52,291 nucleotides of DNA, from positions 1 to 52,291 of IMG/VR virus record IMGVR_UViG_3300033571_020326, one strand, 5' to 3'. Shown piece after piece: positions 1-52,291 of this stretch. This DNA is from a virus. Both the position numbers and the translations under genes were made by a program. The notes beneath the pieces are model-generated. The model was not told where the DNA came from. It made no database searches and was given only the letters and a program-made list of their open reading frames with translations. Position 1 is the first letter of the stretch. Every line of letters starts with the position of its first letter.

Positions 1-1277
1 AGATGGCTCACTGTCCGAATGATCTCATGAGAGAACTGTGGAAATCGGCTATCCCTATCATTTCTTCTATGAAGAAATCACAAGTGGTTGTCATTAGTAC
101 CCCAAACGGAATAGATAATAAATTTTATGATTTGTACGAAGATACCAAAAAACCAGATAGTGAATGGCATTTGGAAGTAGTCAACTATTGGGATGTTCCC
201 GGTCGTGATGAAGAATGGGTAAAAAAAACAATGGCAATGATGGGATCAAAAGATGATTTTGATCAAGAGTATTGTAATGTTTTCCATCAGCCCGGAAAAA
301 AGGTATTAGATTCTGAATATTTAAAAGATCTTTTAGAGAATTGTAATGATCCTGTTTTAGTAAATGATGAAGGTGCATATAGAATAGGAAAACTACCCAA
401 TCCTGAAAGTTTTTATGTAATAGGAGTCGATGTTGGTGAAGGCATTGGAAGAAGTAATACCGTTGCACAAATATTAGATGTATCTAATCTTCAAAAGATA
501 GAGCAAGTGGCTGTGTATGCAACAAATACAATGAGTCCTTATCATTTTGGAACAAAATTAATGTCTATCTTAAACGATTGGGGAAGACCTCCAATTCTTA
601 TAGAAAATAATAACAATGGACAACAAGTACTGGATGTTTTATGTCAGACTCATAACTATGAGAATGTTGTAAGTTATCATTTTGAAGGTTTTAGTAAGCA
701 TTATAATAATGCTAATAGATTTGGTATCCATAATCATACCAATACAAGATATAAAGGTATAACAAACTTTAGATATTGGGCAGATAGTTTAAAGGCTGTA
801 AAGTTTTTTGATAAAGATACTATTCTGGAAATAGGAAATTTTGTTAGATTACCAAATTTTACCTATAGTAAAAAGAGTGAGAAAGATTTGGATGATCGAG
901 TATTTGGACTTATTTGGGCTTTGTTTATATTAGATCCTTCTCTTGTTAGCAGATACTTCATAGTTAAGGAATTGGATGAACAGGGTCGTCCTATGAGTAT
1001 CATGCCAACGTCTGATAATAGTGATATAATCAAAGCAAGTCCTCTTTTGATAGGCGGTTCTTCCATGATATCAAAAAGAAGTGCAGGAATAGCTACATAC
1101 ACACATGGGGGAGGTTCTGATATGATTTCTGGTTTTGATTCTTATAGTCAAGACAGGGCAATGTTAGCTGAGTGGTTAAATTCTTTGGAAAAAGATCTAA
1201 TGAAACCACCAGTAGAACACAACGATTTAGGTAAGTCTTCTATAGACAATAATTATGTACCAACAATTTTGTTTTAA
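1..1277 (+). CDS. 17: Terminase large subunit, C-terminal part (T4 gp17-like), 5' truncated by window edge
   Basis: ATP-driven DNA packaging motor and headful nuclease. The reading frame runs off the left edge: the first visible residues (MAHCPN) directly follow where the Walker B acidic pair lies in gp17 proteins, and the preceding codon ends in AG, compatible with Glu. Next comes the coupling motif STPNG (about residue 33), then the RNase H-like nuclease domain with GVDVGEG (about residues 140-146) supplying the first catalytic Asp, an ENNNNGQQ segment (second acidic residue) and DLDDRVFGLIWAL near residue 300 (third acidic position). The ATPase Walker A part is outside the window. The tail tube gene follows after 5 nt. 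No sheath gene lies between them, unlike T4 (17-18-19). Confidence 0.95.
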   Translation, partial: MAHCPNDLMRELWKSAIPIISSMKKSQVVVISTPNGIDNKFYDLYEDTKKPDSEWHLEVVNYWDVPGRDEEWVKKTMAMMGSKDDFDQEYCNVFHQPGKKVLDSEYLKDLLENCNDPVLVNDEGAYRIGKLPNPESFYVIGVDVGEGIGRSNTVAQILDVSNLQKIEQVAVYATNTMSPYHFGTKLMSILNDWGRPPILIENNNNGQQVLDVLCQTHNYENVVSYHFEGFSKHYNNANRFGIHNHTNTRYKGITNFRYWADSLKAVKFFDKDTILEIGNFVRLPNFTYSKKSEKDLDDRVFGLIWALFILDPSLVSRYFIVKELDEQGRPMSIMPTSDNSDIIKASPLLIGGSSMISKRSAGIATYTHGGGSDMISGFDSYSQDRAMLAEWLNSLEKDLMKPPVEHNDLGKSSIDNNYVPTILF

Positions 1278-1282
1278 TTTTT

Positions 1283-1870
1283 ATGAATCAAGCAATATTA
1301 AACAGAGCAAGAAAAGATAAATTTAAACTAGTATTGGATATTCCAAATGCTTTAAAAAATATTCAAGATCCTGTATTACGAAATACATATAGTGCAGATC
1401 CTATCGAATTCACCATAATAGGATCTCCTGTACCTAGAATTCAAGTTCCTGCAAAGGAAGTTCCATATTCTGGTCAGGTATATCAGATATCTAGTCTTTC
1501 AAGACCTTCATATGGTCCTTTTAATATTAATTTTTTAATAGATAATGGATATCAAAATTATTGGATCTTATGGAACTGGTTAAATCTTTTTAATAATTTT
1601 AAAAACAGTACAAGCGATTTAACCACTATTGAGCGTGGTGGGGTAATATCTAATCCTATGAGTGAATATACCTCTAGTTTTACCATTTATACTCTGGATG
1701 AATTCAATAACAAAGTAATGTCATTTACATATTCTCAAGCATTTATAACAGCATTAAGTGAATTCTCATTTTCATATCAGGATCCTAACGAAATTACCTG
1801 TATTGCTTCTTTCGCTTTCAATCAATTGGAGGTTTCTTTATTGAAAGACATTAATGTTTCTTCTTGTTAA
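1283..1870 (+). CDS. 19: Tail tube protein (T4 gp19-like)
   Basis: Inner tube monomer of the contractile tail. The 195-aa length is close to gp19 family proteins (about 160-200 aa). The N-terminal RARKDKFKLVLDIP, the middle VYQISSLSRPSYGPFNINFLIDNGYQNYW and the C-terminal pattern of alternating beta strands fit the tube fold, in which each subunit contributes beta hairpins to a hexameric ring. It lies directly after the terminase and before the hub gene, in a + strand late block. No Shine-Dalgarno sequence precedes the ATG (upstream is TTTTAATTTTT). Recognition is from family pattern, not a database search. Confidence 0.8.
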   Translation: MNQAILNRARKDKFKLVLDIPNALKNIQDPVLRNTYSADPIEFTIIGSPVPRIQVPAKEVPYSGQVYQISSLSRPSYGPFNINFLIDNGYQNYWILWNWLNLFNNFKNSTSDLTTIERGGVISNPMSEYTSSFTIYTLDEFNNKVMSFTYSQAFITALSEFSFSYQDPNEITCIASFAFNQLEVSLLKDINVSSC

Positions 1871-1876
1871 TAATAT

Positions 1877-3550
1877 ATGCAACAGAATGTATCAGAAGCT
1901 AAAGCAGATCCTAAATTTGTACACCAAATTAACAATCAGAAATTCTATATCGAAATATGGATGTATAATCAATTGGATGATTCTAAATTTCCTCCATTTG
2001 CTGTTGATTTTTATTTTGTAAAAGGATTGGCAATAGAAGAAAATCTTTCTACTTGGGTTGCAAGAGGATGGATAGTTTTATCAAATGACTTTGAAATGTT
2101 TGAAAGAGGTTCACTTTCAAAGAAAAATTTAGGAGCAAAAGGAGGAGACGATAGGAAAAAAATAGAAGCACCGTTTTTATTCAGATCCGATGGTAGAAAT
2201 AAAATTTCTATTAGAATTTATCCGATATCTAATTCTACAGATGCGGGCATAGGAAGTACGGATACAGAATTACCACCAGAACAATGGGAGATGTCATATG
2301 ATTTTGTAATCTATGATATAGAGGATCTTCCGACCGGAAGTTCTGCAAAAAAATTAAGAAAATTTTATTTCTGGGATGAGAGGTATCAACTCATGTTGGA
2401 AAGAAACATAGAATGGTCAACTTCTCTGTATGGTCCAAATGCAGGTAATATAGGATCTAAAGATGCTGATAGGGCAATGCCCATATGTGGATTATCTAAT
2501 ATAAATGGTCAAGAAGGAGCGATAGAATCAATCATTAAAACAGCAGCATCAAATGAATCTAGTCCAAGTTCTCCTGTTATTATGGTAGGTAGTACACAAG
2601 GCCCTAGTGGTATTGGACAACCTGATATACCATTAAATAATTTTAATGAAAAAAATTGGGATAGTGGTTCAAAAGACAGCACGGTTCAATATACTTCTCC
2701 TGCAAATTCAAATGTAATAGAAGATATAAATTATGTTTTCAGATATGCAAAGGCTAAAGATAATAGTCCATTGTTTTTAACATTTGATAGATATTTAAAA
2801 CAATGGGGATTAGTTCCTTTAAGTTATTACTTTGAAAATGCAAAACAAAATCAAATAGAAAGAATAGTTTTAGCTTTAGGAGAAGATCCTCTTGGAACAG
2901 AACCAAGAGTGGATAGAGCACCGATGGATCAAAGTTCTAATATTCAAAATTTTCAATCTGGTATTGCTTCAAAAATAACATCTTATAAATTGTCTCCTAT
3001 GGTTTCATTGGATGACATGGCATTGACAAACAAACCATTACATACATACGATTTTTCATTAGGACAATTTAACATAACGTATACTGGAAACAAGATTACA
3101 GACTTAACAGATAACATGGGAAAAATGGCACAGAGTGGTTTGTTCGGTTATCAAAACAGTAATCAACTTTTGATAAACATCAATAAAACAAAAACTTTAG
3201 GCTTGAACGTAAAAAATATGTTTCAACCCACGACATATGTTAAAGATACACAAGGTATAACAAATCTTCCGGGAATTGGTATGCAATATGATTTTATATT
3301 TTTAAATCAATCTATATTTTTCTCTGCTCCGGGATTAACATTAAGAACTCCGGGCAAGTTTTTGTTTATAGATAGAGAAGTTTCCACTGGTGAATATAAT
3401 CCTTTTGATGATAAATGTATCGGTCAATGGATGATAACAAAAGTTACACATTTATTCACAAAAACAAAATACACCACCGATGTAATCGCCAATAAAATTG
3501 ATATCTTCCATAGCTGGTGGGAAGAAGTTGATTCTAATACTAATTATTAA
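1877..3550 (+). CDS. Baseplate hub protein (T4 gp27/gpD-like)
   Basis: Likely the hub that joins the tail tube to the central spike. Protein of 557 aa, longer than T4 gp27 (about 390 aa). The C-terminal section (about residues 470-545) has the hub hallmark: a glycine/proline-rich strand (APGLTLRTPGKFLFIDRE) followed by GQWMITKVTHLFTKTKYTTDV, which matches the terminal beta-barrel of gp27/gpD proteins. The central region is rich in Ser/Asn and may hold an insertion. It starts 6 nt after the tube gene. A gene order of tube then hub then spike components supports the role. The N-terminal half is not recognisable by eye. Confidence 0.65.
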   Translation: MQQNVSEAKADPKFVHQINNQKFYIEIWMYNQLDDSKFPPFAVDFYFVKGLAIEENLSTWVARGWIVLSNDFEMFERGSLSKKNLGAKGGDDRKKIEAPFLFRSDGRNKISIRIYPISNSTDAGIGSTDTELPPEQWEMSYDFVIYDIEDLPTGSSAKKLRKFYFWDERYQLMLERNIEWSTSLYGPNAGNIGSKDADRAMPICGLSNINGQEGAIESIIKTAASNESSPSSPVIMVGSTQGPSGIGQPDIPLNNFNEKNWDSGSKDSTVQYTSPANSNVIEDINYVFRYAKAKDNSPLFLTFDRYLKQWGLVPLSYYFENAKQNQIERIVLALGEDPLGTEPRVDRAPMDQSSNIQNFQSGIASKITSYKLSPMVSLDDMALTNKPLHTYDFSLGQFNITYTGNKITDLTDNMGKMAQSGLFGYQNSNQLLININKTKTLGLNVKNMFQPTTYVKDTQGITNLPGIGMQYDFIFLNQSIFFSAPGLTLRTPGKFLFIDREVSTGEYNPFDDKCIGQWMITKVTHLFTKTKYTTDVIANKIDIFHSWWEEVDSNTNY

Positions 3551-3551
3551 T

Positions 3552-3863
3552 ATGAATAGAGATGATTTAAAAAGAAGTTTACAGAATTCAGCAATAGAAA
3601 GGCTTCAAAGCTCAAATAAAACCAAGATGCCAACAATAGGAGCTATGGCTAGAAATTTAGCACAATCTGTTTCTCGTAATGTTCAGAGTGTTTCTGCTGG
3701 TAATAATTTGAGATTAACACAAGAAGAAGCAAACTCTCGACTTGATATATGTAATACTTGTGAGTTTTTCAATAAAGTGCAAAGTAGATGTACAAAATGT
3801 GGTTGTTTTATGGCAGTTAAGACATATCTTAAAGCCGAAAAATGTCCTATTGGCAGGTGGTAA
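3552..3863 (+). CDS. Small zinc-ribbon protein of tail gene block
   Basis: Hypothetical 103-aa protein. The start is taken as the ATG 1 nt after the hub stop rather than an upstream in-frame codon inside the hub gene. The C-terminal third has four cysteines in a ribbon arrangement: CNTC (x13) CTKCGC then CPIGRW at the very end. Such CxxC...CxxCGCF...CP-x-G-(K/R)-W tails recur in phage and bacterial small proteins, from general knowledge. The N-terminal half is basic and low complexity. Its placement between hub and spike genes suggests a tail-assembly role, but this is inference. Its 3' end overlaps the convergent kinase gene by 17 nt. Confidence 0.75.
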   Translation: MNRDDLKRSLQNSAIERLQSSNKTKMPTIGAMARNLAQSVSRNVQSVSAGNNLRLTQEEANSRLDICNTCEFFNKVQSRCTKCGCFMAVKTYLKAEKCPIGRW

Positions 3864-4455
3864 TGTTATTCAAATAACCAGTAATAATTTTATCGGTTAT
3901 ATGTTCAGAATATGGTTTATATTCTGAAATATCATTAAAATTTGGAATATTAAGAATAAAATCAGCATTTTCTTTTAAAATTAAATTATTTTTTTCTTCA
4001 AAAATATTGGCAGGTTTTATATTTTCTCTTTCTATAAAGATTAGGGTTCCATTATTTTCTGTTTTTAACCAGTAAAGTTCGTCATTTTCAAATTCTACAT
4101 ATCTTATATCCGGTATAATAGGTATAAATCCATTACCAAAATTTTTATTTTCCTTTAATTTTTCTATAAAATATCTCCCATTGGTCTTATTTCTCATATA
4201 ACGTCCATATTCGACCATAATTGGGCGTAAAAGCGTCTTTTCCTCTGGATTAGCACTATCTATGTCTATGCCAGTTTTTTCTAATATAAAGGGTTTTAAA
4301 TCCTTTCTGATTGTATCACCTGCTATAGAACATCTTTTTGCTTCTAAATTAACATTTTTTTTGAATTTTTCGATTAAAACATTACATAATGTGTCTTTGC
4401 CCACACAAGCATTTCCTGCTATTCCAATTGGCTGGTAAATCGACGTTTTAAGCAT
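3847..4455 (-). CDS. Deoxynucleoside monophosphate kinase-like P-loop protein (T4 gp1-like)
   Basis: Probable nucleotide kinase of 202 aa. The P-loop GNACVGKDT at residues 14-22 ends in K-D-T as in T4 dNMP kinase and relatives. A helical region with RPIMVEYGRYMR (about residues 77-88) and IIPDIRYVEFEND (about 113-125) resembles the segment in dNMP kinases where an Asp-x-Arg binds the nucleotide. It would phosphorylate dNMPs for DNA synthesis. It is the only - strand gene in the structural block and overlaps the preceding + gene tail to tail. Upstream on the - strand there is TATAAT 5 nt before the ATG. The exact substrate cannot be inferred. Confidence 0.75.
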   Translation of the reverse strand: MLKTSIYQPIGIAGNACVGKDTLCNVLIEKFKKNVNLEAKRCSIAGDTIRKDLKPFILEKTGIDIDSANPEEKTLLRPIMVEYGRYMRNKTNGRYFIEKLKENKNFGNGFIPIIPDIRYVEFENDELYWLKTENNGTLIFIERENIKPANIFEEKNNLILKENADFILNIPNFNDISEYKPYSEHITDKIITGYLNNITTCQ

Positions 4456-4479
4456 AAGTTATTATATTAACATACATAT

Positions 4480-5763
4480 ATGGCAGATTCAAGTACATAT
4501 ACTATACCAGAATTAGAAAAAGCTAGTGGTCTATCTGCAAATATAAGACAAATTATAAAGGCAGATAGCTGGCCTGATATGTCTATATATGCTGCTCGTC
4601 TTGCTATCTTGGCGTATGGATATGATTCTCATAGTAAAAAATATACAGTTACAACTGAATTGGCAACAGGAACCAATCAAACTACAACTGTTACAGTAGA
4701 TAGTGATTTTTATAATAAATTTATTTTATTTTTAGAGCAAAATGGTTTAAAAGATTTAGTTTCTAAAACACCTGCTGGATCAGAAAAGACACAATACGGT
4801 GGTTCACAACTTGATAGTGTTGGTGCTCTCGGTTCACAGCTTAGATATACATCAAATAATGCTTTAAATGCAATGACTGGTCCAGCAGTGAACCATCCTT
4901 CTATCGTTGGTGATATGTTAAATAGTATTCATCCCGGAATGGTGGATGAATTGGAAAATTTTTGTAATGTTATAAGAACCCGTTCTTATCTTTCATTACC
5001 ATCGGATTCTTTTGGAAGTATAAATCAAGCCATGTGGTATATTACAGGAGCAGTTACTGCTTTTTATGGTGCTATAATTGACATATATCAGGGAATGATA
5101 CAACTTATGCAGCAATTTTTTGCTACTATTAATTCTATTATAGGAATGATTCAACAAGAAATCATAAGCATAATTGAACGTATAATCCCATTAGATTTAA
5201 TTTGTATGATTTTAGATGCAGTACAAACTATATTGGATGATATTGGTTTCTTTGCACAACTTTTTGGTGGTTCAGACCAATTGTTTACAACTCTTAATTC
5301 GATCCAAACTGTTGTTAACTTTGCTTCGTTTGGTGTGAACTTTGCATATAATCCAATCGGAGGGTTAACTACATTGTTTCCGCAACAAGCACAACAAGTG
5401 TTTGATTTTGTTAATAGTATTCAAACTATGCCTCAAACATTTGTATCAAAAATGATGACTAATTTTGGTTTTGGTACTATAGCTAATAATGAAGGGCTGG
5501 CAATAGCTAATACAATAATACAATATTATGGTTTAGGAGCACAATTAGGTCCTTTAGGTCCTGTTATAGCTTCTGCTGGTATTGCCCCGAATAAGAGTAA
5601 CTGGTATAGAACAAACAATACTGGAACAAATTTACCGACACAAGTAAATCCTTTTTTCTTTGCGAGTTCATATCAAAATGGTGGTGTTGTTGATATAAAT
5701 GGAATTAATCAAGAAACATATACAACATCTGTTCCTGAAAACTTTAACAATCAAGTAGATTAA
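4480..5763 (+). CDS. Unknown protein of tail gene block with long hydrophobic helical core
   Basis: Not recognised. This 427-aa protein has a Thr/Gly-rich N-terminal half. A strongly hydrophobic, helix-prone stretch follows at about residues 185-265 (AVTAFYGAIIDIYQGMIQLM and what follows), and then Gly/Ala/Phe-rich segments (about 285-375). The hydrophobic stretch could be buried tape-measure-like or hub helices, or membrane-active at injection. It ends 1 nt before the OB-fold spike gene and shares its reading direction, so a virion role (hub or spike assembly) is likely by context only. The start lies 24 nt from the divergent kinase gene. Confidence 0.7.
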   Translation: MADSSTYTIPELEKASGLSANIRQIIKADSWPDMSIYAARLAILAYGYDSHSKKYTVTTELATGTNQTTTVTVDSDFYNKFILFLEQNGLKDLVSKTPAGSEKTQYGGSQLDSVGALGSQLRYTSNNALNAMTGPAVNHPSIVGDMLNSIHPGMVDELENFCNVIRTRSYLSLPSDSFGSINQAMWYITGAVTAFYGAIIDIYQGMIQLMQQFFATINSIIGMIQQEIISIIERIIPLDLICMILDAVQTILDDIGFFAQLFGGSDQLFTTLNSIQTVVNFASFGVNFAYNPIGGLTTLFPQQAQQVFDFVNSIQTMPQTFVSKMMTNFGFGTIANNEGLAIANTIIQYYGLGAQLGPLGPVIASAGIAPNKSNWYRTNNTGTNLPTQVNPFFFASSYQNGGVVDINGINQETYTTSVPENFNNQVD

Positions 5764-5764
5764 T

Positions 5765-6556
5765 ATGGAACCTATATATGGAAATTATTTAGGTATTGTT
5801 GTTTTTAGCGATGATCCTGAAAATAGAGAAAGAGTTCAAGTGTTTATTCCTCATTTGAGTTGTACAATTTATAAAGATTGGAATGAAAAATTAACAGATA
5901 CAGTTGTTAAAAATCATAATAGTTTACCACCAAGTGTTTTGGAAAAATTAAGAAAAATTTTACCGTGGGCAGAAGTATGTAAACCAAGTTTTGGAGGTGG
6001 TACGGCAGGAATACAAAGCCCTTATACAGGTGGTGTGGGTGTTGCAGGTAATTTGAAAGATTCATTACTACCATTAAATGCTACTGATGCTTTAGGTCAA
6101 AAGGGAACAGAATCTGGTGTAACACAAGCACCGCAAAATTCAATAAACACAACTCCAATAACTCCTTATAATTTTTATAAGGAAACCAATCCGGTAGCGG
6201 GTGTTATGGCTGCACAAGGTCAATCTATTTACGACGTTCCTCTAACTGCAAGATCCGATAGTGATTTAATTAATTATATACCACAAACAACAATAGGAAA
6301 TCCCACACCATCAACAACAGACGGCAGTAATTCCTCTACTACCCCATTAGTAAATCCATCATATGACATTGCTGGGATAGTTTCTATGGTTGCAAATTAT
6401 TTGGGTTCTACAGGTGCTCCGTCTGGTGCATTTTCGGTTCCTCAGCCGGGTGCAAAGGTTTGGGTATTTTTTTATGGTGGTGACATTCAAAAACCAGTTT
6501 ATTTTGGAGTGGCTAACGATCCTAGTAGTTCTGGTAGTGTTTATGGCTCCAAGTAG
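5765..6556 (+). CDS. Baseplate spike base with gp5-type OB-fold domain
   Basis: Resembles the N-terminal OB domain of T4 gp5/VgrG-like spikes that plug the hub. Residues 8-30 (YLGIVVFSDDPENRERVQVF) carry the typical strand pair, LPWAEVCKP (about residues 67-75) is the middle strand, and QPGAKVWVFFYGGDIQKPVYFG (about 228-249) is the characteristic closing strand pair. About 150 residues of low-complexity Ser/Thr/Pro/Gly sequence separate the two halves. No lysozyme motif (E-x8-D/C-x5-T) is seen, and the beta-helix is supplied by the next gene, so the T4 gp5 functions appear split. Starts 1 nt after the previous stop. Confidence 0.75.
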   Translation: MEPIYGNYLGIVVFSDDPENRERVQVFIPHLSCTIYKDWNEKLTDTVVKNHNSLPPSVLEKLRKILPWAEVCKPSFGGGTAGIQSPYTGGVGVAGNLKDSLLPLNATDALGQKGTESGVTQAPQNSINTTPITPYNFYKETNPVAGVMAAQGQSIYDVPLTARSDSDLINYIPQTTIGNPTPSTTDGSNSSTTPLVNPSYDIAGIVSMVANYLGSTGAPSGAFSVPQPGAKVWVFFYGGDIQKPVYFGVANDPSSSGSVYGSK

Positions 6557-6582
6557 TTAGACTAGTGTTTTTAACAAATAAT

Positions 6583-6590
6583 TATAAATA
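6583..6590 (+). promoter_or_regulatory. Late promoter box TATAAATA for spike gene
   Basis: Exact match to the T4 late promoter consensus TATAAATA, 10 nt before the ATG at 6601, in a 44-nt intergenic region. A gp55-type sigma factor is encoded in this window, which makes recognition plausible. No -35 element is expected for this class. Confidence 0.6.
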
Positions 6591-6600
6591 ATATAAAATA

Positions 6601-8679
6601 ATGGCTACAGACAAAAAAAATAACAAAGATGCTTTTTACAATAGTACTGAAGGGTTTTTTAATAAACTGGTGGGGTTTATTACTTTTAAACCTGATCATT
6701 CAATTGATCCTAGTGGGTCGGATATTCCTAAGAATAATTCATATTTAATGATAAAGGATTATTTTAATTCCTTTATCAGATTTGGTTCTGGTAACATAAT
6801 AATAAGTGCTGTTTCTAATTTGTCCTTATATGCTGCAAAACACTTAAACATAAGTGTTAAGGGTGTTAAACAAGAAGTCATTGCTGGTGATAAAATTGAA
6901 GTTGTACATGGAAATGTTAAAGTTCAACATGGCAAACAAGGAGAAGAAGAGAAAAAAGCTGCACAAGAACTTAATGATGCTAACAATGCAGTACAAGAAG
7001 CAAGGATGTCAGCACTCGAACGTACTTCTGGAGCAAAAAATGCATGTCCTGTTTGTAGTACTACACATTTGGTTGATCGTGATACTGGAAATATTGTAGA
7101 TAGAATTTTTGATTGGCTGTATAAAAACATACCATATTTTTGTTTCCCCCTTGATATTGTTCAAAAAGTTCTTAAATCAATAATTTGTGCTCTTGCATTA
7201 AGTCCTGTAAAAAATATAGCACTTACAGGTGGTAAAGGTTGTGGTAGTCCTTCATGTGTTAATGGAGAAATCGAATCTCCATTAGCTGGTATGAAAGCAG
7301 CAGATGCTGCTGCAGCTAGTACAATGAAAGCACAAGCAGATAAAGTTAATAAAGCTTCTATAAATTTTGGTGCTGGTGGTGCTAAACTCGAAGGACCTTA
7401 TAAAACAGATGTATTGTATAAAGTAGGTTTAAAGAAAAATACTGCTCCTGCATATAAAGCTAAAGGACATCATGTTATTGCATTTGCATTAACTAATTCT
7501 AAAGCAGAAAATCCATTAGGAAGTGCAAATTTAGCACTTGATTCCACTGGAAGTTGCAAAAGAATTGTTTTCTTAGAACCTCAACCAACTCCGGGTAGTT
7601 TAATGTTTGATGTTGGGAATAAATTCACTGTTAATGCTGGAACTCCGGGCATAAACTTACAAACAGGAGGTAGATTTAGAGTTGATGCTGGTGATATGTT
7701 ATTAACAGCAGGTGAAGGTGAAGCTGTTTTTGGATCTGGCAATTTAACAACTATAAAAGGAAAAAATATAGTATTAGCAGCACAGGATTATTCTGGTGAT
7801 TCTGGTGTTTCTATCGAATCTGCACAAACTTTGGTTACTGGTGGTTTTAGTGTAAAAGGTAATGCTGCAATAAAAGGACATCTAACAACAGATGGGAGTT
7901 TATCAATTCCTCATCTCATATGTCCTAGTATGAGAACAGAATCTACGGCAAATTCTTCATCAAAATTTAAGACTGAAGGTGCTAATTGGTTGGCTACTGC
8001 ACAACTTATGGCTTCTAGTAATTTTGCAAAAGATATAGTTTTTAGATATGTGATGACAGGATATATAATGAGTATAATGGGACTATATGCATTGGTAGTT
8101 GAATTATACGATCTCATCATGACAGCAATGTTTATAGAACCGAAACCAACAGCCATTGGATTTGGAACTGCATTTACTGCTTATGGTCCTGCTCCTGTTT
8201 TAATTTTTCCTCCATTTGGAGCTATTTGGAATTTCAAACACAACCATACAATGGCTGGAGGAGATCATGGACATACTGTAACATCACCAAAAGCAAGTTA
8301 TTGGAATACAAGACAAGGATGGGGATCTGAAAGACAAGGTGCTTCACCTGTTCCTACGGTTCCACCTGCTTTCGGTGATAGTCCTTCTCCCGGTCCAAAG
8401 TCAAAGCCCGGTTCGTGTGGTGGTGGCGGTTTATATACAAAGAATAGAAATGAAAACTACAATCTTAATATAGATAATCCCTTCTTCTTTAATAACACTA
8501 TCAACAACTATCTACCAATAACAATAAAAAGAAGTCCGGACGGACAGACATTCACTTCGTATGCATCTGGATCAAACAGGGGAATTCCTACTGTATTTAG
8601 TAGAGTGTATGGTGTTCCTTCACTTTCTAGTGTCATTTGTGACCCAAATACAGACACCTTTATAACGGTTCAACAATAA
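6601..8679 (+). CDS. Beta-helical tail spike / needle protein
   Basis: 692-aa protein, probably the membrane-piercing spike that sits on the OB-fold base. Short repeated strand motifs occur at residues 55-115 (NIIISAVSNLSLYAAKHLNISVKG style) and 340-430 (NKFTVNAGTPGINLQTGGRFRVDAGDMLLTAGEG), typical of VgrG/gp5 intertwined beta-helices. Between them lies a segment with CPVC and CGSPSC and a hydrophobic stretch. Residues about 545-560 contain HNHTMAGGDHGH, a cluster of HxH pairs that could bind a metal ion as in spike tips. The C terminus is Pro/Gly rich with a CGGGG turn. A late-type TATAAATA box lies 10 nt before its ATG. Confidence 0.75.
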   Translation: MATDKKNNKDAFYNSTEGFFNKLVGFITFKPDHSIDPSGSDIPKNNSYLMIKDYFNSFIRFGSGNIIISAVSNLSLYAAKHLNISVKGVKQEVIAGDKIEVVHGNVKVQHGKQGEEEKKAAQELNDANNAVQEARMSALERTSGAKNACPVCSTTHLVDRDTGNIVDRIFDWLYKNIPYFCFPLDIVQKVLKSIICALALSPVKNIALTGGKGCGSPSCVNGEIESPLAGMKAADAAAASTMKAQADKVNKASINFGAGGAKLEGPYKTDVLYKVGLKKNTAPAYKAKGHHVIAFALTNSKAENPLGSANLALDSTGSCKRIVFLEPQPTPGSLMFDVGNKFTVNAGTPGINLQTGGRFRVDAGDMLLTAGEGEAVFGSGNLTTIKGKNIVLAAQDYSGDSGVSIESAQTLVTGGFSVKGNAAIKGHLTTDGSLSIPHLICPSMRTESTANSSSKFKTEGANWLATAQLMASSNFAKDIVFRYVMTGYIMSIMGLYALVVELYDLIMTAMFIEPKPTAIGFGTAFTAYGPAPVLIFPPFGAIWNFKHNHTMAGGDHGHTVTSPKASYWNTRQGWGSERQGASPVPTVPPAFGDSPSPGPKSKPGSCGGGGLYTKNRNENYNLNIDNPFFFNNTINNYLPITIKRSPDGQTFTSYASGSNRGIPTVFSRVYGVPSLSSVICDPNTDTFITVQQ

Positions 8680-8685
8680 CATTAA

Positions 8686-9402
8686 TTAGAAATTAGGAGT
8701 ATAGTATAACGGAACATCTTCTGTTGTTGCACGTATCATTTCAGCATCCATATTGGATGTGTCTATGTCCTTAGTAGTAGTATTGAATGCTGTTTCTAAA
8801 TATTCACGTTGTTGGTAATTGTATTTAAAATATTTAGTATCTGTTGTTCCGTTAGTTACTTTTATTAGAAGTATAAATTGTATATTTGGATATTGTAACA
8901 TTTCCAGATCATATCCTTTATCCAAAAAGTTTTGCTTTATGTATGTAACAAAAGCATTTGTATCATATTCAACTTGAATATTGTATGTATTTTGAACAAA
9001 TTGTATAATTTCTTGTGGTTCTATTATATCATAGGATGTACCAGCAGGACAGATAGTACTAATTTCTTTTATGGGTACACCATCACTATTACAAATATAA
9101 TTGTCTACAACTTGACATCCTCCTGCAAGCTTTATTTCTTGATAAAGCTGTATTCTTGGATAGAACTCTTTAAAAGCAGCAGATAACATGTGACCAAGAC
9201 TAAATCTTGGATCTCCAACCGCTGATAAAGCCCACATATCAGGCATAGTAATAAATTGATCTGGTAAATCTTGTGGATTTAAAATCGGATCTATATTTTC
9301 ATTACCAGCATGGGGAAGAATTTCGTCTACCCATGCTTTAAAATTTGCATTTGGGTCTCCAGCTTTTGGAAATTTTGATATATCGATGAAATTATTAGCC
9401 AT
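8686..9402 (-). CDS. Hypothetical protein, 238 aa
   Basis: Not recognised. An acidic, soluble-looking protein with no signal peptide or membrane segment. It has three cysteines (GGCQVVDNYIC and TICPAG) and many aromatic residues in the C-terminal half (YPNIQFILLIKV, YFKYNYQQREYLE). It is the last gene of the long - strand transcription unit, ending only 6 nt from the convergent spike gene. No terminator hairpin is visible in the junction. The start is ATG preceded by GATAT. Position next to tail genes but on the replication strand leaves its role open. Confidence 0.7.
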   Translation of the reverse strand: MANNFIDISKFPKAGDPNANFKAWVDEILPHAGNENIDPILNPQDLPDQFITMPDMWALSAVGDPRFSLGHMLSAAFKEFYPRIQLYQEIKLAGGCQVVDNYICNSDGVPIKEISTICPAGTSYDIIEPQEIIQFVQNTYNIQVEYDTNAFVTYIKQNFLDKGYDLEMLQYPNIQFILLIKVTNGTTDTKYFKYNYQQREYLETAFNTTTKDIDTSNMDAEMIRATTEDVPLYYTPNF

Positions 9403-9410
9403 ATATCTAA

Positions 9411-9806
9411 TTATTCATCACTATCTAAAAAACTATCCTGTTGTTGTTTTATAAAAATAGTTTTGAGAAATTCCATAATAGCATCTCTGTCTCTAGCGTT
9501 TTTAAAATTTTGAATTATAACTCTTTCTCCTTTTAGATTGTAACCAAAAAGAAGGAAAACATCCATATATTCTGCAATAATGGACTTTAAAAGAGATAAA
9601 TCACGCAAGGCTACTTTTTCATCATAACTATAATTCTTTAACCAAGAATCTAATGCCTTTTCCAATTCTTTGTTGTTTAAAGAAGAGAATACAGTTTCTT
9701 TTATATTTGAAATTTCATCTTTATCCTCAAGAGGCATAACAACCTCTACTGAAGATAACGATGAAACTTTGTTATCCTTCCTTATTCTTTTTTTAGGCTC
9801 CGACAT
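9411..9806 (-). CDS. Hypothetical acidic protein with hydrophobic-acidic C-terminal tip
   Basis: 131 aa, not firmly recognised. The N terminus is basic (SEPKKRIRKDNK). The core LSLLKSIIAEYMDVFLLFGYNLKGERVII looks like a helix followed by a beta strand and resembles, from memory only, a small conserved family in T4-like marine phages. The C terminus ends QQQDSFLDSDE, a hydrophobic-plus-acidic tip of the kind used by T4 proteins to bind the sliding clamp, and a clamp gene lies two genes upstream. That link is inference. It overlaps the preceding gene by 14 nt. Confidence 0.7.
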   Translation of the reverse strand: MSEPKKRIRKDNKVSSLSSVEVVMPLEDKDEISNIKETVFSSLNNKELEKALDSWLKNYSYDEKVALRDLSLLKSIIAEYMDVFLLFGYNLKGERVIIQNFKNARDRDAIMEFLKTIFIKQQQDSFLDSDE

Positions 9807-10116
9807 ATGTAGAAGCCTTATTGTTAATACCGAATTTTACCAAATACTCAATAATAACCTCAATAGAACTTGTTTTGATTTTAAAACGATCTGGTATGAA
9901 TTGTCCACCATCATGCATTTCAAAATACTCTTCACCCATTTCATTATGATTGTTAAAGCAAGTGACTATAACGGAAGCAACATTAGGATCAATCACAACT
10001 GTCCAGCTTCTAGGATCCGTATAGGAATATTCGCCAAATATTTTGTCTACTACATATCCACTGTCTCTGAGACGCTTTATGAAGTAACTACATGTTGTTA
10101 TTTTATTCTTTGCCAT
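9793..10116 (-). CDS. Hypothetical protein, 107 aa, conserved T4-like type
   Basis: Small protein with the segment CSYFIKRLRDSGYVVDKIF, then DPRSWTVVIDPN, a beta-strand VASVIVTCFNN and EMHDGGQFIPDRFKIKTSSIEVIIEYL. The DPR-W-T-V, DGG-x-F-P and S-x-EVII pattern feels like a conserved hypothetical family of T4-like phages, but no function is known to me. It is preceded by its own promoter-like sequence in the short gap after the clamp gene. It overlaps the next gene by 14 nt, suggesting translational coupling. Confidence 0.75.
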   Translation of the reverse strand: MAKNKITTCSYFIKRLRDSGYVVDKIFGEYSYTDPRSWTVVIDPNVASVIVTCFNNHNEMGEEYFEMHDGGQFIPDRFKIKTSSIEVIIEYLVKFGINNKASTYVGA

Positions 10117-10125
10117 ATGTGTTAT

Positions 10126-10153
10126 TATTTATAGGTTTTTTTTTATTTTACAA
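10126..10153 (-). promoter_or_regulatory. Promoter before 107-aa gene (TTGTAA-N16-TAAATA; also TATAAATA)
   Basis: On the - strand TTGTAA (10148-10153) is followed after 16 nt by TAAATA (10126-10131), 9 nt before the ATG at 10116. The same bases read TATAAATA, so it may instead serve as a late promoter. The spacer is mostly A. Confidence 0.45.
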
Positions 10154-10895
10154 GAGCAGAAATTATATATTTAAGCTCTACATCATTATCATCTTTGTTT
10201 TGAAAAACAAAAACTTTATATTGATTGTTTATCCTAACTTTTACATCTGTGCGACATGTAGCAAGGTTCTTAAACACTTCGGTAGTTATGGGTATTCCTT
10301 CGGGTATGGGTTCTCCGACAAAATCATCACAGATATTAATAGTAATGTTATCAATGTTTTGCATTGTATAATCATTTAATTCTGCATAGACTTTTCCTTC
10401 TCTTGTAGAGAAGTAAATCTTCGATACATCTGAAGCAAAAGCATAACCAGCCATGATCTGCTTGATTTTACTATTGGTTATCGTGAACTCTGTATCGAAA
10501 TTAAGTTGTGCGATTTTATTTATGTTTATAGGACATTCCCTAACAACAGTATCATCCACAAGATGATATTTAAAATGGGTTTTTTCACCATCGTCCTGTT
10601 TGACGATACATTTAATGTTGTTTACATTATGTTCTATAGAAAATTCACCATCATTTCCAAGACAATCTAATCCTGAAAGGAGTTTCTTGATACTAATAAG
10701 ATTTAACCTCAAAGGCTCATTGTCGTTTTGTAGCTTTATCCTAGCATAGAGAACAACTGTATTATCGGAAGATGAACATATGGTAAATAATCCATCTTTA
10801 TCTGTTTTTAAAACACAACTTTCTGTAAGCCTGTTTACGGGCTTAAGAATCTTTTCTAAATATTCCTTTGGGATTTGTATGGATTTATTTTGCAT
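10143..10895 (-). CDS. 45: DNA polymerase sliding clamp (T4 gp45-like)
   Basis: Trimeric processivity clamp for polymerase and mobile activator of late transcription. The start is chosen at MQNKSIQIPKEYLEKILKPV because this ATG overlaps the stop of the upstream gene (ATGCAAAATAA) and begins with a typical clamp helix. Length is 250 aa, close to gp45 (228 aa). Two repeats of the clamp fold can be discerned, with an interdomain segment around residues 120-135 and strand-rich halves (SKIYFSTREGKVYAELNDY; KYKVFVFQNK-like C-terminal strands). Sequence similarity to T4 is weak, so the call relies on fold pattern, size and neighbours (SSB, polymerase, gp55). Confidence 0.7.
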   Translation of the reverse strand: MQNKSIQIPKEYLEKILKPVNRLTESCVLKTDKDGLFTICSSSDNTVVLYARIKLQNDNEPLRLNLISIKKLLSGLDCLGNDGEFSIEHNVNNIKCIVKQDDGEKTHFKYHLVDDTVVRECPININKIAQLNFDTEFTITNSKIKQIMAGYAFASDVSKIYFSTREGKVYAELNDYTMQNIDNITINICDDFVGEPIPEGIPITTEVFKNLATCRTDVKVRINNQYKVFVFQNKDDNDVELKYIISALVK

Positions 10896-11400
10896 GTTTA
10901 CCGGAAATATTTTGAGTTGTAATTGTTGCAAATACCTTTCCAAACATTCCGGTCATCTTAGTAAGATTGGTATTAATCTTCTCTAACTGACTCTTAATAA
11001 TCTTAATATCTTCACTGCTGATACCCACAGAAGTTTCCTGTGAATCGTTTCGTGGCTGTTGTTGCACTGTTTGAGAGACAACAACAGGTGTTCCAGAAGG
11101 AAGAGGAATTAGATCTGGCATTGAAGATGCGGGAATATTAGGACTTACGGGATCAGGAATAGCTGCCATTGCCTGTTTTAAAGAATCCTCTACTGCTTTT
11201 TGCATAAGAGTGTTAGTAGGCTCAAATGTATTTCTTGGTTGTGGCGCATTGCCTCCGTTAACCAACGGAGAAACAAAACTGCTCATGTTAATTTGGTTAA
11301 CTGGTCTACTGCTATTGACCATGTTCTTATCGACATGAGATAGGTTAGAACTAACCAATCCTGCCAACATTGCCACATCAAATGCTTCGCTTTTATTCAT
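10885..11400 (-). CDS. Hypothetical protein with Pro/Gln-rich linker and C-terminal coiled coil
   Basis: 171 aa, not recognised. The first 70 residues are low complexity. Residues 85-125 are rich in Pro, Ser and Gln, and residues about 130-155 (SSEDIKIIKSQLEKINTNLT) form a probable coiled coil. It sits between FolE2 and the clamp, starting 2 nt after folE2's stop and overlapping the clamp gene by 11 nt. This tight coupling suggests co-expression with replication proteins. It could be an adaptor with an oligomerising tail, but no function can be assigned. Confidence 0.65.
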   Translation of the reverse strand: MNKSEAFDVAMLAGLVSSNLSHVDKNMVNSSRPVNQINMSSFVSPLVNGGNAPQPRNTFEPTNTLMQKAVEDSLKQAMAAIPDPVSPNIPASSMPDLIPLPSGTPVVVSQTVQQQPRNDSQETSVGISSEDIKIIKSQLEKINTNLTKMTGMFGKVFATITTQNISGKHAK

Positions 11401-11402
11401 AA

Positions 11403-12230
11403 TTATTTAAGTTCCTTTCCTGCATTAATACTTGCCGTTGCAACACTAGTATGGATAGATTCATAATGATTTGCTTCGATCAAGTAATCTTTAACTATAT
11501 TACCTAAGTTTGAAACTAAGTCAATCGCAAGTTTACGAACAACATCTTCAACATATACAGGATGTTCATACATTTCCTCTGTGATATAAGATTCGTCAAG
11601 ATCTGAAATTATGTTATAAATTTTAGAAGACCCTGCTTTATCAATCAAATCAAAGAGAACATTGTGGATGGTTTCATCTGATTCATGTTCTACTGTAATA
11701 GTTGCAGAAGAAAGTTGACTATGTGCTCCATAATCACTTATTTCTTTCGATCTAGGACAGAGAGAAGTATAATAACCAGTGACAGAGGTGTAAAACCTCT
11801 TATTACCGTTTATGAGTTTTCCTGTATAAGATGCATTGCTCTCCACCCAAGACTCGAAACTAGAAACCGGAGAAATTTTCTTTTGCAGAAGAGTATATTC
11901 TACAACAACTTGTCCGTTTCTAGCTCCGAATTTATTTTCGATATGATCTAGGATATTGTTTACAAAGGCAGGAATGGTTCTTTCAGAATCTTTAAGTCCT
12001 TCAATCGCAGAGCGGTGTTGATTGATTAATGATCCTTTCATATCTTGAGTCATATCACAAGATACGCTAACCTTCCCTATTGTGGGAATTCCTTTTCCTT
12101 TGATTGCACTAGGAATCAGAAGAGGAATTACGATGTTCTTATATCCAATAGTAGGAACAAGATCCTTGGGAAAGGTATCCAGAATATTTCTGGAGTCTGG
12201 CAATTCCTCTTCTGATTTAATCCTTGGCAT
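11403..12230 (-). CDS. folE2: GTP cyclohydrolase I, FolE2 (type IB) family
   Basis: Would convert GTP to 7,8-dihydroneopterin triphosphate, the entry step to folates and to 7-deazaguanine bases. The start is at MPRIKSEEELPDS, 1 nt after the SSB stop. An upstream in-frame ATG lies inside SSB. Family signatures: PVSSFESW (about residue 130), LCPRSKEISDYGAHSQ (about 160-175), DLDESYITEEMYEHPVYVEDVVR (about 210-232) and NHYESIHTSVATAS (about 252-265). The Cys, the GAH His, the DE Glu and the ESIH His correspond to the metal site of type IB enzymes as I recall it. The usual CPCSK is CPRSK here. No other folate or queuosine gene is in the window, but thyX is. Confidence 0.85.
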   Translation of the reverse strand: MPRIKSEEELPDSRNILDTFPKDLVPTIGYKNIVIPLLIPSAIKGKGIPTIGKVSVSCDMTQDMKGSLINQHRSAIEGLKDSERTIPAFVNNILDHIENKFGARNGQVVVEYTLLQKKISPVSSFESWVESNASYTGKLINGNKRFYTSVTGYYTSLCPRSKEISDYGAHSQLSSATITVEHESDETIHNVLFDLIDKAGSSKIYNIISDLDESYITEEMYEHPVYVEDVVRKLAIDLVSNLGNIVKDYLIEANHYESIHTSVATASINAGKELK

Positions 12231-12231
12231 A

Positions 12232-13104
12232 TTAGAGATCCTTGAGGATATCGTTGATTTTATCTTCTTGGCTAGAGATAGAAGTATCATCAGATTCAAC
12301 CTCCGAGGATACAGCTACTTCCTTCTTTACGACAGGAGCAACATAATCATCCTCTTCCTCATCTCCGTAGTTATTATTTGCAGGTGTGGATTCTACCTCT
12401 TCACCGAGGAAGTGTACCTTGAGAAGCTTCTCAATCTCCTCGTAGCTCTTGTGCTCTTGGAGGGTTTCGAGATTCTTCGTAGCGGAATAAATCTCCTCTA
12501 CATCCTGAACACCTTCGAGGGGTGAAGGCGACATGAACTTAGAACTGACATAGGTAGGATAACCACCCTCGTTCTCCTCGACCTTAATTCTAAGGTTGCA
12601 TCCATTCTCAGAAAGATCAAAGATCTTTGCACCGAACTCATCAGCATCATCACCGCTGATTGCGTTTGAGATGACCTTGTAGAGTTGCTTTCCGAAGCGG
12701 AGAATCTTCACCTGACCCTGATTATCAGGATTGGTTGGATCCTTCACAACGTATACATTGGCAAGCCAATTCTCATTGCGCTTGATGGGACGAGTCTGTT
12801 CGATAGCTTCGTCGTTCTTGCTCTGGTAAACCTTGGAGCGATATTCATCGATAGGGCAACGCTCACCATAAGTCGTGGGGCAAAGCGTTGAAACAATCTG
12901 ATTGGTAATCACACTCTTCCAAAGATGGGAGAAGTAGTGATACATAGTACGCTCTGGGTTCTCCAGATTGGGGATAAGACGAACAACATAAGTGTTGCCC
13001 ATCTCCAGCTTCAGAATATCCTTGTAAGAGGAATTTTCTGTGTTTGTCTTCTTGTTGAGAGCCTCTTTGATCGACTCAAAGAGGTTGTTGGTGTATTTAC
13101 TCAT
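12232..13104 (-). CDS. 32: Single-stranded DNA-binding protein (T4 gp32-like)
   Basis: Coats ssDNA during replication and recombination. 290 aa (T4 gp32 is 301). The N-terminal basic part is followed by an OB-type core with a zinc site made by HYFSHLW (about residues 56-62) and CPTTYGERCPI (about 75-85), matching the His/Cys zinc subdomain of gp32. The tail from about residue 230 is strongly acidic (NYGDEEEDDY and SEVESDDTS), ending DKINDILKDL, as expected for the protein-interaction domain. The gene is visibly richer in G+C and in C/G-ending codons than its neighbours, consistent with high expression. It has its own promoter-like sequence upstream. Confidence 0.9.
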   Translation of the reverse strand: MSKYTNNLFESIKEALNKKTNTENSSYKDILKLEMGNTYVVRLIPNLENPERTMYHYFSHLWKSVITNQIVSTLCPTTYGERCPIDEYRSKVYQSKNDEAIEQTRPIKRNENWLANVYVVKDPTNPDNQGQVKILRFGKQLYKVISNAISGDDADEFGAKIFDLSENGCNLRIKVEENEGGYPTYVSSKFMSPSPLEGVQDVEEIYSATKNLETLQEHKSYEEIEKLLKVHFLGEEVESTPANNNYGDEEEDDYVAPVVKKEVAVSSEVESDDTSISSQEDKINDILKDL

Positions 13105-13114
13105 AGTGGTTATA

Positions 13115-13142
13115 ATAATAGCTACTTTTTCTGGGAATGCAA
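13115..13142 (-). promoter_or_regulatory. Promoter of SSB gene (TTGCAT-N16-TATTAT)
   Basis: On the - strand TTGCAT (13137-13142) and TATTAT (13115-13120) are separated by 16 nt. The ATG at 13104 is 10 nt beyond the -10 box, so the mRNA leader would be only a few bases. Confidence 0.5.
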
Positions 13143-13778
13143 CTCTTTATTTAAAAATTCTTGAATTTTTTTTGTTGCTTCCCGCACAATACTTTTAGTC
13201 TTGGGACTATTGTGGTAACGAGTCTTGAAAGAATCAAACTTTTCAAAGAAATCGTTAGTCCAGAGAATTCTTTCATCTTCGCTTAAATTTTTGAATTTGG
13301 ATACATTTCCTAATTCCATTAAGCAATAAGGATTAATGCTATGTTCTCTGTAATGTTGCATCCAAATAGGCATATTTCCTATTTTGAAAGAAATATAATT
13401 TTCCAATCCTATTTTGTTCTTAAGGCAGAACATGGCAATAAAGTGCAATCCATCTTTAATCTTGTCGATTTGTTTTTCCGGTGACTCATCCTCTTGCTTC
13501 TTCATGGCAAGAGAATATGTCTTGATTGCTGCTCTTGTTATGAAAAAATTTATCGGCTGTGGACGTTCGTTTGGATGTAAAATATTCGGAGCATTAAAAA
13601 ACATATCAGGGGAAATATGTTTAAATTTATTAAAAAATGCACTAAGTTTCTTTAATGAAAGAATTGTCGTGGGTGATAGATCAGAAAAATCTTTTCTGTA
13701 TTTGAATGGTTGTCCTTGACGGTATGCACGTAAGAAGGAATTGTATATGTTTTCCTCTTGTTTTGTAATTTTATTCAC
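13122..13778 (-). CDS. Candidate helicase loader (position and size of T4 gp59)
   Basis: 218 aa, all-helical and basic, closely matching T4 gp59 (217 aa) in length. It sits immediately upstream of the SSB gene and downstream of a 100-aa gene, reproducing the T4 order 33-59-32. The C-terminal half (PIWMQHYREHSINPYCLMELG) has a loose resemblance to the second helical domain of gp59. gp59 loads the gp41 helicase onto gp32-covered forks, and both partners are encoded here. Primary sequence evidence is weak, so the assignment is mainly by synteny and size. Confidence 0.5.
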   Translation of the reverse strand: MNKITKQEENIYNSFLRAYRQGQPFKYRKDFSDLSPTTILSLKKLSAFFNKFKHISPDMFFNAPNILHPNERPQPINFFITRAAIKTYSLAMKKQEDESPEKQIDKIKDGLHFIAMFCLKNKIGLENYISFKIGNMPIWMQHYREHSINPYCLMELGNVSKFKNLSEDERILWTNDFFEKFDSFKTRYHNSPKTKSIVREATKKIQEFLNKELHSQKK

Positions 13779-13780
13779 GT

Positions 13781-14083
13781 TTACGTTTTGGATTGTTTGT
13801 TGTGTTTAGATCTAAATATTTTTTTATAGATATTCGGAGTACTGCCAAGATACGCACGAATTATAGTTTGTAAATTGTTTTCTCCCAAAAGATCAAAATA
13901 AATTTTCTGTGTCTTATTATCTTCTATCAGAAGTTTTAGAAAATTCAAGAAATTAAATTTCTTCTTCTTTGAAATGCAGACAAAAGACCCAAACTTTAGA
14001 GTTATCTCTTCAAATTCAGATAAATCAAATACATTTGAAGGATTTACAATGTCTTGAACTTGTTGGGAAGATGTTATTATCAT
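13781..14083 (-). CDS. Hypothetical small protein in gp33 position
   Basis: 100 aa. It lies directly upstream of the gp59-sized gene (2 nt gap) and overlaps the DHH gene by 4 nt (ATGA). T4 gene 33, the late-transcription co-activator of 112 aa, has the equivalent place. However, the C terminus here is basic (FRSKHNKQSKT) and lacks the hydrophobic-acidic clamp-binding tip expected of gp33, so that identity is doubtful. The middle is helical and hydrophobic (FNFLNFLKLLIEDN). It is a real gene by coupling, with function unknown. Confidence 0.6.
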   Translation of the reverse strand: MIITSSQQVQDIVNPSNVFDLSEFEEITLKFGSFVCISKKKKFNFLNFLKLLIEDNKTQKIYFDLLGENNLQTIIRAYLGSTPNIYKKIFRSKHNKQSKT

Positions 14084-14973
14084 ATAGGCTTTAAGTTTTT
14101 TGTAACTTCCATAAACAGAGGAGTTATGACTCCAGCAGCAGCATTTGGATGACCTCCACCGTTACAAATTTTTTCAGCAAATGCTCCTACATCGATTGGA
14201 TCTTCTTTGGAACATTGGCGTATGGAAACTTTTTCACTCTTAATATTGATCCAGAAGAATATATCTGGATTATGTCTTTTTATTAAAATCTCCATCACCT
14301 GTGGAGTTGTTTTTTCTACCATTGCAGCACAGATTTTCTTACTTTTGCCACCGAAATTAATAGTGCCCTTGTATATGGGAATGTTTTGTGATTCTTTATC
14401 CGCTTCTCTTTTTATGAAATTTATCGCTCTTCTCTGATGTTCTGATATCGGTTTGAAACCGTTATAATATTCTTTTATAAATCCAGAAAAATTGTTTTGA
14501 AATTCTGTCCAAAAAAGAATGTTCAAATCGCTGGAATCTGGAAGTTCTAATCTATTACAATCAAAATCATCAGCCAATGCTATTAAAGTTTTCTGTTCTT
14601 TTGTAGCATTGATTGTATCTTTGAACAGTTTATATGTTAATAAAGCATTTGAACTATATTCCTTGTAGAGAACTTTAGCCTTTTCAAATTTGTCTAAAAA
14701 TCTTTCAGAAGATTTATGATGATCTATTATGGTTATGTTGGGATTATTAAGCTCTGGTAAGAACTCTTCTCTTAAACCTAAATCCAATACATATACATTA
14801 GAAAGATTATGTGTATTTGCTATTTGCGTTTTTAACTTATCTATCTGCATATTAGAGATAGAAGTGTAATGAAAGGATGTTCCTTCTGGTTTACTCCACA
14901 TAAAAGCGAGTAAACTAACAGCACCATCCAAATCATTATGAGTAAAAATGTGATAGCAGTTTGACATTGTCAT
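14080..14973 (-). CDS. DHH/DHHA1-family phosphoesterase
   Basis: 297-aa manganese-dependent phosphoesterase of the RecJ/nano-RNase superfamily. Motifs in order: HNDLDGAVS (residues 11-19), YVLDLGL (about 61-67), IIDHHKSS (about 82-89) and ALADDFDC (about 130-137). The DHHA1 domain has CNGGGHPNAAAG near residue 275. Members act as 5'-3' ssDNA exonucleases, oligoribonucleases or cyclic-dinucleotide phosphodiesterases. The size without extra domains fits the short (NrnA-like) group. It occupies the stretch upstream of 33-59-32 where T4 encodes RNase H and DsbA, so a role in primer or flap removal is an attractive but unproven idea. Confidence 0.85.
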   Translation of the reverse strand: MTMSNCYHIFTHNDLDGAVSLLAFMWSKPEGTSFHYTSISNMQIDKLKTQIANTHNLSNVYVLDLGLREEFLPELNNPNITIIDHHKSSERFLDKFEKAKVLYKEYSSNALLTYKLFKDTINATKEQKTLIALADDFDCNRLELPDSSDLNILFWTEFQNNFSGFIKEYYNGFKPISEHQRRAINFIKREADKESQNIPIYKGTINFGGKSKKICAAMVEKTTPQVMEILIKRHNPDIFFWINIKSEKVSIRQCSKEDPIDVGAFAEKICNGGGHPNAAAGVITPLFMEVTKNLKPI

Positions 14974-14991
14974 TTATTTACTAACAAGTGT

Positions 14992-16377
14992 TCAAAAGTC
15001 ATCATCTCCATCCAAATTTTCAATTATATTTAATGTATCTGCTATTGTATGCACTCCTGTTTTCAAGGGATTACTATTTGCCGCATAAGAAATTGAAACA
15101 TTATCAGGATCTTTGAGTGTTAATGTAGGATAATCGATCTCAAGAACAGTATTAATACCTCTTGGTCCGAATCTATTCTTCGATATACCCATATGGATAA
15201 TACCAAGTTCTATGTCGCCATCTTCTGACCAAATAGAAAACTGTGCATCAGCAGTATGGGCAAGACCCATAGATTCACTCGTCGTTTCCAAGCCCGGATT
15301 TGCTTCGTTATATGCACTCCTATTGGTTTGGGTTGCTGATATTACTGGACAACTGAACTTATAACTCAATGCTCTTACATATTCTGTAATCTTTTTAATT
15401 GATTCATAGGAATTCATTCCCTTTTCTGGTGGAGCAATCAAGTTTAGATAATCAATTACTATTGCATCTGGCTTCACTCCTGATCTGACAAGTTTTTCAA
15501 TATACACTTTGATCTGGAGTGGAGTTATGGACTGAGGAGGGAATTCTTTAATAATTAATTTTGAATCCTTATGATTAACTTTATATGAATTTATCTCCCG
15601 TTTCAGGGGTTCTATATTCATATTCAAATCTCTCATAGCAATCCTAGAAAGCTGAGAACTGATTCTACTGGCATATGTTTGTTCTGACATTTCAAGAGAA
15701 ATTAAAAGAACAGTCTTGTTTTGATTTAAAATATTCGTAGCAATGTTTCCCAAGAAAATAGATTTTCCTACGTTGGTGACACCATAAAACACATACAAAG
15801 CTCTACCTTCGGATAAAAATCCTCCACCGATGTTTTGATCAAGCCATTTCCAGCCAGTAGATATTCTTTTTGAAACTTTTTGAAGCTCCTCGCAATGTTT
15901 ATCTAAGTTTTCAAGATAATCAAAACCGATATTCTCTATGAGAGAAATTCCACAAGCACTTTCAAAATCTTCCAAGATTTTAGTAGTATTGATATTTCCG
16001 GATTGTACTTCCACATTAGTTCTTATGACAGTGGAAAGTACGGCTTTCTCTCTAAGAAAGCGTTCGGTGTTTTTCAGCAAAACATCCTTATCATAGGTTT
16101 TATCAATATCAGAAAAACTCAAAGCAACATTTTTAAGAGCATCCCTTTTTTCCTTATCTACAAGATGCGTCTTAAGCTCTGTTATGTTTGGTATCTTACT
16201 ATATGCATTAAAAAAATTCGTAAGTGACTCGAATACAATTTTAATGTTCTTATCCTTAAAATAAGAAGGCTTTATGTGTTCAATGATATTTTCAAGATAA
16301 AGAGGGTCGGTTATGGCATTGTATACCATAACCTTCTCGAAAAGATCAAAATCTATTGGGATAGATGTATGAGACAT
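14992..16377 (-). CDS. 41: Replicative DNA helicase (T4 gp41, DnaB family)
   Basis: Hexameric 5'-3' fork helicase. 461 aa (T4 gp41 is 475). The N-terminal domain is helical. The RecA-like domain begins with STGWKWLDQNIGGG-type substrate sequence (about 168-182), Walker A YGVTNVGKS (about 196-204), LLISLEMSE (about 222-230), Walker B AIVIDYLNLI (about 303-312) and the Gln-containing SATQTNRS (about 345). The extreme C terminus ENLDGDDDF is acidic with a terminal Phe. The ATG overlaps the uvsX stop by 1 nt (TAATG), so translation is coupled. Confidence 0.92.
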   Translation of the reverse strand: MSHTSIPIDFDLFEKVMVYNAITDPLYLENIIEHIKPSYFKDKNIKIVFESLTNFFNAYSKIPNITELKTHLVDKEKRDALKNVALSFSDIDKTYDKDVLLKNTERFLREKAVLSTVIRTNVEVQSGNINTTKILEDFESACGISLIENIGFDYLENLDKHCEELQKVSKRISTGWKWLDQNIGGGFLSEGRALYVFYGVTNVGKSIFLGNIATNILNQNKTVLLISLEMSEQTYASRISSQLSRIAMRDLNMNIEPLKREINSYKVNHKDSKLIIKEFPPQSITPLQIKVYIEKLVRSGVKPDAIVIDYLNLIAPPEKGMNSYESIKKITEYVRALSYKFSCPVISATQTNRSAYNEANPGLETTSESMGLAHTADAQFSIWSEDGDIELGIIHMGISKNRFGPRGINTVLEIDYPTLTLKDPDNVSISYAANSNPLKTGVHTIADTLNIIENLDGDDDF

Positions 16378-17480
16378 TAGTTACTCTCGTTTTTAAAGGT
16401 AAGCTTTTCTCTCAGTTTTGCCTCTAATGCTGGAAGAAACTTCTCCCAAACAGTGTCATCATCCTTCCAATCCTTAAAGAATCCAAGAGTCTCGCCATTG
16501 AATACATAACGATGTCCTGCTTTTTCAAGGACTCCATATCCTTCTGCCATTTCAAGCAATCCAGAGTATTTATTTAAACCTGTACGGAAATTTAAATACA
16601 TTTCTGTTTCTAGATATGGAGGAACAAACCTATTTTTTGTGGTAAGTGCCCTCAGTGTTAGACCATTAATTCCCTTCGAGAGAGGTGTGGTCTCCGAATT
16701 GGAGTCTTTGTTTTTACTATCATCTGCCTTTTCGGTTTTCTTTGCCATCTGAACGATGACAGATGCCATATAAAGAGGCCCAGAACCACCTGCTTGCTTT
16801 TTGATAGCGGTTGGATGTAATTGTGAAGGATCATCATAGATATGATTGGTGAATACCACAGGACAATTTGCCTTTGCTGCTGAATGCGTAATTGCTCTCA
16901 TCATACTCTTCAGAGCCTTGGCACGGTTTCCCATATCAGGGGTATCTGTTCCTTCCTCAATCTTTTTCTTCTCTTGAGCAGTAATTAGATTACCAAGTGA
17001 ATCGATTACTATAAGAATTTTTCCCTGCAAACCCTTCTCTACTACGGTTCCAAGGAACTTAACAATTTGATTACGGCACTGCTCTGTGAGTTCCGTAGGA
17101 GCATGTTTAATCTTTGCAGGATCACAGCCAAGACGCTTTGCTGTATCTTCATCCAAAGCACCTTCAGTATCAAAGTATGCTACATGCATACCTCTCTTCT
17201 GTGCATTTGCCATGATTTTATTAGCCATCAGGGTTTTACCACAGGATTCAGGTCCAATGAATCCGGTTAGTCTTCCCATAGGGACACCGCCATACAAAGA
17301 ACCAGAAATAATAGCATTGAGAGCCATCGATCCGGTATCAATCCAATCTTTGACGGTTGAAAGGCTGTTTTCATCTAAGAAAGTAGCCTCTGGGTTCATT
17401 TCATCAAGGACATCAAAAGCATCTTTAATGTCTGGTGTTCCTTGAATTATCTCTTCTGTATCAGTTTTCTTTTTAGCCAT
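16377..17480 (-). CDS. uvsX: Recombinase UvsX (RecA family)
   Basis: ATP-dependent strand-exchange protein for recombination-dependent replication. 367 aa when started at MAKKKTDTEE, preferred over an in-frame ATG six codons upstream because it sits 6 nt after a strong -10 box. Motifs: Walker A GPESCGKT (about 75-82), YFDTEGALDE (about 103-112, catalytic Glu), Walker B ILIVIDSLGNL (about 155-165), and FTNHIYDDPSQ with the Gly-rich DNA loop KKQAGGSG (about 208-230). UvsY, UvsW, gp46 and gp47 are all encoded nearby, giving a complete T4-type recombination set. Confidence 0.93.
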   Translation of the reverse strand: MAKKKTDTEEIIQGTPDIKDAFDVLDEMNPEATFLDENSLSTVKDWIDTGSMALNAIISGSLYGGVPMGRLTGFIGPESCGKTLMANKIMANAQKRGMHVAYFDTEGALDEDTAKRLGCDPAKIKHAPTELTEQCRNQIVKFLGTVVEKGLQGKILIVIDSLGNLITAQEKKKIEEGTDTPDMGNRAKALKSMMRAITHSAAKANCPVVFTNHIYDDPSQLHPTAIKKQAGGSGPLYMASVIVQMAKKTEKADDSKNKDSNSETTPLSKGINGLTLRALTTKNRFVPPYLETEMYLNFRTGLNKYSGLLEMAEGYGVLEKAGHRYVFNGETLGFFKDWKDDDTVWEKFLPALEAKLREKLTFKNESN

Positions 17481-17486
17481 ATACCT

Positions 17487-17514
17487 ATAATAAACCAAAA
17501 CTCCAGAATGTCAA
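17487..17514 (-). promoter_or_regulatory. Promoter of uvsX (TTGACA-N16-TATTAT), overlapping hairpin
   Basis: On the - strand a perfect TTGACA (17509-17514) is followed after 16 nt by TATTAT (17487-17492). The uvsX ATG is only 6 nt further, so transcription would start at or next to the A of ATG. The -35 hexamer is formed by the loop and distal arm of the inverted repeat at 17499-17529. Confidence 0.7.
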
Positions 17515-17529
17515 AGACATTCTGGAGTT
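17499..17529 (-). terminator. Perfect 14-bp stem-loop, probable terminator of the 137-aa gene
   Basis: AACTCCAGAATGTC and its exact complement flank a 3-nt loop (AAA on the + strand, TTT on the - strand). In the - direction the stem is followed by TTGGTTTATT, a fair U-rich tract, and it lies about 30 nt after the stop of the highly expressed-looking gene at 17561. It also contains the -35 box of uvsX. In the + direction the stem is followed by TGCTGGTTTC and a run of eight T, so termination there is also possible. Confidence 0.7.
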
Positions 17530-17560
17530 TGCTGGTTTCTTTTTTTTACTGATTACGAAA

Positions 17561-17974
17561 TTACTCGTCAAAAAGATTAATTACTGCATTTCCCTGTGCA
17601 GGGGCTCCCGTTACCTGACCAGCGGCGGGAGGAACAAAGATGTTGCTCTGATTGAACATCTGATTGTACTGAGCCTGAAGACGGAAATCGAATGATTCGA
17701 TGCTTGTCTCTGTGATGGAAGCCTTCTTATAGAAGAAGGTTACGTCCTCGGTCTTGTCTGCCAAGAACTCCCTGAAGAAAATAGGGAGTAATTGAACGGA
17801 CATTCTTCCCGACTCGTCTTGTGGAACGACATGAAGAACAACTGGATTCTTTAATGCAAGAATCGAATCAGTGGTTTTCTCGGTGTTAGCAACACCGACT
17901 ATGGTGCGTCCAACGGCATCGAGGAATGTGATTATTTTTGGGGTTGTGGTTTCTGTGGATGTAGTATCGCTCAT
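17561..17974 (-). CDS. Conserved small protein, high-expression codon use, possible clamp-binding tip
   Basis: 137 aa, function unknown. The core FLDAVGRTIVGVAN...LALKNPVVLHVVP...VQLLPIFFREFL alternates short strands in a way that suggests an Sm/SH3-like barrel and resembles, from memory, a conserved hypothetical of marine T4-like phages. The last residues NAVINLFDE form a hydrophobic-acidic tip similar to the polymerase C terminus (DLFDLFS), hinting at clamp binding. The gene is richer in G+C than its neighbours, has its own promoter and is followed by a strong hairpin, all signs of an abundant, individually transcribed protein. Confidence 0.75.
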   Translation of the reverse strand: MSDTTSTETTTPKIITFLDAVGRTIVGVANTEKTTDSILALKNPVVLHVVPQDESGRMSVQLLPIFFREFLADKTEDVTFFYKKASITETSIESFDFRLQAQYNQMFNQSNIFVPPAAGQVTGAPAQGNAVINLFDE

Positions 17975-17983
17975 ATGTTTATT

Positions 17984-18011
17984 ATTTTACTATAGATATT
18001 AGATTAGTCAA
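17984..18011 (-). promoter_or_regulatory. Promoter of 137-aa gene (TTGACT-N16-TAAAAT)
   Basis: On the - strand TTGACT (18006-18011) and TAAAAT (17984-17989) are 16 nt apart, and the ATG at 17974 is 9 nt beyond. The -35 box overlaps the end of thyX. Confidence 0.6.
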
Positions 18012-18657
18012 GCGGCATTTTCCAATTTAATGCTTCGCTTGTATTGGGAAAAAGGTTAAATAATGTTTGTTTGATATCATTTGCTATCATTCTATGCTCC
18101 AACTGAGTATCTTCTTGTGATCTTAGCTCTACATAATGGATCCAGTTTCTGAGATTTCCTGTCATATATAGTGTTGTTTGTGTACAAAGTGGGAGAACCA
18201 TCCTAGCACATTCTTTTGCAGCACCTCTTTTTATTAATTTTTCATATAATTTAACACTTTCCAGCATATGATTTACAATTTCCGAATTTTCATCTTCGGA
18301 TAATTCTAAAACATTCTCACTAGATTGCCTATTTTTCTCTGCTTTTTCTCTTATTTCAAAAGATTCTAGATTATTAATCTCAGAATATCTCTGGCTGAAC
18401 TCCTGAAAACAAAAACTACGATGTCTTAGTATCTGTGCCGCAATTGCTCTGGATGTTACTATCTCAAATGTCAAAGAAACTTGTTCAAAGGGACTCCAAT
18501 GTTTATGTTGGATTAGATATTTTAACAACTTTGGTGCTGTTTCTGTGTTTAATTGATTTGACGGGTTAGAAACTCGTGCGATATAACTGATTAAATCTTC
18601 TGCTGTGAGGATTCCTTCAATCATTGGTTGAGTAATGCTTATTAAACGTGTGTTCAT
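18004..18657 (-). CDS. thyX: Flavin-dependent thymidylate synthase
   Basis: Makes dTMP from dUMP using methylenetetrahydrofolate, FAD and NADPH. 217 aa, usual for ThyX. The signature RHRSFCFQEFSQRYSE (about residues 78-93) satisfies the RHR-x7-S motif that binds dUMP and FAD, and HWSPFEQ (about 52-58) and the later region with RMVLPLCTQTTLY (about 152-164) are also typical. It lies between the polymerase and a small abundant protein, with its own promoter. It replaces the ThyA-type enzyme (td) of T4 and links to the FolE2 gene through folate supply. Confidence 0.95.
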   Translation of the reverse strand: MNTRLISITQPMIEGILTAEDLISYIARVSNPSNQLNTETAPKLLKYLIQHKHWSPFEQVSLTFEIVTSRAIAAQILRHRSFCFQEFSQRYSEINNLESFEIREKAEKNRQSSENVLELSEDENSEIVNHMLESVKLYEKLIKRGAAKECARMVLPLCTQTTLYMTGNLRNWIHYVELRSQEDTQLEHRMIANDIKQTLFNLFPNTSEALNWKMPLD

Positions 18658-18663
18658 ATGAAT

Positions 18664-18691
18664 ATTATATATGTTTATGAGAATAAATCAA
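18664..18691 (-). promoter_or_regulatory. Promoter of thyX (TTGATT-N16-TATAAT)
   Basis: On the - strand TTGATT (18686-18691) and a perfect TATAAT (18664-18669) are 16 nt apart, and the ATG at 18657 follows the -10 box by 6 nt. The -35 box is inside the end of the polymerase gene. Confidence 0.6.
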
Positions 18692-21245
18692 ATAAATCTG
18701 TGGTAGTAGCGGATGATATTTGTGGTAAATCCCATCCAATACAATCATAAAGCCTTTCAATCGGAGGAATTACGGATTTATCGAACATTTTCTTATGGTT
18801 AACCTTAAAGTGTGGCTCGAATTCACTTGGAAATGTATCCAGAAAAGCCATAGTCTCAAAGTTAAACTGATTTTTAGTTGTGAAGAAGTATTTTATCTTC
18901 ATTGCACTTGAAATAGATTCATATTTGTTCTGCAAATCAAAATGTTTTAACATTTTATTGAAATTTATTGCACTTTTAGCTCCGATGGGGGTTCCTTTTC
19001 CTATTTTTCCAAAGGAATCCATCTTATTTTCATATTTGTCATAATCAGATACCTTGCTTCGGAATGAAATGTCTTGAACATCCATTTCACAAAACGTATC
19101 GAATGCCTTTTTTAGAATTTCGTTAGATTTTATCTTATCTTGAGCCAATATAGCAGATTCTATGACCTGTTTGATGAGTTTTTTAACATTATCTGAGAAG
19201 GTTGATCTTACAACTTCAACTCCAACATATTTAAACGGTTTACTAGACTTCATACCATCCAATTCCAATAGATGCAGGATGTATCTTTTCTTTTCCATGA
19301 AAACAGCAACGTCACAAACAGCTTCTTGTTTAAACACAAATCTAGGATCAGTAGATTTTAATTCAGATTTAGCCCAATCAATGATTCTTTTGTTTAGAAA
19401 CACACCAATATCCTTGATGATATCACTTGCTTCCTTTGTAACCTCGTTGTTTTCTGTTAATTTGAGATTAAAATGGTTTAATATCGGTTCAATAGAAAAG
19501 TATGCACTGTCAGTATCACCGTATTTATATATTTCCTTTTTATCGCATACTAATCCTTTAATCTGAGAATATTCATAAACAATATCTGAGGCTTGTTTAA
19601 CTACAGATTGACCCGTTAGTGTAATGCTGGCGGCATGATCGATGTCATATAATGGTGAATACTTTTGTGCAAAGACACCATAGATAGAATTCAGCAGAAT
19701 TTTGTATACATACTGCTGTGTATCTAAATCCAAAATCAATTCTTCTGCTTTTGCTAACTCCTTCTTATCTTTGATTTTGCCCAAACCTTTCTGTATCTCT
19801 GTCATTTTATTTTTCGCTTCGACTCGCTCGGAATAAATGCGATCAATCAATTTAGGTACAACTCCTTTTATCTTTTGTGTATATAGAACATTATACTTTG
19901 ATACTGAAAGTAATTCCTTTTCAACCAACCTATCGAACTTTTCCTTTGTAAGTGAAACCGATCTATCATTAGCCAGTAACAATTGGTAATTGTCACCATC
20001 TATTTGCGTAATTTTTCCTATTTTTGTTTCCGGTGAAATGTTTAATGTAATGATTGTGTTAGGATACAGACTGTTTGCATCATAACTGATGACAGATTTA
20101 CTCAAACCTCTTTCTGGTTCATGGACATAACCACCAACGAACTCTACCTTCTCGGTATTATTTTTAAATGTTGGTATTACTTGACCATCCATTGCAGCTT
20201 GGTGTGCAACTGCACCGTTAATCATGGCTACCTTTCCTAATGACTGTTCAAAAGCAATAAATCCCTTATATGAAAGGGTACGAATTAGCTTTATATATTT
20301 CAGTTTCTCATCCAATTTAACAAGCAGACGAACGTCCTGAATGTTGTAATCTACAAACTTGTCCCAATCAGTATCAGAAAGATCCGCAAGGTTGGTTGCA
20401 CCAATGTTTACTTTGGTTTCTCCTAGTTCATATTGACCGATATAACCAAGAGAATACGATTCTCTATGGCTTCTGGAGAACGCCATGTATGCTTCCATGT
20501 AATCGATATGGCTTATACCTCTAATAGTCCATTTACTAACAATCTTTCCAAATTTATTTGTTCCGATATTTTCACGGAAATATAAATCTTTTATAGGAGA
20601 AATTCTTGCCGTTTCTTCTATACCAAACAGATTATTGATTCTATTGATGATATATGGAACGTCAAATCCTTCGGAATTCCATCCAGTAATAAGATCTGGT
20701 GGATCCTTTTCCCAAAAATCTAAAAACTTTTTAATTAAATCTACTTCGCTTTTACAATGTACATAAGTTACATCAGAATCAGAGGGTGTATATTTCTTTA
20801 GTCCCCAAGTATAATATCTTTTTGAGAGAGTATCATAGATTGTAATGAGATTAATAGGATCTTCTGCTTTTTCTGGAACCGGAAAAGCACCCTTGCTATA
20901 TGTTTCGATGTCGAATAGAAAAACCTTCAGAGGCTGTGAACCAAATCCTTGTTTTCCTATATCGTTTTTATATGTATCAAGCAAAAACTGCTGTTCACAT
21001 TGAAGATTATGGAAAATCTTCAAAGGTGTTTCGTTTACAAATTTATTCCTATCAAAGGTTGATCTGAATGTTTTCTTTTTTAGGGGTGTATTGAAAACAG
21101 AAACAGCATCCGTTCCCGTGGATGATTCGATATAAAGGTATGGCTCATACGATGTCTCGTATTTGGTTCTATTACCGTTTTCGTCCCAAGCCCATAGATG
21201 TATTGTTTGGGTTTTGTTTTCGTAATATATGTTTCTCCATGCCAT
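18675..21245 (-). CDS. 43: Family B DNA polymerase with 3'-5' exonuclease (T4 gp43)
   Basis: Replicative polymerase, 856 aa (T4 gp43 is 898). Exonuclease motifs: FDIETYS (111-117; D112, E114), GWNSEGFDVPYI (188-199) and YNIQDVRLL (300-308). Polymerase motif A is YDANSLYP (388-395), motif B KILLNSIYGVF (515-525) and motif C YGDTDS (575-580) with both catalytic Asp. All key residues are present, so the enzyme should be active. The C terminus TTTDLFDLFS resembles the clamp-binding peptide at the end of RB69/T4 polymerases. It has its own promoter and no Shine-Dalgarno sequence. Confidence 0.97.
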   Translation of the reverse strand: MAWRNIYYENKTQTIHLWAWDENGNRTKYETSYEPYLYIESSTGTDAVSVFNTPLKKKTFRSTFDRNKFVNETPLKIFHNLQCEQQFLLDTYKNDIGKQGFGSQPLKVFLFDIETYSKGAFPVPEKAEDPINLITIYDTLSKRYYTWGLKKYTPSDSDVTYVHCKSEVDLIKKFLDFWEKDPPDLITGWNSEGFDVPYIINRINNLFGIEETARISPIKDLYFRENIGTNKFGKIVSKWTIRGISHIDYMEAYMAFSRSHRESYSLGYIGQYELGETKVNIGATNLADLSDTDWDKFVDYNIQDVRLLVKLDEKLKYIKLIRTLSYKGFIAFEQSLGKVAMINGAVAHQAAMDGQVIPTFKNNTEKVEFVGGYVHEPERGLSKSVISYDANSLYPNTIITLNISPETKIGKITQIDGDNYQLLLANDRSVSLTKEKFDRLVEKELLSVSKYNVLYTQKIKGVVPKLIDRIYSERVEAKNKMTEIQKGLGKIKDKKELAKAEELILDLDTQQYVYKILLNSIYGVFAQKYSPLYDIDHAASITLTGQSVVKQASDIVYEYSQIKGLVCDKKEIYKYGDTDSAYFSIEPILNHFNLKLTENNEVTKEASDIIKDIGVFLNKRIIDWAKSELKSTDPRFVFKQEAVCDVAVFMEKKRYILHLLELDGMKSSKPFKYVGVEVVRSTFSDNVKKLIKQVIESAILAQDKIKSNEILKKAFDTFCEMDVQDISFRSKVSDYDKYENKMDSFGKIGKGTPIGAKSAINFNKMLKHFDLQNKYESISSAMKIKYFFTTKNQFNFETMAFLDTFPSEFEPHFKVNHKKMFDKSVIPPIERLYDCIGWDLPQISSATTTDLFDLFS

Positions 21246-21251
21246 TACACA

Positions 21252-21279
21252 ATACTACCACGAAAACATTAACCGTCAA
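21252..21279 (-). promoter_or_regulatory. Promoter of DNA polymerase gene (TTGACG-N16-TAGTAT)
   Basis: On the - strand TTGACG (21274-21279) and TAGTAT (21252-21257) are 16 nt apart, with the ATG at 21245 only 6 nt after the -10 box. The geometry is identical to the uvsX and thyX promoters. Confidence 0.6.
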
Positions 21280-22591
21280 CAAAATCTTGATCTAGGTTTA
21301 AGGATATCAGATTTGAAGACTTGTTTTTTCTTTCTTCAGAACCCCATTCTGTCGTATAAATTGCTTCATATTCATCCATATGATCTTCCAGCCAAAGACC
21401 TTCTGTGAATTTGCGTGATTTATCAGACAATCTCATATATCTATCAAAATCAGATGTAATATGTTCTAATTGAGAAATTAAATCTGATCCAGATTTGAAG
21501 TTATAATCTGCTCCTTCATATGTACACAGATCTTGATATGTTCCGGGTAATCCAAAGGCTCCAGATTCAATCATTTTGATATTGCTCTTTGATTTGTTAA
21601 AAATATTATCCTGTAACGGAGCAAAAGTAGCATTAACACCTATGTTATAGATACTTTCTGGAAGATCCATCAAAGGAGACCAATCTACATATTCCATTTC
21701 ACCATTATCAATGAAAGGTTTTACTGCAAGTGGGTAACATCCCTTCCATACAAATTTAAATTTCTTTCTAGCTTTGATAATTTCTTGAACTACATGTTCA
21801 AAATCATCCTTCATGCCTGTTTTGTTTGTAACATCGATATGTGTTCCAGATCCAGCATATAAAATTCTTGGACGCTTTTTATTCTTTTCGTAGAGTTCTT
21901 CGATACGCTTTCTGTTATAGAATCTATCAAGCCAAAACTTGGGAGGATAGTTTGGAATGTGTGTGATTTTTTTATTACCAGTTTTTTCGATGTAATAATC
22001 CTTCATGAATTTACTACAGACGGTAATTTCATCCATTTGGGACATTATATCCAATATACTATTAATGATATCTTGGCTTACAAAAGCCTCCTTACACCTA
22101 TTATAATCTGGGATATCATCTTTGAAAACAATATCATCTACTTCATAGATTAATCTATAACCAAGCTGTGGTTGTGCTTTCTTTAATTCCTTAATGAAAG
22201 CATTCTGTATAGGAGTTGCTTGGCGTTGCATTCTTATTGCCTTCAAGCCTTGGTAAAATCTTATGTCCATTACCATGCAAGTAAGACCGGAAATACACAT
22301 TTTCTGATAGGAATTTAAACAAGATTCGGGCCAAATCATTCTCCAATAACCACAACCACCGTAATCTGCATAGTAGTTTATAGCTCTAGGAAGACTTGCT
22401 TCTGGCATTTCAACCGCAGGTGATGAAGGAACCTGAACAACAACAGGAGAAACATAACTATATTTGGGCATTCCGACCGGAAGAGAAGCAGGTGCGGCTG
22501 GTATACCAGATTGTAATGTTTTATACTCATAAACAATTCTTTCGTTTGGGGAAGTTGTTTTGGGTTCAGACTTTTCTTTGATTTTTATCAT
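21269..22591 (-). CDS. Glycosyltransferase, GT-B fold (GT4-like)
   Basis: 440 aa. The N-terminal 70 residues are Pro/Val-rich and low complexity. The catalytic part starts at INYYADYGGCGYWRM (about 92-106), includes YEVDDIVF (about 164-171), the linker THIPNYPP (about 212-219) and the second Rossmann domain RPRILYAGSGTHIDV (about 242-256), then KSKSNIKMIESGAFGLP (about 333-349), which contains the nucleotide-sugar-binding ExxxxGLP signature. Sugar donor and acceptor are unknown. It lies between polymerase and gp46 and has its own promoter. Confidence 0.8.
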   Translation of the reverse strand: MIKIKEKSEPKTTSPNERIVYEYKTLQSGIPAAPASLPVGMPKYSYVSPVVVQVPSSPAVEMPEASLPRAINYYADYGGCGYWRMIWPESCLNSYQKMCISGLTCMVMDIRFYQGLKAIRMQRQATPIQNAFIKELKKAQPQLGYRLIYEVDDIVFKDDIPDYNRCKEAFVSQDIINSILDIMSQMDEITVCSKFMKDYYIEKTGNKKITHIPNYPPKFWLDRFYNRKRIEELYEKNKKRPRILYAGSGTHIDVTNKTGMKDDFEHVVQEIIKARKKFKFVWKGCYPLAVKPFIDNGEMEYVDWSPLMDLPESIYNIGVNATFAPLQDNIFNKSKSNIKMIESGAFGLPGTYQDLCTYEGADYNFKSGSDLISQLEHITSDFDRYMRLSDKSRKFTEGLWLEDHMDEYEAIYTTEWGSEERKNKSSNLISLNLDQDFVDG

Positions 22592-22598
22592 ATTTTAT

Positions 22599-22627
22599 AT
22601 ATTAATACTATATGGTTAATAATTCAA
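22599..22627 (-). promoter_or_regulatory. Promoter of glycosyltransferase gene (TTGAAT-N17-TAATAT)
   Basis: On the - strand TTGAAT (22622-22627) and TAATAT (22599-22604) are 17 nt apart, with the ATG at 22591 7 nt downstream. The -35 box overlaps the gp46 stop region. Confidence 0.5.
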
Positions 22628-24432
22628 GGTGCTATACTAGTAACACCGTTGTTTTTTGTTAAAAGAATAGTGTTATCTACATTATTCTTTGAAGAAGATT
22701 TATGACTAACAATGTAGATGGCATCTTGGTGTGTGTTTACTCTTTCTCTGAGCAATTCTATCACCTTATCAATTCCTTTATCATCTAAACCACCATCTAA
22801 TAATTCGTCATACATACTCAAATTAAAAGAAACTCCTGTATGCATCTTTAATATGTCTTGAAACATAAAAAGAACAGCGACATCGATTCTTTTCCTTTCT
22901 CCACCGCTAAAATTAAAATATGAACATTCCTTTCCACTATCATTGTGGATAGTTTCTTCAAACATTTCATCAAAAGTGCAGGTACAGGGTGCATCCAAAG
23001 ATTTTAAATAAAAGTTAAGCTGAGAATTAAGAACAGATAGCATCTTCTTTACGATGAAGGTTTTAACTCCCTCTTCAGAGACTACAAACTTAGCATTTTC
23101 AAGAATTAAAAGAGATTTTTGTAATTCTTCGATTTTGCTTTCGATTTCTTTTAATTTTTCTTCTGAAGAAGATATTTTTTTATCATCTTTAAACTCTTCT
23201 TGTTTTATTTCATTGATTGATTGGGTATATTCTTCGATCTTTTCCGACAGATTTTTGAGTTTCTGTTCATGTGATGAAGATTCCGTTATTTCATTGTTTA
23301 TTCTTTTTATTTCGTTTCTATTATTGGTAATCTTTTCAGATATTTTCAATCCTAATTGCGTGTTTTCCTTTTCTTTATTAACACAGGCATCATAAACAGG
23401 AGTATTGATGTTGATGATATTATCTAATCTTTTAATTTCAGCCTCAATATGTGATAAGTCATCTTCACAATACTCTCTGTTGCAAGTTGGACAGGTATTT
23501 CCCTTGTCCAGAATCTTTTGTTTTTCCTTTTTTGCTTGATTTATTTCCGACTGAAGTTCTATTTTCTTATTACCTAGTTCGACTGCTTCTTTATTGGAGG
23601 TTTTTAACAATTCTGTAAGTTTATCTATCTTTTCCTCAAAAGTTTTAATTTGCTCTTTTAGTGTTTCTGTATTAGAAATGTTTTTTTTGTTTAAAACTTC
23701 AATATCTTGTTTTGTGGATGATATTTTTGTTTCTATGACACTAATTCTTTGTTGTTTATTATCATCAAAGTTCTCTTTATTATCTTTCAGCATTTCCAAC
23801 ATGCGTTGTTCCGAGATGAAGTCTTTGGATAAGAGTTCGTTTTCTTTTCTTTTTTCGTTGTAATCTGCCCTAGTCTTTAGAAGCATTTCTCCGAAGACAC
23901 TAAGATTTAAAATTCCTTCAATAAACTTTCTTTTATCGATTTTTTTCTGTGCCATGAATGGAACAGTTCCATTTGCTGTCATGATTACAGAATTTTGAAA
24001 GACTTCTTCGTTGGCTCCTATCAACTCCTTTATATATTCGTCAGTCTTTGGGATGGCAGACAAAGAAATGTCTTCAGTAGCTTGTGTTGTGATCGATTCT
24101 AGAACAAGTTTACTAGGTTCAAGGCTTCTTGTTATTCTGTAAGAAGTTTTATTGTTATTTTCTGTAATATCGAAATTTAAAACAACTTCACAGCCTTTTT
24201 TGCTTTGATTGTGAATGATTTTATCTTTTTTAATATCTCTAATAGTAGAACCAAACAGACACCAATATATAGATTCTATCAGAGAGCTTTTACCTACACC
24301 GTTTCTACCACCCTTATCTATATTTTCACCAGTTATAAGATTAATTCCTGTTTTAAAATCCAAAGAAACTTCATCTTTTCCTATTGAGAGAAAATTTTTA
24401 ATCTTAATTGTCTTAAATTCAATATTCTTCAC
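22624..24432 (-). CDS. 46: Recombination endonuclease subunit gp46 (Rad50/SbcC-like), GTG start
   Basis: ATPase partner of gp47 in end resection. 602 aa (T4 gp46 is 560). Walker A is GRNGVGKSS (about 42-50), a Q-loop region follows (SVIMTANG, about 145), two long coiled-coil arms surround the zinc hook CPTC (about 318-321), and the ABC signature NFSGGERKR (about 508-516), Walker B SMYDELLDGG (about 540-549) and the H-loop IVSHKS lie near the C terminus. The start codon is GTG, supported by a promoter whose -10 box is 6 nt before it. In T4 gp47 is adjacent, but here they are separated by a glycosyltransferase island. Confidence 0.93.
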   Translation of the reverse strand: MKNIEFKTIKIKNFLSIGKDEVSLDFKTGINLITGENIDKGGRNGVGKSSLIESIYWCLFGSTIRDIKKDKIIHNQSKKGCEVVLNFDITENNNKTSYRITRSLEPSKLVLESITTQATEDISLSAIPKTDEYIKELIGANEEVFQNSVIMTANGTVPFMAQKKIDKRKFIEGILNLSVFGEMLLKTRADYNEKRKENELLSKDFISEQRMLEMLKDNKENFDDNKQQRISVIETKISSTKQDIEVLNKKNISNTETLKEQIKTFEEKIDKLTELLKTSNKEAVELGNKKIELQSEINQAKKEKQKILDKGNTCPTCNREYCEDDLSHIEAEIKRLDNIININTPVYDACVNKEKENTQLGLKISEKITNNRNEIKRINNEITESSSHEQKLKNLSEKIEEYTQSINEIKQEEFKDDKKISSSEEKLKEIESKIEELQKSLLILENAKFVVSEEGVKTFIVKKMLSVLNSQLNFYLKSLDAPCTCTFDEMFEETIHNDSGKECSYFNFSGGERKRIDVAVLFMFQDILKMHTGVSFNLSMYDELLDGGLDDKGIDKVIELLRERVNTHQDAIYIVSHKSSSKNNVDNTILLTKNNGVTSIAP

Positions 24433-24438
24433 TAATAT

Positions 24439-24466
24439 AGTGTATATTATTTTTTAAAAAAAGCAA
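24439..24466 (-). promoter_or_regulatory. Promoter of gp46 (TTGCTT-N16-TACACT)
   Basis: On the - strand TTGCTT (24461-24466) and TACACT (24439-24444) are 16 nt apart and the GTG start at 24432 is 6 nt beyond. The -10 box is the weakest of the set, but spacing matches the others. Confidence 0.45.
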
Positions 24467-24493
24467 CTACATTCCTTTGTATAAAAAATACAA

Positions 24494-25390
24494 TTAGATT
24501 TTTGCTTTATCAAGGATAGCATCCAAACGTTGAACCGTTGTATGGTTATTAAAAACCTTATTAAATCCATTGTTTGCAATTCTTTTTCTTTCTTCTTCAT
24601 TGCTTGAATAGAAGTTTATTTTTTCAACAGCATCATCAAGACTATCGTAATAAACAATGTCTTCTTTGTCTGTGAATAATTCATTTAATCCACGATCATC
24701 TGATAGTCTATCAGCCATAACCATTCTTTTACAAAGCATTCCCTCAAATATTCTTCTAGAAACTTCTTTATACCTGCTATTTTGTATTACAATTTTTCCA
24801 GTACTCAACAAATCCCTCTGTAAGACACCAAAATCTCTTCTGTTATTAAATCTGCTTCCGATTCTGTTTTTTAATTCATCTAAAAACGGTGTGTCTCCAT
24901 CTCCCCTAGTGCTCACGACATCATATGTGGGGATTATATCAGGATTTTCTAATCCATCTATAGCATCTCCGAAATGAGTCCAATAGATTGCATCCAAACC
25001 ACGAGAAATATATTCTTTCAAAGAAACTTTATCCGGAGTCAATATCAGATCAAATTTATGAGCCTTTCTTGAATTATTTCCAAAGCACTGTGGATCATCC
25101 CCTGCTTCCATAACCATGTATGAATTTAGAAAATATTTTTTATCTAATAATGGGTGGTCGAATGCCCCATAGTCCATGTGCAGGATAATATCCGGTTTGT
25201 AACCCTCTTGAGTGTGTTGGTACAATGCTGAAAGACCATCCAAGGAATATTGTTTATTCTTATCTAATAGAGAATATATCCTTCCCTTTATATTCCTTTT
25301 TTTACACTCATTTACTATAGATAATGGTGTTGACCATATTTCATCTGAAGACCATGCAAATAAAAATGCTATGTTCACACCCTCATTCAT
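24494..25390 (-). CDS. Glycosyltransferase, CgeB-like
   Basis: 298-aa GT-B-type protein. It has the pattern of CgeB/YkvP-like transferases: an N-terminal Rossmann half with DIILHMDYGAF (about 70-80) and a YMVMEAGDDPQ segment (about 90-100), then LILTPDKVSLKEY, and a C-terminal half with SRYKEVSRRIFEGMLCKRMVMADRL, where the Glu of RxFE-x-M-L-C binds the nucleotide sugar. DLDDAVEKINFY-like helix and the terminal NNHTTVQRLD helix are also typical. Overlaps the FkbM stop by 1 nt. It is the last gene of the island before gp46. Donor and acceptor unknown. Confidence 0.8.
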   Translation of the reverse strand: MNEGVNIAFLFAWSSDEIWSTPLSIVNECKKRNIKGRIYSLLDKNKQYSLDGLSALYQHTQEGYKPDIILHMDYGAFDHPLLDKKYFLNSYMVMEAGDDPQCFGNNSRKAHKFDLILTPDKVSLKEYISRGLDAIYWTHFGDAIDGLENPDIIPTYDVVSTRGDGDTPFLDELKNRIGSRFNNRRDFGVLQRDLLSTGKIVIQNSRYKEVSRRIFEGMLCKRMVMADRLSDDRGLNELFTDKEDIVYYDSLDDAVEKINFYSSNEEERKRIANNGFNKVFNNHTTVQRLDAILDKAKI

Positions 25391-26007
25391 TATTTTTTAA
25401 CTAAAATTACATTTTCTCCGTTTCTATTAACTAGATTATAATGATTTTTGAAATATTCTTCAATTTGTCTTTCTTGAGAATCATGTTCTATGCATATACA
25501 AGTAGGTTGAACTTGATTTAAATCTAAAGACATAGATAAATTAGCCGAATTACCTTCAATATCTATTGATAGGAAATCTATTCTTGATTCTCTGTCTAAT
25601 ATAAATTGTATTAAAGTTTTTAAATCTATTGTCTGAATAAAAAGCTCTTTTGAATTATTTTTAAATTCTTCTTCAGAGAGATGTGCGTAATATTTTTTCG
25701 TATTATCTACGTTTATAGAACTAACCGCAGAAAAAGGATATTCATAAAATGATGTTAATCCCTTTTTATCATTGTCTACTATACTTTGTATAATAGTTAC
25801 ATTGTCGTTGGTTTTATATGCCTCAAAAAGATTGGTTATACAAAAAGGAGAAGCATCAATCAGATATGCTCTCCATCCCTTTTCGATTAAAGCTCTTGAG
25901 TTTGAAATGTCTTCACTTTTAAAAGCACCTATTTCTACAACAACTCCGTTTTCTAGATTAGAAAACTGTTCTATAAAATAATTATCTTCTCCGTTTTGGC
26001 TATACAT
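25390..26007 (-). CDS. FkbM-family SAM-dependent methyltransferase
   Basis: 205 aa. The N terminus YSQNGEDNYF is typical of FkbM proteins. Motif I is VVEIGAF (about residues 23-29), followed by AYLIDASPF (about 47-55) with the acidic ribose-binding residue, then a strand with DFLSIDIEGN (about 144-153), the D-x-E-G hallmark of the family, and CICIEHD (about 171-177). Such enzymes O-methylate sugars. Its location inside a run of glycosyltransferases points to methylation of a glycan. An AGTAAATA box lies 5 nt before the ATG. Confidence 0.88.
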   Translation of the reverse strand: MYSQNGEDNYFIEQFSNLENGVVVEIGAFKSEDISNSRALIEKGWRAYLIDASPFCITNLFEAYKTNDNVTIIQSIVDNDKKGLTSFYEYPFSAVSSINVDNTKKYYAHLSEEEFKNNSKELFIQTIDLKTLIQFILDRESRIDFLSIDIEGNSANLSMSLDLNQVQPTCICIEHDSQERQIEEYFKNHYNLVNRNGENVILVKK

Positions 26008-26030
26008 ATTTTTATTTACTATCTATTTGT

Positions 26031-26759
26031 TTATTTTCCATCTTTTCTATCATGACAAAATAATCCATCACCCATAGCAACAGTATAATCTTGTTGTGTC
26101 CACCAAGGAGTAGCTGCTGTTTCTAGATCGGTATTTTCAATTGCAAATCGAGGAACGATCTCCTTTGTATAGAAATCTTTTTTAAATATGCAAGGATTGT
26201 TGGTATAATTGCAATTTGCAGACTTAAATTTGTACCAAAGAGGATTTGAAGATATTTTTGTGCAATATTGTGGAAAATCAAGGTCTGGGGTTTCTCTCCA
26301 ATGTACACAATCACCAAAATGTGTCAGTGCGTTTAACTCTTGTCCAGCAAACCACCTCGAATAAAGTGGATTTCCGGGGTTTTTTCTATGTCTTAATTTT
26401 ACTTTATCTACAATATTGTTTTGAACCAAAGATACTGCTGAAGTTAATATTTCTTTTGCTTTTTCTATGTTTCTTTCTTCCAAAGAGAAATCATCTTCGA
26501 GTAAAAGAATGTTGTTAGCAGAAGCATTTAAAGCAAGCCACCCAAAACCAGCACCTATCCATCCATTTTTTTCGGCTACTTGTATCTTATCAAATCTATA
26601 TTCATCACATATTTTTAAAGTTTGTTCTGTTATTGGTGATGGATTGACATAAATTAACGTTTCTTTGAAAAATGGAACGATTTCATCTAAAGACTTTAAT
26701 GTTTTTTTTAATGTGTTTGGAGCATTATAAGTTAATATGCCAAGAGTTAAGTCTAACAT
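26031..26759 (-). CDS. Glycosyltransferase family 2-like
   Basis: 242 aa with a GT-A fold. Begins LTLGILTYNAPNTLKKTLKSL, then IYVNPSP and the donor-binding region GAGFGWLALNASANNILLLEDDF, in which LLLEDD supplies the metal-binding acidic motif (about residues 86-92). The C-terminal half contains several Trp/His residues (HWRETPD, TPWWTQQDY). It is coupled to its neighbours (1 nt gap upstream, 23 nt to the FkbM gene). Specificity unknown. Confidence 0.75.
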   Translation of the reverse strand: MLDLTLGILTYNAPNTLKKTLKSLDEIVPFFKETLIYVNPSPITEQTLKICDEYRFDKIQVAEKNGWIGAGFGWLALNASANNILLLEDDFSLEERNIEKAKEILTSAVSLVQNNIVDKVKLRHRKNPGNPLYSRWFAGQELNALTHFGDCVHWRETPDLDFPQYCTKISSNPLWYKFKSANCNYTNNPCIFKKDFYTKEIVPRFAIENTDLETAATPWWTQQDYTVAMGDGLFCHDRKDGK

Positions 26760-26760
26760 A

Positions 26761-28035
26761 TTACCAGTTTGAAGTTGTGGTGGATTTATTATAGATATAA
26801 TAGTGTAATATTTTATCTATGTGATATTCGGTCTTTGCTAACTTACAAAGCTCTTCTATCCATGTCCAATCCTCTGTTAAAGATATGTTTTTAAACTCAA
26901 CCTGCTTTGCTATCTTTGCATTCCATGCACACATGTGAAAAGGTTTCCGATAAACAGGAACATTCGGATAGTATTCTGTATTATTATATTGTAATCCGAA
27001 ATAAACAATTCCCGGTGAATCGTTATTTATTCTTGTTTCTTGGTTGAAAGATATTACATCAACTGTTTTATCGATTTTAATTGCATTTACAATCTCTTTT
27101 ATGTAATCGTCTGATATTTTATCATCATCATCCAAGTAAGATATGAATTTTCCTTCGCTTATATTTAAAAGAGCCTGTCTTTTGCTTCCTACTGTTCTGT
27201 TTTTATTGTCGATAAGTGTTAGAATCTCAACTTCATCGTGTAAATTGTTTTCTTCTATTTGAGATTCTAATGTTTTTAAAACTTTTGCCAACTCATCTAT
27301 TCTACTAGGTATAGCAGCAATTAATATTGAAAAAAGTTTCTTATTGAGAGTATCTAATTCAAAGCCAATATCACGCCTCTTTTCGTATGTTACTTTGTCT
27401 ATGTTAAAATATGCTTCGTTTCTGACATAAAGTTCATCATAATTTGTTTTTTGATAAACCGGATGTTGATGTTCAATAATAATTTTTTCAGATTTATAGA
27501 CTTTGTTCAGTTTTACAGATACATCCGTAAATTCATTATCACACCAAAGGCTAATATAATCGGGATGATATATGTATCCGAAACGATCATAGTATTTTTT
27601 GCCTAAAATACAAAGTGTATTGATATTGTTTTGACCTCCGTCATTATACCAAAGAACTCCGTCTCCGTCTCTGAAATGATCATTCATATCTTTTCTGATA
27701 ATTTCATCATAACCATTAATAACAGGAATCATGTCATCAGATGCCAACAACACAATGTCCCAACCACGGATATTGTTCATATCAGCATTTACAGCTTGGA
27801 TTTTTGTTTTACTGTTTCCGTAAAAATAAGCAATTTTTACTTTGTTTTTATATGTTTCTAATTTTTTCTTTACAGAAAGATTATTCATTGATGTATCATC
27901 GTCATCGAATGAAAATAAAAATGCAATTTTGCTTAAATCGTTTGCTTTTTTTATGTATTGATCTAATACAAAGAAAAATTTATCGGGTCTTCCTCTTGTT
28001 GGAAATTTTATTAATAGTTTAAGAGATTCGTACAT
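26761..28035 (-). CDS. Two-domain glycosyltransferase (GT-A + GT2)
   Basis: 424 aa. Domain 1 (about 1-205) starts LLIKFPTRGRPDKF, has SFDDDDTSM (about 43-51) and VLLASDDMIPV (about 95-105), and ends with EHQHPVY. Domain 2 (about 215-424) starts LFSILIAAIPSRIDEL and has DNKNRTVGSKRQALL and ISYLDDDDKIS, the classical family 2 D-D-D donor motif (about 300-306), then LTEDWTWIEEL. Two complete acidic motifs suggest two transferase activities in one chain, as in bifunctional polysaccharide synthases. Located in the gp47-gp46 island. Confidence 0.8.
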   Translation of the reverse strand: MYESLKLLIKFPTRGRPDKFFFVLDQYIKKANDLSKIAFLFSFDDDDTSMNNLSVKKKLETYKNKVKIAYFYGNSKTKIQAVNADMNNIRGWDIVLLASDDMIPVINGYDEIIRKDMNDHFRDGDGVLWYNDGGQNNINTLCILGKKYYDRFGYIYHPDYISLWCDNEFTDVSVKLNKVYKSEKIIIEHQHPVYQKTNYDELYVRNEAYFNIDKVTYEKRRDIGFELDTLNKKLFSILIAAIPSRIDELAKVLKTLESQIEENNLHDEVEILTLIDNKNRTVGSKRQALLNISEGKFISYLDDDDKISDDYIKEIVNAIKIDKTVDVISFNQETRINNDSPGIVYFGLQYNNTEYYPNVPVYRKPFHMCAWNAKIAKQVEFKNISLTEDWTWIEELCKLAKTEYHIDKILHYYIYNKSTTTSNW

Positions 28036-28038
28036 AAT

Positions 28039-28584
28039 TTATGTGGTAGATGATGGATAGTAATAGTAGATTGGCCCCTTGATATAAACTTCAGTTTTAA
28101 GCTTGCCTTTAAGTTTTTCTGAAAAGTTTTTATCTTCCTGCCAAGAGATATTATCGAACATAGTATCTAATGCTATTTCACGTTTTATTGGGTTGAGATG
28201 GTTTGGACAACGATAATAGATATCGTCTTTTTCAAACCAATCTTGATATTGTAATGAATGTATAAACTTTTTCGGTCCAATCTTTTTTTGTGTTATAATT
28301 CCCTCTATTCCAACACAATCTGGATTGTCTCTTATTGCAGTAAGGATTCCATGAACATAAAAAGGCGAAACCATATCGTCATCATCTACAAAGACAACAT
28401 AATCACCTTTTGCTGCTCTTAATAAATCGTTTCTCTTTTCTCCAATGCTTCTTTCTCTGTTATCACAGACTGCAAGCATTTCTACTTCTGCGTTTGACTG
28501 TGCTTTTAGAACTCTTGCCAGATTTCTAAACACACCTTCTCTTTCTGCCATTGTTACTGTCAAAATTGATAACCGTTTGCTCAT
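28039..28584 (-). CDS. Short family 2 glycosyltransferase
   Basis: 181 aa. The N terminus LSILTVTMAEREGVFRNLARVL and the segment DNRERSIGEKRNDLLRAAKGDYVVFVDDDDMVS form a textbook GT2 donor-binding half with V-D-D-D-D (about residues 71-75), followed by HLNPIKREIALD and ISWQEDKNFSE, the likely catalytic-base region. It resembles domain 2 of the preceding two-domain protein (SKRQALL versus EKRNDLL), suggesting duplication. It has its own promoter in the 31-nt gap upstream. Confidence 0.85.
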   Translation of the reverse strand: MSKRLSILTVTMAEREGVFRNLARVLKAQSNAEVEMLAVCDNRERSIGEKRNDLLRAAKGDYVVFVDDDDMVSPFYVHGILTAIRDNPDCVGIEGIITQKKIGPKKFIHSLQYQDWFEKDDIYYRCPNHLNPIKREIALDTMFDNISWQEDKNFSEKLKGKLKTEVYIKGPIYYYYPSSTT

Positions 28585-28591
28585 TGTTAAT

Positions 28592-28619
28592 ATTTTATAT
28601 TAGATCTAAAAAAATTCAA
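28592..28619 (-). promoter_or_regulatory. Promoter inside the glycosyltransferase island (TTGAAT-N16-TAAAAT)
   Basis: On the - strand TTGAAT (28614-28619) and TAAAAT (28592-28597) are 16 nt apart, and the ATG at 28584 is 7 nt after the -10 box. It divides the island into two transcription units. Confidence 0.6.
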
Positions 28620-29350
28620 CAGTACTTCTTTGATAATAAGACTAAAATCTCTTTGTGTACATATTGATGTATGCAACAATAAGGTTCGTTTAAATCATTT
28701 ATAAGCTGTGCTTGGGAGTTGAAAACAAAAGTGTCTGCATATCCTGCTGTGAATATTTTTGATTGTTGCAAATTTTTCATATTTCCTTTCTTTTTCTCAT
28801 ACAAATATCGATTGTGTGTGGCTTGATCAAGATTTATTGTTACGTTTTCTAACTCTTTTGTTTGAAAGCATAGATATTTGTAAATTTCTTCATATGAACC
28901 TCTTATAGTTCCTGCACATGAAACCAATTTACTTGTTAATTTTTCGGAATATTCCTTTCCATACATCAAATCAATCCAATCTTTATTAATTTTACATTGA
29001 TCAAATGTGATATTTTCTGGAGCAAATTCTATTTCTTCATCAAAATCGAATGGATCTGTTTGCCATATAACGTCTCCACAGTCAGAGATAAATATTTTTT
29101 CATATTCTGTATGCCTTTCTAAGAAAAGCTTCATATAAAAGTTTCTATCAACGCAATAATGTATTCTGCATGGGTATGGTATTACAAAAAACCCATAAAG
29201 ATTTGCATTTTTTAAAAATTCTTCCGTTGGTGTATTGTTAGTAAATACAAAAACGTCCCCGCTATAAACTTTCTTTAGACTGTTAAAGAATACATGCTCT
29301 CTTTCACCAAAATTTATACCTCCACTTGAGGTTAAGAGAGCATTTTTCAT
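28616..29350 (-). CDS. Putative glycosyltransferase with GT-A-like acidic motif
   Basis: 244 aa. The N-terminal strand VFVFTNN is followed by HTEYEKIFISDCGDVIWQTDPFDF (about 79-102), where D-C-G-D after a hydrophobic strand looks like the DxD-type site of nucleotide-sugar transferases that act on host-like glycans. Later SCAGTIRGSYEEI and NLDQATHN (a D-Q pair) and a C-terminal CCIHQYV-H motif fit GT8/GT-A families in which a downstream His completes the metal site. Family assignment is tentative. It overlaps the upstream gene by 4 nt (ATGA). Confidence 0.6.
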   Translation of the reverse strand: MKNALLTSSGGINFGEREHVFFNSLKKVYSGDVFVFTNNTPTEEFLKNANLYGFFVIPYPCRIHYCVDRNFYMKLFLERHTEYEKIFISDCGDVIWQTDPFDFDEEIEFAPENITFDQCKINKDWIDLMYGKEYSEKLTSKLVSCAGTIRGSYEEIYKYLCFQTKELENVTINLDQATHNRYLYEKKKGNMKNLQQSKIFTAGYADTFVFNSQAQLINDLNEPYCCIHQYVHKEILVLLSKKYC

Positions 29351-30828
29351 GAAAACTTTACTAGGTAATGAGAAACTTTACCTTTTTGTTCCTTTAAACT
29401 AATGTTTTCTACATAAGTCATGCAATCACACATGCCATCTGATTTATGAAAGTCATCACCAAGTTTTCCAGACTCAAATGCACGGAATCTTTCTCCATTC
29501 TTTAAGTGCAATTCGTTTTCTAAGGCAGATGTCAGTCTGTGTTGGTGTGGGACGCTATAAAATCTTCCAAAGGGATGTTTGTAGGGCGTTAACCCTTCTT
29601 TTTCACAACGGGCATATAGATCATCATCTTCTTTACCCCACCCATTGAATTGATTGCTATAGCCATTAACCTTTTTATAATCATCATTATTGAATAATAT
29701 GACACCACCCATGATTTTATCCGGTATATTCACATAATTAAACTGGCTACAATGACTGCTTATATGTGAAGGACGTACTGGATAGCTATAGTCCGAGTAT
29801 TGAGGAATCAAATCAACATCATGGAAACAATAATAGTCACCCGTTGCTTTTATTGCACCAATATTATTCATCAATCCTTTATTGAAAGGCTTATCGTTGG
29901 CTTGTTCTATGATTAAAATTTCATAATCTTCCACTTGTTTGGAGAGATATGCTTCAAGAGCAGGAATAATCGTTTTTAGAGCCTCCTCACGCTGTCTATA
30001 GGGTATTATAAGTGAAAGCTTATGACCAGAATTCACCAATACCTTTCTGCTATAAGTGTTTTGTAGTTGAATTAGAGTATATTCGAGTGCATTTATTCCA
30101 ACATCTGGAATCTGGTTTGTAAAATGACCCCATTTTTTGATAAAATAATTTGCAGATTTCTCTACATTTTCTTGGTAAAGTGGTTTGTTTGTAATAGAAG
30201 AGTCTTCATTGCTACCTTCGGCATCTGTGAGATAGTCTTCGCTATTTAAAAGATCAGGAAAATACCAAAACGGAGGTGCTATTCCTTTTTGCGAAAGTGT
30301 AAATGCAAAATCTATGTGCTCAAAAGCATTCATATACTGCTCATCAAAATATCCAATCTTCTTTATGATGTTTGCATTTATATACATGAATGCACCTTGC
30401 GGATTATGGTAAAATCCAAGCTTTGTTCCGTCTGGTTGTTCTAAAGTATACTTTAAAGTTTTTCCATTGTTGGCTATTTTCTCAAAACAAAGATGGTGTA
30501 TTCCTGTTGATTCAGCAGCTTTTATGTAATGTTTAAAAACTTCGGGATCTTTTATGATTATATCGTCTTCAATCAAGAAGATATGCTCTACACCACGCTT
30601 TACAAGTTCAAACAAAGCTTTATTTTTTGTTTTTGATACACCTTCTTGTTTATCATTAAACAAAACAACATCACCATCATTATCATTTACATAATGATTG
30701 ATTCCATCATTTACAATAACAAGTTCATCTATCCTGTCTTTAGGTATAGATGCTAAACATTGTTTATAATAATTGGAACGATTGTATGTTACAATACCTA
30801 CACCGATTTTTCTGTGTTTCTTTTCCAT
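29347..30828 (-). CDS. Two-domain glycosyltransferase (GT2 + beta-1,4-galactosyltransferase-like)
   Basis: 493 aa. Domain 1 (about 1-245): KIGVGIVTYNRSNYYKQCL, VIVNDG, KTKNKALF and IFLIEDDIII (E-D-D about 89-91), closely related to the next two genes. Domain 2 (about 265-480): LSLIIPYRQREEALKTII, YYCFHDVDLIP (D-V-D), IMGGVILFNNDDYKKVNGY and NGWGKEDDDLYARCEKEG, which is the family 7 galactosyl/N-acetylgalactosaminyl-transferase signature (FHDVD; GWG-x-EDDD). This is therefore a likely glycan-extending enzyme with two different transferase modules. Confidence 0.85.
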   Translation of the reverse strand: MEKKHRKIGVGIVTYNRSNYYKQCLASIPKDRIDELVIVNDGINHYVNDNDGDVVLFNDKQEGVSKTKNKALFELVKRGVEHIFLIEDDIIIKDPEVFKHYIKAAESTGIHHLCFEKIANNGKTLKYTLEQPDGTKLGFYHNPQGAFMYINANIIKKIGYFDEQYMNAFEHIDFAFTLSQKGIAPPFWYFPDLLNSEDYLTDAEGSNEDSSITNKPLYQENVEKSANYFIKKWGHFTNQIPDVGINALEYTLIQLQNTYSRKVLVNSGHKLSLIIPYRQREEALKTIIPALEAYLSKQVEDYEILIIEQANDKPFNKGLMNNIGAIKATGDYYCFHDVDLIPQYSDYSYPVRPSHISSHCSQFNYVNIPDKIMGGVILFNNDDYKKVNGYSNQFNGWGKEDDDLYARCEKEGLTPYKHPFGRFYSVPHQHRLTSALENELHLKNGERFRAFESGKLGDDFHKSDGMCDCMTYVENISLKEQKGKVSHYLVKFS

Positions 30829-31625
30829 ATTTCCTTCAAAATTGTTAATGCCTCGCCTTCGGTGTATTCGTTTTCGGGGGTTCCTACTCCTGAAATTACA
30901 GAAAAATTGTTCTTTTTCATAAATCTTTCATGATTCTCCATGAAATTCTTAATAAAATCATCTTCAGAACGAATTTTACTTTCTTGATGGTCGGGTACAA
31001 CGTCTTTTATACATAGCTCTGCACCTTCTACATCAGCAAACCAACGAAAAGGAGGATGATATCCTGCCTTAATGATTTGATATGTGTGATCAACATGCTC
31101 CAATGCATTATAGAATTGCTCGTCCATTAAACCTACAGCGTTTAGGGTGTCTATATGGTAGTAACTAAAAGCTCCAAGAACATTCGGATATAATCTAATC
31201 TTCATGTTAGAAGGATAGTTTATTGTTTTCCTAATGATAGGTGTTCTTAATGGTCCGATATTATGATTACCATGCAAACCAAAATTAAAATGTTTGATTC
31301 CTGTTTCTTTTGCAGCATTTATATACAAATTAAAAACATTTGCATCAGATATCTCTACATCATCTTCCATTAAGAAGATATGTTCACATTCTTGTTCTAT
31401 TAAATGTTTTAATGCTTGGTTTTTTGCAAAACCAACACCTTTTTTGCCTGTAGTATTAATTACTTTATCTATTTCTGGCAATAACTGTTCAATACCATCA
31501 TTTACTATGATGATTTCGCAATTGTCTTGCTTGTTTGAAGCATTGATTAAACTTTTATACGATTTTTCAAAAAAATGTTTTCTATCGCAGGTTATTAACC
31601 CAACACCTATTTTATTTTTTTGCAT
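30798..31625 (-). CDS. Family 2 glycosyltransferase (paralogue of neighbour's first domain)
   Basis: 275 aa. KIGVGLITCDRKHFFEKSY at the N terminus, IIIVNDGIEQL, GVGFAKNQALKHL and IFLMEDDVEIS (E-D-D, about residues 86-88), then MDEQFYNALEHVDHTYQI and a HPPFRWFADV stretch. These blocks align by eye with domain 1 of the downstream gene (IFLIEDDIII; DEQYMNAFEHIDFAF), showing tandem duplication. The acidic donor motif and the EH-x-D motif are intact, so it should be active. It overlaps its neighbours by 31 nt downstream and 14 nt upstream. Confidence 0.8.
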   Translation of the reverse strand: MQKNKIGVGLITCDRKHFFEKSYKSLINASNKQDNCEIIIVNDGIEQLLPEIDKVINTTGKKGVGFAKNQALKHLIEQECEHIFLMEDDVEISDANVFNLYINAAKETGIKHFNFGLHGNHNIGPLRTPIIRKTINYPSNMKIRLYPNVLGAFSYYHIDTLNAVGLMDEQFYNALEHVDHTYQIIKAGYHPPFRWFADVEGAELCIKDVVPDHQESKIRSEDDFIKNFMENHERFMKKNNFSVISGVGTPENEYTEGEALTILKEIWKRNTEKSV

Positions 31626-32364
31626 ATGTTTCCTGTATTTTAGACAAGCTTTCCAATAACTGTTCTTTAGTAGATCCTACAGGATCGTTTTGAGATGGAA
31701 TATACTTGTGTAGATGTAAAAAGTAACCATATGAAAGACCTACACTCCTATGTGGATCTGGAAGATCTTTGAAACCTATTTTTTGTATTTTATTATTGGT
31801 CTTCTTCAAACCTTTACCAATTGTAGGATTAAAATGTGCTGGTGGATATATTCCTTTATTTCTTAACTTTATTATATAGTCCAATACATCTAAATCTTTA
31901 CTATTAAAAAATCTTTCATCAAAGAAACCGTTGTTTTTGACAACACCTGACAGCATAAACATAAAATCACTATTGATTTCTGGTGAAACACTCAAGGTAA
32001 TGTTTTCATTATCATCTTCTAGATCTATACTATTACTACCCGAACCAAGAATGAACCAAGTACCGAATGTTTCGCCCAATTTTATTGCTTTTTGGAAAAT
32101 TTCAGAATCCTCTACTACTTGATTAGAACCTAAAAGGAAAAAATATTTATAACCTTTGATTCTAAACTGAGAAATCAACCAATTTCTTAAGGTTGCAAAT
32201 GAAACTTCACCATATTTTCTATAGTTGTCATTAACCATCTTGTTATTTGTAGCAGATGCTACCAATAAATTGGGTTTTAATGCTTCTGGTATAGAAGCAT
32301 AACAATGTTCTAAATCATCTTGTTCGTATACGTCTAGTATTCCTATTCCTATTTCTTCGTTCAT
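31612..32364 (-). CDS. Divergent glycosyltransferase paralogue, catalytic motif lost
   Basis: 250 aa, related to the two downstream paralogues: IGIGILDVYEQDDLEHCYASI at the start, YKYFFLLGSNQVVEDSEIFQKA in place of HIFLMEDDVEISDANVF, and FFDERFFNSKDLDVLDYIIKLRNKGIYPPAHF in place of the DEQFYNALEHVD block. The E-D-D donor motif has become G-S-N and the E-H-x-D motif D-L-D-V-L-D, so transferase activity is doubtful. It may act as a glycan-binding or regulatory subunit. It is the first island gene after gp47, overlapping it by 4 nt. Confidence 0.7.
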   Translation of the reverse strand: MNEEIGIGILDVYEQDDLEHCYASIPEALKPNLLVASATNNKMVNDNYRKYGEVSFATLRNWLISQFRIKGYKYFFLLGSNQVVEDSEIFQKAIKLGETFGTWFILGSGSNSIDLEDDNENITLSVSPEINSDFMFMLSGVVKNNGFFDERFFNSKDLDVLDYIIKLRNKGIYPPAHFNPTIGKGLKKTNNKIQKIGFKDLPDPHRSVGLSYGYFLHLHKYIPSQNDPVGSTKEQLLESLSKIQETYAKK

Positions 32365-33413
32365 GCAGTAATTTGTTTATAAATGTTTGTTAGGTATTCT
32401 GTGGTTTCTTGTTTATATTTTATATCTAATGAATTTACAAAATCTTCTATGTTTTGTTCAACATCTATCAGATTATAATCCGTATCTGTTGTTTTTTCAA
32501 ATTCACTCTTAAAAGATTTATAATCGACTCTTAAAAATCTAGGGGATAATGCATTTATTTTTGAGGTTAATAACGAAATTTTTTCATTTTCGATATTTTC
32601 ATCAATTATTAGTGATATAAGATTTCCTTTTATGTGTTTTTTTAGGAAATCTGAGTCTTGAGTTTTGTCTTTGAGTTTGCTTAAATAAACCTTTATATGT
32701 TTGGGGGAAACATCATTTTCAATATATTGAAATTCGTTTGTTTTTATATTTAAAATGTAAATTCCTCTACTATCATCAGTATCACCGAAATTATGTTGGT
32801 AAGGACTGCCAACATATACGATATCTCCTTTGGTATATTTTCTATGGTCTTTCTTATGAAAGTGACCCGAAATTACCAAAGGAGCTTTATCCAGAAGGCT
32901 TTTGGATTCTAAACCATGTTCACACACTTTGAAACCGTTCATATAAAACGTATTGATTTCAAAATGCCCGAAACAAATATCAGTTTTGGGTATGTCGGAT
33001 ATATCTGTTCCCCAAGGAATCAAGGAAATAGTTTTTTCATCAGCTTCTATTATGAGTGGTTTCTTTTCTGCTATTATAATATTTTTCCAACCTTTTAAAA
33101 TACCTACGGAATTAACATCAGAACGATCTTTGTAATATGAATCATGGTTTCCTACCAATATAAAGATTCTAAAATCTTTTAAGATTTCAAAAAATTCCGT
33201 AGCAATTGCTATTGTGTTTACGGAAATCTCATTTCTATTATGAAATATGTCTCCGGGAATGATTATATCATTTATACCAGCTTTAATATACTCTTTAGAT
33301 GCCCACCTAGCAAAATCCAAGACTATATCATGCCACAGGTTACTGTCTTGACCTAAACCAATATGAATATCGGAGAATATTCCTACTTTAGAGCCTTTGA
33401 TGGTAAGGTTCAT
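32361..33413 (-). CDS. 47: Recombination endonuclease gp47 (Mre11/SbcD-like)
   Basis: Nuclease partner of gp46. 350 aa (T4 gp47 is 339). Metallophosphoesterase motifs in order: FSDIHIG (residues 14-20), IIPGDIFH (about 51-58), LVGNHDSYY (about 83-91), GHFE (about 147-150), SGHFHK (about 182-187) and YVGSPYQHNF (about 202-211). All metal ligands (D, H, D, N, H, H, H) are present. It is translated with the first gene of the glycosyltransferase island (4-nt overlap), and gp46 comes only about 7.9 kb later. Confidence 0.93.
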   Translation of the reverse strand: MNLTIKGSKVGIFSDIHIGLGQDSNLWHDIVLDFARWASKEYIKAGINDIIIPGDIFHNRNEISVNTIAIATEFFEILKDFRIFILVGNHDSYYKDRSDVNSVGILKGWKNIIIAEKKPLIIEADEKTISLIPWGTDISDIPKTDICFGHFEINTFYMNGFKVCEHGLESKSLLDKAPLVISGHFHKKDHRKYTKGDIVYVGSPYQHNFGDTDDSRGIYILNIKTNEFQYIENDVSPKHIKVYLSKLKDKTQDSDFLKKHIKGNLISLIIDENIENEKISLLTSKINALSPRFLRVDYKSFKSEFEKTTDTDYNLIDVEQNIEDFVNSLDIKYKQETTEYLTNIYKQITA

Positions 33414-33420
33414 ATGAAAG

Positions 33421-34074
33421 TTATTCGCCTTTGTATGTTTTTGTTCTGTTATTCTTTACCATGTTGTTATAATTTTCTGAAAATGCCAAATATTCAGTCT
33501 GATATCTTTCATGAGTTTCGTGCATATGCTTTTCTTTTTTGATCCTGTTTCTAAAAGCATTGAATGCAATTCTTGTAAAATAAGAAAATGGGTTGGTTCC
33601 TTTGTCATGACTATATTTTTTTGACATAAGTGCTTTAAACATTCGGATAACACCATCACCTACCATTTCTTCTCTATATGAATAGTTTATGAAATTGGAA
33701 GCATAGCTAAGTTTATGTGCAATCTTGCTAACCATATTAGCCAGTTCGTCGGTTAAGATTCCTGTCTGATAATACTTTAGAATTTGTTGATCAAACTCTT
33801 TGGGATCTACATAAAATTCTGTCTTGTTTGCTTTTTTTCCACGCTTCTTGGGTTCGTCGGGTTTTACTTCTTTTTTAGCTTCGACAATAACTTCATCAGG
33901 ATCGATTTCGTCTAGAACTTCAATATCATCATCTTCATCAATGATATCATCATCTTCCTCCACTTCATCAAAATCCAAGTCGATTCCTAATATTTCGGCT
34001 TCTTCTCTTGAATAGTTTATATTGTCTTTGTTAAGACTTGTTTTCTTACGATATTTCTTTTTCGGTGTAGTCAT
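33421..34074 (-). CDS. 55: Late-transcription sigma factor gp55
   Basis: Sigma-70-related factor that directs host RNA polymerase to late promoters (TATAAATA type in T4). 217 aa (T4 gp55 is 185). The first about 90 residues are an extra acidic stretch (FDEVEEDDDIIDEDDDIEVL) and a Lys-rich linker. The conserved part begins YVDPKEFDQQILKYYQTG, then NFINYSYREEMVGDGVIRMFKAL and KGTNPFSYFTRIAFNAFRNRIKKEK, a sigma region 2-like segment. The C terminus NNRTKTYKGE lacks the hydrophobic clamp-binding tip known in T4. Located next to gp47, as in T4 relatives. Confidence 0.85.
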   Translation of the reverse strand: MTTPKKKYRKKTSLNKDNINYSREEAEILGIDLDFDEVEEDDDIIDEDDDIEVLDEIDPDEVIVEAKKEVKPDEPKKRGKKANKTEFYVDPKEFDQQILKYYQTGILTDELANMVSKIAHKLSYASNFINYSYREEMVGDGVIRMFKALMSKKYSHDKGTNPFSYFTRIAFNAFRNRIKKEKHMHETHERYQTEYLAFSENYNNMVKNNRTKTYKGE

Positions 34075-35461
34075 ATTTTTCTAAATCATAAAGTTTTTTT
34101 CTCTCTGAGAGATGTATTCTACCATATTTTGTGTTATCTGCAACATCAAATATGTTAGCTATTTTTTTTGTAGGGTGTAAACGTAATGCTCTACCAATTG
34201 ATTGCATTATTTTTATCTTGGCTTTGCCAGCAGATGCAAAAATAATGTTATGGAGATTTGGTATATTAATACCAGTACTGAATATTTTTGAAATAGCTAT
34301 GATTATTACATCACTTCTTTCGTTCATTAATCTTCTTATCTTTTCCCTATCTTCTATTTCAGTAGAACCCTTGATGTAATATATAGGTCTTTCATCTGTG
34401 CAAAGTTTTTTAAGTTCAGCCTCAATTGATTCGCCGTGAGCTATTCTGTCCACCATTATCAATGTATTGTTTGCAAGTTTTAATGAGAGTTTAGATATGA
34501 TTTCGTTTCTTCTTGGATTATTGATCAGGTAATCGAGTTCGTTTTCATATGATGCAGTGGGGGAGCTGTAATCTATGAAGTTTGGAAGTGATAAATGCTT
34601 AACGTTTAATATCGTAATTTTAAAATTAGAAATATAATCTTGGTTTCTTAAAGTTAATGTTTTTTGTTCGTAGTTTATCGGACCAAGTTTTCCGATAATA
34701 TTCCATTGATCGATTAAAGATGTTGGAAGTGTTCCTGTAAAACCAAACTTATAAGGAGATTTTATAAATTTTAAAACTTTGTTTATCTCGTTTCCTTTTT
34801 TTAAGGAATGACACTCATCGACTAAAAGTATTTTAACATCTGCTAACAATGAAAGATCCGTTTTATCGCTCAGTAAGAGTTGTGTTCCTGCCACAATTAC
34901 TTTTGCGTCCGTATCGATCTTATTCTTACCAGACCATTTTGTTACTTTCTCTACTCCATATGATATAAAATCATTTGCAGTCTGTTCTACAAGTTGTATT
35001 GAGGGTACTGTAACCAATACAAGTGCCTCTGGGTCGTTTAAATTCTTGCGAAGACTCTCGATTAAACCTGCACAGATTAATGTTTTACCACCAGCGGTTG
35101 GAATTATGGTTACTCCTCTGCCTTGTTTTAAAGATGCTATTATAGATTGTTCCTGATAGTCTCTATAATTTAATGAAAGTGTTTTTAATTTTGGATTATC
35201 AAAACCACATGTAAATTCTTTTTTTAATTCACTAGTAATATTAAAATCATATCCATTTAACTGCACATAAGATATTATGTCTTTCAATAATCCAACTTCA
35301 AATTTTCCTTTTGGTGTTATAGCATATAATCTGCTAGGTATGAACTTTGCTTGTTTTCTATATGCGGGGTTTGCCATAGAAAATTGTTCTCTTATGATAT
35401 CTAAAGTAGAGATATCACAAGTTATCTGACCTTGTTGATTTTTTATATCAAAAGTAATCAT
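34046..35461 (-). CDS. uvsW: UvsW-type superfamily 2 helicase
   Basis: Branch-migration helicase that also clears R-loops late in infection. 471 aa (T4 UvsW is about 500-590). After an N-terminal about 110-residue substrate domain come LNYRDYQEQSI (Q-like motif), Walker A IIPTAGGKT (about 121-129), VTVPSIQLVEQ (Ia), LLVDECHSL (II, DECH), FGFTGTLPT (III), then RSDVIIIAISKIFSTGINIP (V) and QSIGRALRLHP (VI). All motifs are intact. Overlaps the gp55 gene by 29 nt and the uvsY stop by 1 nt. Confidence 0.9.
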   Translation of the reverse strand: MITFDIKNQQGQITCDISTLDIIREQFSMANPAYRKQAKFIPSRLYAITPKGKFEVGLLKDIISYVQLNGYDFNITSELKKEFTCGFDNPKLKTLSLNYRDYQEQSIIASLKQGRGVTIIPTAGGKTLICAGLIESLRKNLNDPEALVLVTVPSIQLVEQTANDFISYGVEKVTKWSGKNKIDTDAKVIVAGTQLLLSDKTDLSLLADVKILLVDECHSLKKGNEINKVLKFIKSPYKFGFTGTLPTSLIDQWNIIGKLGPINYEQKTLTLRNQDYISNFKITILNVKHLSLPNFIDYSSPTASYENELDYLINNPRRNEIISKLSLKLANNTLIMVDRIAHGESIEAELKKLCTDERPIYYIKGSTEIEDREKIRRLMNERSDVIIIAISKIFSTGINIPNLHNIIFASAGKAKIKIMQSIGRALRLHPTKKIANIFDVADNTKYGRIHLSERKKLYDLEKYDYTEKEIS

Positions 35462-35859
35462 TAGGTTGTTTCCATCTTTGTTATTTCAACAATGTTCTTC
35501 AGATCAAATGTCATTGATTTGAAAATTGTTTCTACCTTTTCAAGATATTCGATAAGAATTTCGCTTTCCATTATCTTTCCATCAACATCAAGCATTACTT
35601 CGGATGTTTCTATTTTTCTATCTATTTTGGTTTTTGGTACACCCGGTGGAATTCCATCTTTCTCAAAAACAGCCAACACACCTTCTCTTATACTTTTCTT
35701 TGAAAGCTTCAATTTGTTCAACTTACGTTTTTCATCAATCAATCTAGCAACCCATTTATGTTTAATGGCAGGTAGCATTAATTGCTTCTGCAACAGGTTT
35801 AATTCATCTAATTGAACATCCTGCATCAATTCTTTTTTGAATTCTGTTATTAAATCCAT
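35461..35859 (-). CDS. uvsY: Recombination mediator UvsY
   Basis: Loads UvsX onto SSB-covered DNA. 132 aa (T4 UvsY is 137). The N terminus FKKELMQDVQLDELNL is the family pattern (EELKKDV-x-ID in T4), followed by KHKWVARLIDEKRKLNKLKL, a Lys-rich helix, and a C-terminal coiled-coil region for oligomerisation (EYLEKVETIFKSMTFDLKNIVE). It is the first gene of the - strand recombination operon UvsY-UvsW-gp55-gp47. Confidence 0.85.
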   Translation of the reverse strand: MDLITEFKKELMQDVQLDELNLLQKQLMLPAIKHKWVARLIDEKRKLNKLKLSKKSIREGVLAVFEKDGIPPGVPKTKIDRKIETSEVMLDVDGKIMESEILIEYLEKVETIFKSMTFDLKNIVEITKMETT

Positions 35860-35874
35860 AAGTATGTAATAAGA

Positions 35875-35902
35875 ATTATAATATATGTTTAATAAATTTC
35901 AA
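35875..35902 (-). promoter_or_regulatory. Promoter of the uvsY operon (TTGAAA-N16-TATAAT) in divergent region
   Basis: On the - strand TTGAAA (35897-35902) and TATAAT (35875-35880) are 16 nt apart, with the ATG at 35859 15 nt beyond. The -10 lies in ATTATAAT (35875-35882), which is palindromic and reads TATAAT on the + strand too, 2 nt before the divergent gene's ATG. Confidence 0.6.
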
Positions 35903-36202
35903 GCTTTAATTAATAATATAATGGAAAATGTTAATGCTGCTGGATCTGGTGGAGCTTTTGGTACTCCACAACAAGCAGTTTACAATCCACCAGATAACAT
36001 CGATTCTGGAAATACATATGCTCCTAACGATAGTCGTAATATTTTCGGAGCATATAACACCACAAAGAAGGAAAGAAAACCTTCTAATGCTAAAAAGATG
36101 GGTAAAAAAATTGGTAAGGTTCGTAAAAACAAAGCTTCAACTGCTAAAATTTTTCCTAAAGTTATCAAAAGAACCTTTCCAGAAACCTTTTTAGGAAAAT
36201 GA
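35885..36202 (+). CDS. Hypothetical small basic protein, 105 aa
   Basis: Not recognised. Residues 1-20 form an amphipathic helix (FNKFQALINNIMENV), residues 20-60 are Gly/Asn/Pro-rich and probably disordered, and residues 61-105 are very basic (KKERKPSNAKKMGKKIGKVR), ending in PETFLGK. The layout suggests a nucleic-acid-binding or capsid-internal protein, without firm evidence. It overlaps the next gene by 4 nt (ATGA). An internal ATG at codon 13 is an alternative start. Confidence 0.6.
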   Translation: MFNKFQALINNIMENVNAAGSGGAFGTPQQAVYNPPDNIDSGNTYAPNDSRNIFGAYNTTKKERKPSNAKKMGKKIGKVRKNKASTAKIFPKVIKRTFPETFLGK

Positions 36203-36633
36203 CCGATATCGGACATTGGATTTTAGAAGAAAGTGTTGTGGTTTCAGAAAATACTTTTGGATTTATCTACGAAATAACAAATACAGTTACTGGTAAAAAG
36301 TATATCGGTAAGAAACAGTGTCAATCCCGTATAAAAAGAAAGCCTTTAAAGGGCAAAAAACGCAATAGAATTGATTACAAGGAATCGGATTGGAAAGAAT
36401 ATACTAGTTCATCTAATGATCTTAATAATGAAATAGAAAAATACGGCAAAGATAAGTTTATTTTTAAGATATTAAGAACCTGCGATTCAAAATGGGCACT
36501 GGCTTATTATGAAATAAAAGAACAGATAGATAGAGATGTGTTGTTTAAGGATGAGTACCATAACGGCATTATAAATTGCAGAATAGGAAAAGCACCCAAA
36601 GCAGAACTAGAAAAATACACTCAACATCACTAA
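36199..36633 (+). CDS. GIY-YIG-type nuclease (SegE-like)
   Basis: 144 aa. The motif GFIYEITN (residues 21-28) followed by KKYIGKKQ (about 35-42) is the variant GIY...YIG pair of phage SegE-like proteins, and the downstream basic stretch and EIEKYGKDKFIFKILR with a later Glu (EIKEQID) fit the catalytic core. The protein is only the nuclease domain plus a short tail, so a DNA-binding module is lacking. It could be a free-standing homing-type nuclease or a housekeeping nuclease conserved in T4-like phages. Confidence 0.8.
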   Translation: MTDIGHWILEESVVVSENTFGFIYEITNTVTGKKYIGKKQCQSRIKRKPLKGKKRNRIDYKESDWKEYTSSSNDLNNEIEKYGKDKFIFKILRTCDSKWALAYYEIKEQIDRDVLFKDEYHNGIINCRIGKAPKAELEKYTQHH

Positions 36634-36636
36634 ATA
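36629..36636 (+). promoter_or_regulatory. Late-type box ACTAAATA before the double zinc-ribbon gene
   Basis: ACTAAATA ends 6 nt before the ATG at 36643. The same spacing is seen at 45900-45907 and 47132-47139. Confidence 0.4.
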
Positions 36637-36642
36637 TATCAA

Positions 36643-37197
36643 ATGGCTGATACATCTTGCATATATTGTGGTTCTTCAACATACGGAAAACCATGTCTTT
36701 ATTCCCCAACTAACACCCATGTACACATGGATGAACCGGGAAAATGCATATATTGCGGATCGCCTTATCTTGGTTCTGGATGTTTATATAATCCTTATGG
36801 GAATGTTCATGTAAGAGGACCTGAATTCTTAAATGCAGCAGCAATAAAAACCGAAAAAGCATCAGTTTTAACTTATATTTTCAATGTTGCTAGTAAAATT
36901 TTAACAGAAAATACGTTATATAAATCACCTTTGGACAGAGTTTATAAGAGAGCAGCTTCAATAATTGCTTCTATAACCGAACCCTTACTTGAAACCTTTT
37001 CTTTACAAGAAACTCCAACTTATGGAAAGCTTTCAAAGCAAGAATTGATAAAAACTGTAGAATATAAACAAAAATTCTCAAGACAGTTGCATGAATTTTC
37101 TAAATTAGTATCAGAAGCATCCCTAGAATTACCACAAGAAATAGTTGAAAAGGCTTTGGTGGATGCTATAATGGATATTAATGTCCGAGAAAAATAA
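36643..37197 (+). CDS. Protein with two tandem CxxC zinc-ribbon repeats
   Basis: 184 aa, function unknown. Residues 6-28 (CIYCGSSTYGKPCLYSPTNT plus HVH) and residues 35-56 (CIYCGSPYLGSGCLYNPYGN plus VHV) are near-identical repeats, each with C-x2-C, a third Cys and a His, enough to bind zinc. The remainder is helical and includes a basic/hydrophobic stretch (about 75-115) and an acidic C terminus. It overlaps the next gene by 17 nt. Tandem minimal ribbons suggest nucleic-acid or protein binding. Confidence 0.75.
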   Translation: MADTSCIYCGSSTYGKPCLYSPTNTHVHMDEPGKCIYCGSPYLGSGCLYNPYGNVHVRGPEFLNAAAIKTEKASVLTYIFNVASKILTENTLYKSPLDRVYKRAASIIASITEPLLETFSLQETPTYGKLSKQELIKTVEYKQKFSRQLHEFSKLVSEASLELPQEIVEKALVDAIMDINVREK

Positions 37198-37663
37198 AAT
37201 TAAAGATTTCTTAATATATTATATCTCAGAAAGGATTATAATATTCCCATTATATGAATATTTGCCAGTTATAGCAAATAATATTATAAGAAATTTGAAT
37301 GAATGGGACTTGTTAGATGGGAAACTTATTACTCAGAGGGAAAAATATTTTAAATTTTTTTTAGAAAAAGAACTTGACACGATTCTAAACTTGTTTATAA
37401 TACTTTTTAAGGATCTGAACGTTAAAATATTAACAATATATAAAGATTCTAGTCTATCTGATGAATATTCTGAAGTATTTATAAATTATAAAAGCTTTAG
37501 TAATACAGTAAAGAACCTATATAAGAAGAAAACAAAGTATTTTATAGAATTAAAAGATGATAATTTATTATTTTTAAAAACAGAGGGAATTTATAAAGGT
37601 TTAAGAGTAGGAGTACCAAATGGTGATGATTTAGAATTTTTCATAAAGTACATTGACAAATAA
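37181..37663 (+). CDS. Hypothetical protein, 160 aa
   Basis: Not recognised. Rich in Ile, Leu, Lys and aromatic residues. The N-terminal half contains hydrophobic helical stretches (IIIFPLYEYLPVIANNII; DTILNLFIILFKDLNVKILTIY), while the C-terminal part has an EYSEVFINY and FIELKDDNLLFLKTEG pattern of short strands. It overlaps the zinc-ribbon gene by 17 nt. Its codon use is extremely AT-rich. A perfect-consensus sigma-70 promoter lies inside the gene at 37374-37401. Confidence 0.6.
   Translation: MSEKNKIKDFLIYYISERIIIFPLYEYLPVIANNIIRNLNEWDLLDGKLITQREKYFKFFLEKELDTILNLFIILFKDLNVKILTIYKDSSLSDEYSEVFINYKSFSNTVKNLYKKKTKYFIELKDDNLLFLKTEGIYKGLRVGVPNGDDLEFFIKYIDK
37374..37401 (+). promoter_or_regulatory. 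Consensus promoter inside the 160-aa gene (TTGACA-N16-TATAAT)
   Basis: Exact TTGACA (37374-37379) and exact TATAAT (37396-37401) with a 16-nt spacer. It sits within the coding sequence, about 300 nt before the next gene, which has a second identical promoter. It may be a chance match in AT-rich DNA, but both hexamers are perfect. Confidence 0.45.
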
Positions 37664-37680
37664 AAATACCATATTATAAT
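37653..37680 (+). promoter_or_regulatory. Consensus promoter of the 126-aa gene (TTGACA-N16-TATAAT)
   Basis: Exact TTGACA (37653-37658) and exact TATAAT (37675-37680), 16 nt apart, in the gap before the ATG at 37704 (23 nt downstream). A GGTAAATA box ending 7 nt before the ATG could add late expression. Confidence 0.75.
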
Positions 37681-37703
37681 TTTTTAAAGGTAAATAATAA
37701 AAG

Positions 37704-38084
37704 ATGAGTAAATTTTTAACAATTTTAAAAAGAGTAATTTCTGAAGAATTAGGAGATGACCAACAGGAAGCTATTTTAGGAAAACAAGAAGCACCAAACG
37801 CAGATAGCTCCGTTGCTCCTGTCGAAACATCGGATTCTTCTTCGGCTTTGCCAGACAAAGAAGATGTTAATGGTATAGATCTTATTAAATACAAAACACT
37901 TCTTAAATCTTTACAAGATTCTTTGGTTAAATCTGTTAAAAATGATAAAGATGAATACACTATATCGAAGTTAGATATAGATTCAAAAAATACCAGAGAA
38001 GAGCTTCAACCAATTGAAGATACTTTGATGGCATTCTTACATGACAAAGAAGTTCCAAGTAATTCTGATTGGTCTGATACATAA
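37704..38084 (+). CDS. Hypothetical acidic protein, 126 aa
   Basis: Not recognised. N-terminal FLTILKRVISEELG helix, a disordered Ser/Asp/Glu-rich stretch (about 20-52), a Lys-rich helix (LIKYKTLLKSLQDSLVKSVK) and an acidic C terminus. The design (amphipathic helix followed by flexible acidic linker) is similar to the 273-aa protein further downstream (LAENIIYTIEEG), and both may be head-internal or scaffolding-like. Driven by a strong consensus promoter. Confidence 0.65.
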   Translation: MSKFLTILKRVISEELGDDQQEAILGKQEAPNADSSVAPVETSDSSSALPDKEDVNGIDLIKYKTLLKSLQDSLVKSVKNDKDEYTISKLDIDSKNTREELQPIEDTLMAFLHDKEVPSNSDWSDT

Positions 38085-38088
38085 AAAC

Positions 38089-38116
38089 TTGCTTTAATAG
38101 ACAATTCTGCTAAAAT
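38089..38116 (+). promoter_or_regulatory. Promoter of the 87-aa gene (TTGCTT-N16-TAAAAT)
   Basis: TTGCTT (38089-38094) and TAAAAT (38111-38116) are 16 nt apart, and the ATG at 38124 is 7 nt beyond the -10 box, predicting a leaderless transcript. Confidence 0.6.
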
Positions 38117-38123
38117 ATAGAGT

Positions 38124-38387
38124 ATGAAAACATACTCTATTAAAAATCTAACAGAAGAACAACTTAGATTAGTTTTAGAATCTTTACTCGTAGCTTCTAC
38201 AGCACAAGTCAATGCTTCATGGTATGCAGAAGATTACGAAAAGATGTTTAACCTTGCTTCTGACATCAGAAAAGATAATTCCAATATTCTTTTAGAAAAC
38301 ACTTTCATCCTCAAGGATGATTTAGCTGATGGTTTTTCACAAAAACTTTTAGATTATTTCCCCGAAATTGAAGTAACTCCCTTTTAA
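38124..38387 (+). CDS. Hypothetical protein, 87 aa
   Basis: Not recognised. Short, helical and acidic (LTEEQLRLVLESLLVAST; DYEKMFNLASDIRKD; KLLDYFPEIEVTPF). It has its own promoter and lies 3 nt before the kinase-like gene, so they are probably co-transcribed. No membrane segment or metal motif. Confidence 0.65.
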   Translation: MKTYSIKNLTEEQLRLVLESLLVASTAQVNASWYAEDYEKMFNLASDIRKDNSNILLENTFILKDDLADGFSQKLLDYFPEIEVTPF

Positions 38388-38390
38388 CAT

Positions 38391-39032
38391 ATGAAAATAG
38401 CAATAACCGGAACACATTGTGTTGGCAAATCCACTCTTATTAAAGACTTTCTTAAGAAGTGGCCTAATTATATTACTCCTGAGAAGTCTTATAGAGACTT
38501 TATTAAAGAAAAGAATATCCCTCATTCCAAGGAGGGAACAGAAGAGAGTCAGCGTTTAATTCTTGATGCTCTTTTTGATCAATCACAAGAATATTCAAAA
38601 CATGATAATGTTATTTTTGATAGATGTGTATTGGACAACCTTGCATATTCATCATGGCTTAATTTAAATGAAAAGGTTTCTGATAAATTTTTAGATGAGA
38701 GCAGAATCATGGTTCGTGAAGCTCTAAAACTCATTGATGTTGTGTTTTTCATTCCTCTTACAAGAGTTTCTCCTATTGAATTAAAAGAAGATGAACTCAG
38801 GGATAATGATCCTACCTATCGTGAGGAAATTGATAACATTTTTAAAATTTTTGTTCATTCTTATAGACAAGGTGATGGAAGAGTATTTGCGGCTGACGAT
38901 GCTCCTCCAATCATTGAAATTTTTGGTAAGCCTCAAGAAAGAATTAAGATGCTTGAACTCTATCTAGACGAAGAAGGCAAGGCTTTTGGTGAGGAAAAGA
39001 GTTTAATTTCTGACATTTATACAGGTATTTAA
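38391..39032 (+). CDS. P-loop nucleoside-kinase-like ATPase (AAA_28/NadR type)
   Basis: 213 aa. Walker A GTHCVGKST (residues 7-15), then a lid/base region with VIFDRCVLDNLAYSSW (about 76-91), the D-R-x3-D-N motif typical of NadR-like and AAA_28 kinases, and VVFFIPL (about 119-125). The C-terminal segment IEIFGKPQERIKMLELYL resembles the base-binding end of these proteins. It would phosphorylate a nucleoside, nucleotide or cofactor, but the substrate cannot be read. Together with the gp1-like kinase it suggests active nucleotide salvage. Confidence 0.75.
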   Translation: MKIAITGTHCVGKSTLIKDFLKKWPNYITPEKSYRDFIKEKNIPHSKEGTEESQRLILDALFDQSQEYSKHDNVIFDRCVLDNLAYSSWLNLNEKVSDKFLDESRIMVREALKLIDVVFFIPLTRVSPIELKEDELRDNDPTYREEIDNIFKIFVHSYRQGDGRVFAADDAPPIIEIFGKPQERIKMLELYLDEEGKAFGEEKSLISDIYTGI

Positions 39033-39053
39033 GATAAATAAATTATATAATTT

Positions 39054-39875
39054 ATGAAATTTGATATTTTAGCCGAAAACATTATTTACACAATCGAAGA
39101 AGGACGCTTCAAAAAAGAAGAAAAATTCTCCAATATTGAAGTTAATGGTGAAGAACTCCAAAATCTTTTAAATTCTGGTGCTCTCGATTCACATTTAGAA
39201 AATCTCGCAAATAAAGCAAGATATTCAAATCTTTCAGCAGAACAACTCAAGCAGATTATATCTGAAATTACAGAAGAAATTAAAATATCACAACCTTCTT
39301 CATTTGAAGAATTAAAAGATTCTATTCAGACAGTAGCAGATTCTGTTTATTCTGACAAAGGTTCCAAACGCAAGACTTTAGTCGATAGACTTACCAAGTC
39401 TGTTGGAAATATCATTTTAAGTCCTTCACTTGGCGTTGTTTCACAGGGAGAAATTGTAAGAAAATCAGAAAATAAACCCGAATCAAACAACCTCAAGGCT
39501 CACGAAATCGAACTTATTAATTTCATCAATCAATCAGAGGAACCAACCACATACGAACAGGCAGTTGAACACATTGCTCATAATTTTGCTGTGGAAACTG
39601 AAGATGCAGAACAGATTGTTAAAAAAATAATGGCTAGTGGAGCTATTACAAGAGAAGGAGACTTCTTAGCGGTTAACGATGAATATGTTGCTTCAGAAGA
39701 AGACAAAGAACCTTCATCTGAAGAAGAAATAGAAAAGGCAATCAGAAAAGATAATCAAGATTACGAAGGCGATGAAGAAGAATACGAAAATCCTTTAAGT
39801 TTTGACAGAGAAGTAGATGATACTTACAGAAAAACAAGAGGTTCGGATTCGGATTATTACGACTCAAATTTATAA
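39054..39875 (+). CDS. Hypothetical acidic protein with winged-helix-like segment
   Basis: 273 aa, not recognised. Residues 145-205 (HEIELINFINQ...TYEQAVEHIAHNF...VKKIMASGAITREGDFLAV) look like a small winged helix: helix, turn, helix and a beta wing. The C-terminal about 60 residues are extremely acidic (EEDKEPSSEEEIEKA and DYEGDEEEYENP), which could mimic DNA or bind a basic partner. TATAAT lies 2 nt before the ATG without a clear -35 box. Confidence 0.65.
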   Translation: MKFDILAENIIYTIEEGRFKKEEKFSNIEVNGEELQNLLNSGALDSHLENLANKARYSNLSAEQLKQIISEITEEIKISQPSSFEELKDSIQTVADSVYSDKGSKRKTLVDRLTKSVGNIILSPSLGVVSQGEIVRKSENKPESNNLKAHEIELINFINQSEEPTTYEQAVEHIAHNFAVETEDAEQIVKKIMASGAITREGDFLAVNDEYVASEEDKEPSSEEEIEKAIRKDNQDYEGDEEEYENPLSFDREVDDTYRKTRGSDSDYYDSNL

Positions 39876-39881
39876 TTCCCA

Positions 39882-39910
39882 TTGACAAGGTGATATTCCC
39901 CCCTTATTAT
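39882..39910 (+). promoter_or_regulatory. Promoter of primase gene (TTGACA-N17-TATTAT)
   Basis: Exact TTGACA (39882-39887) and TATTAT (39905-39910), 17 nt apart, with the ATG at 39919 8 nt beyond. The G-rich AGGGGAG touching the ATG looks like a Shine-Dalgarno core, but it has no spacing to the start. CCCCT (39900-39904) and AGGGG (39912-39916) form a 5-bp stem across the -10 box. Confidence 0.7.
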
Positions 39911-39918
39911 TAGGGGAG

Positions 39919-40875
39919 ATGAATCAACTACCTTCTAATTATGTTTTAGAGAAGTTCTATACATATGCAGGGGCTCCTGAATTTAATAAATACAGTAAAA
40001 TTTATTCAGGATCATGCCCTATATGTAGGGAAGGAAAAAGTTGGTTAAAAAAGAAGAGGCTTTACTTCTATCCGACTACAAATAGCTTCTACTGCTTTAA
40101 TTGCTCAAAATCTTGGAGTGCATTGTCTTGGATAGTAGAGAATACAGGTCTTAGCAGAGAAGAAATAAAACTGGAAGCCTCTTCTGGAAATTTCTCAAAA
40201 GACATAACAAATGAAATTTCTTCAAAGAAGGCTGTTAAGCGTGAAGCAATGATTTTGCCTCATGATTCTATCAATATAAATGATATCCAACAGAGATATT
40301 TTTATGGCAGTAACAAATTTTTTCAGAAAGCATTGGAATATGTAGAAAAAAGAAAGTTAAACACTGCAATAAATAAAAATCCAGCTTATTACATAAGCCT
40401 TACGGACAACTTTCATGCTAATAGACTCTGTATTCCGTACTATGATACAGATAAAAAGATAGTATTTTACCAAACTCGTTCATTAGACGACACAGAACCT
40501 CGTTATCTTAATAAGATAGGATGTGATAAAACACTTTTTGGCATAGAAAGAATAGATCCTATGCTGGATTATATCTTTCTATTTGAAGGTCCAATCGATG
40601 CAATGATGGTTAAGAACGGCGTTGCCGTTGCAGGACTTACTTTGACAGAATCACAAGAGAAACAATTAGCCCAATTTCCATTTCACCAGAAGATATGGGT
40701 TTTAGACAACCTTAAAGTCGATAATGCTGCCAAAGAAACAGTTACCAAGATGATTCTGGAAGGAAAGAAGGTATTCAGATGGCTAGACAAGCCATACAAA
40801 GATTTCAATGAATGGGCTGTAGCGGAAGATTTAAATGAGATTGACTATAATATTATTATAGAAAATCTATATTAA
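39919..40875 (+). CDS. 61: DNA primase (T4 gp61-like)
   Basis: Makes RNA primers with the gp41 helicase. 318 aa (T4 gp61 is 342). N-terminal zinc-binding domain: CPIC (about 34-37) and CFNC (about 59-62) with surrounding aromatic residues. The Toprim-type domain has FLFEGPIDAMMV (about 221-232), with the catalytic Glu and D-x-M, and VLDN (about 266-269). The RNA polymerase core TRSLDDTEPRYLNK (about 188-201) is typical of bacterial-type primases. It stands apart from the helicase gene but has its own strong promoter. Confidence 0.9.
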   Translation: MNQLPSNYVLEKFYTYAGAPEFNKYSKIYSGSCPICREGKSWLKKKRLYFYPTTNSFYCFNCSKSWSALSWIVENTGLSREEIKLEASSGNFSKDITNEISSKKAVKREAMILPHDSININDIQQRYFYGSNKFFQKALEYVEKRKLNTAINKNPAYYISLTDNFHANRLCIPYYDTDKKIVFYQTRSLDDTEPRYLNKIGCDKTLFGIERIDPMLDYIFLFEGPIDAMMVKNGVAVAGLTLTESQEKQLAQFPFHQKIWVLDNLKVDNAAKETVTKMILEGKKVFRWLDKPYKDFNEWAVAEDLNEIDYNIIIENLY

Positions 40876-41063
40876 TAATCCATAGACTTAAACTTCTGAC
40901 GATTGTATCCACCACCCTTTTTGGGGTTAATTTGTTTGGTTGGTTTATGAACAGGGGATCTTCTTTTTGCGATCAATTCAGCATTAGTGGGAACTTCTAT
41001 ACTTTTCTTCTTTTCAAAAAGAATTTCATTATAAAGCTCTTCTAAAAGTCTGGTAAAATTCAT
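40872..41063 (-). CDS. Hypothetical small basic protein, 63 aa
   Basis: Not recognised. N-terminal acidic/hydrophobic helix (FTRLLEELYNEILFEKKK), then a basic, disordered tail (AKRRSPVHKPTKQINPKKGG). It is downstream of, and 1 nt from, the 226-aa gene on the - strand and overlaps the 3' end of the primase by 4 nt. Its N terminus resembles other small proteins here that start with an amphipathic helix (ISEELG, LAENII). Confidence 0.55.
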   Translation of the reverse strand: MNFTRLLEELYNEILFEKKKSIEVPTNAELIAKRRSPVHKPTKQINPKKGGGYNRQKFKSMDY

Positions 41064-41064
41064 T

Positions 41065-41745
41065 TTAGCTCTTTAACTGTTCGGTATCACGCATCTTTTT
41101 AGGAGCCATGATGATGAAGGAGTTTAATACTTCTTTTAATTTCTCTATTTCTCCTGCAATACGGGTAATACTGTCGGAAGCTTTTCTAGTCACACCACGA
41201 AGTAAACTTCCAGCACGATCATTATCAGCCAATATCTTGTGTAATGATTCCGTAGAAGGATCGTTTAAGAATTCTGCAAATTGATCAAGTTTTCCAGACC
41301 ATTCTTTGATCTGTTTAATGCTTTCAGCAGAAACATCTGGAGAAATACCCTCTACATCAAATTCACCTTCGGGTGTTTGATCGTCTAAAGAGTTATCAAA
41401 GTCTTTTTTTGTTTTTTCTGGAGTAAAATCTTCAGGGGATGATGGTTTTGCGGAGGGAACATCAGCAACTTCTGCTTCAGGTGGTGCAGATATCTCATCT
41501 CCTTCAGCTTCTTTCAAGAGAGAACTGATAAAACTACGCATAAAAGGAATTGCACTGTCGGAAATCATGGGTGCTTTGCCTTTTATTAAGCTATCTATAG
41601 CCGCTTTATTCTTAGGATCAACATATGCTCCTGTATTTCCACCAAGAATTCTTTTTGTTTCCTTCTTTGCCTTAGAACAAGCACAGGGAATTGTTGATTT
41701 AGGTGACTTTTTTGTTTTATTGTGGTTGATTTTCTTGGTAGCCAT
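41065..41745 (-). CDS. Hypothetical protein, 226 aa, disordered middle and helical C terminus
   Basis: Started at MATKKINHNKTKK: an in-frame ATG further upstream lies in the opposite gene and would add an implausible hydrophobic extension. Basic N terminus with CACSK (about 20-24), then FMRSFISSLLKEAEG (about 70-84), a long acidic/Pro-rich region (about 85-145), and helices with IKQIKEWSGKLDQFAEFL and ITRIAGEIEKLKEVLNSF. The combination of helix, acidic linker and coiled coil is scaffold-like, but no family is recognised. Confidence 0.6.
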   Translation of the reverse strand: MATKKINHNKTKKSPKSTIPCACSKAKKETKRILGGNTGAYVDPKNKAAIDSLIKGKAPMISDSAIPFMRSFISSLLKEAEGDEISAPPEAEVADVPSAKPSSPEDFTPEKTKKDFDNSLDDQTPEGEFDVEGISPDVSAESIKQIKEWSGKLDQFAEFLNDPSTESLHKILADNDRAGSLLRGVTRKASDSITRIAGEIEKLKEVLNSFIIMAPKKMRDTEQLKS

Positions 41746-41802
41746 GACTATAATATATGTATATTTACTCTCATACTTAGTAAAAATTAAAAAAATAACA
41801 AT

Positions 41803-42465
41803 ATGAACGATTATAAATTTGTAATAGCAACCACCTATAATGAATCGGACTTTAAACAAAAGAGTGCGATAGCCATAACTTTAGAAAAATTAAACATTGT
41901 ACCTGCAGTAGTGTATGAAAATACAGAATCTTTGTCAAAGGTTTATAATAGGTTTATAACAGAAGATCTTAGAGGCACTAAAGTCATATTTGTACATGAT
42001 GATGTATTAATCGAAGATTTATTCCTTTTAGATAAGCTTAATTTGGCTTTTGAGACATTTGATATTGTAGGATTAGCAGGTGCTAAGTCTTGTGACCTGA
42101 ACGCAGAGCATCCTGCATGGCATTTAATGGCCCCTAGAGAAGCTTTGGTCGGAGAAGTTGCACATAGCAAGGCAGGAATCAATTGGACAACTGTATTCGG
42201 TCAAACCCCATCAAGAACTTTAATACTCGATGGGTTGTTTATTGCTGTTGATGTGGCAAAGTTACTCGATACCAATACAAGATTTGATGAAGATTTCTCA
42301 TTCCATCATTATGATATTACTTTCTGTTTGAAAGCCAACTCTAACAAATTAAAAATTGGAGTTTATCCAATAAGGGTGGTACATTTTGGTTTAGGAGACA
42401 GCATGAATACACCAGAATGGCAGGAAAGTGCTATCAAGTTTAAACAAAAATATAATAATGGTTAA
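41803..42465 (+). CDS. Glycosyltransferase-like protein (GT2-type)
   Basis: 220 aa. YKFVIATTYNESDFKQKSA at the start, VYENTESLSKVYNRFI, VIFVHDDVLIED (D-D about residues 66-67), DIVGLAGAKS, ILDGLFIAVDVAKLLDTNTRFDEDFSFHHYDITFCLKA, whose F-H-x-Y-D is the usual acceptor-side motif, and VYPIRVVHFGLGD. The pattern matches family 2-like transferases found in phages and in polysaccharide clusters. It lies outside the island, next to clamp-loader-like and co-chaperonin genes. It overlaps the next gene by 8 nt. Confidence 0.8.
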   Translation: MNDYKFVIATTYNESDFKQKSAIAITLEKLNIVPAVVYENTESLSKVYNRFITEDLRGTKVIFVHDDVLIEDLFLLDKLNLAFETFDIVGLAGAKSCDLNAEHPAWHLMAPREALVGEVAHSKAGINWTTVFGQTPSRTLILDGLFIAVDVAKLLDTNTRFDEDFSFHHYDITFCLKANSNKLKIGVYPIRVVHFGLGDSMNTPEWQESAIKFKQKYNNG

Positions 42466-42853
42466 AAAAATCTATAATAACAGTTTGTTTGTTTTTTTGG
42501 ATTGGATTTTAAAGAAAAAATCCAAAGGAAATGGTGATCAAACACCTGTAAATGGATTTATGTTAAATCGGTGGCTATCTATGGCAGATCCTTCTGTTGC
42601 ACAGATAGTAAATGCTACATCAAACAGATGGTTGAAAACCAAAAGTTCAGTATTAACCGATTCAAATTTTATGGGAGAATTCTTTAGAATCATTCTTCCT
42701 AAAATAAACAAGAACATCACATATATTAAAAAAACAACAAAAGAAAAGGATCAAATCGATTGTTCAACCATAGCTTCAGCTATGGAGCTTTCTGTGAAGG
42801 AAATAGAAAATTATAACAGGCTACTTGCAGAATTAAACAAACCTATTAAATAA
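42458..42853 (+). CDS. Clamp-loader small subunit candidate (T4 gp62-like)
   Basis: 131 aa when started at MVKKIYNN (ATG at 42458), chosen over an upstream GTG within the previous gene. The sequence FVFLDWILKKK, then VNGFMLNRWLSMADPSVAQIVN, then FRIILPKINKNITYIKKT and CSTIASAMELSVKEIENYNRLL follows, block by block, the pattern I recall for gp62 of T4-like marine phages (F-x-x-NR-x-LS, then PK/R-x-x-R and KK, then a helix ending in a conserved leucine-rich end). gp62 helps gp44 load the clamp, but gp44 is not in this window. Confidence 0.55.
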   Translation: MVKKIYNNSLFVFLDWILKKKSKGNGDQTPVNGFMLNRWLSMADPSVAQIVNATSNRWLKTKSSVLTDSNFMGEFFRIILPKINKNITYIKKTTKEKDQIDCSTIASAMELSVKEIENYNRLLAELNKPIK

Positions 42854-42857
42854 AAAT

Positions 42858-43280
42858 ATGCTAGAAAGACCAAAACAAGACGATATTATCGGCGGCTTAG
42901 TTCAAATCGACAAATACAAAGGAAGTGATTTTGAATTAAACGGCTGGAATTTAACTAAAGTATTAGATGATATATTGATGGTTCAATATGTCGATATTAA
43001 TGAAGATGGAACCGAAATTAAGCGTGGAAATATTTGGGTTCCTATCAATGCAGTCAATCACACATGGAGAGTTGGTGTAGTTTTACTTGCCGGTCCTAAC
43101 TGCAAGACCGTAAAACAAGGAAACCATGTAGTATTCCCTAATGATAAAGGAATACAAGTCGCCAATCTAAACAATTTAAAAAATATTGTATTTTTGAATG
43201 AGGCTAGAGTGTTTGGTGTCTGCGAAGCAGATAACAAGTCGCCTGATAAAAAAGTAAATTATAATAGAAACAAGAAGTGA
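42858..43280 (+). CDS. GroES-like co-chaperonin (T4 gp31/CocO type)
   Basis: 140 aa. The core LDDILMVQYVDINEDGTEIKRGNIWVP followed by RVGVVLLAGPNCKTVKQGNHVVFPNDKGIQV and VFLNEARVFGVCE follows the GroES fold: strand, mobile loop with Gly, G-x-V-x-x-x-G strand, K-x-G-D/N-x-V-x-F strand and the last beta strand. Phage co-chaperonins replace GroES so that host GroEL can fold the capsid protein. Overlaps the next gene by 4 nt (GTGA). Confidence 0.7.
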   Translation: MLERPKQDDIIGGLVQIDKYKGSDFELNGWNLTKVLDDILMVQYVDINEDGTEIKRGNIWVPINAVNHTWRVGVVLLAGPNCKTVKQGNHVVFPNDKGIQVANLNNLKNIVFLNEARVFGVCEADNKSPDKKVNYNRNKK

Positions 43281-43657
43281 AGCTATCTTTAAGTGGTCTT
43301 GAAAAACTTTGTAATGTAAATGTCGTTGAATTAAAGTTCACACGAAGATTACGTAAAGGTAATTCATTCACAAGAAGAATGTTTGCTACTACTGATTGGG
43401 TTTTATTAAATTCAGAAGAAGGATTAAAAATATTAAACTTTAGAATACCATCAGAACAACCCGCATATAACGCAAGATCTCGTGGATTATTACCTGTTTG
43501 GGATTTATTCATGCAAGATTTTAGAAATATACCAGCAGGTGCATGTGATGTTATCAGTACAGTTTCAACTAGACCCCCAGAAGTTTTTTGGAATTATTTT
43601 AATGATATTTTAAGTAAAATGTCATCAACCCAAAAAGCTCAATTCATGGAAAAATGA
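43277..43657 (+). CDS. WYL_2 / DUF2693-like SH3-barrel protein, GTG start
   Basis: 126 aa. The sequence NVVELKFTRR...FTRRMFATTDWVLLNSEEGLKILNFRIP...RGLLPVWDLFMQDFRNIPA matches the conserved pattern of a T4-like phage family (Sm-like SH3 barrel, WYL_2) as I recall it. Function unknown, possibly nucleic-acid binding. The start codon is GTG, overlapping the preceding TGA (GTGA), so translation is coupled. Confidence 0.7.
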   Translation: MKLSLSGLEKLCNVNVVELKFTRRLRKGNSFTRRMFATTDWVLLNSEEGLKILNFRIPSEQPAYNARSRGLLPVWDLFMQDFRNIPAGACDVISTVSTRPPEVFWNYFNDILSKMSSTQKAQFMEK

Positions 43658-44031
43658 CAATTACAAAAACATTATTAGAAGAAGTTTGCAAGTCTTTACT
43701 CCAGAAAAGAGTAACACTAGAACTTAACAATAAAATCTTTAAACAAGGTAAAATAATTCTTTTCTATCAAAAGAATTTTTACCTTACCTTTTTAATGGAT
43801 ACTGCAAAAAAGGAAAGAGAAAAAATTGAAATACCAATTCCTTATGATGTGGAATTACATGAAGAGGATGATTTGATATACTTTGACTATAGATTAAAAA
43901 CACTCGCAAAACATGCACCAGAAGTAGAAAATTATTTAAAAGTATATTCTTGTAAAAACAATGCAAATAAATTTTGGAATACAATATTAACTATCGATGG
44001 AAACTCTAAAAAAAACAATTCTAGTATATAG
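43654..44031 (+). CDS. Hypothetical protein, 125 aa, with internal hairpin
   Basis: Not recognised. N-terminal helix (TLLEEVCKSLLQKR), a strand region (KIILFYQKNFYLTFLMD), a charged middle (KKEREKIEIPIPYDVELHEEDD) and a helical C terminus. It overlaps the preceding gene by 4 nt and the next by 35 nt. A strong inverted repeat (43745-43785) lies within codons 31-44. Real by position and reading-frame coupling, but no family known. Confidence 0.6.
   Translation: MTITKTLLEEVCKSLLQKRVTLELNNKIFKQGKIILFYQKNFYLTFLMDTAKKEREKIEIPIPYDVELHEEDDLIYFDYRLKTLAKHAPEVENYLKVYSCKNNANKFWNTILTIDGNSKKNNSSI
43745..43785 (+). other. Intragenic stem-loop followed by T-rich sequence
   Basis: AAGGTAAAA-TA-ATTCTTTT pairs with AAAAGAATTTTTACCTT (17 base pairs with a 2-nt bulge) around a CTATC loop. 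It is followed by ACCTTTTTAATGG. It lies inside the 125-aa coding sequence, so it could attenuate transcription or protect mRNA. Confidence 0.5.
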
Positions 44032-44254
44032 TGTATTTTCAGGAACTTTTTACGAAATTCTTGAATCTGATTTTAAACTTTTAGACATTGGTCAAATACC
44101 TTTGATCAAAGCACCCTCTAAATGTTCTAAATGCTATGGAAGAGGTCATCAGGGTCGTGATAAAATGACCTACGGGTTTGCCGTATGTTCATGCTTGCGT
44201 AAGCTAGTTGACCATGCTATAATTGGTAATGCTGAAAAAATTACCCTCGGTTGA
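43997..44254 (+). CDS. Small zinc-finger protein, 85 aa
   Basis: Hypothetical. N-terminal beta-rich half (ILVYSVFSGTFYEIL), then CSKCYGRGHQG (about residues 43-53), a DnaJ-like CxxCxGxG element, and CSCLRK (about 64-69). Four cysteines in C-x2-C...C-x-C order can bind one zinc. It overlaps the 125-aa gene by 35 nt and the helicase gene by 26 nt. Function unknown. Confidence 0.65.
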   Translation: METLKKTILVYSVFSGTFYEILESDFKLLDIGQIPLIKAPSKCSKCYGRGHQGRDKMTYGFAVCSCLRKLVDHAIIGNAEKITLG

Positions 44255-45899
44255 TTATTTAGAAACATTTCCATCAGATTCGAGTCCCAGACCACAGCAA
44301 ATCAAGGCTCTGGAGAGGATTTCAGAGATTTTTTCCACCGGAAAAAAGTATGTAATTGCTTGCCTACCTACAGGATCTGGCAAATCCCATATTGCTGCCG
44401 CAATTGCAAGATCCGCAAAACCCATCGATACACACAGGGCAGAAATTATCGACAATTATCTCATTTACGACAAGGATAAAAACGGAAATTACAAATATGA
44501 AGATGATTTCCTCGATGCAACCCCTTATGGGAGCTTCATAATGACGGTAACAAAAAGTCTTCAGGATCAATATCTTGAGTTGTTCAATGAATTAATCTCA
44601 GTCAAAGGAAAAAACAACTATCAGTGTGTCGTTGACGAGAATGCTACTGCCGAATATGCACCTTGTGTATATGATAAAGGTTTAAAACAGAAATGTTTCG
44701 ATTTTAAAAGATGTCCTTATTATGAAAAAAGAAGAGAAGCTTTGCTATCGGTAGATCCTATTTTAAATTACAGGTCTTTTCTTTCTCTTTTACCATTTCT
44801 CAGGAAGAGGGAATACTATATATGTGATGAAGCAGGTCAACTCGAAGAAGAGTTTGTGGGTCAGTATTCTATTACTTTGTTTTATTCACAACTAAAAGCT
44901 GAAAGCATATCATTTAACAAGCTAATTTCTGACGATTCAAAAAAAGCAGGTGAGTGGTTAAAGAATATCTATGAACAATTGGCAACGGAGAAGGAAAAAC
45001 TTCTTTCTGAAGTTAAAAATAATTCAAAAAATGAAAACTTCTCTTCCATAAAACAAAAACAAACACAAAGATTGAGCAAACTTTCAAATCTTGTTTCCTC
45101 TCTTTCTGTTGTTATTGAAAAATGGGAAGAATGTGAATATCTGGTAGAATATAAAGACTCAGAAAAGGTCATATTTGTGCCATATGACATCAGACCCTTT
45201 GCGAAGGAAGTATTTTCCGGTGCTGAAAAGATCCTATTGATGTCGGCAACAATCACAAACCCAGAAGAATATGCCAAAAGCCTTGGTATAAGTCCAGAAG
45301 AGTATGAATATATAGAGGTAGGATCCTCGTTTGATGCCAAGAAGTCGCCAATAATGTGTGCAAGGCAGTTTAAACTTTCACAAAAAACATTAGAAAGGGA
45401 TTTACCCAAGGTTTTAGAAGCTGCTATTAATATTTGCCAACAAAACAAAGGTAAAAAGGGGCTTATCCACACCCATACTAACAAAATAACACAAGAACTG
45501 AAGAAAAGGATCGGCAATAATCCCAGATTCTTGTTCAGAGAACAAGGAAATACCAATGAATCGATAATCGAAGAGCATAAAAACAGAGAAGATGATACAA
45601 TTTTGGTCAGTCCTTCACTGGATACTGGCATTAGTTTAGACGATAATCTAGGAAGATTCCAGATCATCATCAAAGCTCCATTCTTACCCCTTGGATCAAA
45701 GAGAATAAAAAAGATTTTCGATAAAAACAAGAAATATTATACGATGAAGATGTTGGATACACTTGTTCAGATGTGTGGTAGGTGTACAAGATCGATAGAT
45801 GATCATTCCACTACATACATCTTAGATGGTGTGGTATACGACAATATACTAGAAAACAACAATAGACTCCCTAAACATTTTATAGATCGGTTTATGTGA
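44229..45899 (+). CDS. XPD/DinG-like superfamily 2 helicase with probable Fe-S cluster
   Basis: 556 aa from the ATG at 44229 (an in-frame TTG two codons upstream is possible). PRPQQIKALE (Q-like), Walker A CLPTGSGKS (about 43-51), four cysteines at about 134-170 (YQC, APC, QKC, KRC) in the position of the XPD/DinG iron-sulphur cluster, motif II YYICDEAGQLEEE (DEAG), LLMSATI (about 337-343), SPSLDTGISL (motif V) and MCGRCTRS (motif VI). It would unwind with 5'-3' polarity. No exonuclease domain is present. Confidence 0.88.
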   Translation: MLKKLPSVDYLETFPSDSSPRPQQIKALERISEIFSTGKKYVIACLPTGSGKSHIAAAIARSAKPIDTHRAEIIDNYLIYDKDKNGNYKYEDDFLDATPYGSFIMTVTKSLQDQYLELFNELISVKGKNNYQCVVDENATAEYAPCVYDKGLKQKCFDFKRCPYYEKRREALLSVDPILNYRSFLSLLPFLRKREYYICDEAGQLEEEFVGQYSITLFYSQLKAESISFNKLISDDSKKAGEWLKNIYEQLATEKEKLLSEVKNNSKNENFSSIKQKQTQRLSKLSNLVSSLSVVIEKWEECEYLVEYKDSEKVIFVPYDIRPFAKEVFSGAEKILLMSATITNPEEYAKSLGISPEEYEYIEVGSSFDAKKSPIMCARQFKLSQKTLERDLPKVLEAAINICQQNKGKKGLIHTHTNKITQELKKRIGNNPRFLFREQGNTNESIIEEHKNREDDTILVSPSLDTGISLDDNLGRFQIIIKAPFLPLGSKRIKKIFDKNKKYYTMKMLDTLVQMCGRCTRSIDDHSTTYILDGVVYDNILENNNRLPKHFIDRFM

Positions 45900-45907
45900 A
45901 GTAAATA
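45900..45907 (+). promoter_or_regulatory. Late-type box AGTAAATA before the tail sheath stabiliser
   Basis: AGTAAATA (45900-45907) ends 6 nt before the GTG start at 45914. It matches the box before the 1074-aa protein (47132-47139) in both sequence and spacing. Confidence 0.5.
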
Positions 45908-45913
45908 TTAAAG

Positions 45914-46606
45914 GTGAAGAACTATACCTTTAATTTTGAAGTACAAACCGTCCTAGAACAATTTGTAGCGGCTTTTAATAGTATTATCATTAAAAGATAT
46001 GATAATAATAAAACTCTCGTATCTCCTACAAGCGGTTTTCCTGTAAGCTTTGTTTACTCTCCTAAACAAAGAGTCTATGACACGTTGAACACACCAGCAC
46101 CGGGTGGAATAACTGTTCCTGCTGTTGCTGTTAATATAAGATCAATATCCAGAGACCAAACCAGAGTATCCAATAAAATAGAAGGATTTACAATACCATA
46201 TACAAGTACAAATTCAGATTTTTCAAATCATATTCTGCAGCCTGTTCCCATTAATATCGCAGTTAATATGCATATTATAACTAAATTTCAGGCTGATATG
46301 GATCAAATCTTATCAAATTTCATACCTTATTGCGATCCATATATTATAATTTCATGGAAGCTACCATTTGCAAATAATATTGAAATAAGATCCGAAGTAA
46401 CTTGGTCAGGAGACATATCTTTAACCTATCCAGATAATCTTGCAGCAAATTCACCATATAGATTGGTAGCAGACACTGCATTTACCATTAAAGGTTGGAT
46501 GTTTAAAAACCAAAGCAACCCAATAGGAAATATCTACACAATAAATGAGAATTTAACAATTTCTGATGATCCATATGTAGATGCAATTAACTTAATACAA
46601 CTATGA
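45914..46606 (+). CDS. 15: Tail sheath stabiliser / completion protein (T4 gp15-like)
   Basis: Caps the tail tube and sheath before head attachment. 230 aa (T4 gp15 is 272). The match to T4 is visible block by block: NSIIIKRYDNNKTLVSPTSG with the S-I/I-K-R strand, then PVPINIAVNMHIITKFQADMDQIL followed by PYCDPYI (T4 PSPIKMIYELSIFTRYEDDM...PYFQPHF), and RLVADTAFTIKGWMFK (T4 RIEWSLTFEVNGWMYPP). GTG start, with AGTAAATA 6 nt upstream. It opens the late structural operon at this end of the window. Confidence 0.85.
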   Translation: MKNYTFNFEVQTVLEQFVAAFNSIIIKRYDNNKTLVSPTSGFPVSFVYSPKQRVYDTLNTPAPGGITVPAVAVNIRSISRDQTRVSNKIEGFTIPYTSTNSDFSNHILQPVPINIAVNMHIITKFQADMDQILSNFIPYCDPYIIISWKLPFANNIEIRSEVTWSGDISLTYPDNLAANSPYRLVADTAFTIKGWMFKNQSNPIGNIYTINENLTISDDPYVDAINLIQL

Positions 46607-47124
46607 GTTCATTAAATTCACAATATGTTTATGTATACGCAAAACCAAGTGCTGTAAATGTAAATCCTTATACATTAACTATTTACCCTTTAGTTTTATC
46701 TGGAGTACAGACAAAAACTATATCAATTTTCTCTAAAAGTTTATTTGATATTAAAAATGTTTATTTAAGTGCAGCAGATTCTAGTGTTTTCGATGGATTG
46801 TATTATAATTTTTATGATCCTTTTCAAAATTCTGAAAATTTACACCCAACCAATCAAGGATTTTCTGCTATTCTGATACCAGCCTTTGAATATACTTTCA
46901 ATAATTTGGCTTTTTACATTCCAGATGAAATCTTTTACAATATAAACCAAAAAACAGAAACATATTCAACATTTTTAGATGTAATTGTTGAAAATGATGC
47001 AGGATATGGTCTCTTATCCAGAGATAGTTATTCTTATAGAGTAAGTTCATGGAGTGGGTTTACTAACGATCAATTACCTTGTATAAGTGGTATAAAACTT
47101 GTGTATAACCAAGTGAATTCTTAA
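46603..47124 (+). CDS. Hypothetical virion-associated protein, 173 aa
   Basis: Not recognised. Beta-rich and Tyr/Ser/Asn-rich (YVYVYAKPSAVNVNPYTLTIY and later segments), with few charges, like an extracellular structural protein. No cysteine cluster or membrane segment. It overlaps the gp15-like gene by 4 nt (ATGA) and precedes the large fibre protein by 21 nt, so a tail or neck location is likely. T4 gp3 or gp13 equivalents cannot be confirmed. Confidence 0.65.
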   Translation: MSSLNSQYVYVYAKPSAVNVNPYTLTIYPLVLSGVQTKTISIFSKSLFDIKNVYLSAADSSVFDGLYYNFYDPFQNSENLHPTNQGFSAILIPAFEYTFNNLAFYIPDEIFYNINQKTETYSTFLDVIVENDAGYGLLSRDSYSYRVSSWSGFTNDQLPCISGIKLVYNQVNS

Positions 47125-47131
47125 ACAATTC

Positions 47132-47139
47132 AGTAAATA
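47132..47139 (+). promoter_or_regulatory. Late-type box AGTAAATA before the large fibre gene
   Basis: AGTAAATA ends 6 nt before the ATG at 47146, in a 21-nt gap between structural genes, identical in spacing to the gp15-like gene. Confidence 0.5.
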
Positions 47140-47145
47140 TATTAA

Positions 47146-50100
47146 ATGTCTGCAATTTTTAATATATACAATACAGTTTCTTCTACCTATTGGTATCCAG
47201 TAGACTTTCATTCAATAACAGAAGACTACAAATTTAAAAAAACACCTGTTGTTTTTAGTAATGGTATTAGTTTTTATTTGCATAACTTTTTTGAAAATGC
47301 AGAAGATGTTTCCTTCAATAGAAGAACTGGATTAATTCTTACAAATCCTAAAAATAATACTTTTTTCTTAGAAAACAACCAGCCACCTTCTATACAGAAT
47401 AAGTTAACACAAATAAAAACTCCAACAATGCTTTTATCAGGAGTTTCGTCTACAAGAGTAATCCAGAGTCTACCAATTAATAATTCGATAAATTCTTTAA
47501 AAACATTAAACGTGAGTTATAGATCAACATTTGGTTTGGATGATACATTATCATTTAGTTTCAATTCAAACGGAACTGTTACAATATATAATAACGATAA
47601 TAAAGCATTAACATGGAGTTCTTTGGGAGAAGGAGGTTTGGTATTCAAAGATGTAATATCACCGCCTTCGATAAGACAACAATTTGATTATATTTTAAAT
47701 AAAGATTCAATAATACTATTCCAACATACTTCAAATTATTCAAACATAGTAATAAAAAATACCAGCACTAACAATTTTATATTAAGTGCTGCTTCTTTTG
47801 ATAAAAATTATAGTTTCCCTAATGAATGTATTATAAAATTTATATCATATGATGTTTATAATCCAGATGAAAATAATACTGTCCTAGATAGCTTCATAGT
47901 AAAATATAAAGCATCTCCTATTTTACCACAACAAACATTAACTGTAGATAATAGTATAAACGAAACAAATAGACTTGCCCAAAATTACTTGGCGGCTTTT
48001 CCGGTAGAAAATCCTCTAATAAATGAAAAAGATTCTTCCTATTTGTTACAATTTCATGGTTTAAAAAATTATCAAACTCCTGAATATACATATACCACAG
48101 CAAATCCATATATAAGTTCGACACAAGCTATAAGAAGAGTATATAATAAAATACATACCGGAACAAATCAGAACAAAGGCTATAATAACATATATCTTAA
48201 TTATGTAGCAACAACAAATCAGTTAACCTTTCCTGTAGGTAAGGAAACATATTTTTTCTTCCCATCAACAAACGTAAGTTATCCATTAAGTTCATCAGGA
48301 TTAATAGAAGACGGTGCAACTGCAGGAGAACTTCCATATGTATCTGATAGAATATTTGTTTACAGACAAAATTATGAGGAATTAACACCCGGAGTACCAC
48401 AACCTCCTAGTATTTTAAAACAAGACAATACATGGTTATGTTCTTGGCTCTCCGGATCTAATCTTGGTGAAAAGATTTGGTTAGATAGATATTACAATGC
48501 TGCTTATTATACATTAGACCAAGCATTAACAGCAAAAGCTATGGTCTATCATGACAAAATAGATCCTTCAAAAAAATATACATATGATGTACCATCAACA
48601 ATGGTTTTGGAACCCGGAATTCTCTACAAATATTATAGAGCAGGTATAGAAAACAGCAAAGAATTCATAACACACTTAGATTACGATCCTGTTTATCCTC
48701 TAGGTGCTAAAGTGTTGGATATATCTGATTGGTCAACATCACCTCTGATAGATGAATCAAAATATAATAATAACGGAGTAGTTGTTTCCAATACAAATAC
48801 ACAAAATTTACAGAAATCTTTTATTAATTTAGACGGAACTAACCACGTAGTATTTCCATCAAGATCTTCATTATTACAAAATCAAAAAATAACAGTGTCT
48901 TTTTGGATGAATGTTGAAAACTGGAGCAATATATTCGGAGAACAAATTTTTGGAAATTACTACAGTAGTGGATTTGGATTAATTAATGAATCATTCACAT
49001 CTGCACCCATGTTTACTATAATAAACAAAGCAAGTTTAAGTGCATATAATATAAATTATAATTTTTTAAATTTAACACAAATAAATTTAAATCCAACAAA
49101 AAATAATCAATATAATATAATCCAAAGATTACCAGATTTGAGCTATTGGATATTTGATTCATATAACATAACAGGAACCAAATATAATCCTATAAATAAG
49201 GTATTAAGCTCGTTTACATCTCTTTCCTCATATATAGGATTTGTAGATCAAGTAGAATTAGATAGTAATCAAAATTTATATCTATATGATAAAACCTTAA
49301 ACAGTTATGTAAAAACAGATTCGGATGGAAATTTCATCGAACATGTCACACTACCAAGTGATTCCGGTGTACATAGAATAGAAATAGATTTAAATGATGA
49401 AGTACAACACATTTATGGAACTTCATCAGTAATAGACAATAAAAATAATATTTGGGAAGTTGTAGGTGGAAATTTATATAAAAATAGAATGATATATGCA
49501 AATGTCGGAAATACACAACAAATAACCTGTGATTCTGATAATAGAATTTGGATATCACACTTACAAGATACAATATCATTATTAGATACCGAAACAAATA
49601 CCTTTATTTTCTCAAAAAGAGTAGGAAAAAACTCAACTCTTCCAATTGATCCGTGTTTAGATCAAGAAGTGTTCAGAAGTATGGATCTTTTAAAAGTTCC
49701 TAGTTCTCCGACATGTAACAATTCATCTATATATCAAGATAGGCTTATTTTATTAGATACAAGAGATAATCAAATGTACATCATAAGCACAGATGGAAAT
49801 TTAGTATCGAAATTAAATCTTGCTAGTTTAGTTTCATATAATGAAAGTTTAAATTTTTCAGCAAATGGAGATTTTACTTCATTTCAATACATAAGAAAAT
49901 TCGGCGGTTCATTAACTAAAAAACTTTCTTGGAAATTAAAATTAGCAACTCCTCAAGGAAACAGTGCTCAATTATTGAATTTGGACGCTGATGTTTCACA
50001 ATTACCTCCCGGATGGCATAATATTACACTAACCTTTGATGCAATTAAAGGTATTGCAACATATTATATAGATTCTATTGAAGTAAATAAAAAAACATTC

Positions 50101-50370
50101 GATCCATCATTATATGTTCTATACTATGATTATAGATCTTCACTATTATTAGGTGCTGCAAGTGTAGTAAACACTACATTAAACGATATAATAGGAATTG
50201 ATGACGAGTATAAGTTTGTTGGAAAAATATCTGAGCTAAAAATGTACTCCAAATGTTTAACATTTGGTGAAGTAGAACAACTGTATTTTTCTTCAGGATT
50301 TGCATATCCAAGAAATGATCTTTTATGGAATTTAAGTGTTGGTAACAGAAGTTATATAGAAGAAATCTAA
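47146..50370 (+). CDS. Large virion structural / tail fibre protein with interrupted LamG-like domain, truncated by in-frame stop
   Basis: 1074 aa. The first about 500 residues are Ser/Asn/Tyr-rich beta sequence of unknown fold. Residues about 530-625 (LIDESKYNNNGVV, YNLDGTNHVVFPS-like, KITVSFWMNVENW) form the first half of a concanavalin/LamG domain. Residues about 645-880 contain repeated D-x-N-x-L/I-Y/W strands (DSNQNLYLYD, DNKNNIWEVVGG, DSDNRIWIS, DTRDNQMYIIS) typical of a beta-propeller. Residues 905-1060 (PPGWHNITLTFD, FVGKISELKMYSKCLT) complete the LamG. The frame stays open for 57 more codons after the TAA. Confidence 0.8.
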   Translation: MSAIFNIYNTVSSTYWYPVDFHSITEDYKFKKTPVVFSNGISFYLHNFFENAEDVSFNRRTGLILTNPKNNTFFLENNQPPSIQNKLTQIKTPTMLLSGVSSTRVIQSLPINNSINSLKTLNVSYRSTFGLDDTLSFSFNSNGTVTIYNNDNKALTWSSLGEGGLVFKDVISPPSIRQQFDYILNKDSIILFQHTSNYSNIVIKNTSTNNFILSAASFDKNYSFPNECIIKFISYDVYNPDENNTVLDSFIVKYKASPILPQQTLTVDNSINETNRLAQNYLAAFPVENPLINEKDSSYLLQFHGLKNYQTPEYTYTTANPYISSTQAIRRVYNKIHTGTNQNKGYNNIYLNYVATTNQLTFPVGKETYFFFPSTNVSYPLSSSGLIEDGATAGELPYVSDRIFVYRQNYEELTPGVPQPPSILKQDNTWLCSWLSGSNLGEKIWLDRYYNAAYYTLDQALTAKAMVYHDKIDPSKKYTYDVPSTMVLEPGILYKYYRAGIENSKEFITHLDYDPVYPLGAKVLDISDWSTSPLIDESKYNNNGVVVSNTNTQNLQKSFINLDGTNHVVFPSRSSLLQNQKITVSFWMNVENWSNIFGEQIFGNYYSSGFGLINESFTSAPMFTIINKASLSAYNINYNFLNLTQINLNPTKNNQYNIIQRLPDLSYWIFDSYNITGTKYNPINKVLSSFTSLSSYIGFVDQVELDSNQNLYLYDKTLNSYVKTDSDGNFIEHVTLPSDSGVHRIEIDLNDEVQHIYGTSSVIDNKNNIWEVVGGNLYKNRMIYANVGNTQQITCDSDNRIWISHLQDTISLLDTETNTFIFSKRVGKNSTLPIDPCLDQEVFRSMDLLKVPSSPTCNNSSIYQDRLILLDTRDNQMYIISTDGNLVSKLNLASLVSYNESLNFSANGDFTSFQYIRKFGGSLTKKLSWKLKLATPQGNSAQLLNLDADVSQLPPGWHNITLTFDAIKGIATYYIDSIEVNKKTFDPSLYVLYYDYRSSLLLGAASVVNTTLNDIIGIDDEYKFVGKISELKMYSKCLTFGEVEQLYFSSGFAYPRNDLLWNLSVGNRSYIEEI

Positions 50371-50544
50371 CATTACTTTAAGTTCCAATTACCCGGAAGT
50401 AAAAGTAAATACTTTAATATTAACATACATAATCTAAATATAGATAACACGGACATCAAAGCGATTATTGAAGACACTATTAGACAAAATATGACAAAAA
50501 TCGCACCAGCAGAAACTTCTTTATATAATATAAATTGGATGTAA
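50371..50544 (+). pseudogene. In-frame C-terminal extension of the 1074-aa protein beyond TAA (readthrough or lost tail)
   Basis: Directly after TAA (50368-50370) the same frame continues for 57 codons to the TAA at 50542-50544, encoding a well-formed segment (FKFQLPGSKSKYFNINIHNL, then IKAIIEDTIRQNMTKIAPAE and TSLYNINWM). From memory, tails of this type (PGSKS..F, I-x-x-IE-x-x-I-R, APA-x-T-x-LY) end many phage structural proteins of this kind. There is no start codon that would make it a separate gene. Restoring one base (GAA for TAA) would give a continuous protein of 1132 aa. Confidence 0.65.
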
Positions 50545-50545
50545 A

Positions 50546-51322
50546 ATGAATATTTTAGAAAAAATAACCCCAACATGTTCAAATGTCTATCTGATAGATG
50601 AAAACTTATGTATAGGTAATTCTTTAGGAATTATAAATTATACAGTAAATTCTCTTTCCTCTGTAAATTTGTATTTAGAAAATTATCAAACACAATGGCA
50701 AAGTCTTTACAGTAATTTTCAAACATTTAGTTCAAAATGGCTGAGAGCAGTTACTAATGTTAAAGCTTTTAGTGCAGATTGGGTTAGTTATGCTAATACA
50801 GTACAAACATTAAGTGCTGATTGGATAAAACCAGTCACACTTTTTTATCCATCAATGTTTAATTATGAAACATGGTATTCTATGACTTCCATATTCATAA
50901 CAACAATACGTTCTTGGTTAGATATTAATTTCCCACCTAATATATATAATACTGATCAAATTATAAATGTATTTGTTTACCTCTATGAAGATCAAGTTAT
51001 TAATTTTAATTTTTCTAGAGCATATAATGAAACATGTACACCTAACTGTGCTGGATTCTCTTTGGGTTGTAGTCAATGTCCTACACTTCATTCAGGTTGT
51101 AACCACCACGGAGGTTTAGCAGGTGTTAAAGCATGTGATAATCTCTATGATTATTGTAGAGCGGTTTCAACATTTAGTAAAGAACAAACAGTTTCGTGTG
51201 TGGGAACTGGCGGTAAGTTATTAAGAATAACATTAGTACGACCTAGTCAAGATACACATGTAGCAGAAACAAAAAATGTTATATTTAAAAATATAAACAA
51301 ACAGTGGGTATATCAACCATGA
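50546..51322 (+). CDS. Tail fibre-like protein with Cys-rich module, paralogue 1
   Basis: 258 aa. Residues 1-45 carry the family start LIDENLCIGNSLGIINYTVNSL, followed by helical repeats (SSKWLRAV, FSADWVSY, LSADWIKPVTLFYPSMF). The C-terminal half is cysteine-rich (CTPNCAGFSLGCSQCPTLHS, then GCNHH and CDNLYDYC), suggesting a disulfide or zinc-stabilised knob. It shares the ADWIKPVTLFYP block with the next gene (GWVKPISVFYP). Starts 1 nt after the extension's stop. Confidence 0.7.
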   Translation: MNILEKITPTCSNVYLIDENLCIGNSLGIINYTVNSLSSVNLYLENYQTQWQSLYSNFQTFSSKWLRAVTNVKAFSADWVSYANTVQTLSADWIKPVTLFYPSMFNYETWYSMTSIFITTIRSWLDINFPPNIYNTDQIINVFVYLYEDQVINFNFSRAYNETCTPNCAGFSLGCSQCPTLHSGCNHHGGLAGVKACDNLYDYCRAVSTFSKEQTVSCVGTGGKLLRITLVRPSQDTHVAETKNVIFKNINKQWVYQP

Positions 51323-52188
51323 ACTATACATATACAAAAATTTTAACATCTGAAACCATAGGAGATTCACTTTCTTCTGTTAATCAAAATTATTTCTCTT
51401 TAGAAAAACAAACTTTAAATTTAAAATTAACATCTGATGCTATGTGGACTCCTATGTTGAATTATTATGTTCAATTTGGAGACACGATAAAAGATGCTAT
51501 AAAAACAATAAATTCAGTAGCACCTAATATATTTTCAGCAACAACATTGGTACAAAATAATTCTGCTGGATGGGTAAAGCCTATATCAGTGTTTTATCCT
51601 ACAATTTTTTGGATAGAAATCTCACCAAAAACAATACTAAATACCGTATCGGCATGGGTTCAACAAAATTTTCCAGTAATACCAGATCCTTCTTTTGTTT
51701 TAAATGAAAACACAGGTGCTGTAGAAACAATAATATCATCTAAACCCACATATGTAGAAAATCAAGAACTTATCGTTTATACACATATGTATAATATAAA
51801 AGATACTATTTCTGAAACCAGAGTTTTAACAGATTCTACTACATGCAAAACACACAGTGAAATTATTTGTGCAACATGCAGGACTTGTTGGTATGGTGGA
51901 ACATATTGTGGTTACAATACATGGAATGATTGCGGAGGTAATTGTTCAGATTGTAGTCAATGCAAACAATTAGAATGTTTTTATGCGGCTCCTCCTTATA
52001 TTCCGGGTGCAAGAATAGGAACTGCAACAGATTATGATTCATATGCAACAGGTAAAATATCTGCTGCAGTTAATATTAATTTTCAAAATGTTTCCGAATC
52101 TCCTGTATTAAATAGTTTTTTATTTACAGTAAAAGATTGTAATTGGATTTTCCAAAAATCATTAGCAGGACCCATTCCAACTATATAA
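51319..52188 (+). CDS. Tail fibre-like protein with Cys-rich module, paralogue 2
   Basis: 289 aa from the ATG overlapping the previous stop (ATGA), preferred over an upstream GTG. Same layout as paralogue 1: TIGDSLSSVNQNYFSLEKQ at the start, AGWVKPISVFYPTIFW (about 90-105), SAWVQQNFPVI, and a cysteine-rich insert with at least eleven cysteines (CATCRTCWYGGTYCGYN and CGGNCSDCSQCKQLEC), then SVNINFQNVS-like strands and the ending VKDCNWIFQKS, parallel to the KNINKQWVYQP end of paralogue 1. The conserved ends and variable Cys-rich middle suggest a scaffold with a variable surface insert. Confidence 0.7.
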   Translation: MNYTYTKILTSETIGDSLSSVNQNYFSLEKQTLNLKLTSDAMWTPMLNYYVQFGDTIKDAIKTINSVAPNIFSATTLVQNNSAGWVKPISVFYPTIFWIEISPKTILNTVSAWVQQNFPVIPDPSFVLNENTGAVETIISSKPTYVENQELIVYTHMYNIKDTISETRVLTDSTTCKTHSEIICATCRTCWYGGTYCGYNTWNDCGGNCSDCSQCKQLECFYAAPPYIPGARIGTATDYDSYATGKISAAVNINFQNVSESPVLNSFLFTVKDCNWIFQKSLAGPIPTI

Positions 52189-52195
52189 AAATATT

Positions 52196-52291
52196 ATGAA
52201 TGAAAGATTATTAACATTAGAAATATATCCACAGGATTGTGTAGGCGATTCATCCGCAAAACACAATTTTAATGCTCTATCATTAGATACA
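52196..52291 (+). CDS. Third fibre paralogue, 3' truncated by window end
   Basis: Open frame from ATG at 52196 to the window end (32 codons). It begins MNERLLTLEIYPQDCVGDSS and continues AKHNFNALSLDT. The CVGDSSAKHNFNALSL stretch matches the family start in the two preceding genes (CIGNSLGIINYTVNSL; TIGDSLSSVNQNYFSL), so the tandem array continues beyond the window. Confidence 0.65.
   Translation, partial: MNERLLTLEIYPQDCVGDSSAKHNFNALSLDT

Follow-up and report, generated by a model that had tools for sequence, protein, structure and literature searches.

Relation to described systems

T4-like phages are a textbook case of Shine-Dalgarno (SD)-led translation. Leaderless mRNAs are bound by 70S ribosomes at a 5′-terminal AUG or GUG. 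Bacterial leaderless genes have a TANNNT signal ~10-12 bp before the start codon (Zheng et al. 2011, PMC3160421; mycobacteria, PMC4633059), the lambda cI mRNA is a phage message translated without a leader (PMC9031893), and phage transcripts have been remarked to be often leaderless (PMC5312081). A literature search on leaderless phage genomes found no report for a T4-like phage.

The DNA analysed here, the window, is 52,291 nt of a T4-like phage (positions 1-52,291 of IMG/VR record IMGVR_UViG_3300033571_020326). As in bacterial leaderless genes, a -10 box in this phage and its clade would set the transcription start (+1) at the start codon, ATG and GTG are both accepted and a SD is not needed. 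However, such genes are a fraction of a cellular genome, whereas among promoter-led genes of the phage clade this arrangement predominates, SD motifs occur at about chance level and the spacing is shared by a second sigma factor, of phage type. Similarly, lambda cI is one model lysogeny gene, whereas the clade has a genome-wide arrangement in a large T4-like phage. The window resembles T4 late transcription (gp55, TATAAATA) in having a gp55 homologue and TAAATA-core boxes, but the clade core is TAAATA or TAAGTA with variable first bases, and in the T4 stretch tested a late core lies 4-10 nt before the ATG at 0 of 40 starts. The T4 stretch lacks the promoter-start geometry and has strong SD use (60% of starts); the initial annotation likewise described leaderless translation as not the T4 mode. 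The closest named relatives by gp43 (~30% identity) are Exo-T4/Kyanoviridae (HTVC008M, S-PM2, Melnitz); HTVC008M and Melnitz have strong SD motifs and S-PM2 weaker ones, and none has a comparable promoter-start spacing.

Promoter-proximal genes of the window phage and its clade are very probably expressed from mRNAs that are leaderless or have leaders of at most a few nt. As a prediction from sequence, leaderless starts in a T4-like clade are strongly indicated. Whether the promoter is of sigma-70 type (TTGA..-N16/17-TAnnnT, early and middle genes) or of gp55 late type (core TAAATA or TAAGTA), +1 would coincide with the start codon's first base or lie no more than ~4 nt from it. Initiation would then be independent of a SD, with 70S ribosomes binding the 5′-terminal AUG or GUG.

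Position of promoter boxes relative to start codons

Starts entered the main counts only when 15 nt or more upstream were free, which avoids TAAATA sequences that overlap stop codons in tightly packed genes; the gap, the number of nt between the -10 (or late) box and the start codon, was scored from 4 to 10, and the chance level was obtained from dinucleotide shuffles. In the window, the sigma-70 geometry is present at 8 of 29 ATG starts (shuffled 0.3, maximum 2), the late core at 5 of 29 (shuffled 0.5, maximum 3) and one or the other at 13 of 29 starts (shuffled 0.9, maximum 2). Nine relatives, freshwater and marine and partly or largely sampled, were also counted, with the reservation that homologous starts among them are not fully independent. 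For the window plus the freshwater relatives, either box occurs at 156 of 424 starts (shuffled 14.2), with 62 sigma-70 cases (shuffled 4.3, maximum 11) that peak at gaps 6 (27) and 7 (12), and 95 late cores (shuffled 9.9, maximum 19) that peak at gaps 6 (36) and 5 (19). The marine relatives, with DNA polymerases ~42% identical, have either box at 56 of 146 starts (shuffled 4.3), and the positional result is equivalent in the marine genomes G021 and G020. The fixed spacing is thus strongly in excess in the window and the nine relatives; it is absent from T4, HTVC008M, S-PM2 and Melnitz, the T4-like comparison set from outside the clade, which when pooled have 3 of 121 starts against 2.4 shuffled. 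A -10-like TANNNT ~10-12 bp before start codons, the position of the TA-led signal of leaderless genes, is likewise above chance.

It could be argued that the boxes near ATG codons are chance matches in A/T-rich DNA and that the true promoters are further upstream, with leaders. Promoter-like sites are indeed no more frequent regionally than in shuffled sequence (84 versus 88.9 expected at window positions 8600-28500), a plain consensus count that is powerless here, and only their placement relative to start codons is therefore special. That placement is in extreme excess over both dinucleotide shuffles and internal ATGs; the sigma-70 geometry at gaps 6-7 precedes 5.9% of start ATGs but only 0.17% of internal ATGs (35-fold, p ~1e-39). 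Terminators that end 15-23 nt before some starts also leave scant space for a leader. Distant promoters are exceedingly improbable.

An independent measure came from starts chosen on the -10 box alone and then scored for a TTG 16-18 nt upstream. With gaps of 5-8 versus other gaps, the TTG is present in 8 of 14 versus 3 of 28 cases in the window, 17 of 31 versus 7 of 89 in G006 and 12 of 19 versus 9 of 70 in G021; in eight control phages the difference was not significant. These results bear on the proposal that the A/T-rich motif before the ATG serves, as in Bacteroidota that lack SD motifs, to enhance translation rather than as a promoter. The SD-less Flavobacterium johnsoniae reportedly uses Kozak-like sequences (PMC6847099), and the Bacteroidota phages phi38:1 and FCL-2 are also without SD motifs. 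A translation context, however, gives no reason to expect a TTG 16-18 nt upstream of the motif or a terminator hairpin immediately preceding it, and phi38:1, FCL-2 and crAss001 do not have the promoter-start geometry; we consider this explanation very unlikely.

The commonest gap is 6 nt, so that +1 would fall on the A of the ATG. GTG starts have an ATG-like geometry, TTG starts do not, and pyrimidines occupy position -1 at 73% of promoter-led versus 54% of coupled starts (p 1.3e-5), as expected if transcription begins on the A or G of the start codon. Gaps of 8-10 nt, present at several starts (13104, 17974, 39919), would give leaders of 1-4 nt rather than zero, and the gaps of late boxes range over 5-9 nt and beyond, consistent with initiation that is non-SD but from leaders of 2-10 nt, and so not truly leaderless. 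Given the clade-wide peaks at gap 6 for sigma-70 and gaps 5-6 for late boxes, and the preference for RTG over TTG with a pyrimidine at -1, such short leaders are a rather unlikely general explanation. Leaderless starts are further supported by the closeness of divergent start codons, whose median distance is 49 bp (n=100) versus 166 bp (n=23) in controls.

Promoters at individual starts in the window

The initial annotation listed eleven starts with TTGxxx-N16/17-TAxxxT and gaps of 6-10. When hexamers, spacer and gap were checked base by base, ten were as described and the eleventh, 10116, proved to have a T4-type late box. On the minus strand, uvsX (16377-17480) has TTGACA-N16-TATTAT at 17487..17514 (gap 6, ATG 17480), thyX (18004-18657) has TTGATT-N16-TATAAT at 18664..18691 (gap 6, ATG 18657) and the gp43 DNA polymerase gene (18675-21245) has TTGACG-N16-TAGTAT at 21252..21279 (gap 6, ATG 21245). 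The gp46 gene (22624-24432) starts at GTG 24432, with TTGCTT-N16-TACACT at 24439..24466 (gap 6). Two glycosyltransferase genes, 21269-22591 and 28039-28584, have TTGAAT-N17-TAATAT at 22599..22627 (gap 7, ATG 22591) and TTGAAT-N16-TAAAAT at 28592..28619 (gap 7, ATG 28584), respectively. Wider gaps on this strand are found for the ORF 17561-17974 (TTGACT-N16-TAAAAT, 17984..18011, gap 9, ATG 17974) and the gene for a gp32-like SSB (12232-13104; TTGCAT-N16-TATTAT, 13115..13142, gap 10, ATG 13104), where the geometry is partly conserved in relatives. On the plus strand, TTGCTT-N16-TAAAAT at 38089..38116 precedes the ORF 38124-38387 (gap 7, ATG 38124) and TTGACA-N17-TATTAT at 39882..39910 the primase gene (39919-40875; gap 8, ATG 39919). 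Two promoter-like sequences add sigma-70 cases to those listed originally: TTGAAT-N17-TAATAT at 4464..4492 (-), with gap 8 to ATG 4455 of the ORF 3847-4455, a start that diverges from that at 4480 and is 24 bp away from it, and TTGAAA-N16-TATAAT at 37145..37172 (+), with gap 8 to ATG 37181 of the ORF 37181-37663, located within the preceding ORF.

Conservation of these positions varies. At gp43 the TTG, -10 and start spacing is kept at most of the freshwater and marine starts shown, with divergent spacers, and at gp46 the geometry is retained in about half of the relatives shown, many with a GTG start. The thyX geometry is identical in L058, L101, L109 and L135 and absent from other relatives; some promoter sites thus vary across the relatives, namely those of thyX, gp32 and, in the more distant ones, uvsX. 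If the start codons were misplaced, the true starts could be downstream, with SD-containing leaders, and SD-like 4-mers do precede 17 of 142 downstream in-frame ATG or GTG codons of promoter-led genes. This is, however, not significantly above deep internal codons (184 of 2246, p=0.12), and homology extends from residue 1-3 in gp43 (64 of 66 relatives), thyX (23 of 23) and gp46 (56 of 56), so that wrong starts are extremely unlikely.

Late-type boxes

At start 10116, where TTGnnn/TAnnnT does not fit, CTATAAATA is a T4-type late box with gap 9; the box, TATAAATA, is located at 10126..10133 (-), 9 nt before the ATG of the ORF 9793-10116, and six orthologues of this ORF have TAAATA 5-12 nt before the ATG. 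A second TATAAATA box at 6583..6590 (+) has gap 10 to ATG 6601 of the ORF 6601-8679, a place not kept in all orthologues. Further plus-strand TAAATA cores are located at 37691..37696 (gap 7, ATG 37704, ORF 37704-38084), 45902..45907 (gap 6, GTG 45914, ORF 45914-46606) and 47134..47139 (gap 6, ATG 47146, ORF 47146-50370). The TAAATA/TAAGTA core is strongly positioned at starts, but the full TATAAATA octamer has no clear excess in intergenic DNA. These boxes are expected to be read by the gp55-like late sigma factor encoded at 33421..34074 (-) (phrog_234, E 1.8e-24), a relative of which is present in 15 of 15 related records tested; PHROGs and Pfam scans of window proteins identified neither the gp33 co-activator nor the gp45 clamp. 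As the geometry is also present at gp55-type late promoters, the rule is not confined to early and middle genes, and we suggest that transcription and translation starts can evolve as one unit, with host-type and phage sigma factors alike.

Terminator hairpin overlapping the uvsX promoter

Upstream of uvsX, a perfect 15 bp terminator hairpin with a T-rich tail (17498..17530, (-)) ends 17 nt before the ATG and has the -35 TTGACA within its loop and 3′ arm. The hairpin (MFE -27.9, z -7.1) is supported by covariation, with 105 of 105 cells paired and 9 of 15 pairs compensatory, and this terminator-promoter element is found in nine relatives. At some starts only 15-23 nt separate the end of a terminator from the start codon, and a terminator ending right before a promoter would keep upstream transcripts from supplying one.

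Shine-Dalgarno motifs and downstream genes

None of the 29 window starts has a SD motif, and in the relatives, unlike T4, such motifs are near chance, much as annotated initially; the exception is the gp23 major capsid gene, and because it keeps a SD-like motif in five relatives, loss of the SD is not complete. Ribosomes would reach many of the downstream genes, which overlap or directly adjoin the gene before them, by coupling or reinitiation. The proposal that leaderless translation is the normal mode of early and middle genes thus agrees with the excess of the geometry, but has to be extended to gp55-type late promoters and limited to promoter-proximal genes, many downstream genes apparently being coupled. 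We infer the 5′-ends, 70S initiation and coupling from these arrangements; under strict patterns, 20 of 64 window starts, about a third, match neither the promoter-led nor the coupled class.

A wider reading, held tentatively and with a slight lean against it, is of a family-level T4-like clade in lakes and sea in which leaderless expression is the default for promoter-proximal genes under two sigma factors, some promoters are fused with terminators so that no leader forms, and a SD leader is kept mainly for the major capsid gene, making the two initiation modes separately regulable. Leaderless expression, if true, would make a large uncultured clade a natural genome-scale system for leaderless translation. 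Gene-start and promoter prediction in metagenomic phages could be sharpened, as start codon and promoter each predict the other.

Affiliation and host

TARA_ERS488589_N000003, a marine T4-like phage of 180 kb and 32% GC with a predicted Bacteroidetes host and nearest to Exo-T4 (PMC7198788), is similar to the clade, by its published description, in size, GC and proximity to Exo-T4, and may belong to it; the text of PMC7198788 uses neither the word promoter nor the word leaderless. Membership in Far-T4, represented by RM378, is unsupported by the two proteins compared, with gp43 20% identical to RM378 versus 30% to Exo-T4, and gp41 23% versus 30-31%. A megablast search with window positions 10000-34000 found no phage relative.

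If the mRNAs are leaderless, the host is constrained, as its ribosomes must translate them well. A Bacteroidota host may be considered from the literature (PMC7198788, PMC13037479), but the Bacteroidota promoter TTG-N-TAnnTTTG is not enriched in intergenic DNA of G003 (3 versus 6.9 expected), G006 (5 versus 7.0) or G021 (5 versus 3.4), with 12 versus 1.4 expected in the positive control, crAss001. A gp43 genome scan gave a single match, 24% identical, in a Patescibacteria MAG, and 192 Patescibacteria genomes contained no clear clade member; pooled Patescibacteria starts have mild SD use and a weak geometry signal (6 of 127 versus 0.7 shuffled, maximum 3). The nearest matches in a bS21 comparison conflict as to host. 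A bS21-like ribosomal protein is encoded by some members of the clade.

Genome content and relatives

The window, a linear IMG/VR virus record, has a GC content of about 32%. The T4-type replication and late-gene set that it encodes comprises gp43, gp46, a gp32-like SSB, ThyX, primase, gp41, UvsX, gp47, UvsW, a UvsY-like protein and a gp55-like late sigma. A series of glycosyltransferase-like and other genes lies between gp46 and gp47 (24494-32364). No tRNA genes were found in the window; in sampled stretches of relatives, G008 has 10 and G006 about 19 (L132, L123-L126). The nearest named phages are distant, the gp43 being ~30% identical to those of Melnitz, S-CAM1 and HTVC008M. By gp43 identity, metagenomic relatives fall into one group at 55-80% and a second at ~42%, which, partly from sample numbering, we take to be freshwater and marine, respectively. 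Seven freshwater and two marine relatives were sampled as stretches.

Promoter geometry at start codons

Ten of the eleven starts listed in the initial annotation do have TTGnnn-N16/17-TAnnnT, with a gap of 6-10 nt between the -10 box and the start codon; the remaining start, 10116, has a late box, TATAAATA. ORFs were called uniformly, and ATG starts preceded by 15 nt or more of free space were compared with dinucleotide shuffles. In the window, the sigma-70 geometry at gaps of 4-10 nt is commoner at starts (8/29) than in shuffled sequence (0.3, maximum 2), and a TAAATA or TAAGTA late core, presumably read by the gp55-like sigma, is present at 5/29 (0.5 shuffled, maximum 3). Region-wide, the promoter consensus itself is not enriched (84 sites versus 88.9 expected), and the promoter signal is therefore wholly positional.

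This geometry is a property of the clade. Upstream of 424 starts from the window and freshwater relatives, the sharpest positional 6-mers include TAAATA, TAAGTA and TATAAT, all three from -12, and TTGACA from -34, and gaps peak at 6 (27 starts) and 7 (12) for the sigma-70 geometry and at 6 (36) and 5 (19) for the late core. Either promoter class, at gaps of 4-10, precedes 156 of these 424 starts (14.2 shuffled, maximum 25) and 56 of 146 marine starts (4.3, maximum 7), whereas T4, HTVC008M, S-PM2 and Melnitz together have 3/121 (2.4, maximum 6). By standard promoter numbering, the sigma-70 -10 box has its last base at -7; when the gap is 6, +1 therefore coincides with the first start-codon base.

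When window sites were selected by the -10 box alone, TTG was present at a spacer of 16-18 in 8/14 at gaps of 5-8 versus 3/28 elsewhere. The contrast is comparable in five relatives (G003, G001, G006, G021, G020), falls short of significance in G002 and G009, and is significant in no control phage. Of start ATGs, 5.9% are preceded by the sigma-70 geometry at gaps of 6-7 and 12.3% by the late core at gaps of 5-7, against 0.17% and 0.13% of internal ATGs, respectively; the late-core count includes tightly packed genes, in which TAA stops may contribute. GTG starts behave as ATG starts; TTG starts differ. Homology of gp43, thyX and gp46 begins at residues 1-3, which makes misplaced start codons unlikely. 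The median distance between divergent start codons is 49 bp in the clade (n=100) and 166 bp among the controls (n=23); at 4456-4479 and 35860-35884 in the window they are 24-25 bp apart.

Shine-Dalgarno motifs

The near-absence of Shine-Dalgarno (SD) sequences remarked on initially is borne out, with four-base motifs at 0/29 free starts in the window and at a fraction of 0-0.09 in relatives (0.02-0.06 shuffled), in contrast to T4 (0.60 versus 0.16), HTVC008M (0.52 versus 0.20), Melnitz (0.52 versus 0.22) and S-PM2 (0.24 versus 0.11). Five-base motifs gave broadly the same result, although some relatives showed them slightly in excess. A host among the Bacteroidota, which has been predicted for some T4-like genomes from aquatic environments (PMC7198788, PMC13037479), would account for the missing SD. 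The Bacteroidota promoter is, however, not enriched in G003, G006 or G021 but is in the control crAss001, and the Bacteroidota phages phi38:1 and FCL-2 are without the start-codon geometry.

The exception is the major capsid gene, gp23, which in five relatives (L104 4152-5624, - strand; and, on the + strand, L133 4545-6020, L117 14979-16442, L147 1198-2676 and L150 8752-10323) has AAAGGA, AGGAGG or TAGGAG 8-17 nt upstream of the ATG, so host ribosomes probably retain a working anti-SD. Free space upstream of gp23 is 62-87 nt in four of the five, and some of these leaders, judged by eye, appear hairpin-capable. Homologues of bS21, a protein that in bacterial ribosomes is located close to the anti-SD and could thus influence the initiation mode, are encoded by freshwater G006 (L142 1453-1650, -) and marine G021 (L148 1495-1689, +).

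Predicted leaderless transcripts

With coupled starts defined by a gap of -40 to 14 nt on the same strand, the 64 window starts comprise 27 coupled, 16 promoter-led, 1 SD and 20 unexplained. A pyrimidine occupies -1 at 129/177 promoter-led versus 271/499 coupled starts. From sequence, promoter-proximal genes are best read as producing leaderless or near-leaderless mRNAs. Leaderless expression had been proposed for early and middle genes; the prediction extends to late genes, as late cores show similar spacing, and both sigma-70-type and gp55-type holoenzymes would make such messages, with many downstream genes presumably reached by coupling. By analogy, these mRNAs might be taken up by the 70S-binding route reviewed for leaderless mRNAs (PMC9031893), with ATG and GTG both accepted at +1, as in mycobacteria (PMC4633059). 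Leaderless genes with TANNNT spacing are already known in bacteria (PMC3160421) and phage transcripts have been described as often leaderless (PMC5312081); in the literature searched, we found no T4-like clade reported to rely generally on leaderless starts with two different sigma factors.

Conservation and the uvsX terminator-promoter

At gp43, the TTG, -10 box and start spacing is kept in most relatives shown while the intervening DNA diverges; at gp46 and primase it is present in about half, and at thyX in closer relatives only. Upstream of thyX in three stretches without the geometry (L013, L019, L021), AAGGAGAATATTTT, an SD-like motif, precedes the ATG, which hints that the initiation mode may have switched among relatives.

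A terminator hairpin at uvsX is common to nine relatives, the window included, with TTTGAC (the -35 box) in the loop region; after it come a T-run, the -10 box and the ATG. The window hairpin has a 15-bp stem (region fold MFE -27.9 kcal/mol, z -7.1), and in the seven sequences whose alignment leaves the stem ungapped 105/105 pair cells are paired, with 9/15 pairs changed on both sides. As the hairpin ends 17 nt upstream of the ATG, an upstream transcript terminating there could not provide a leader. The hairpin (17498-17530) is a near-perfect palindrome that is scored as a terminator on the + strand too. Comparable terminators precede a late box and ATG at L123 2865-3185 (-), L099 14966 (+) and L156 13844 (+).
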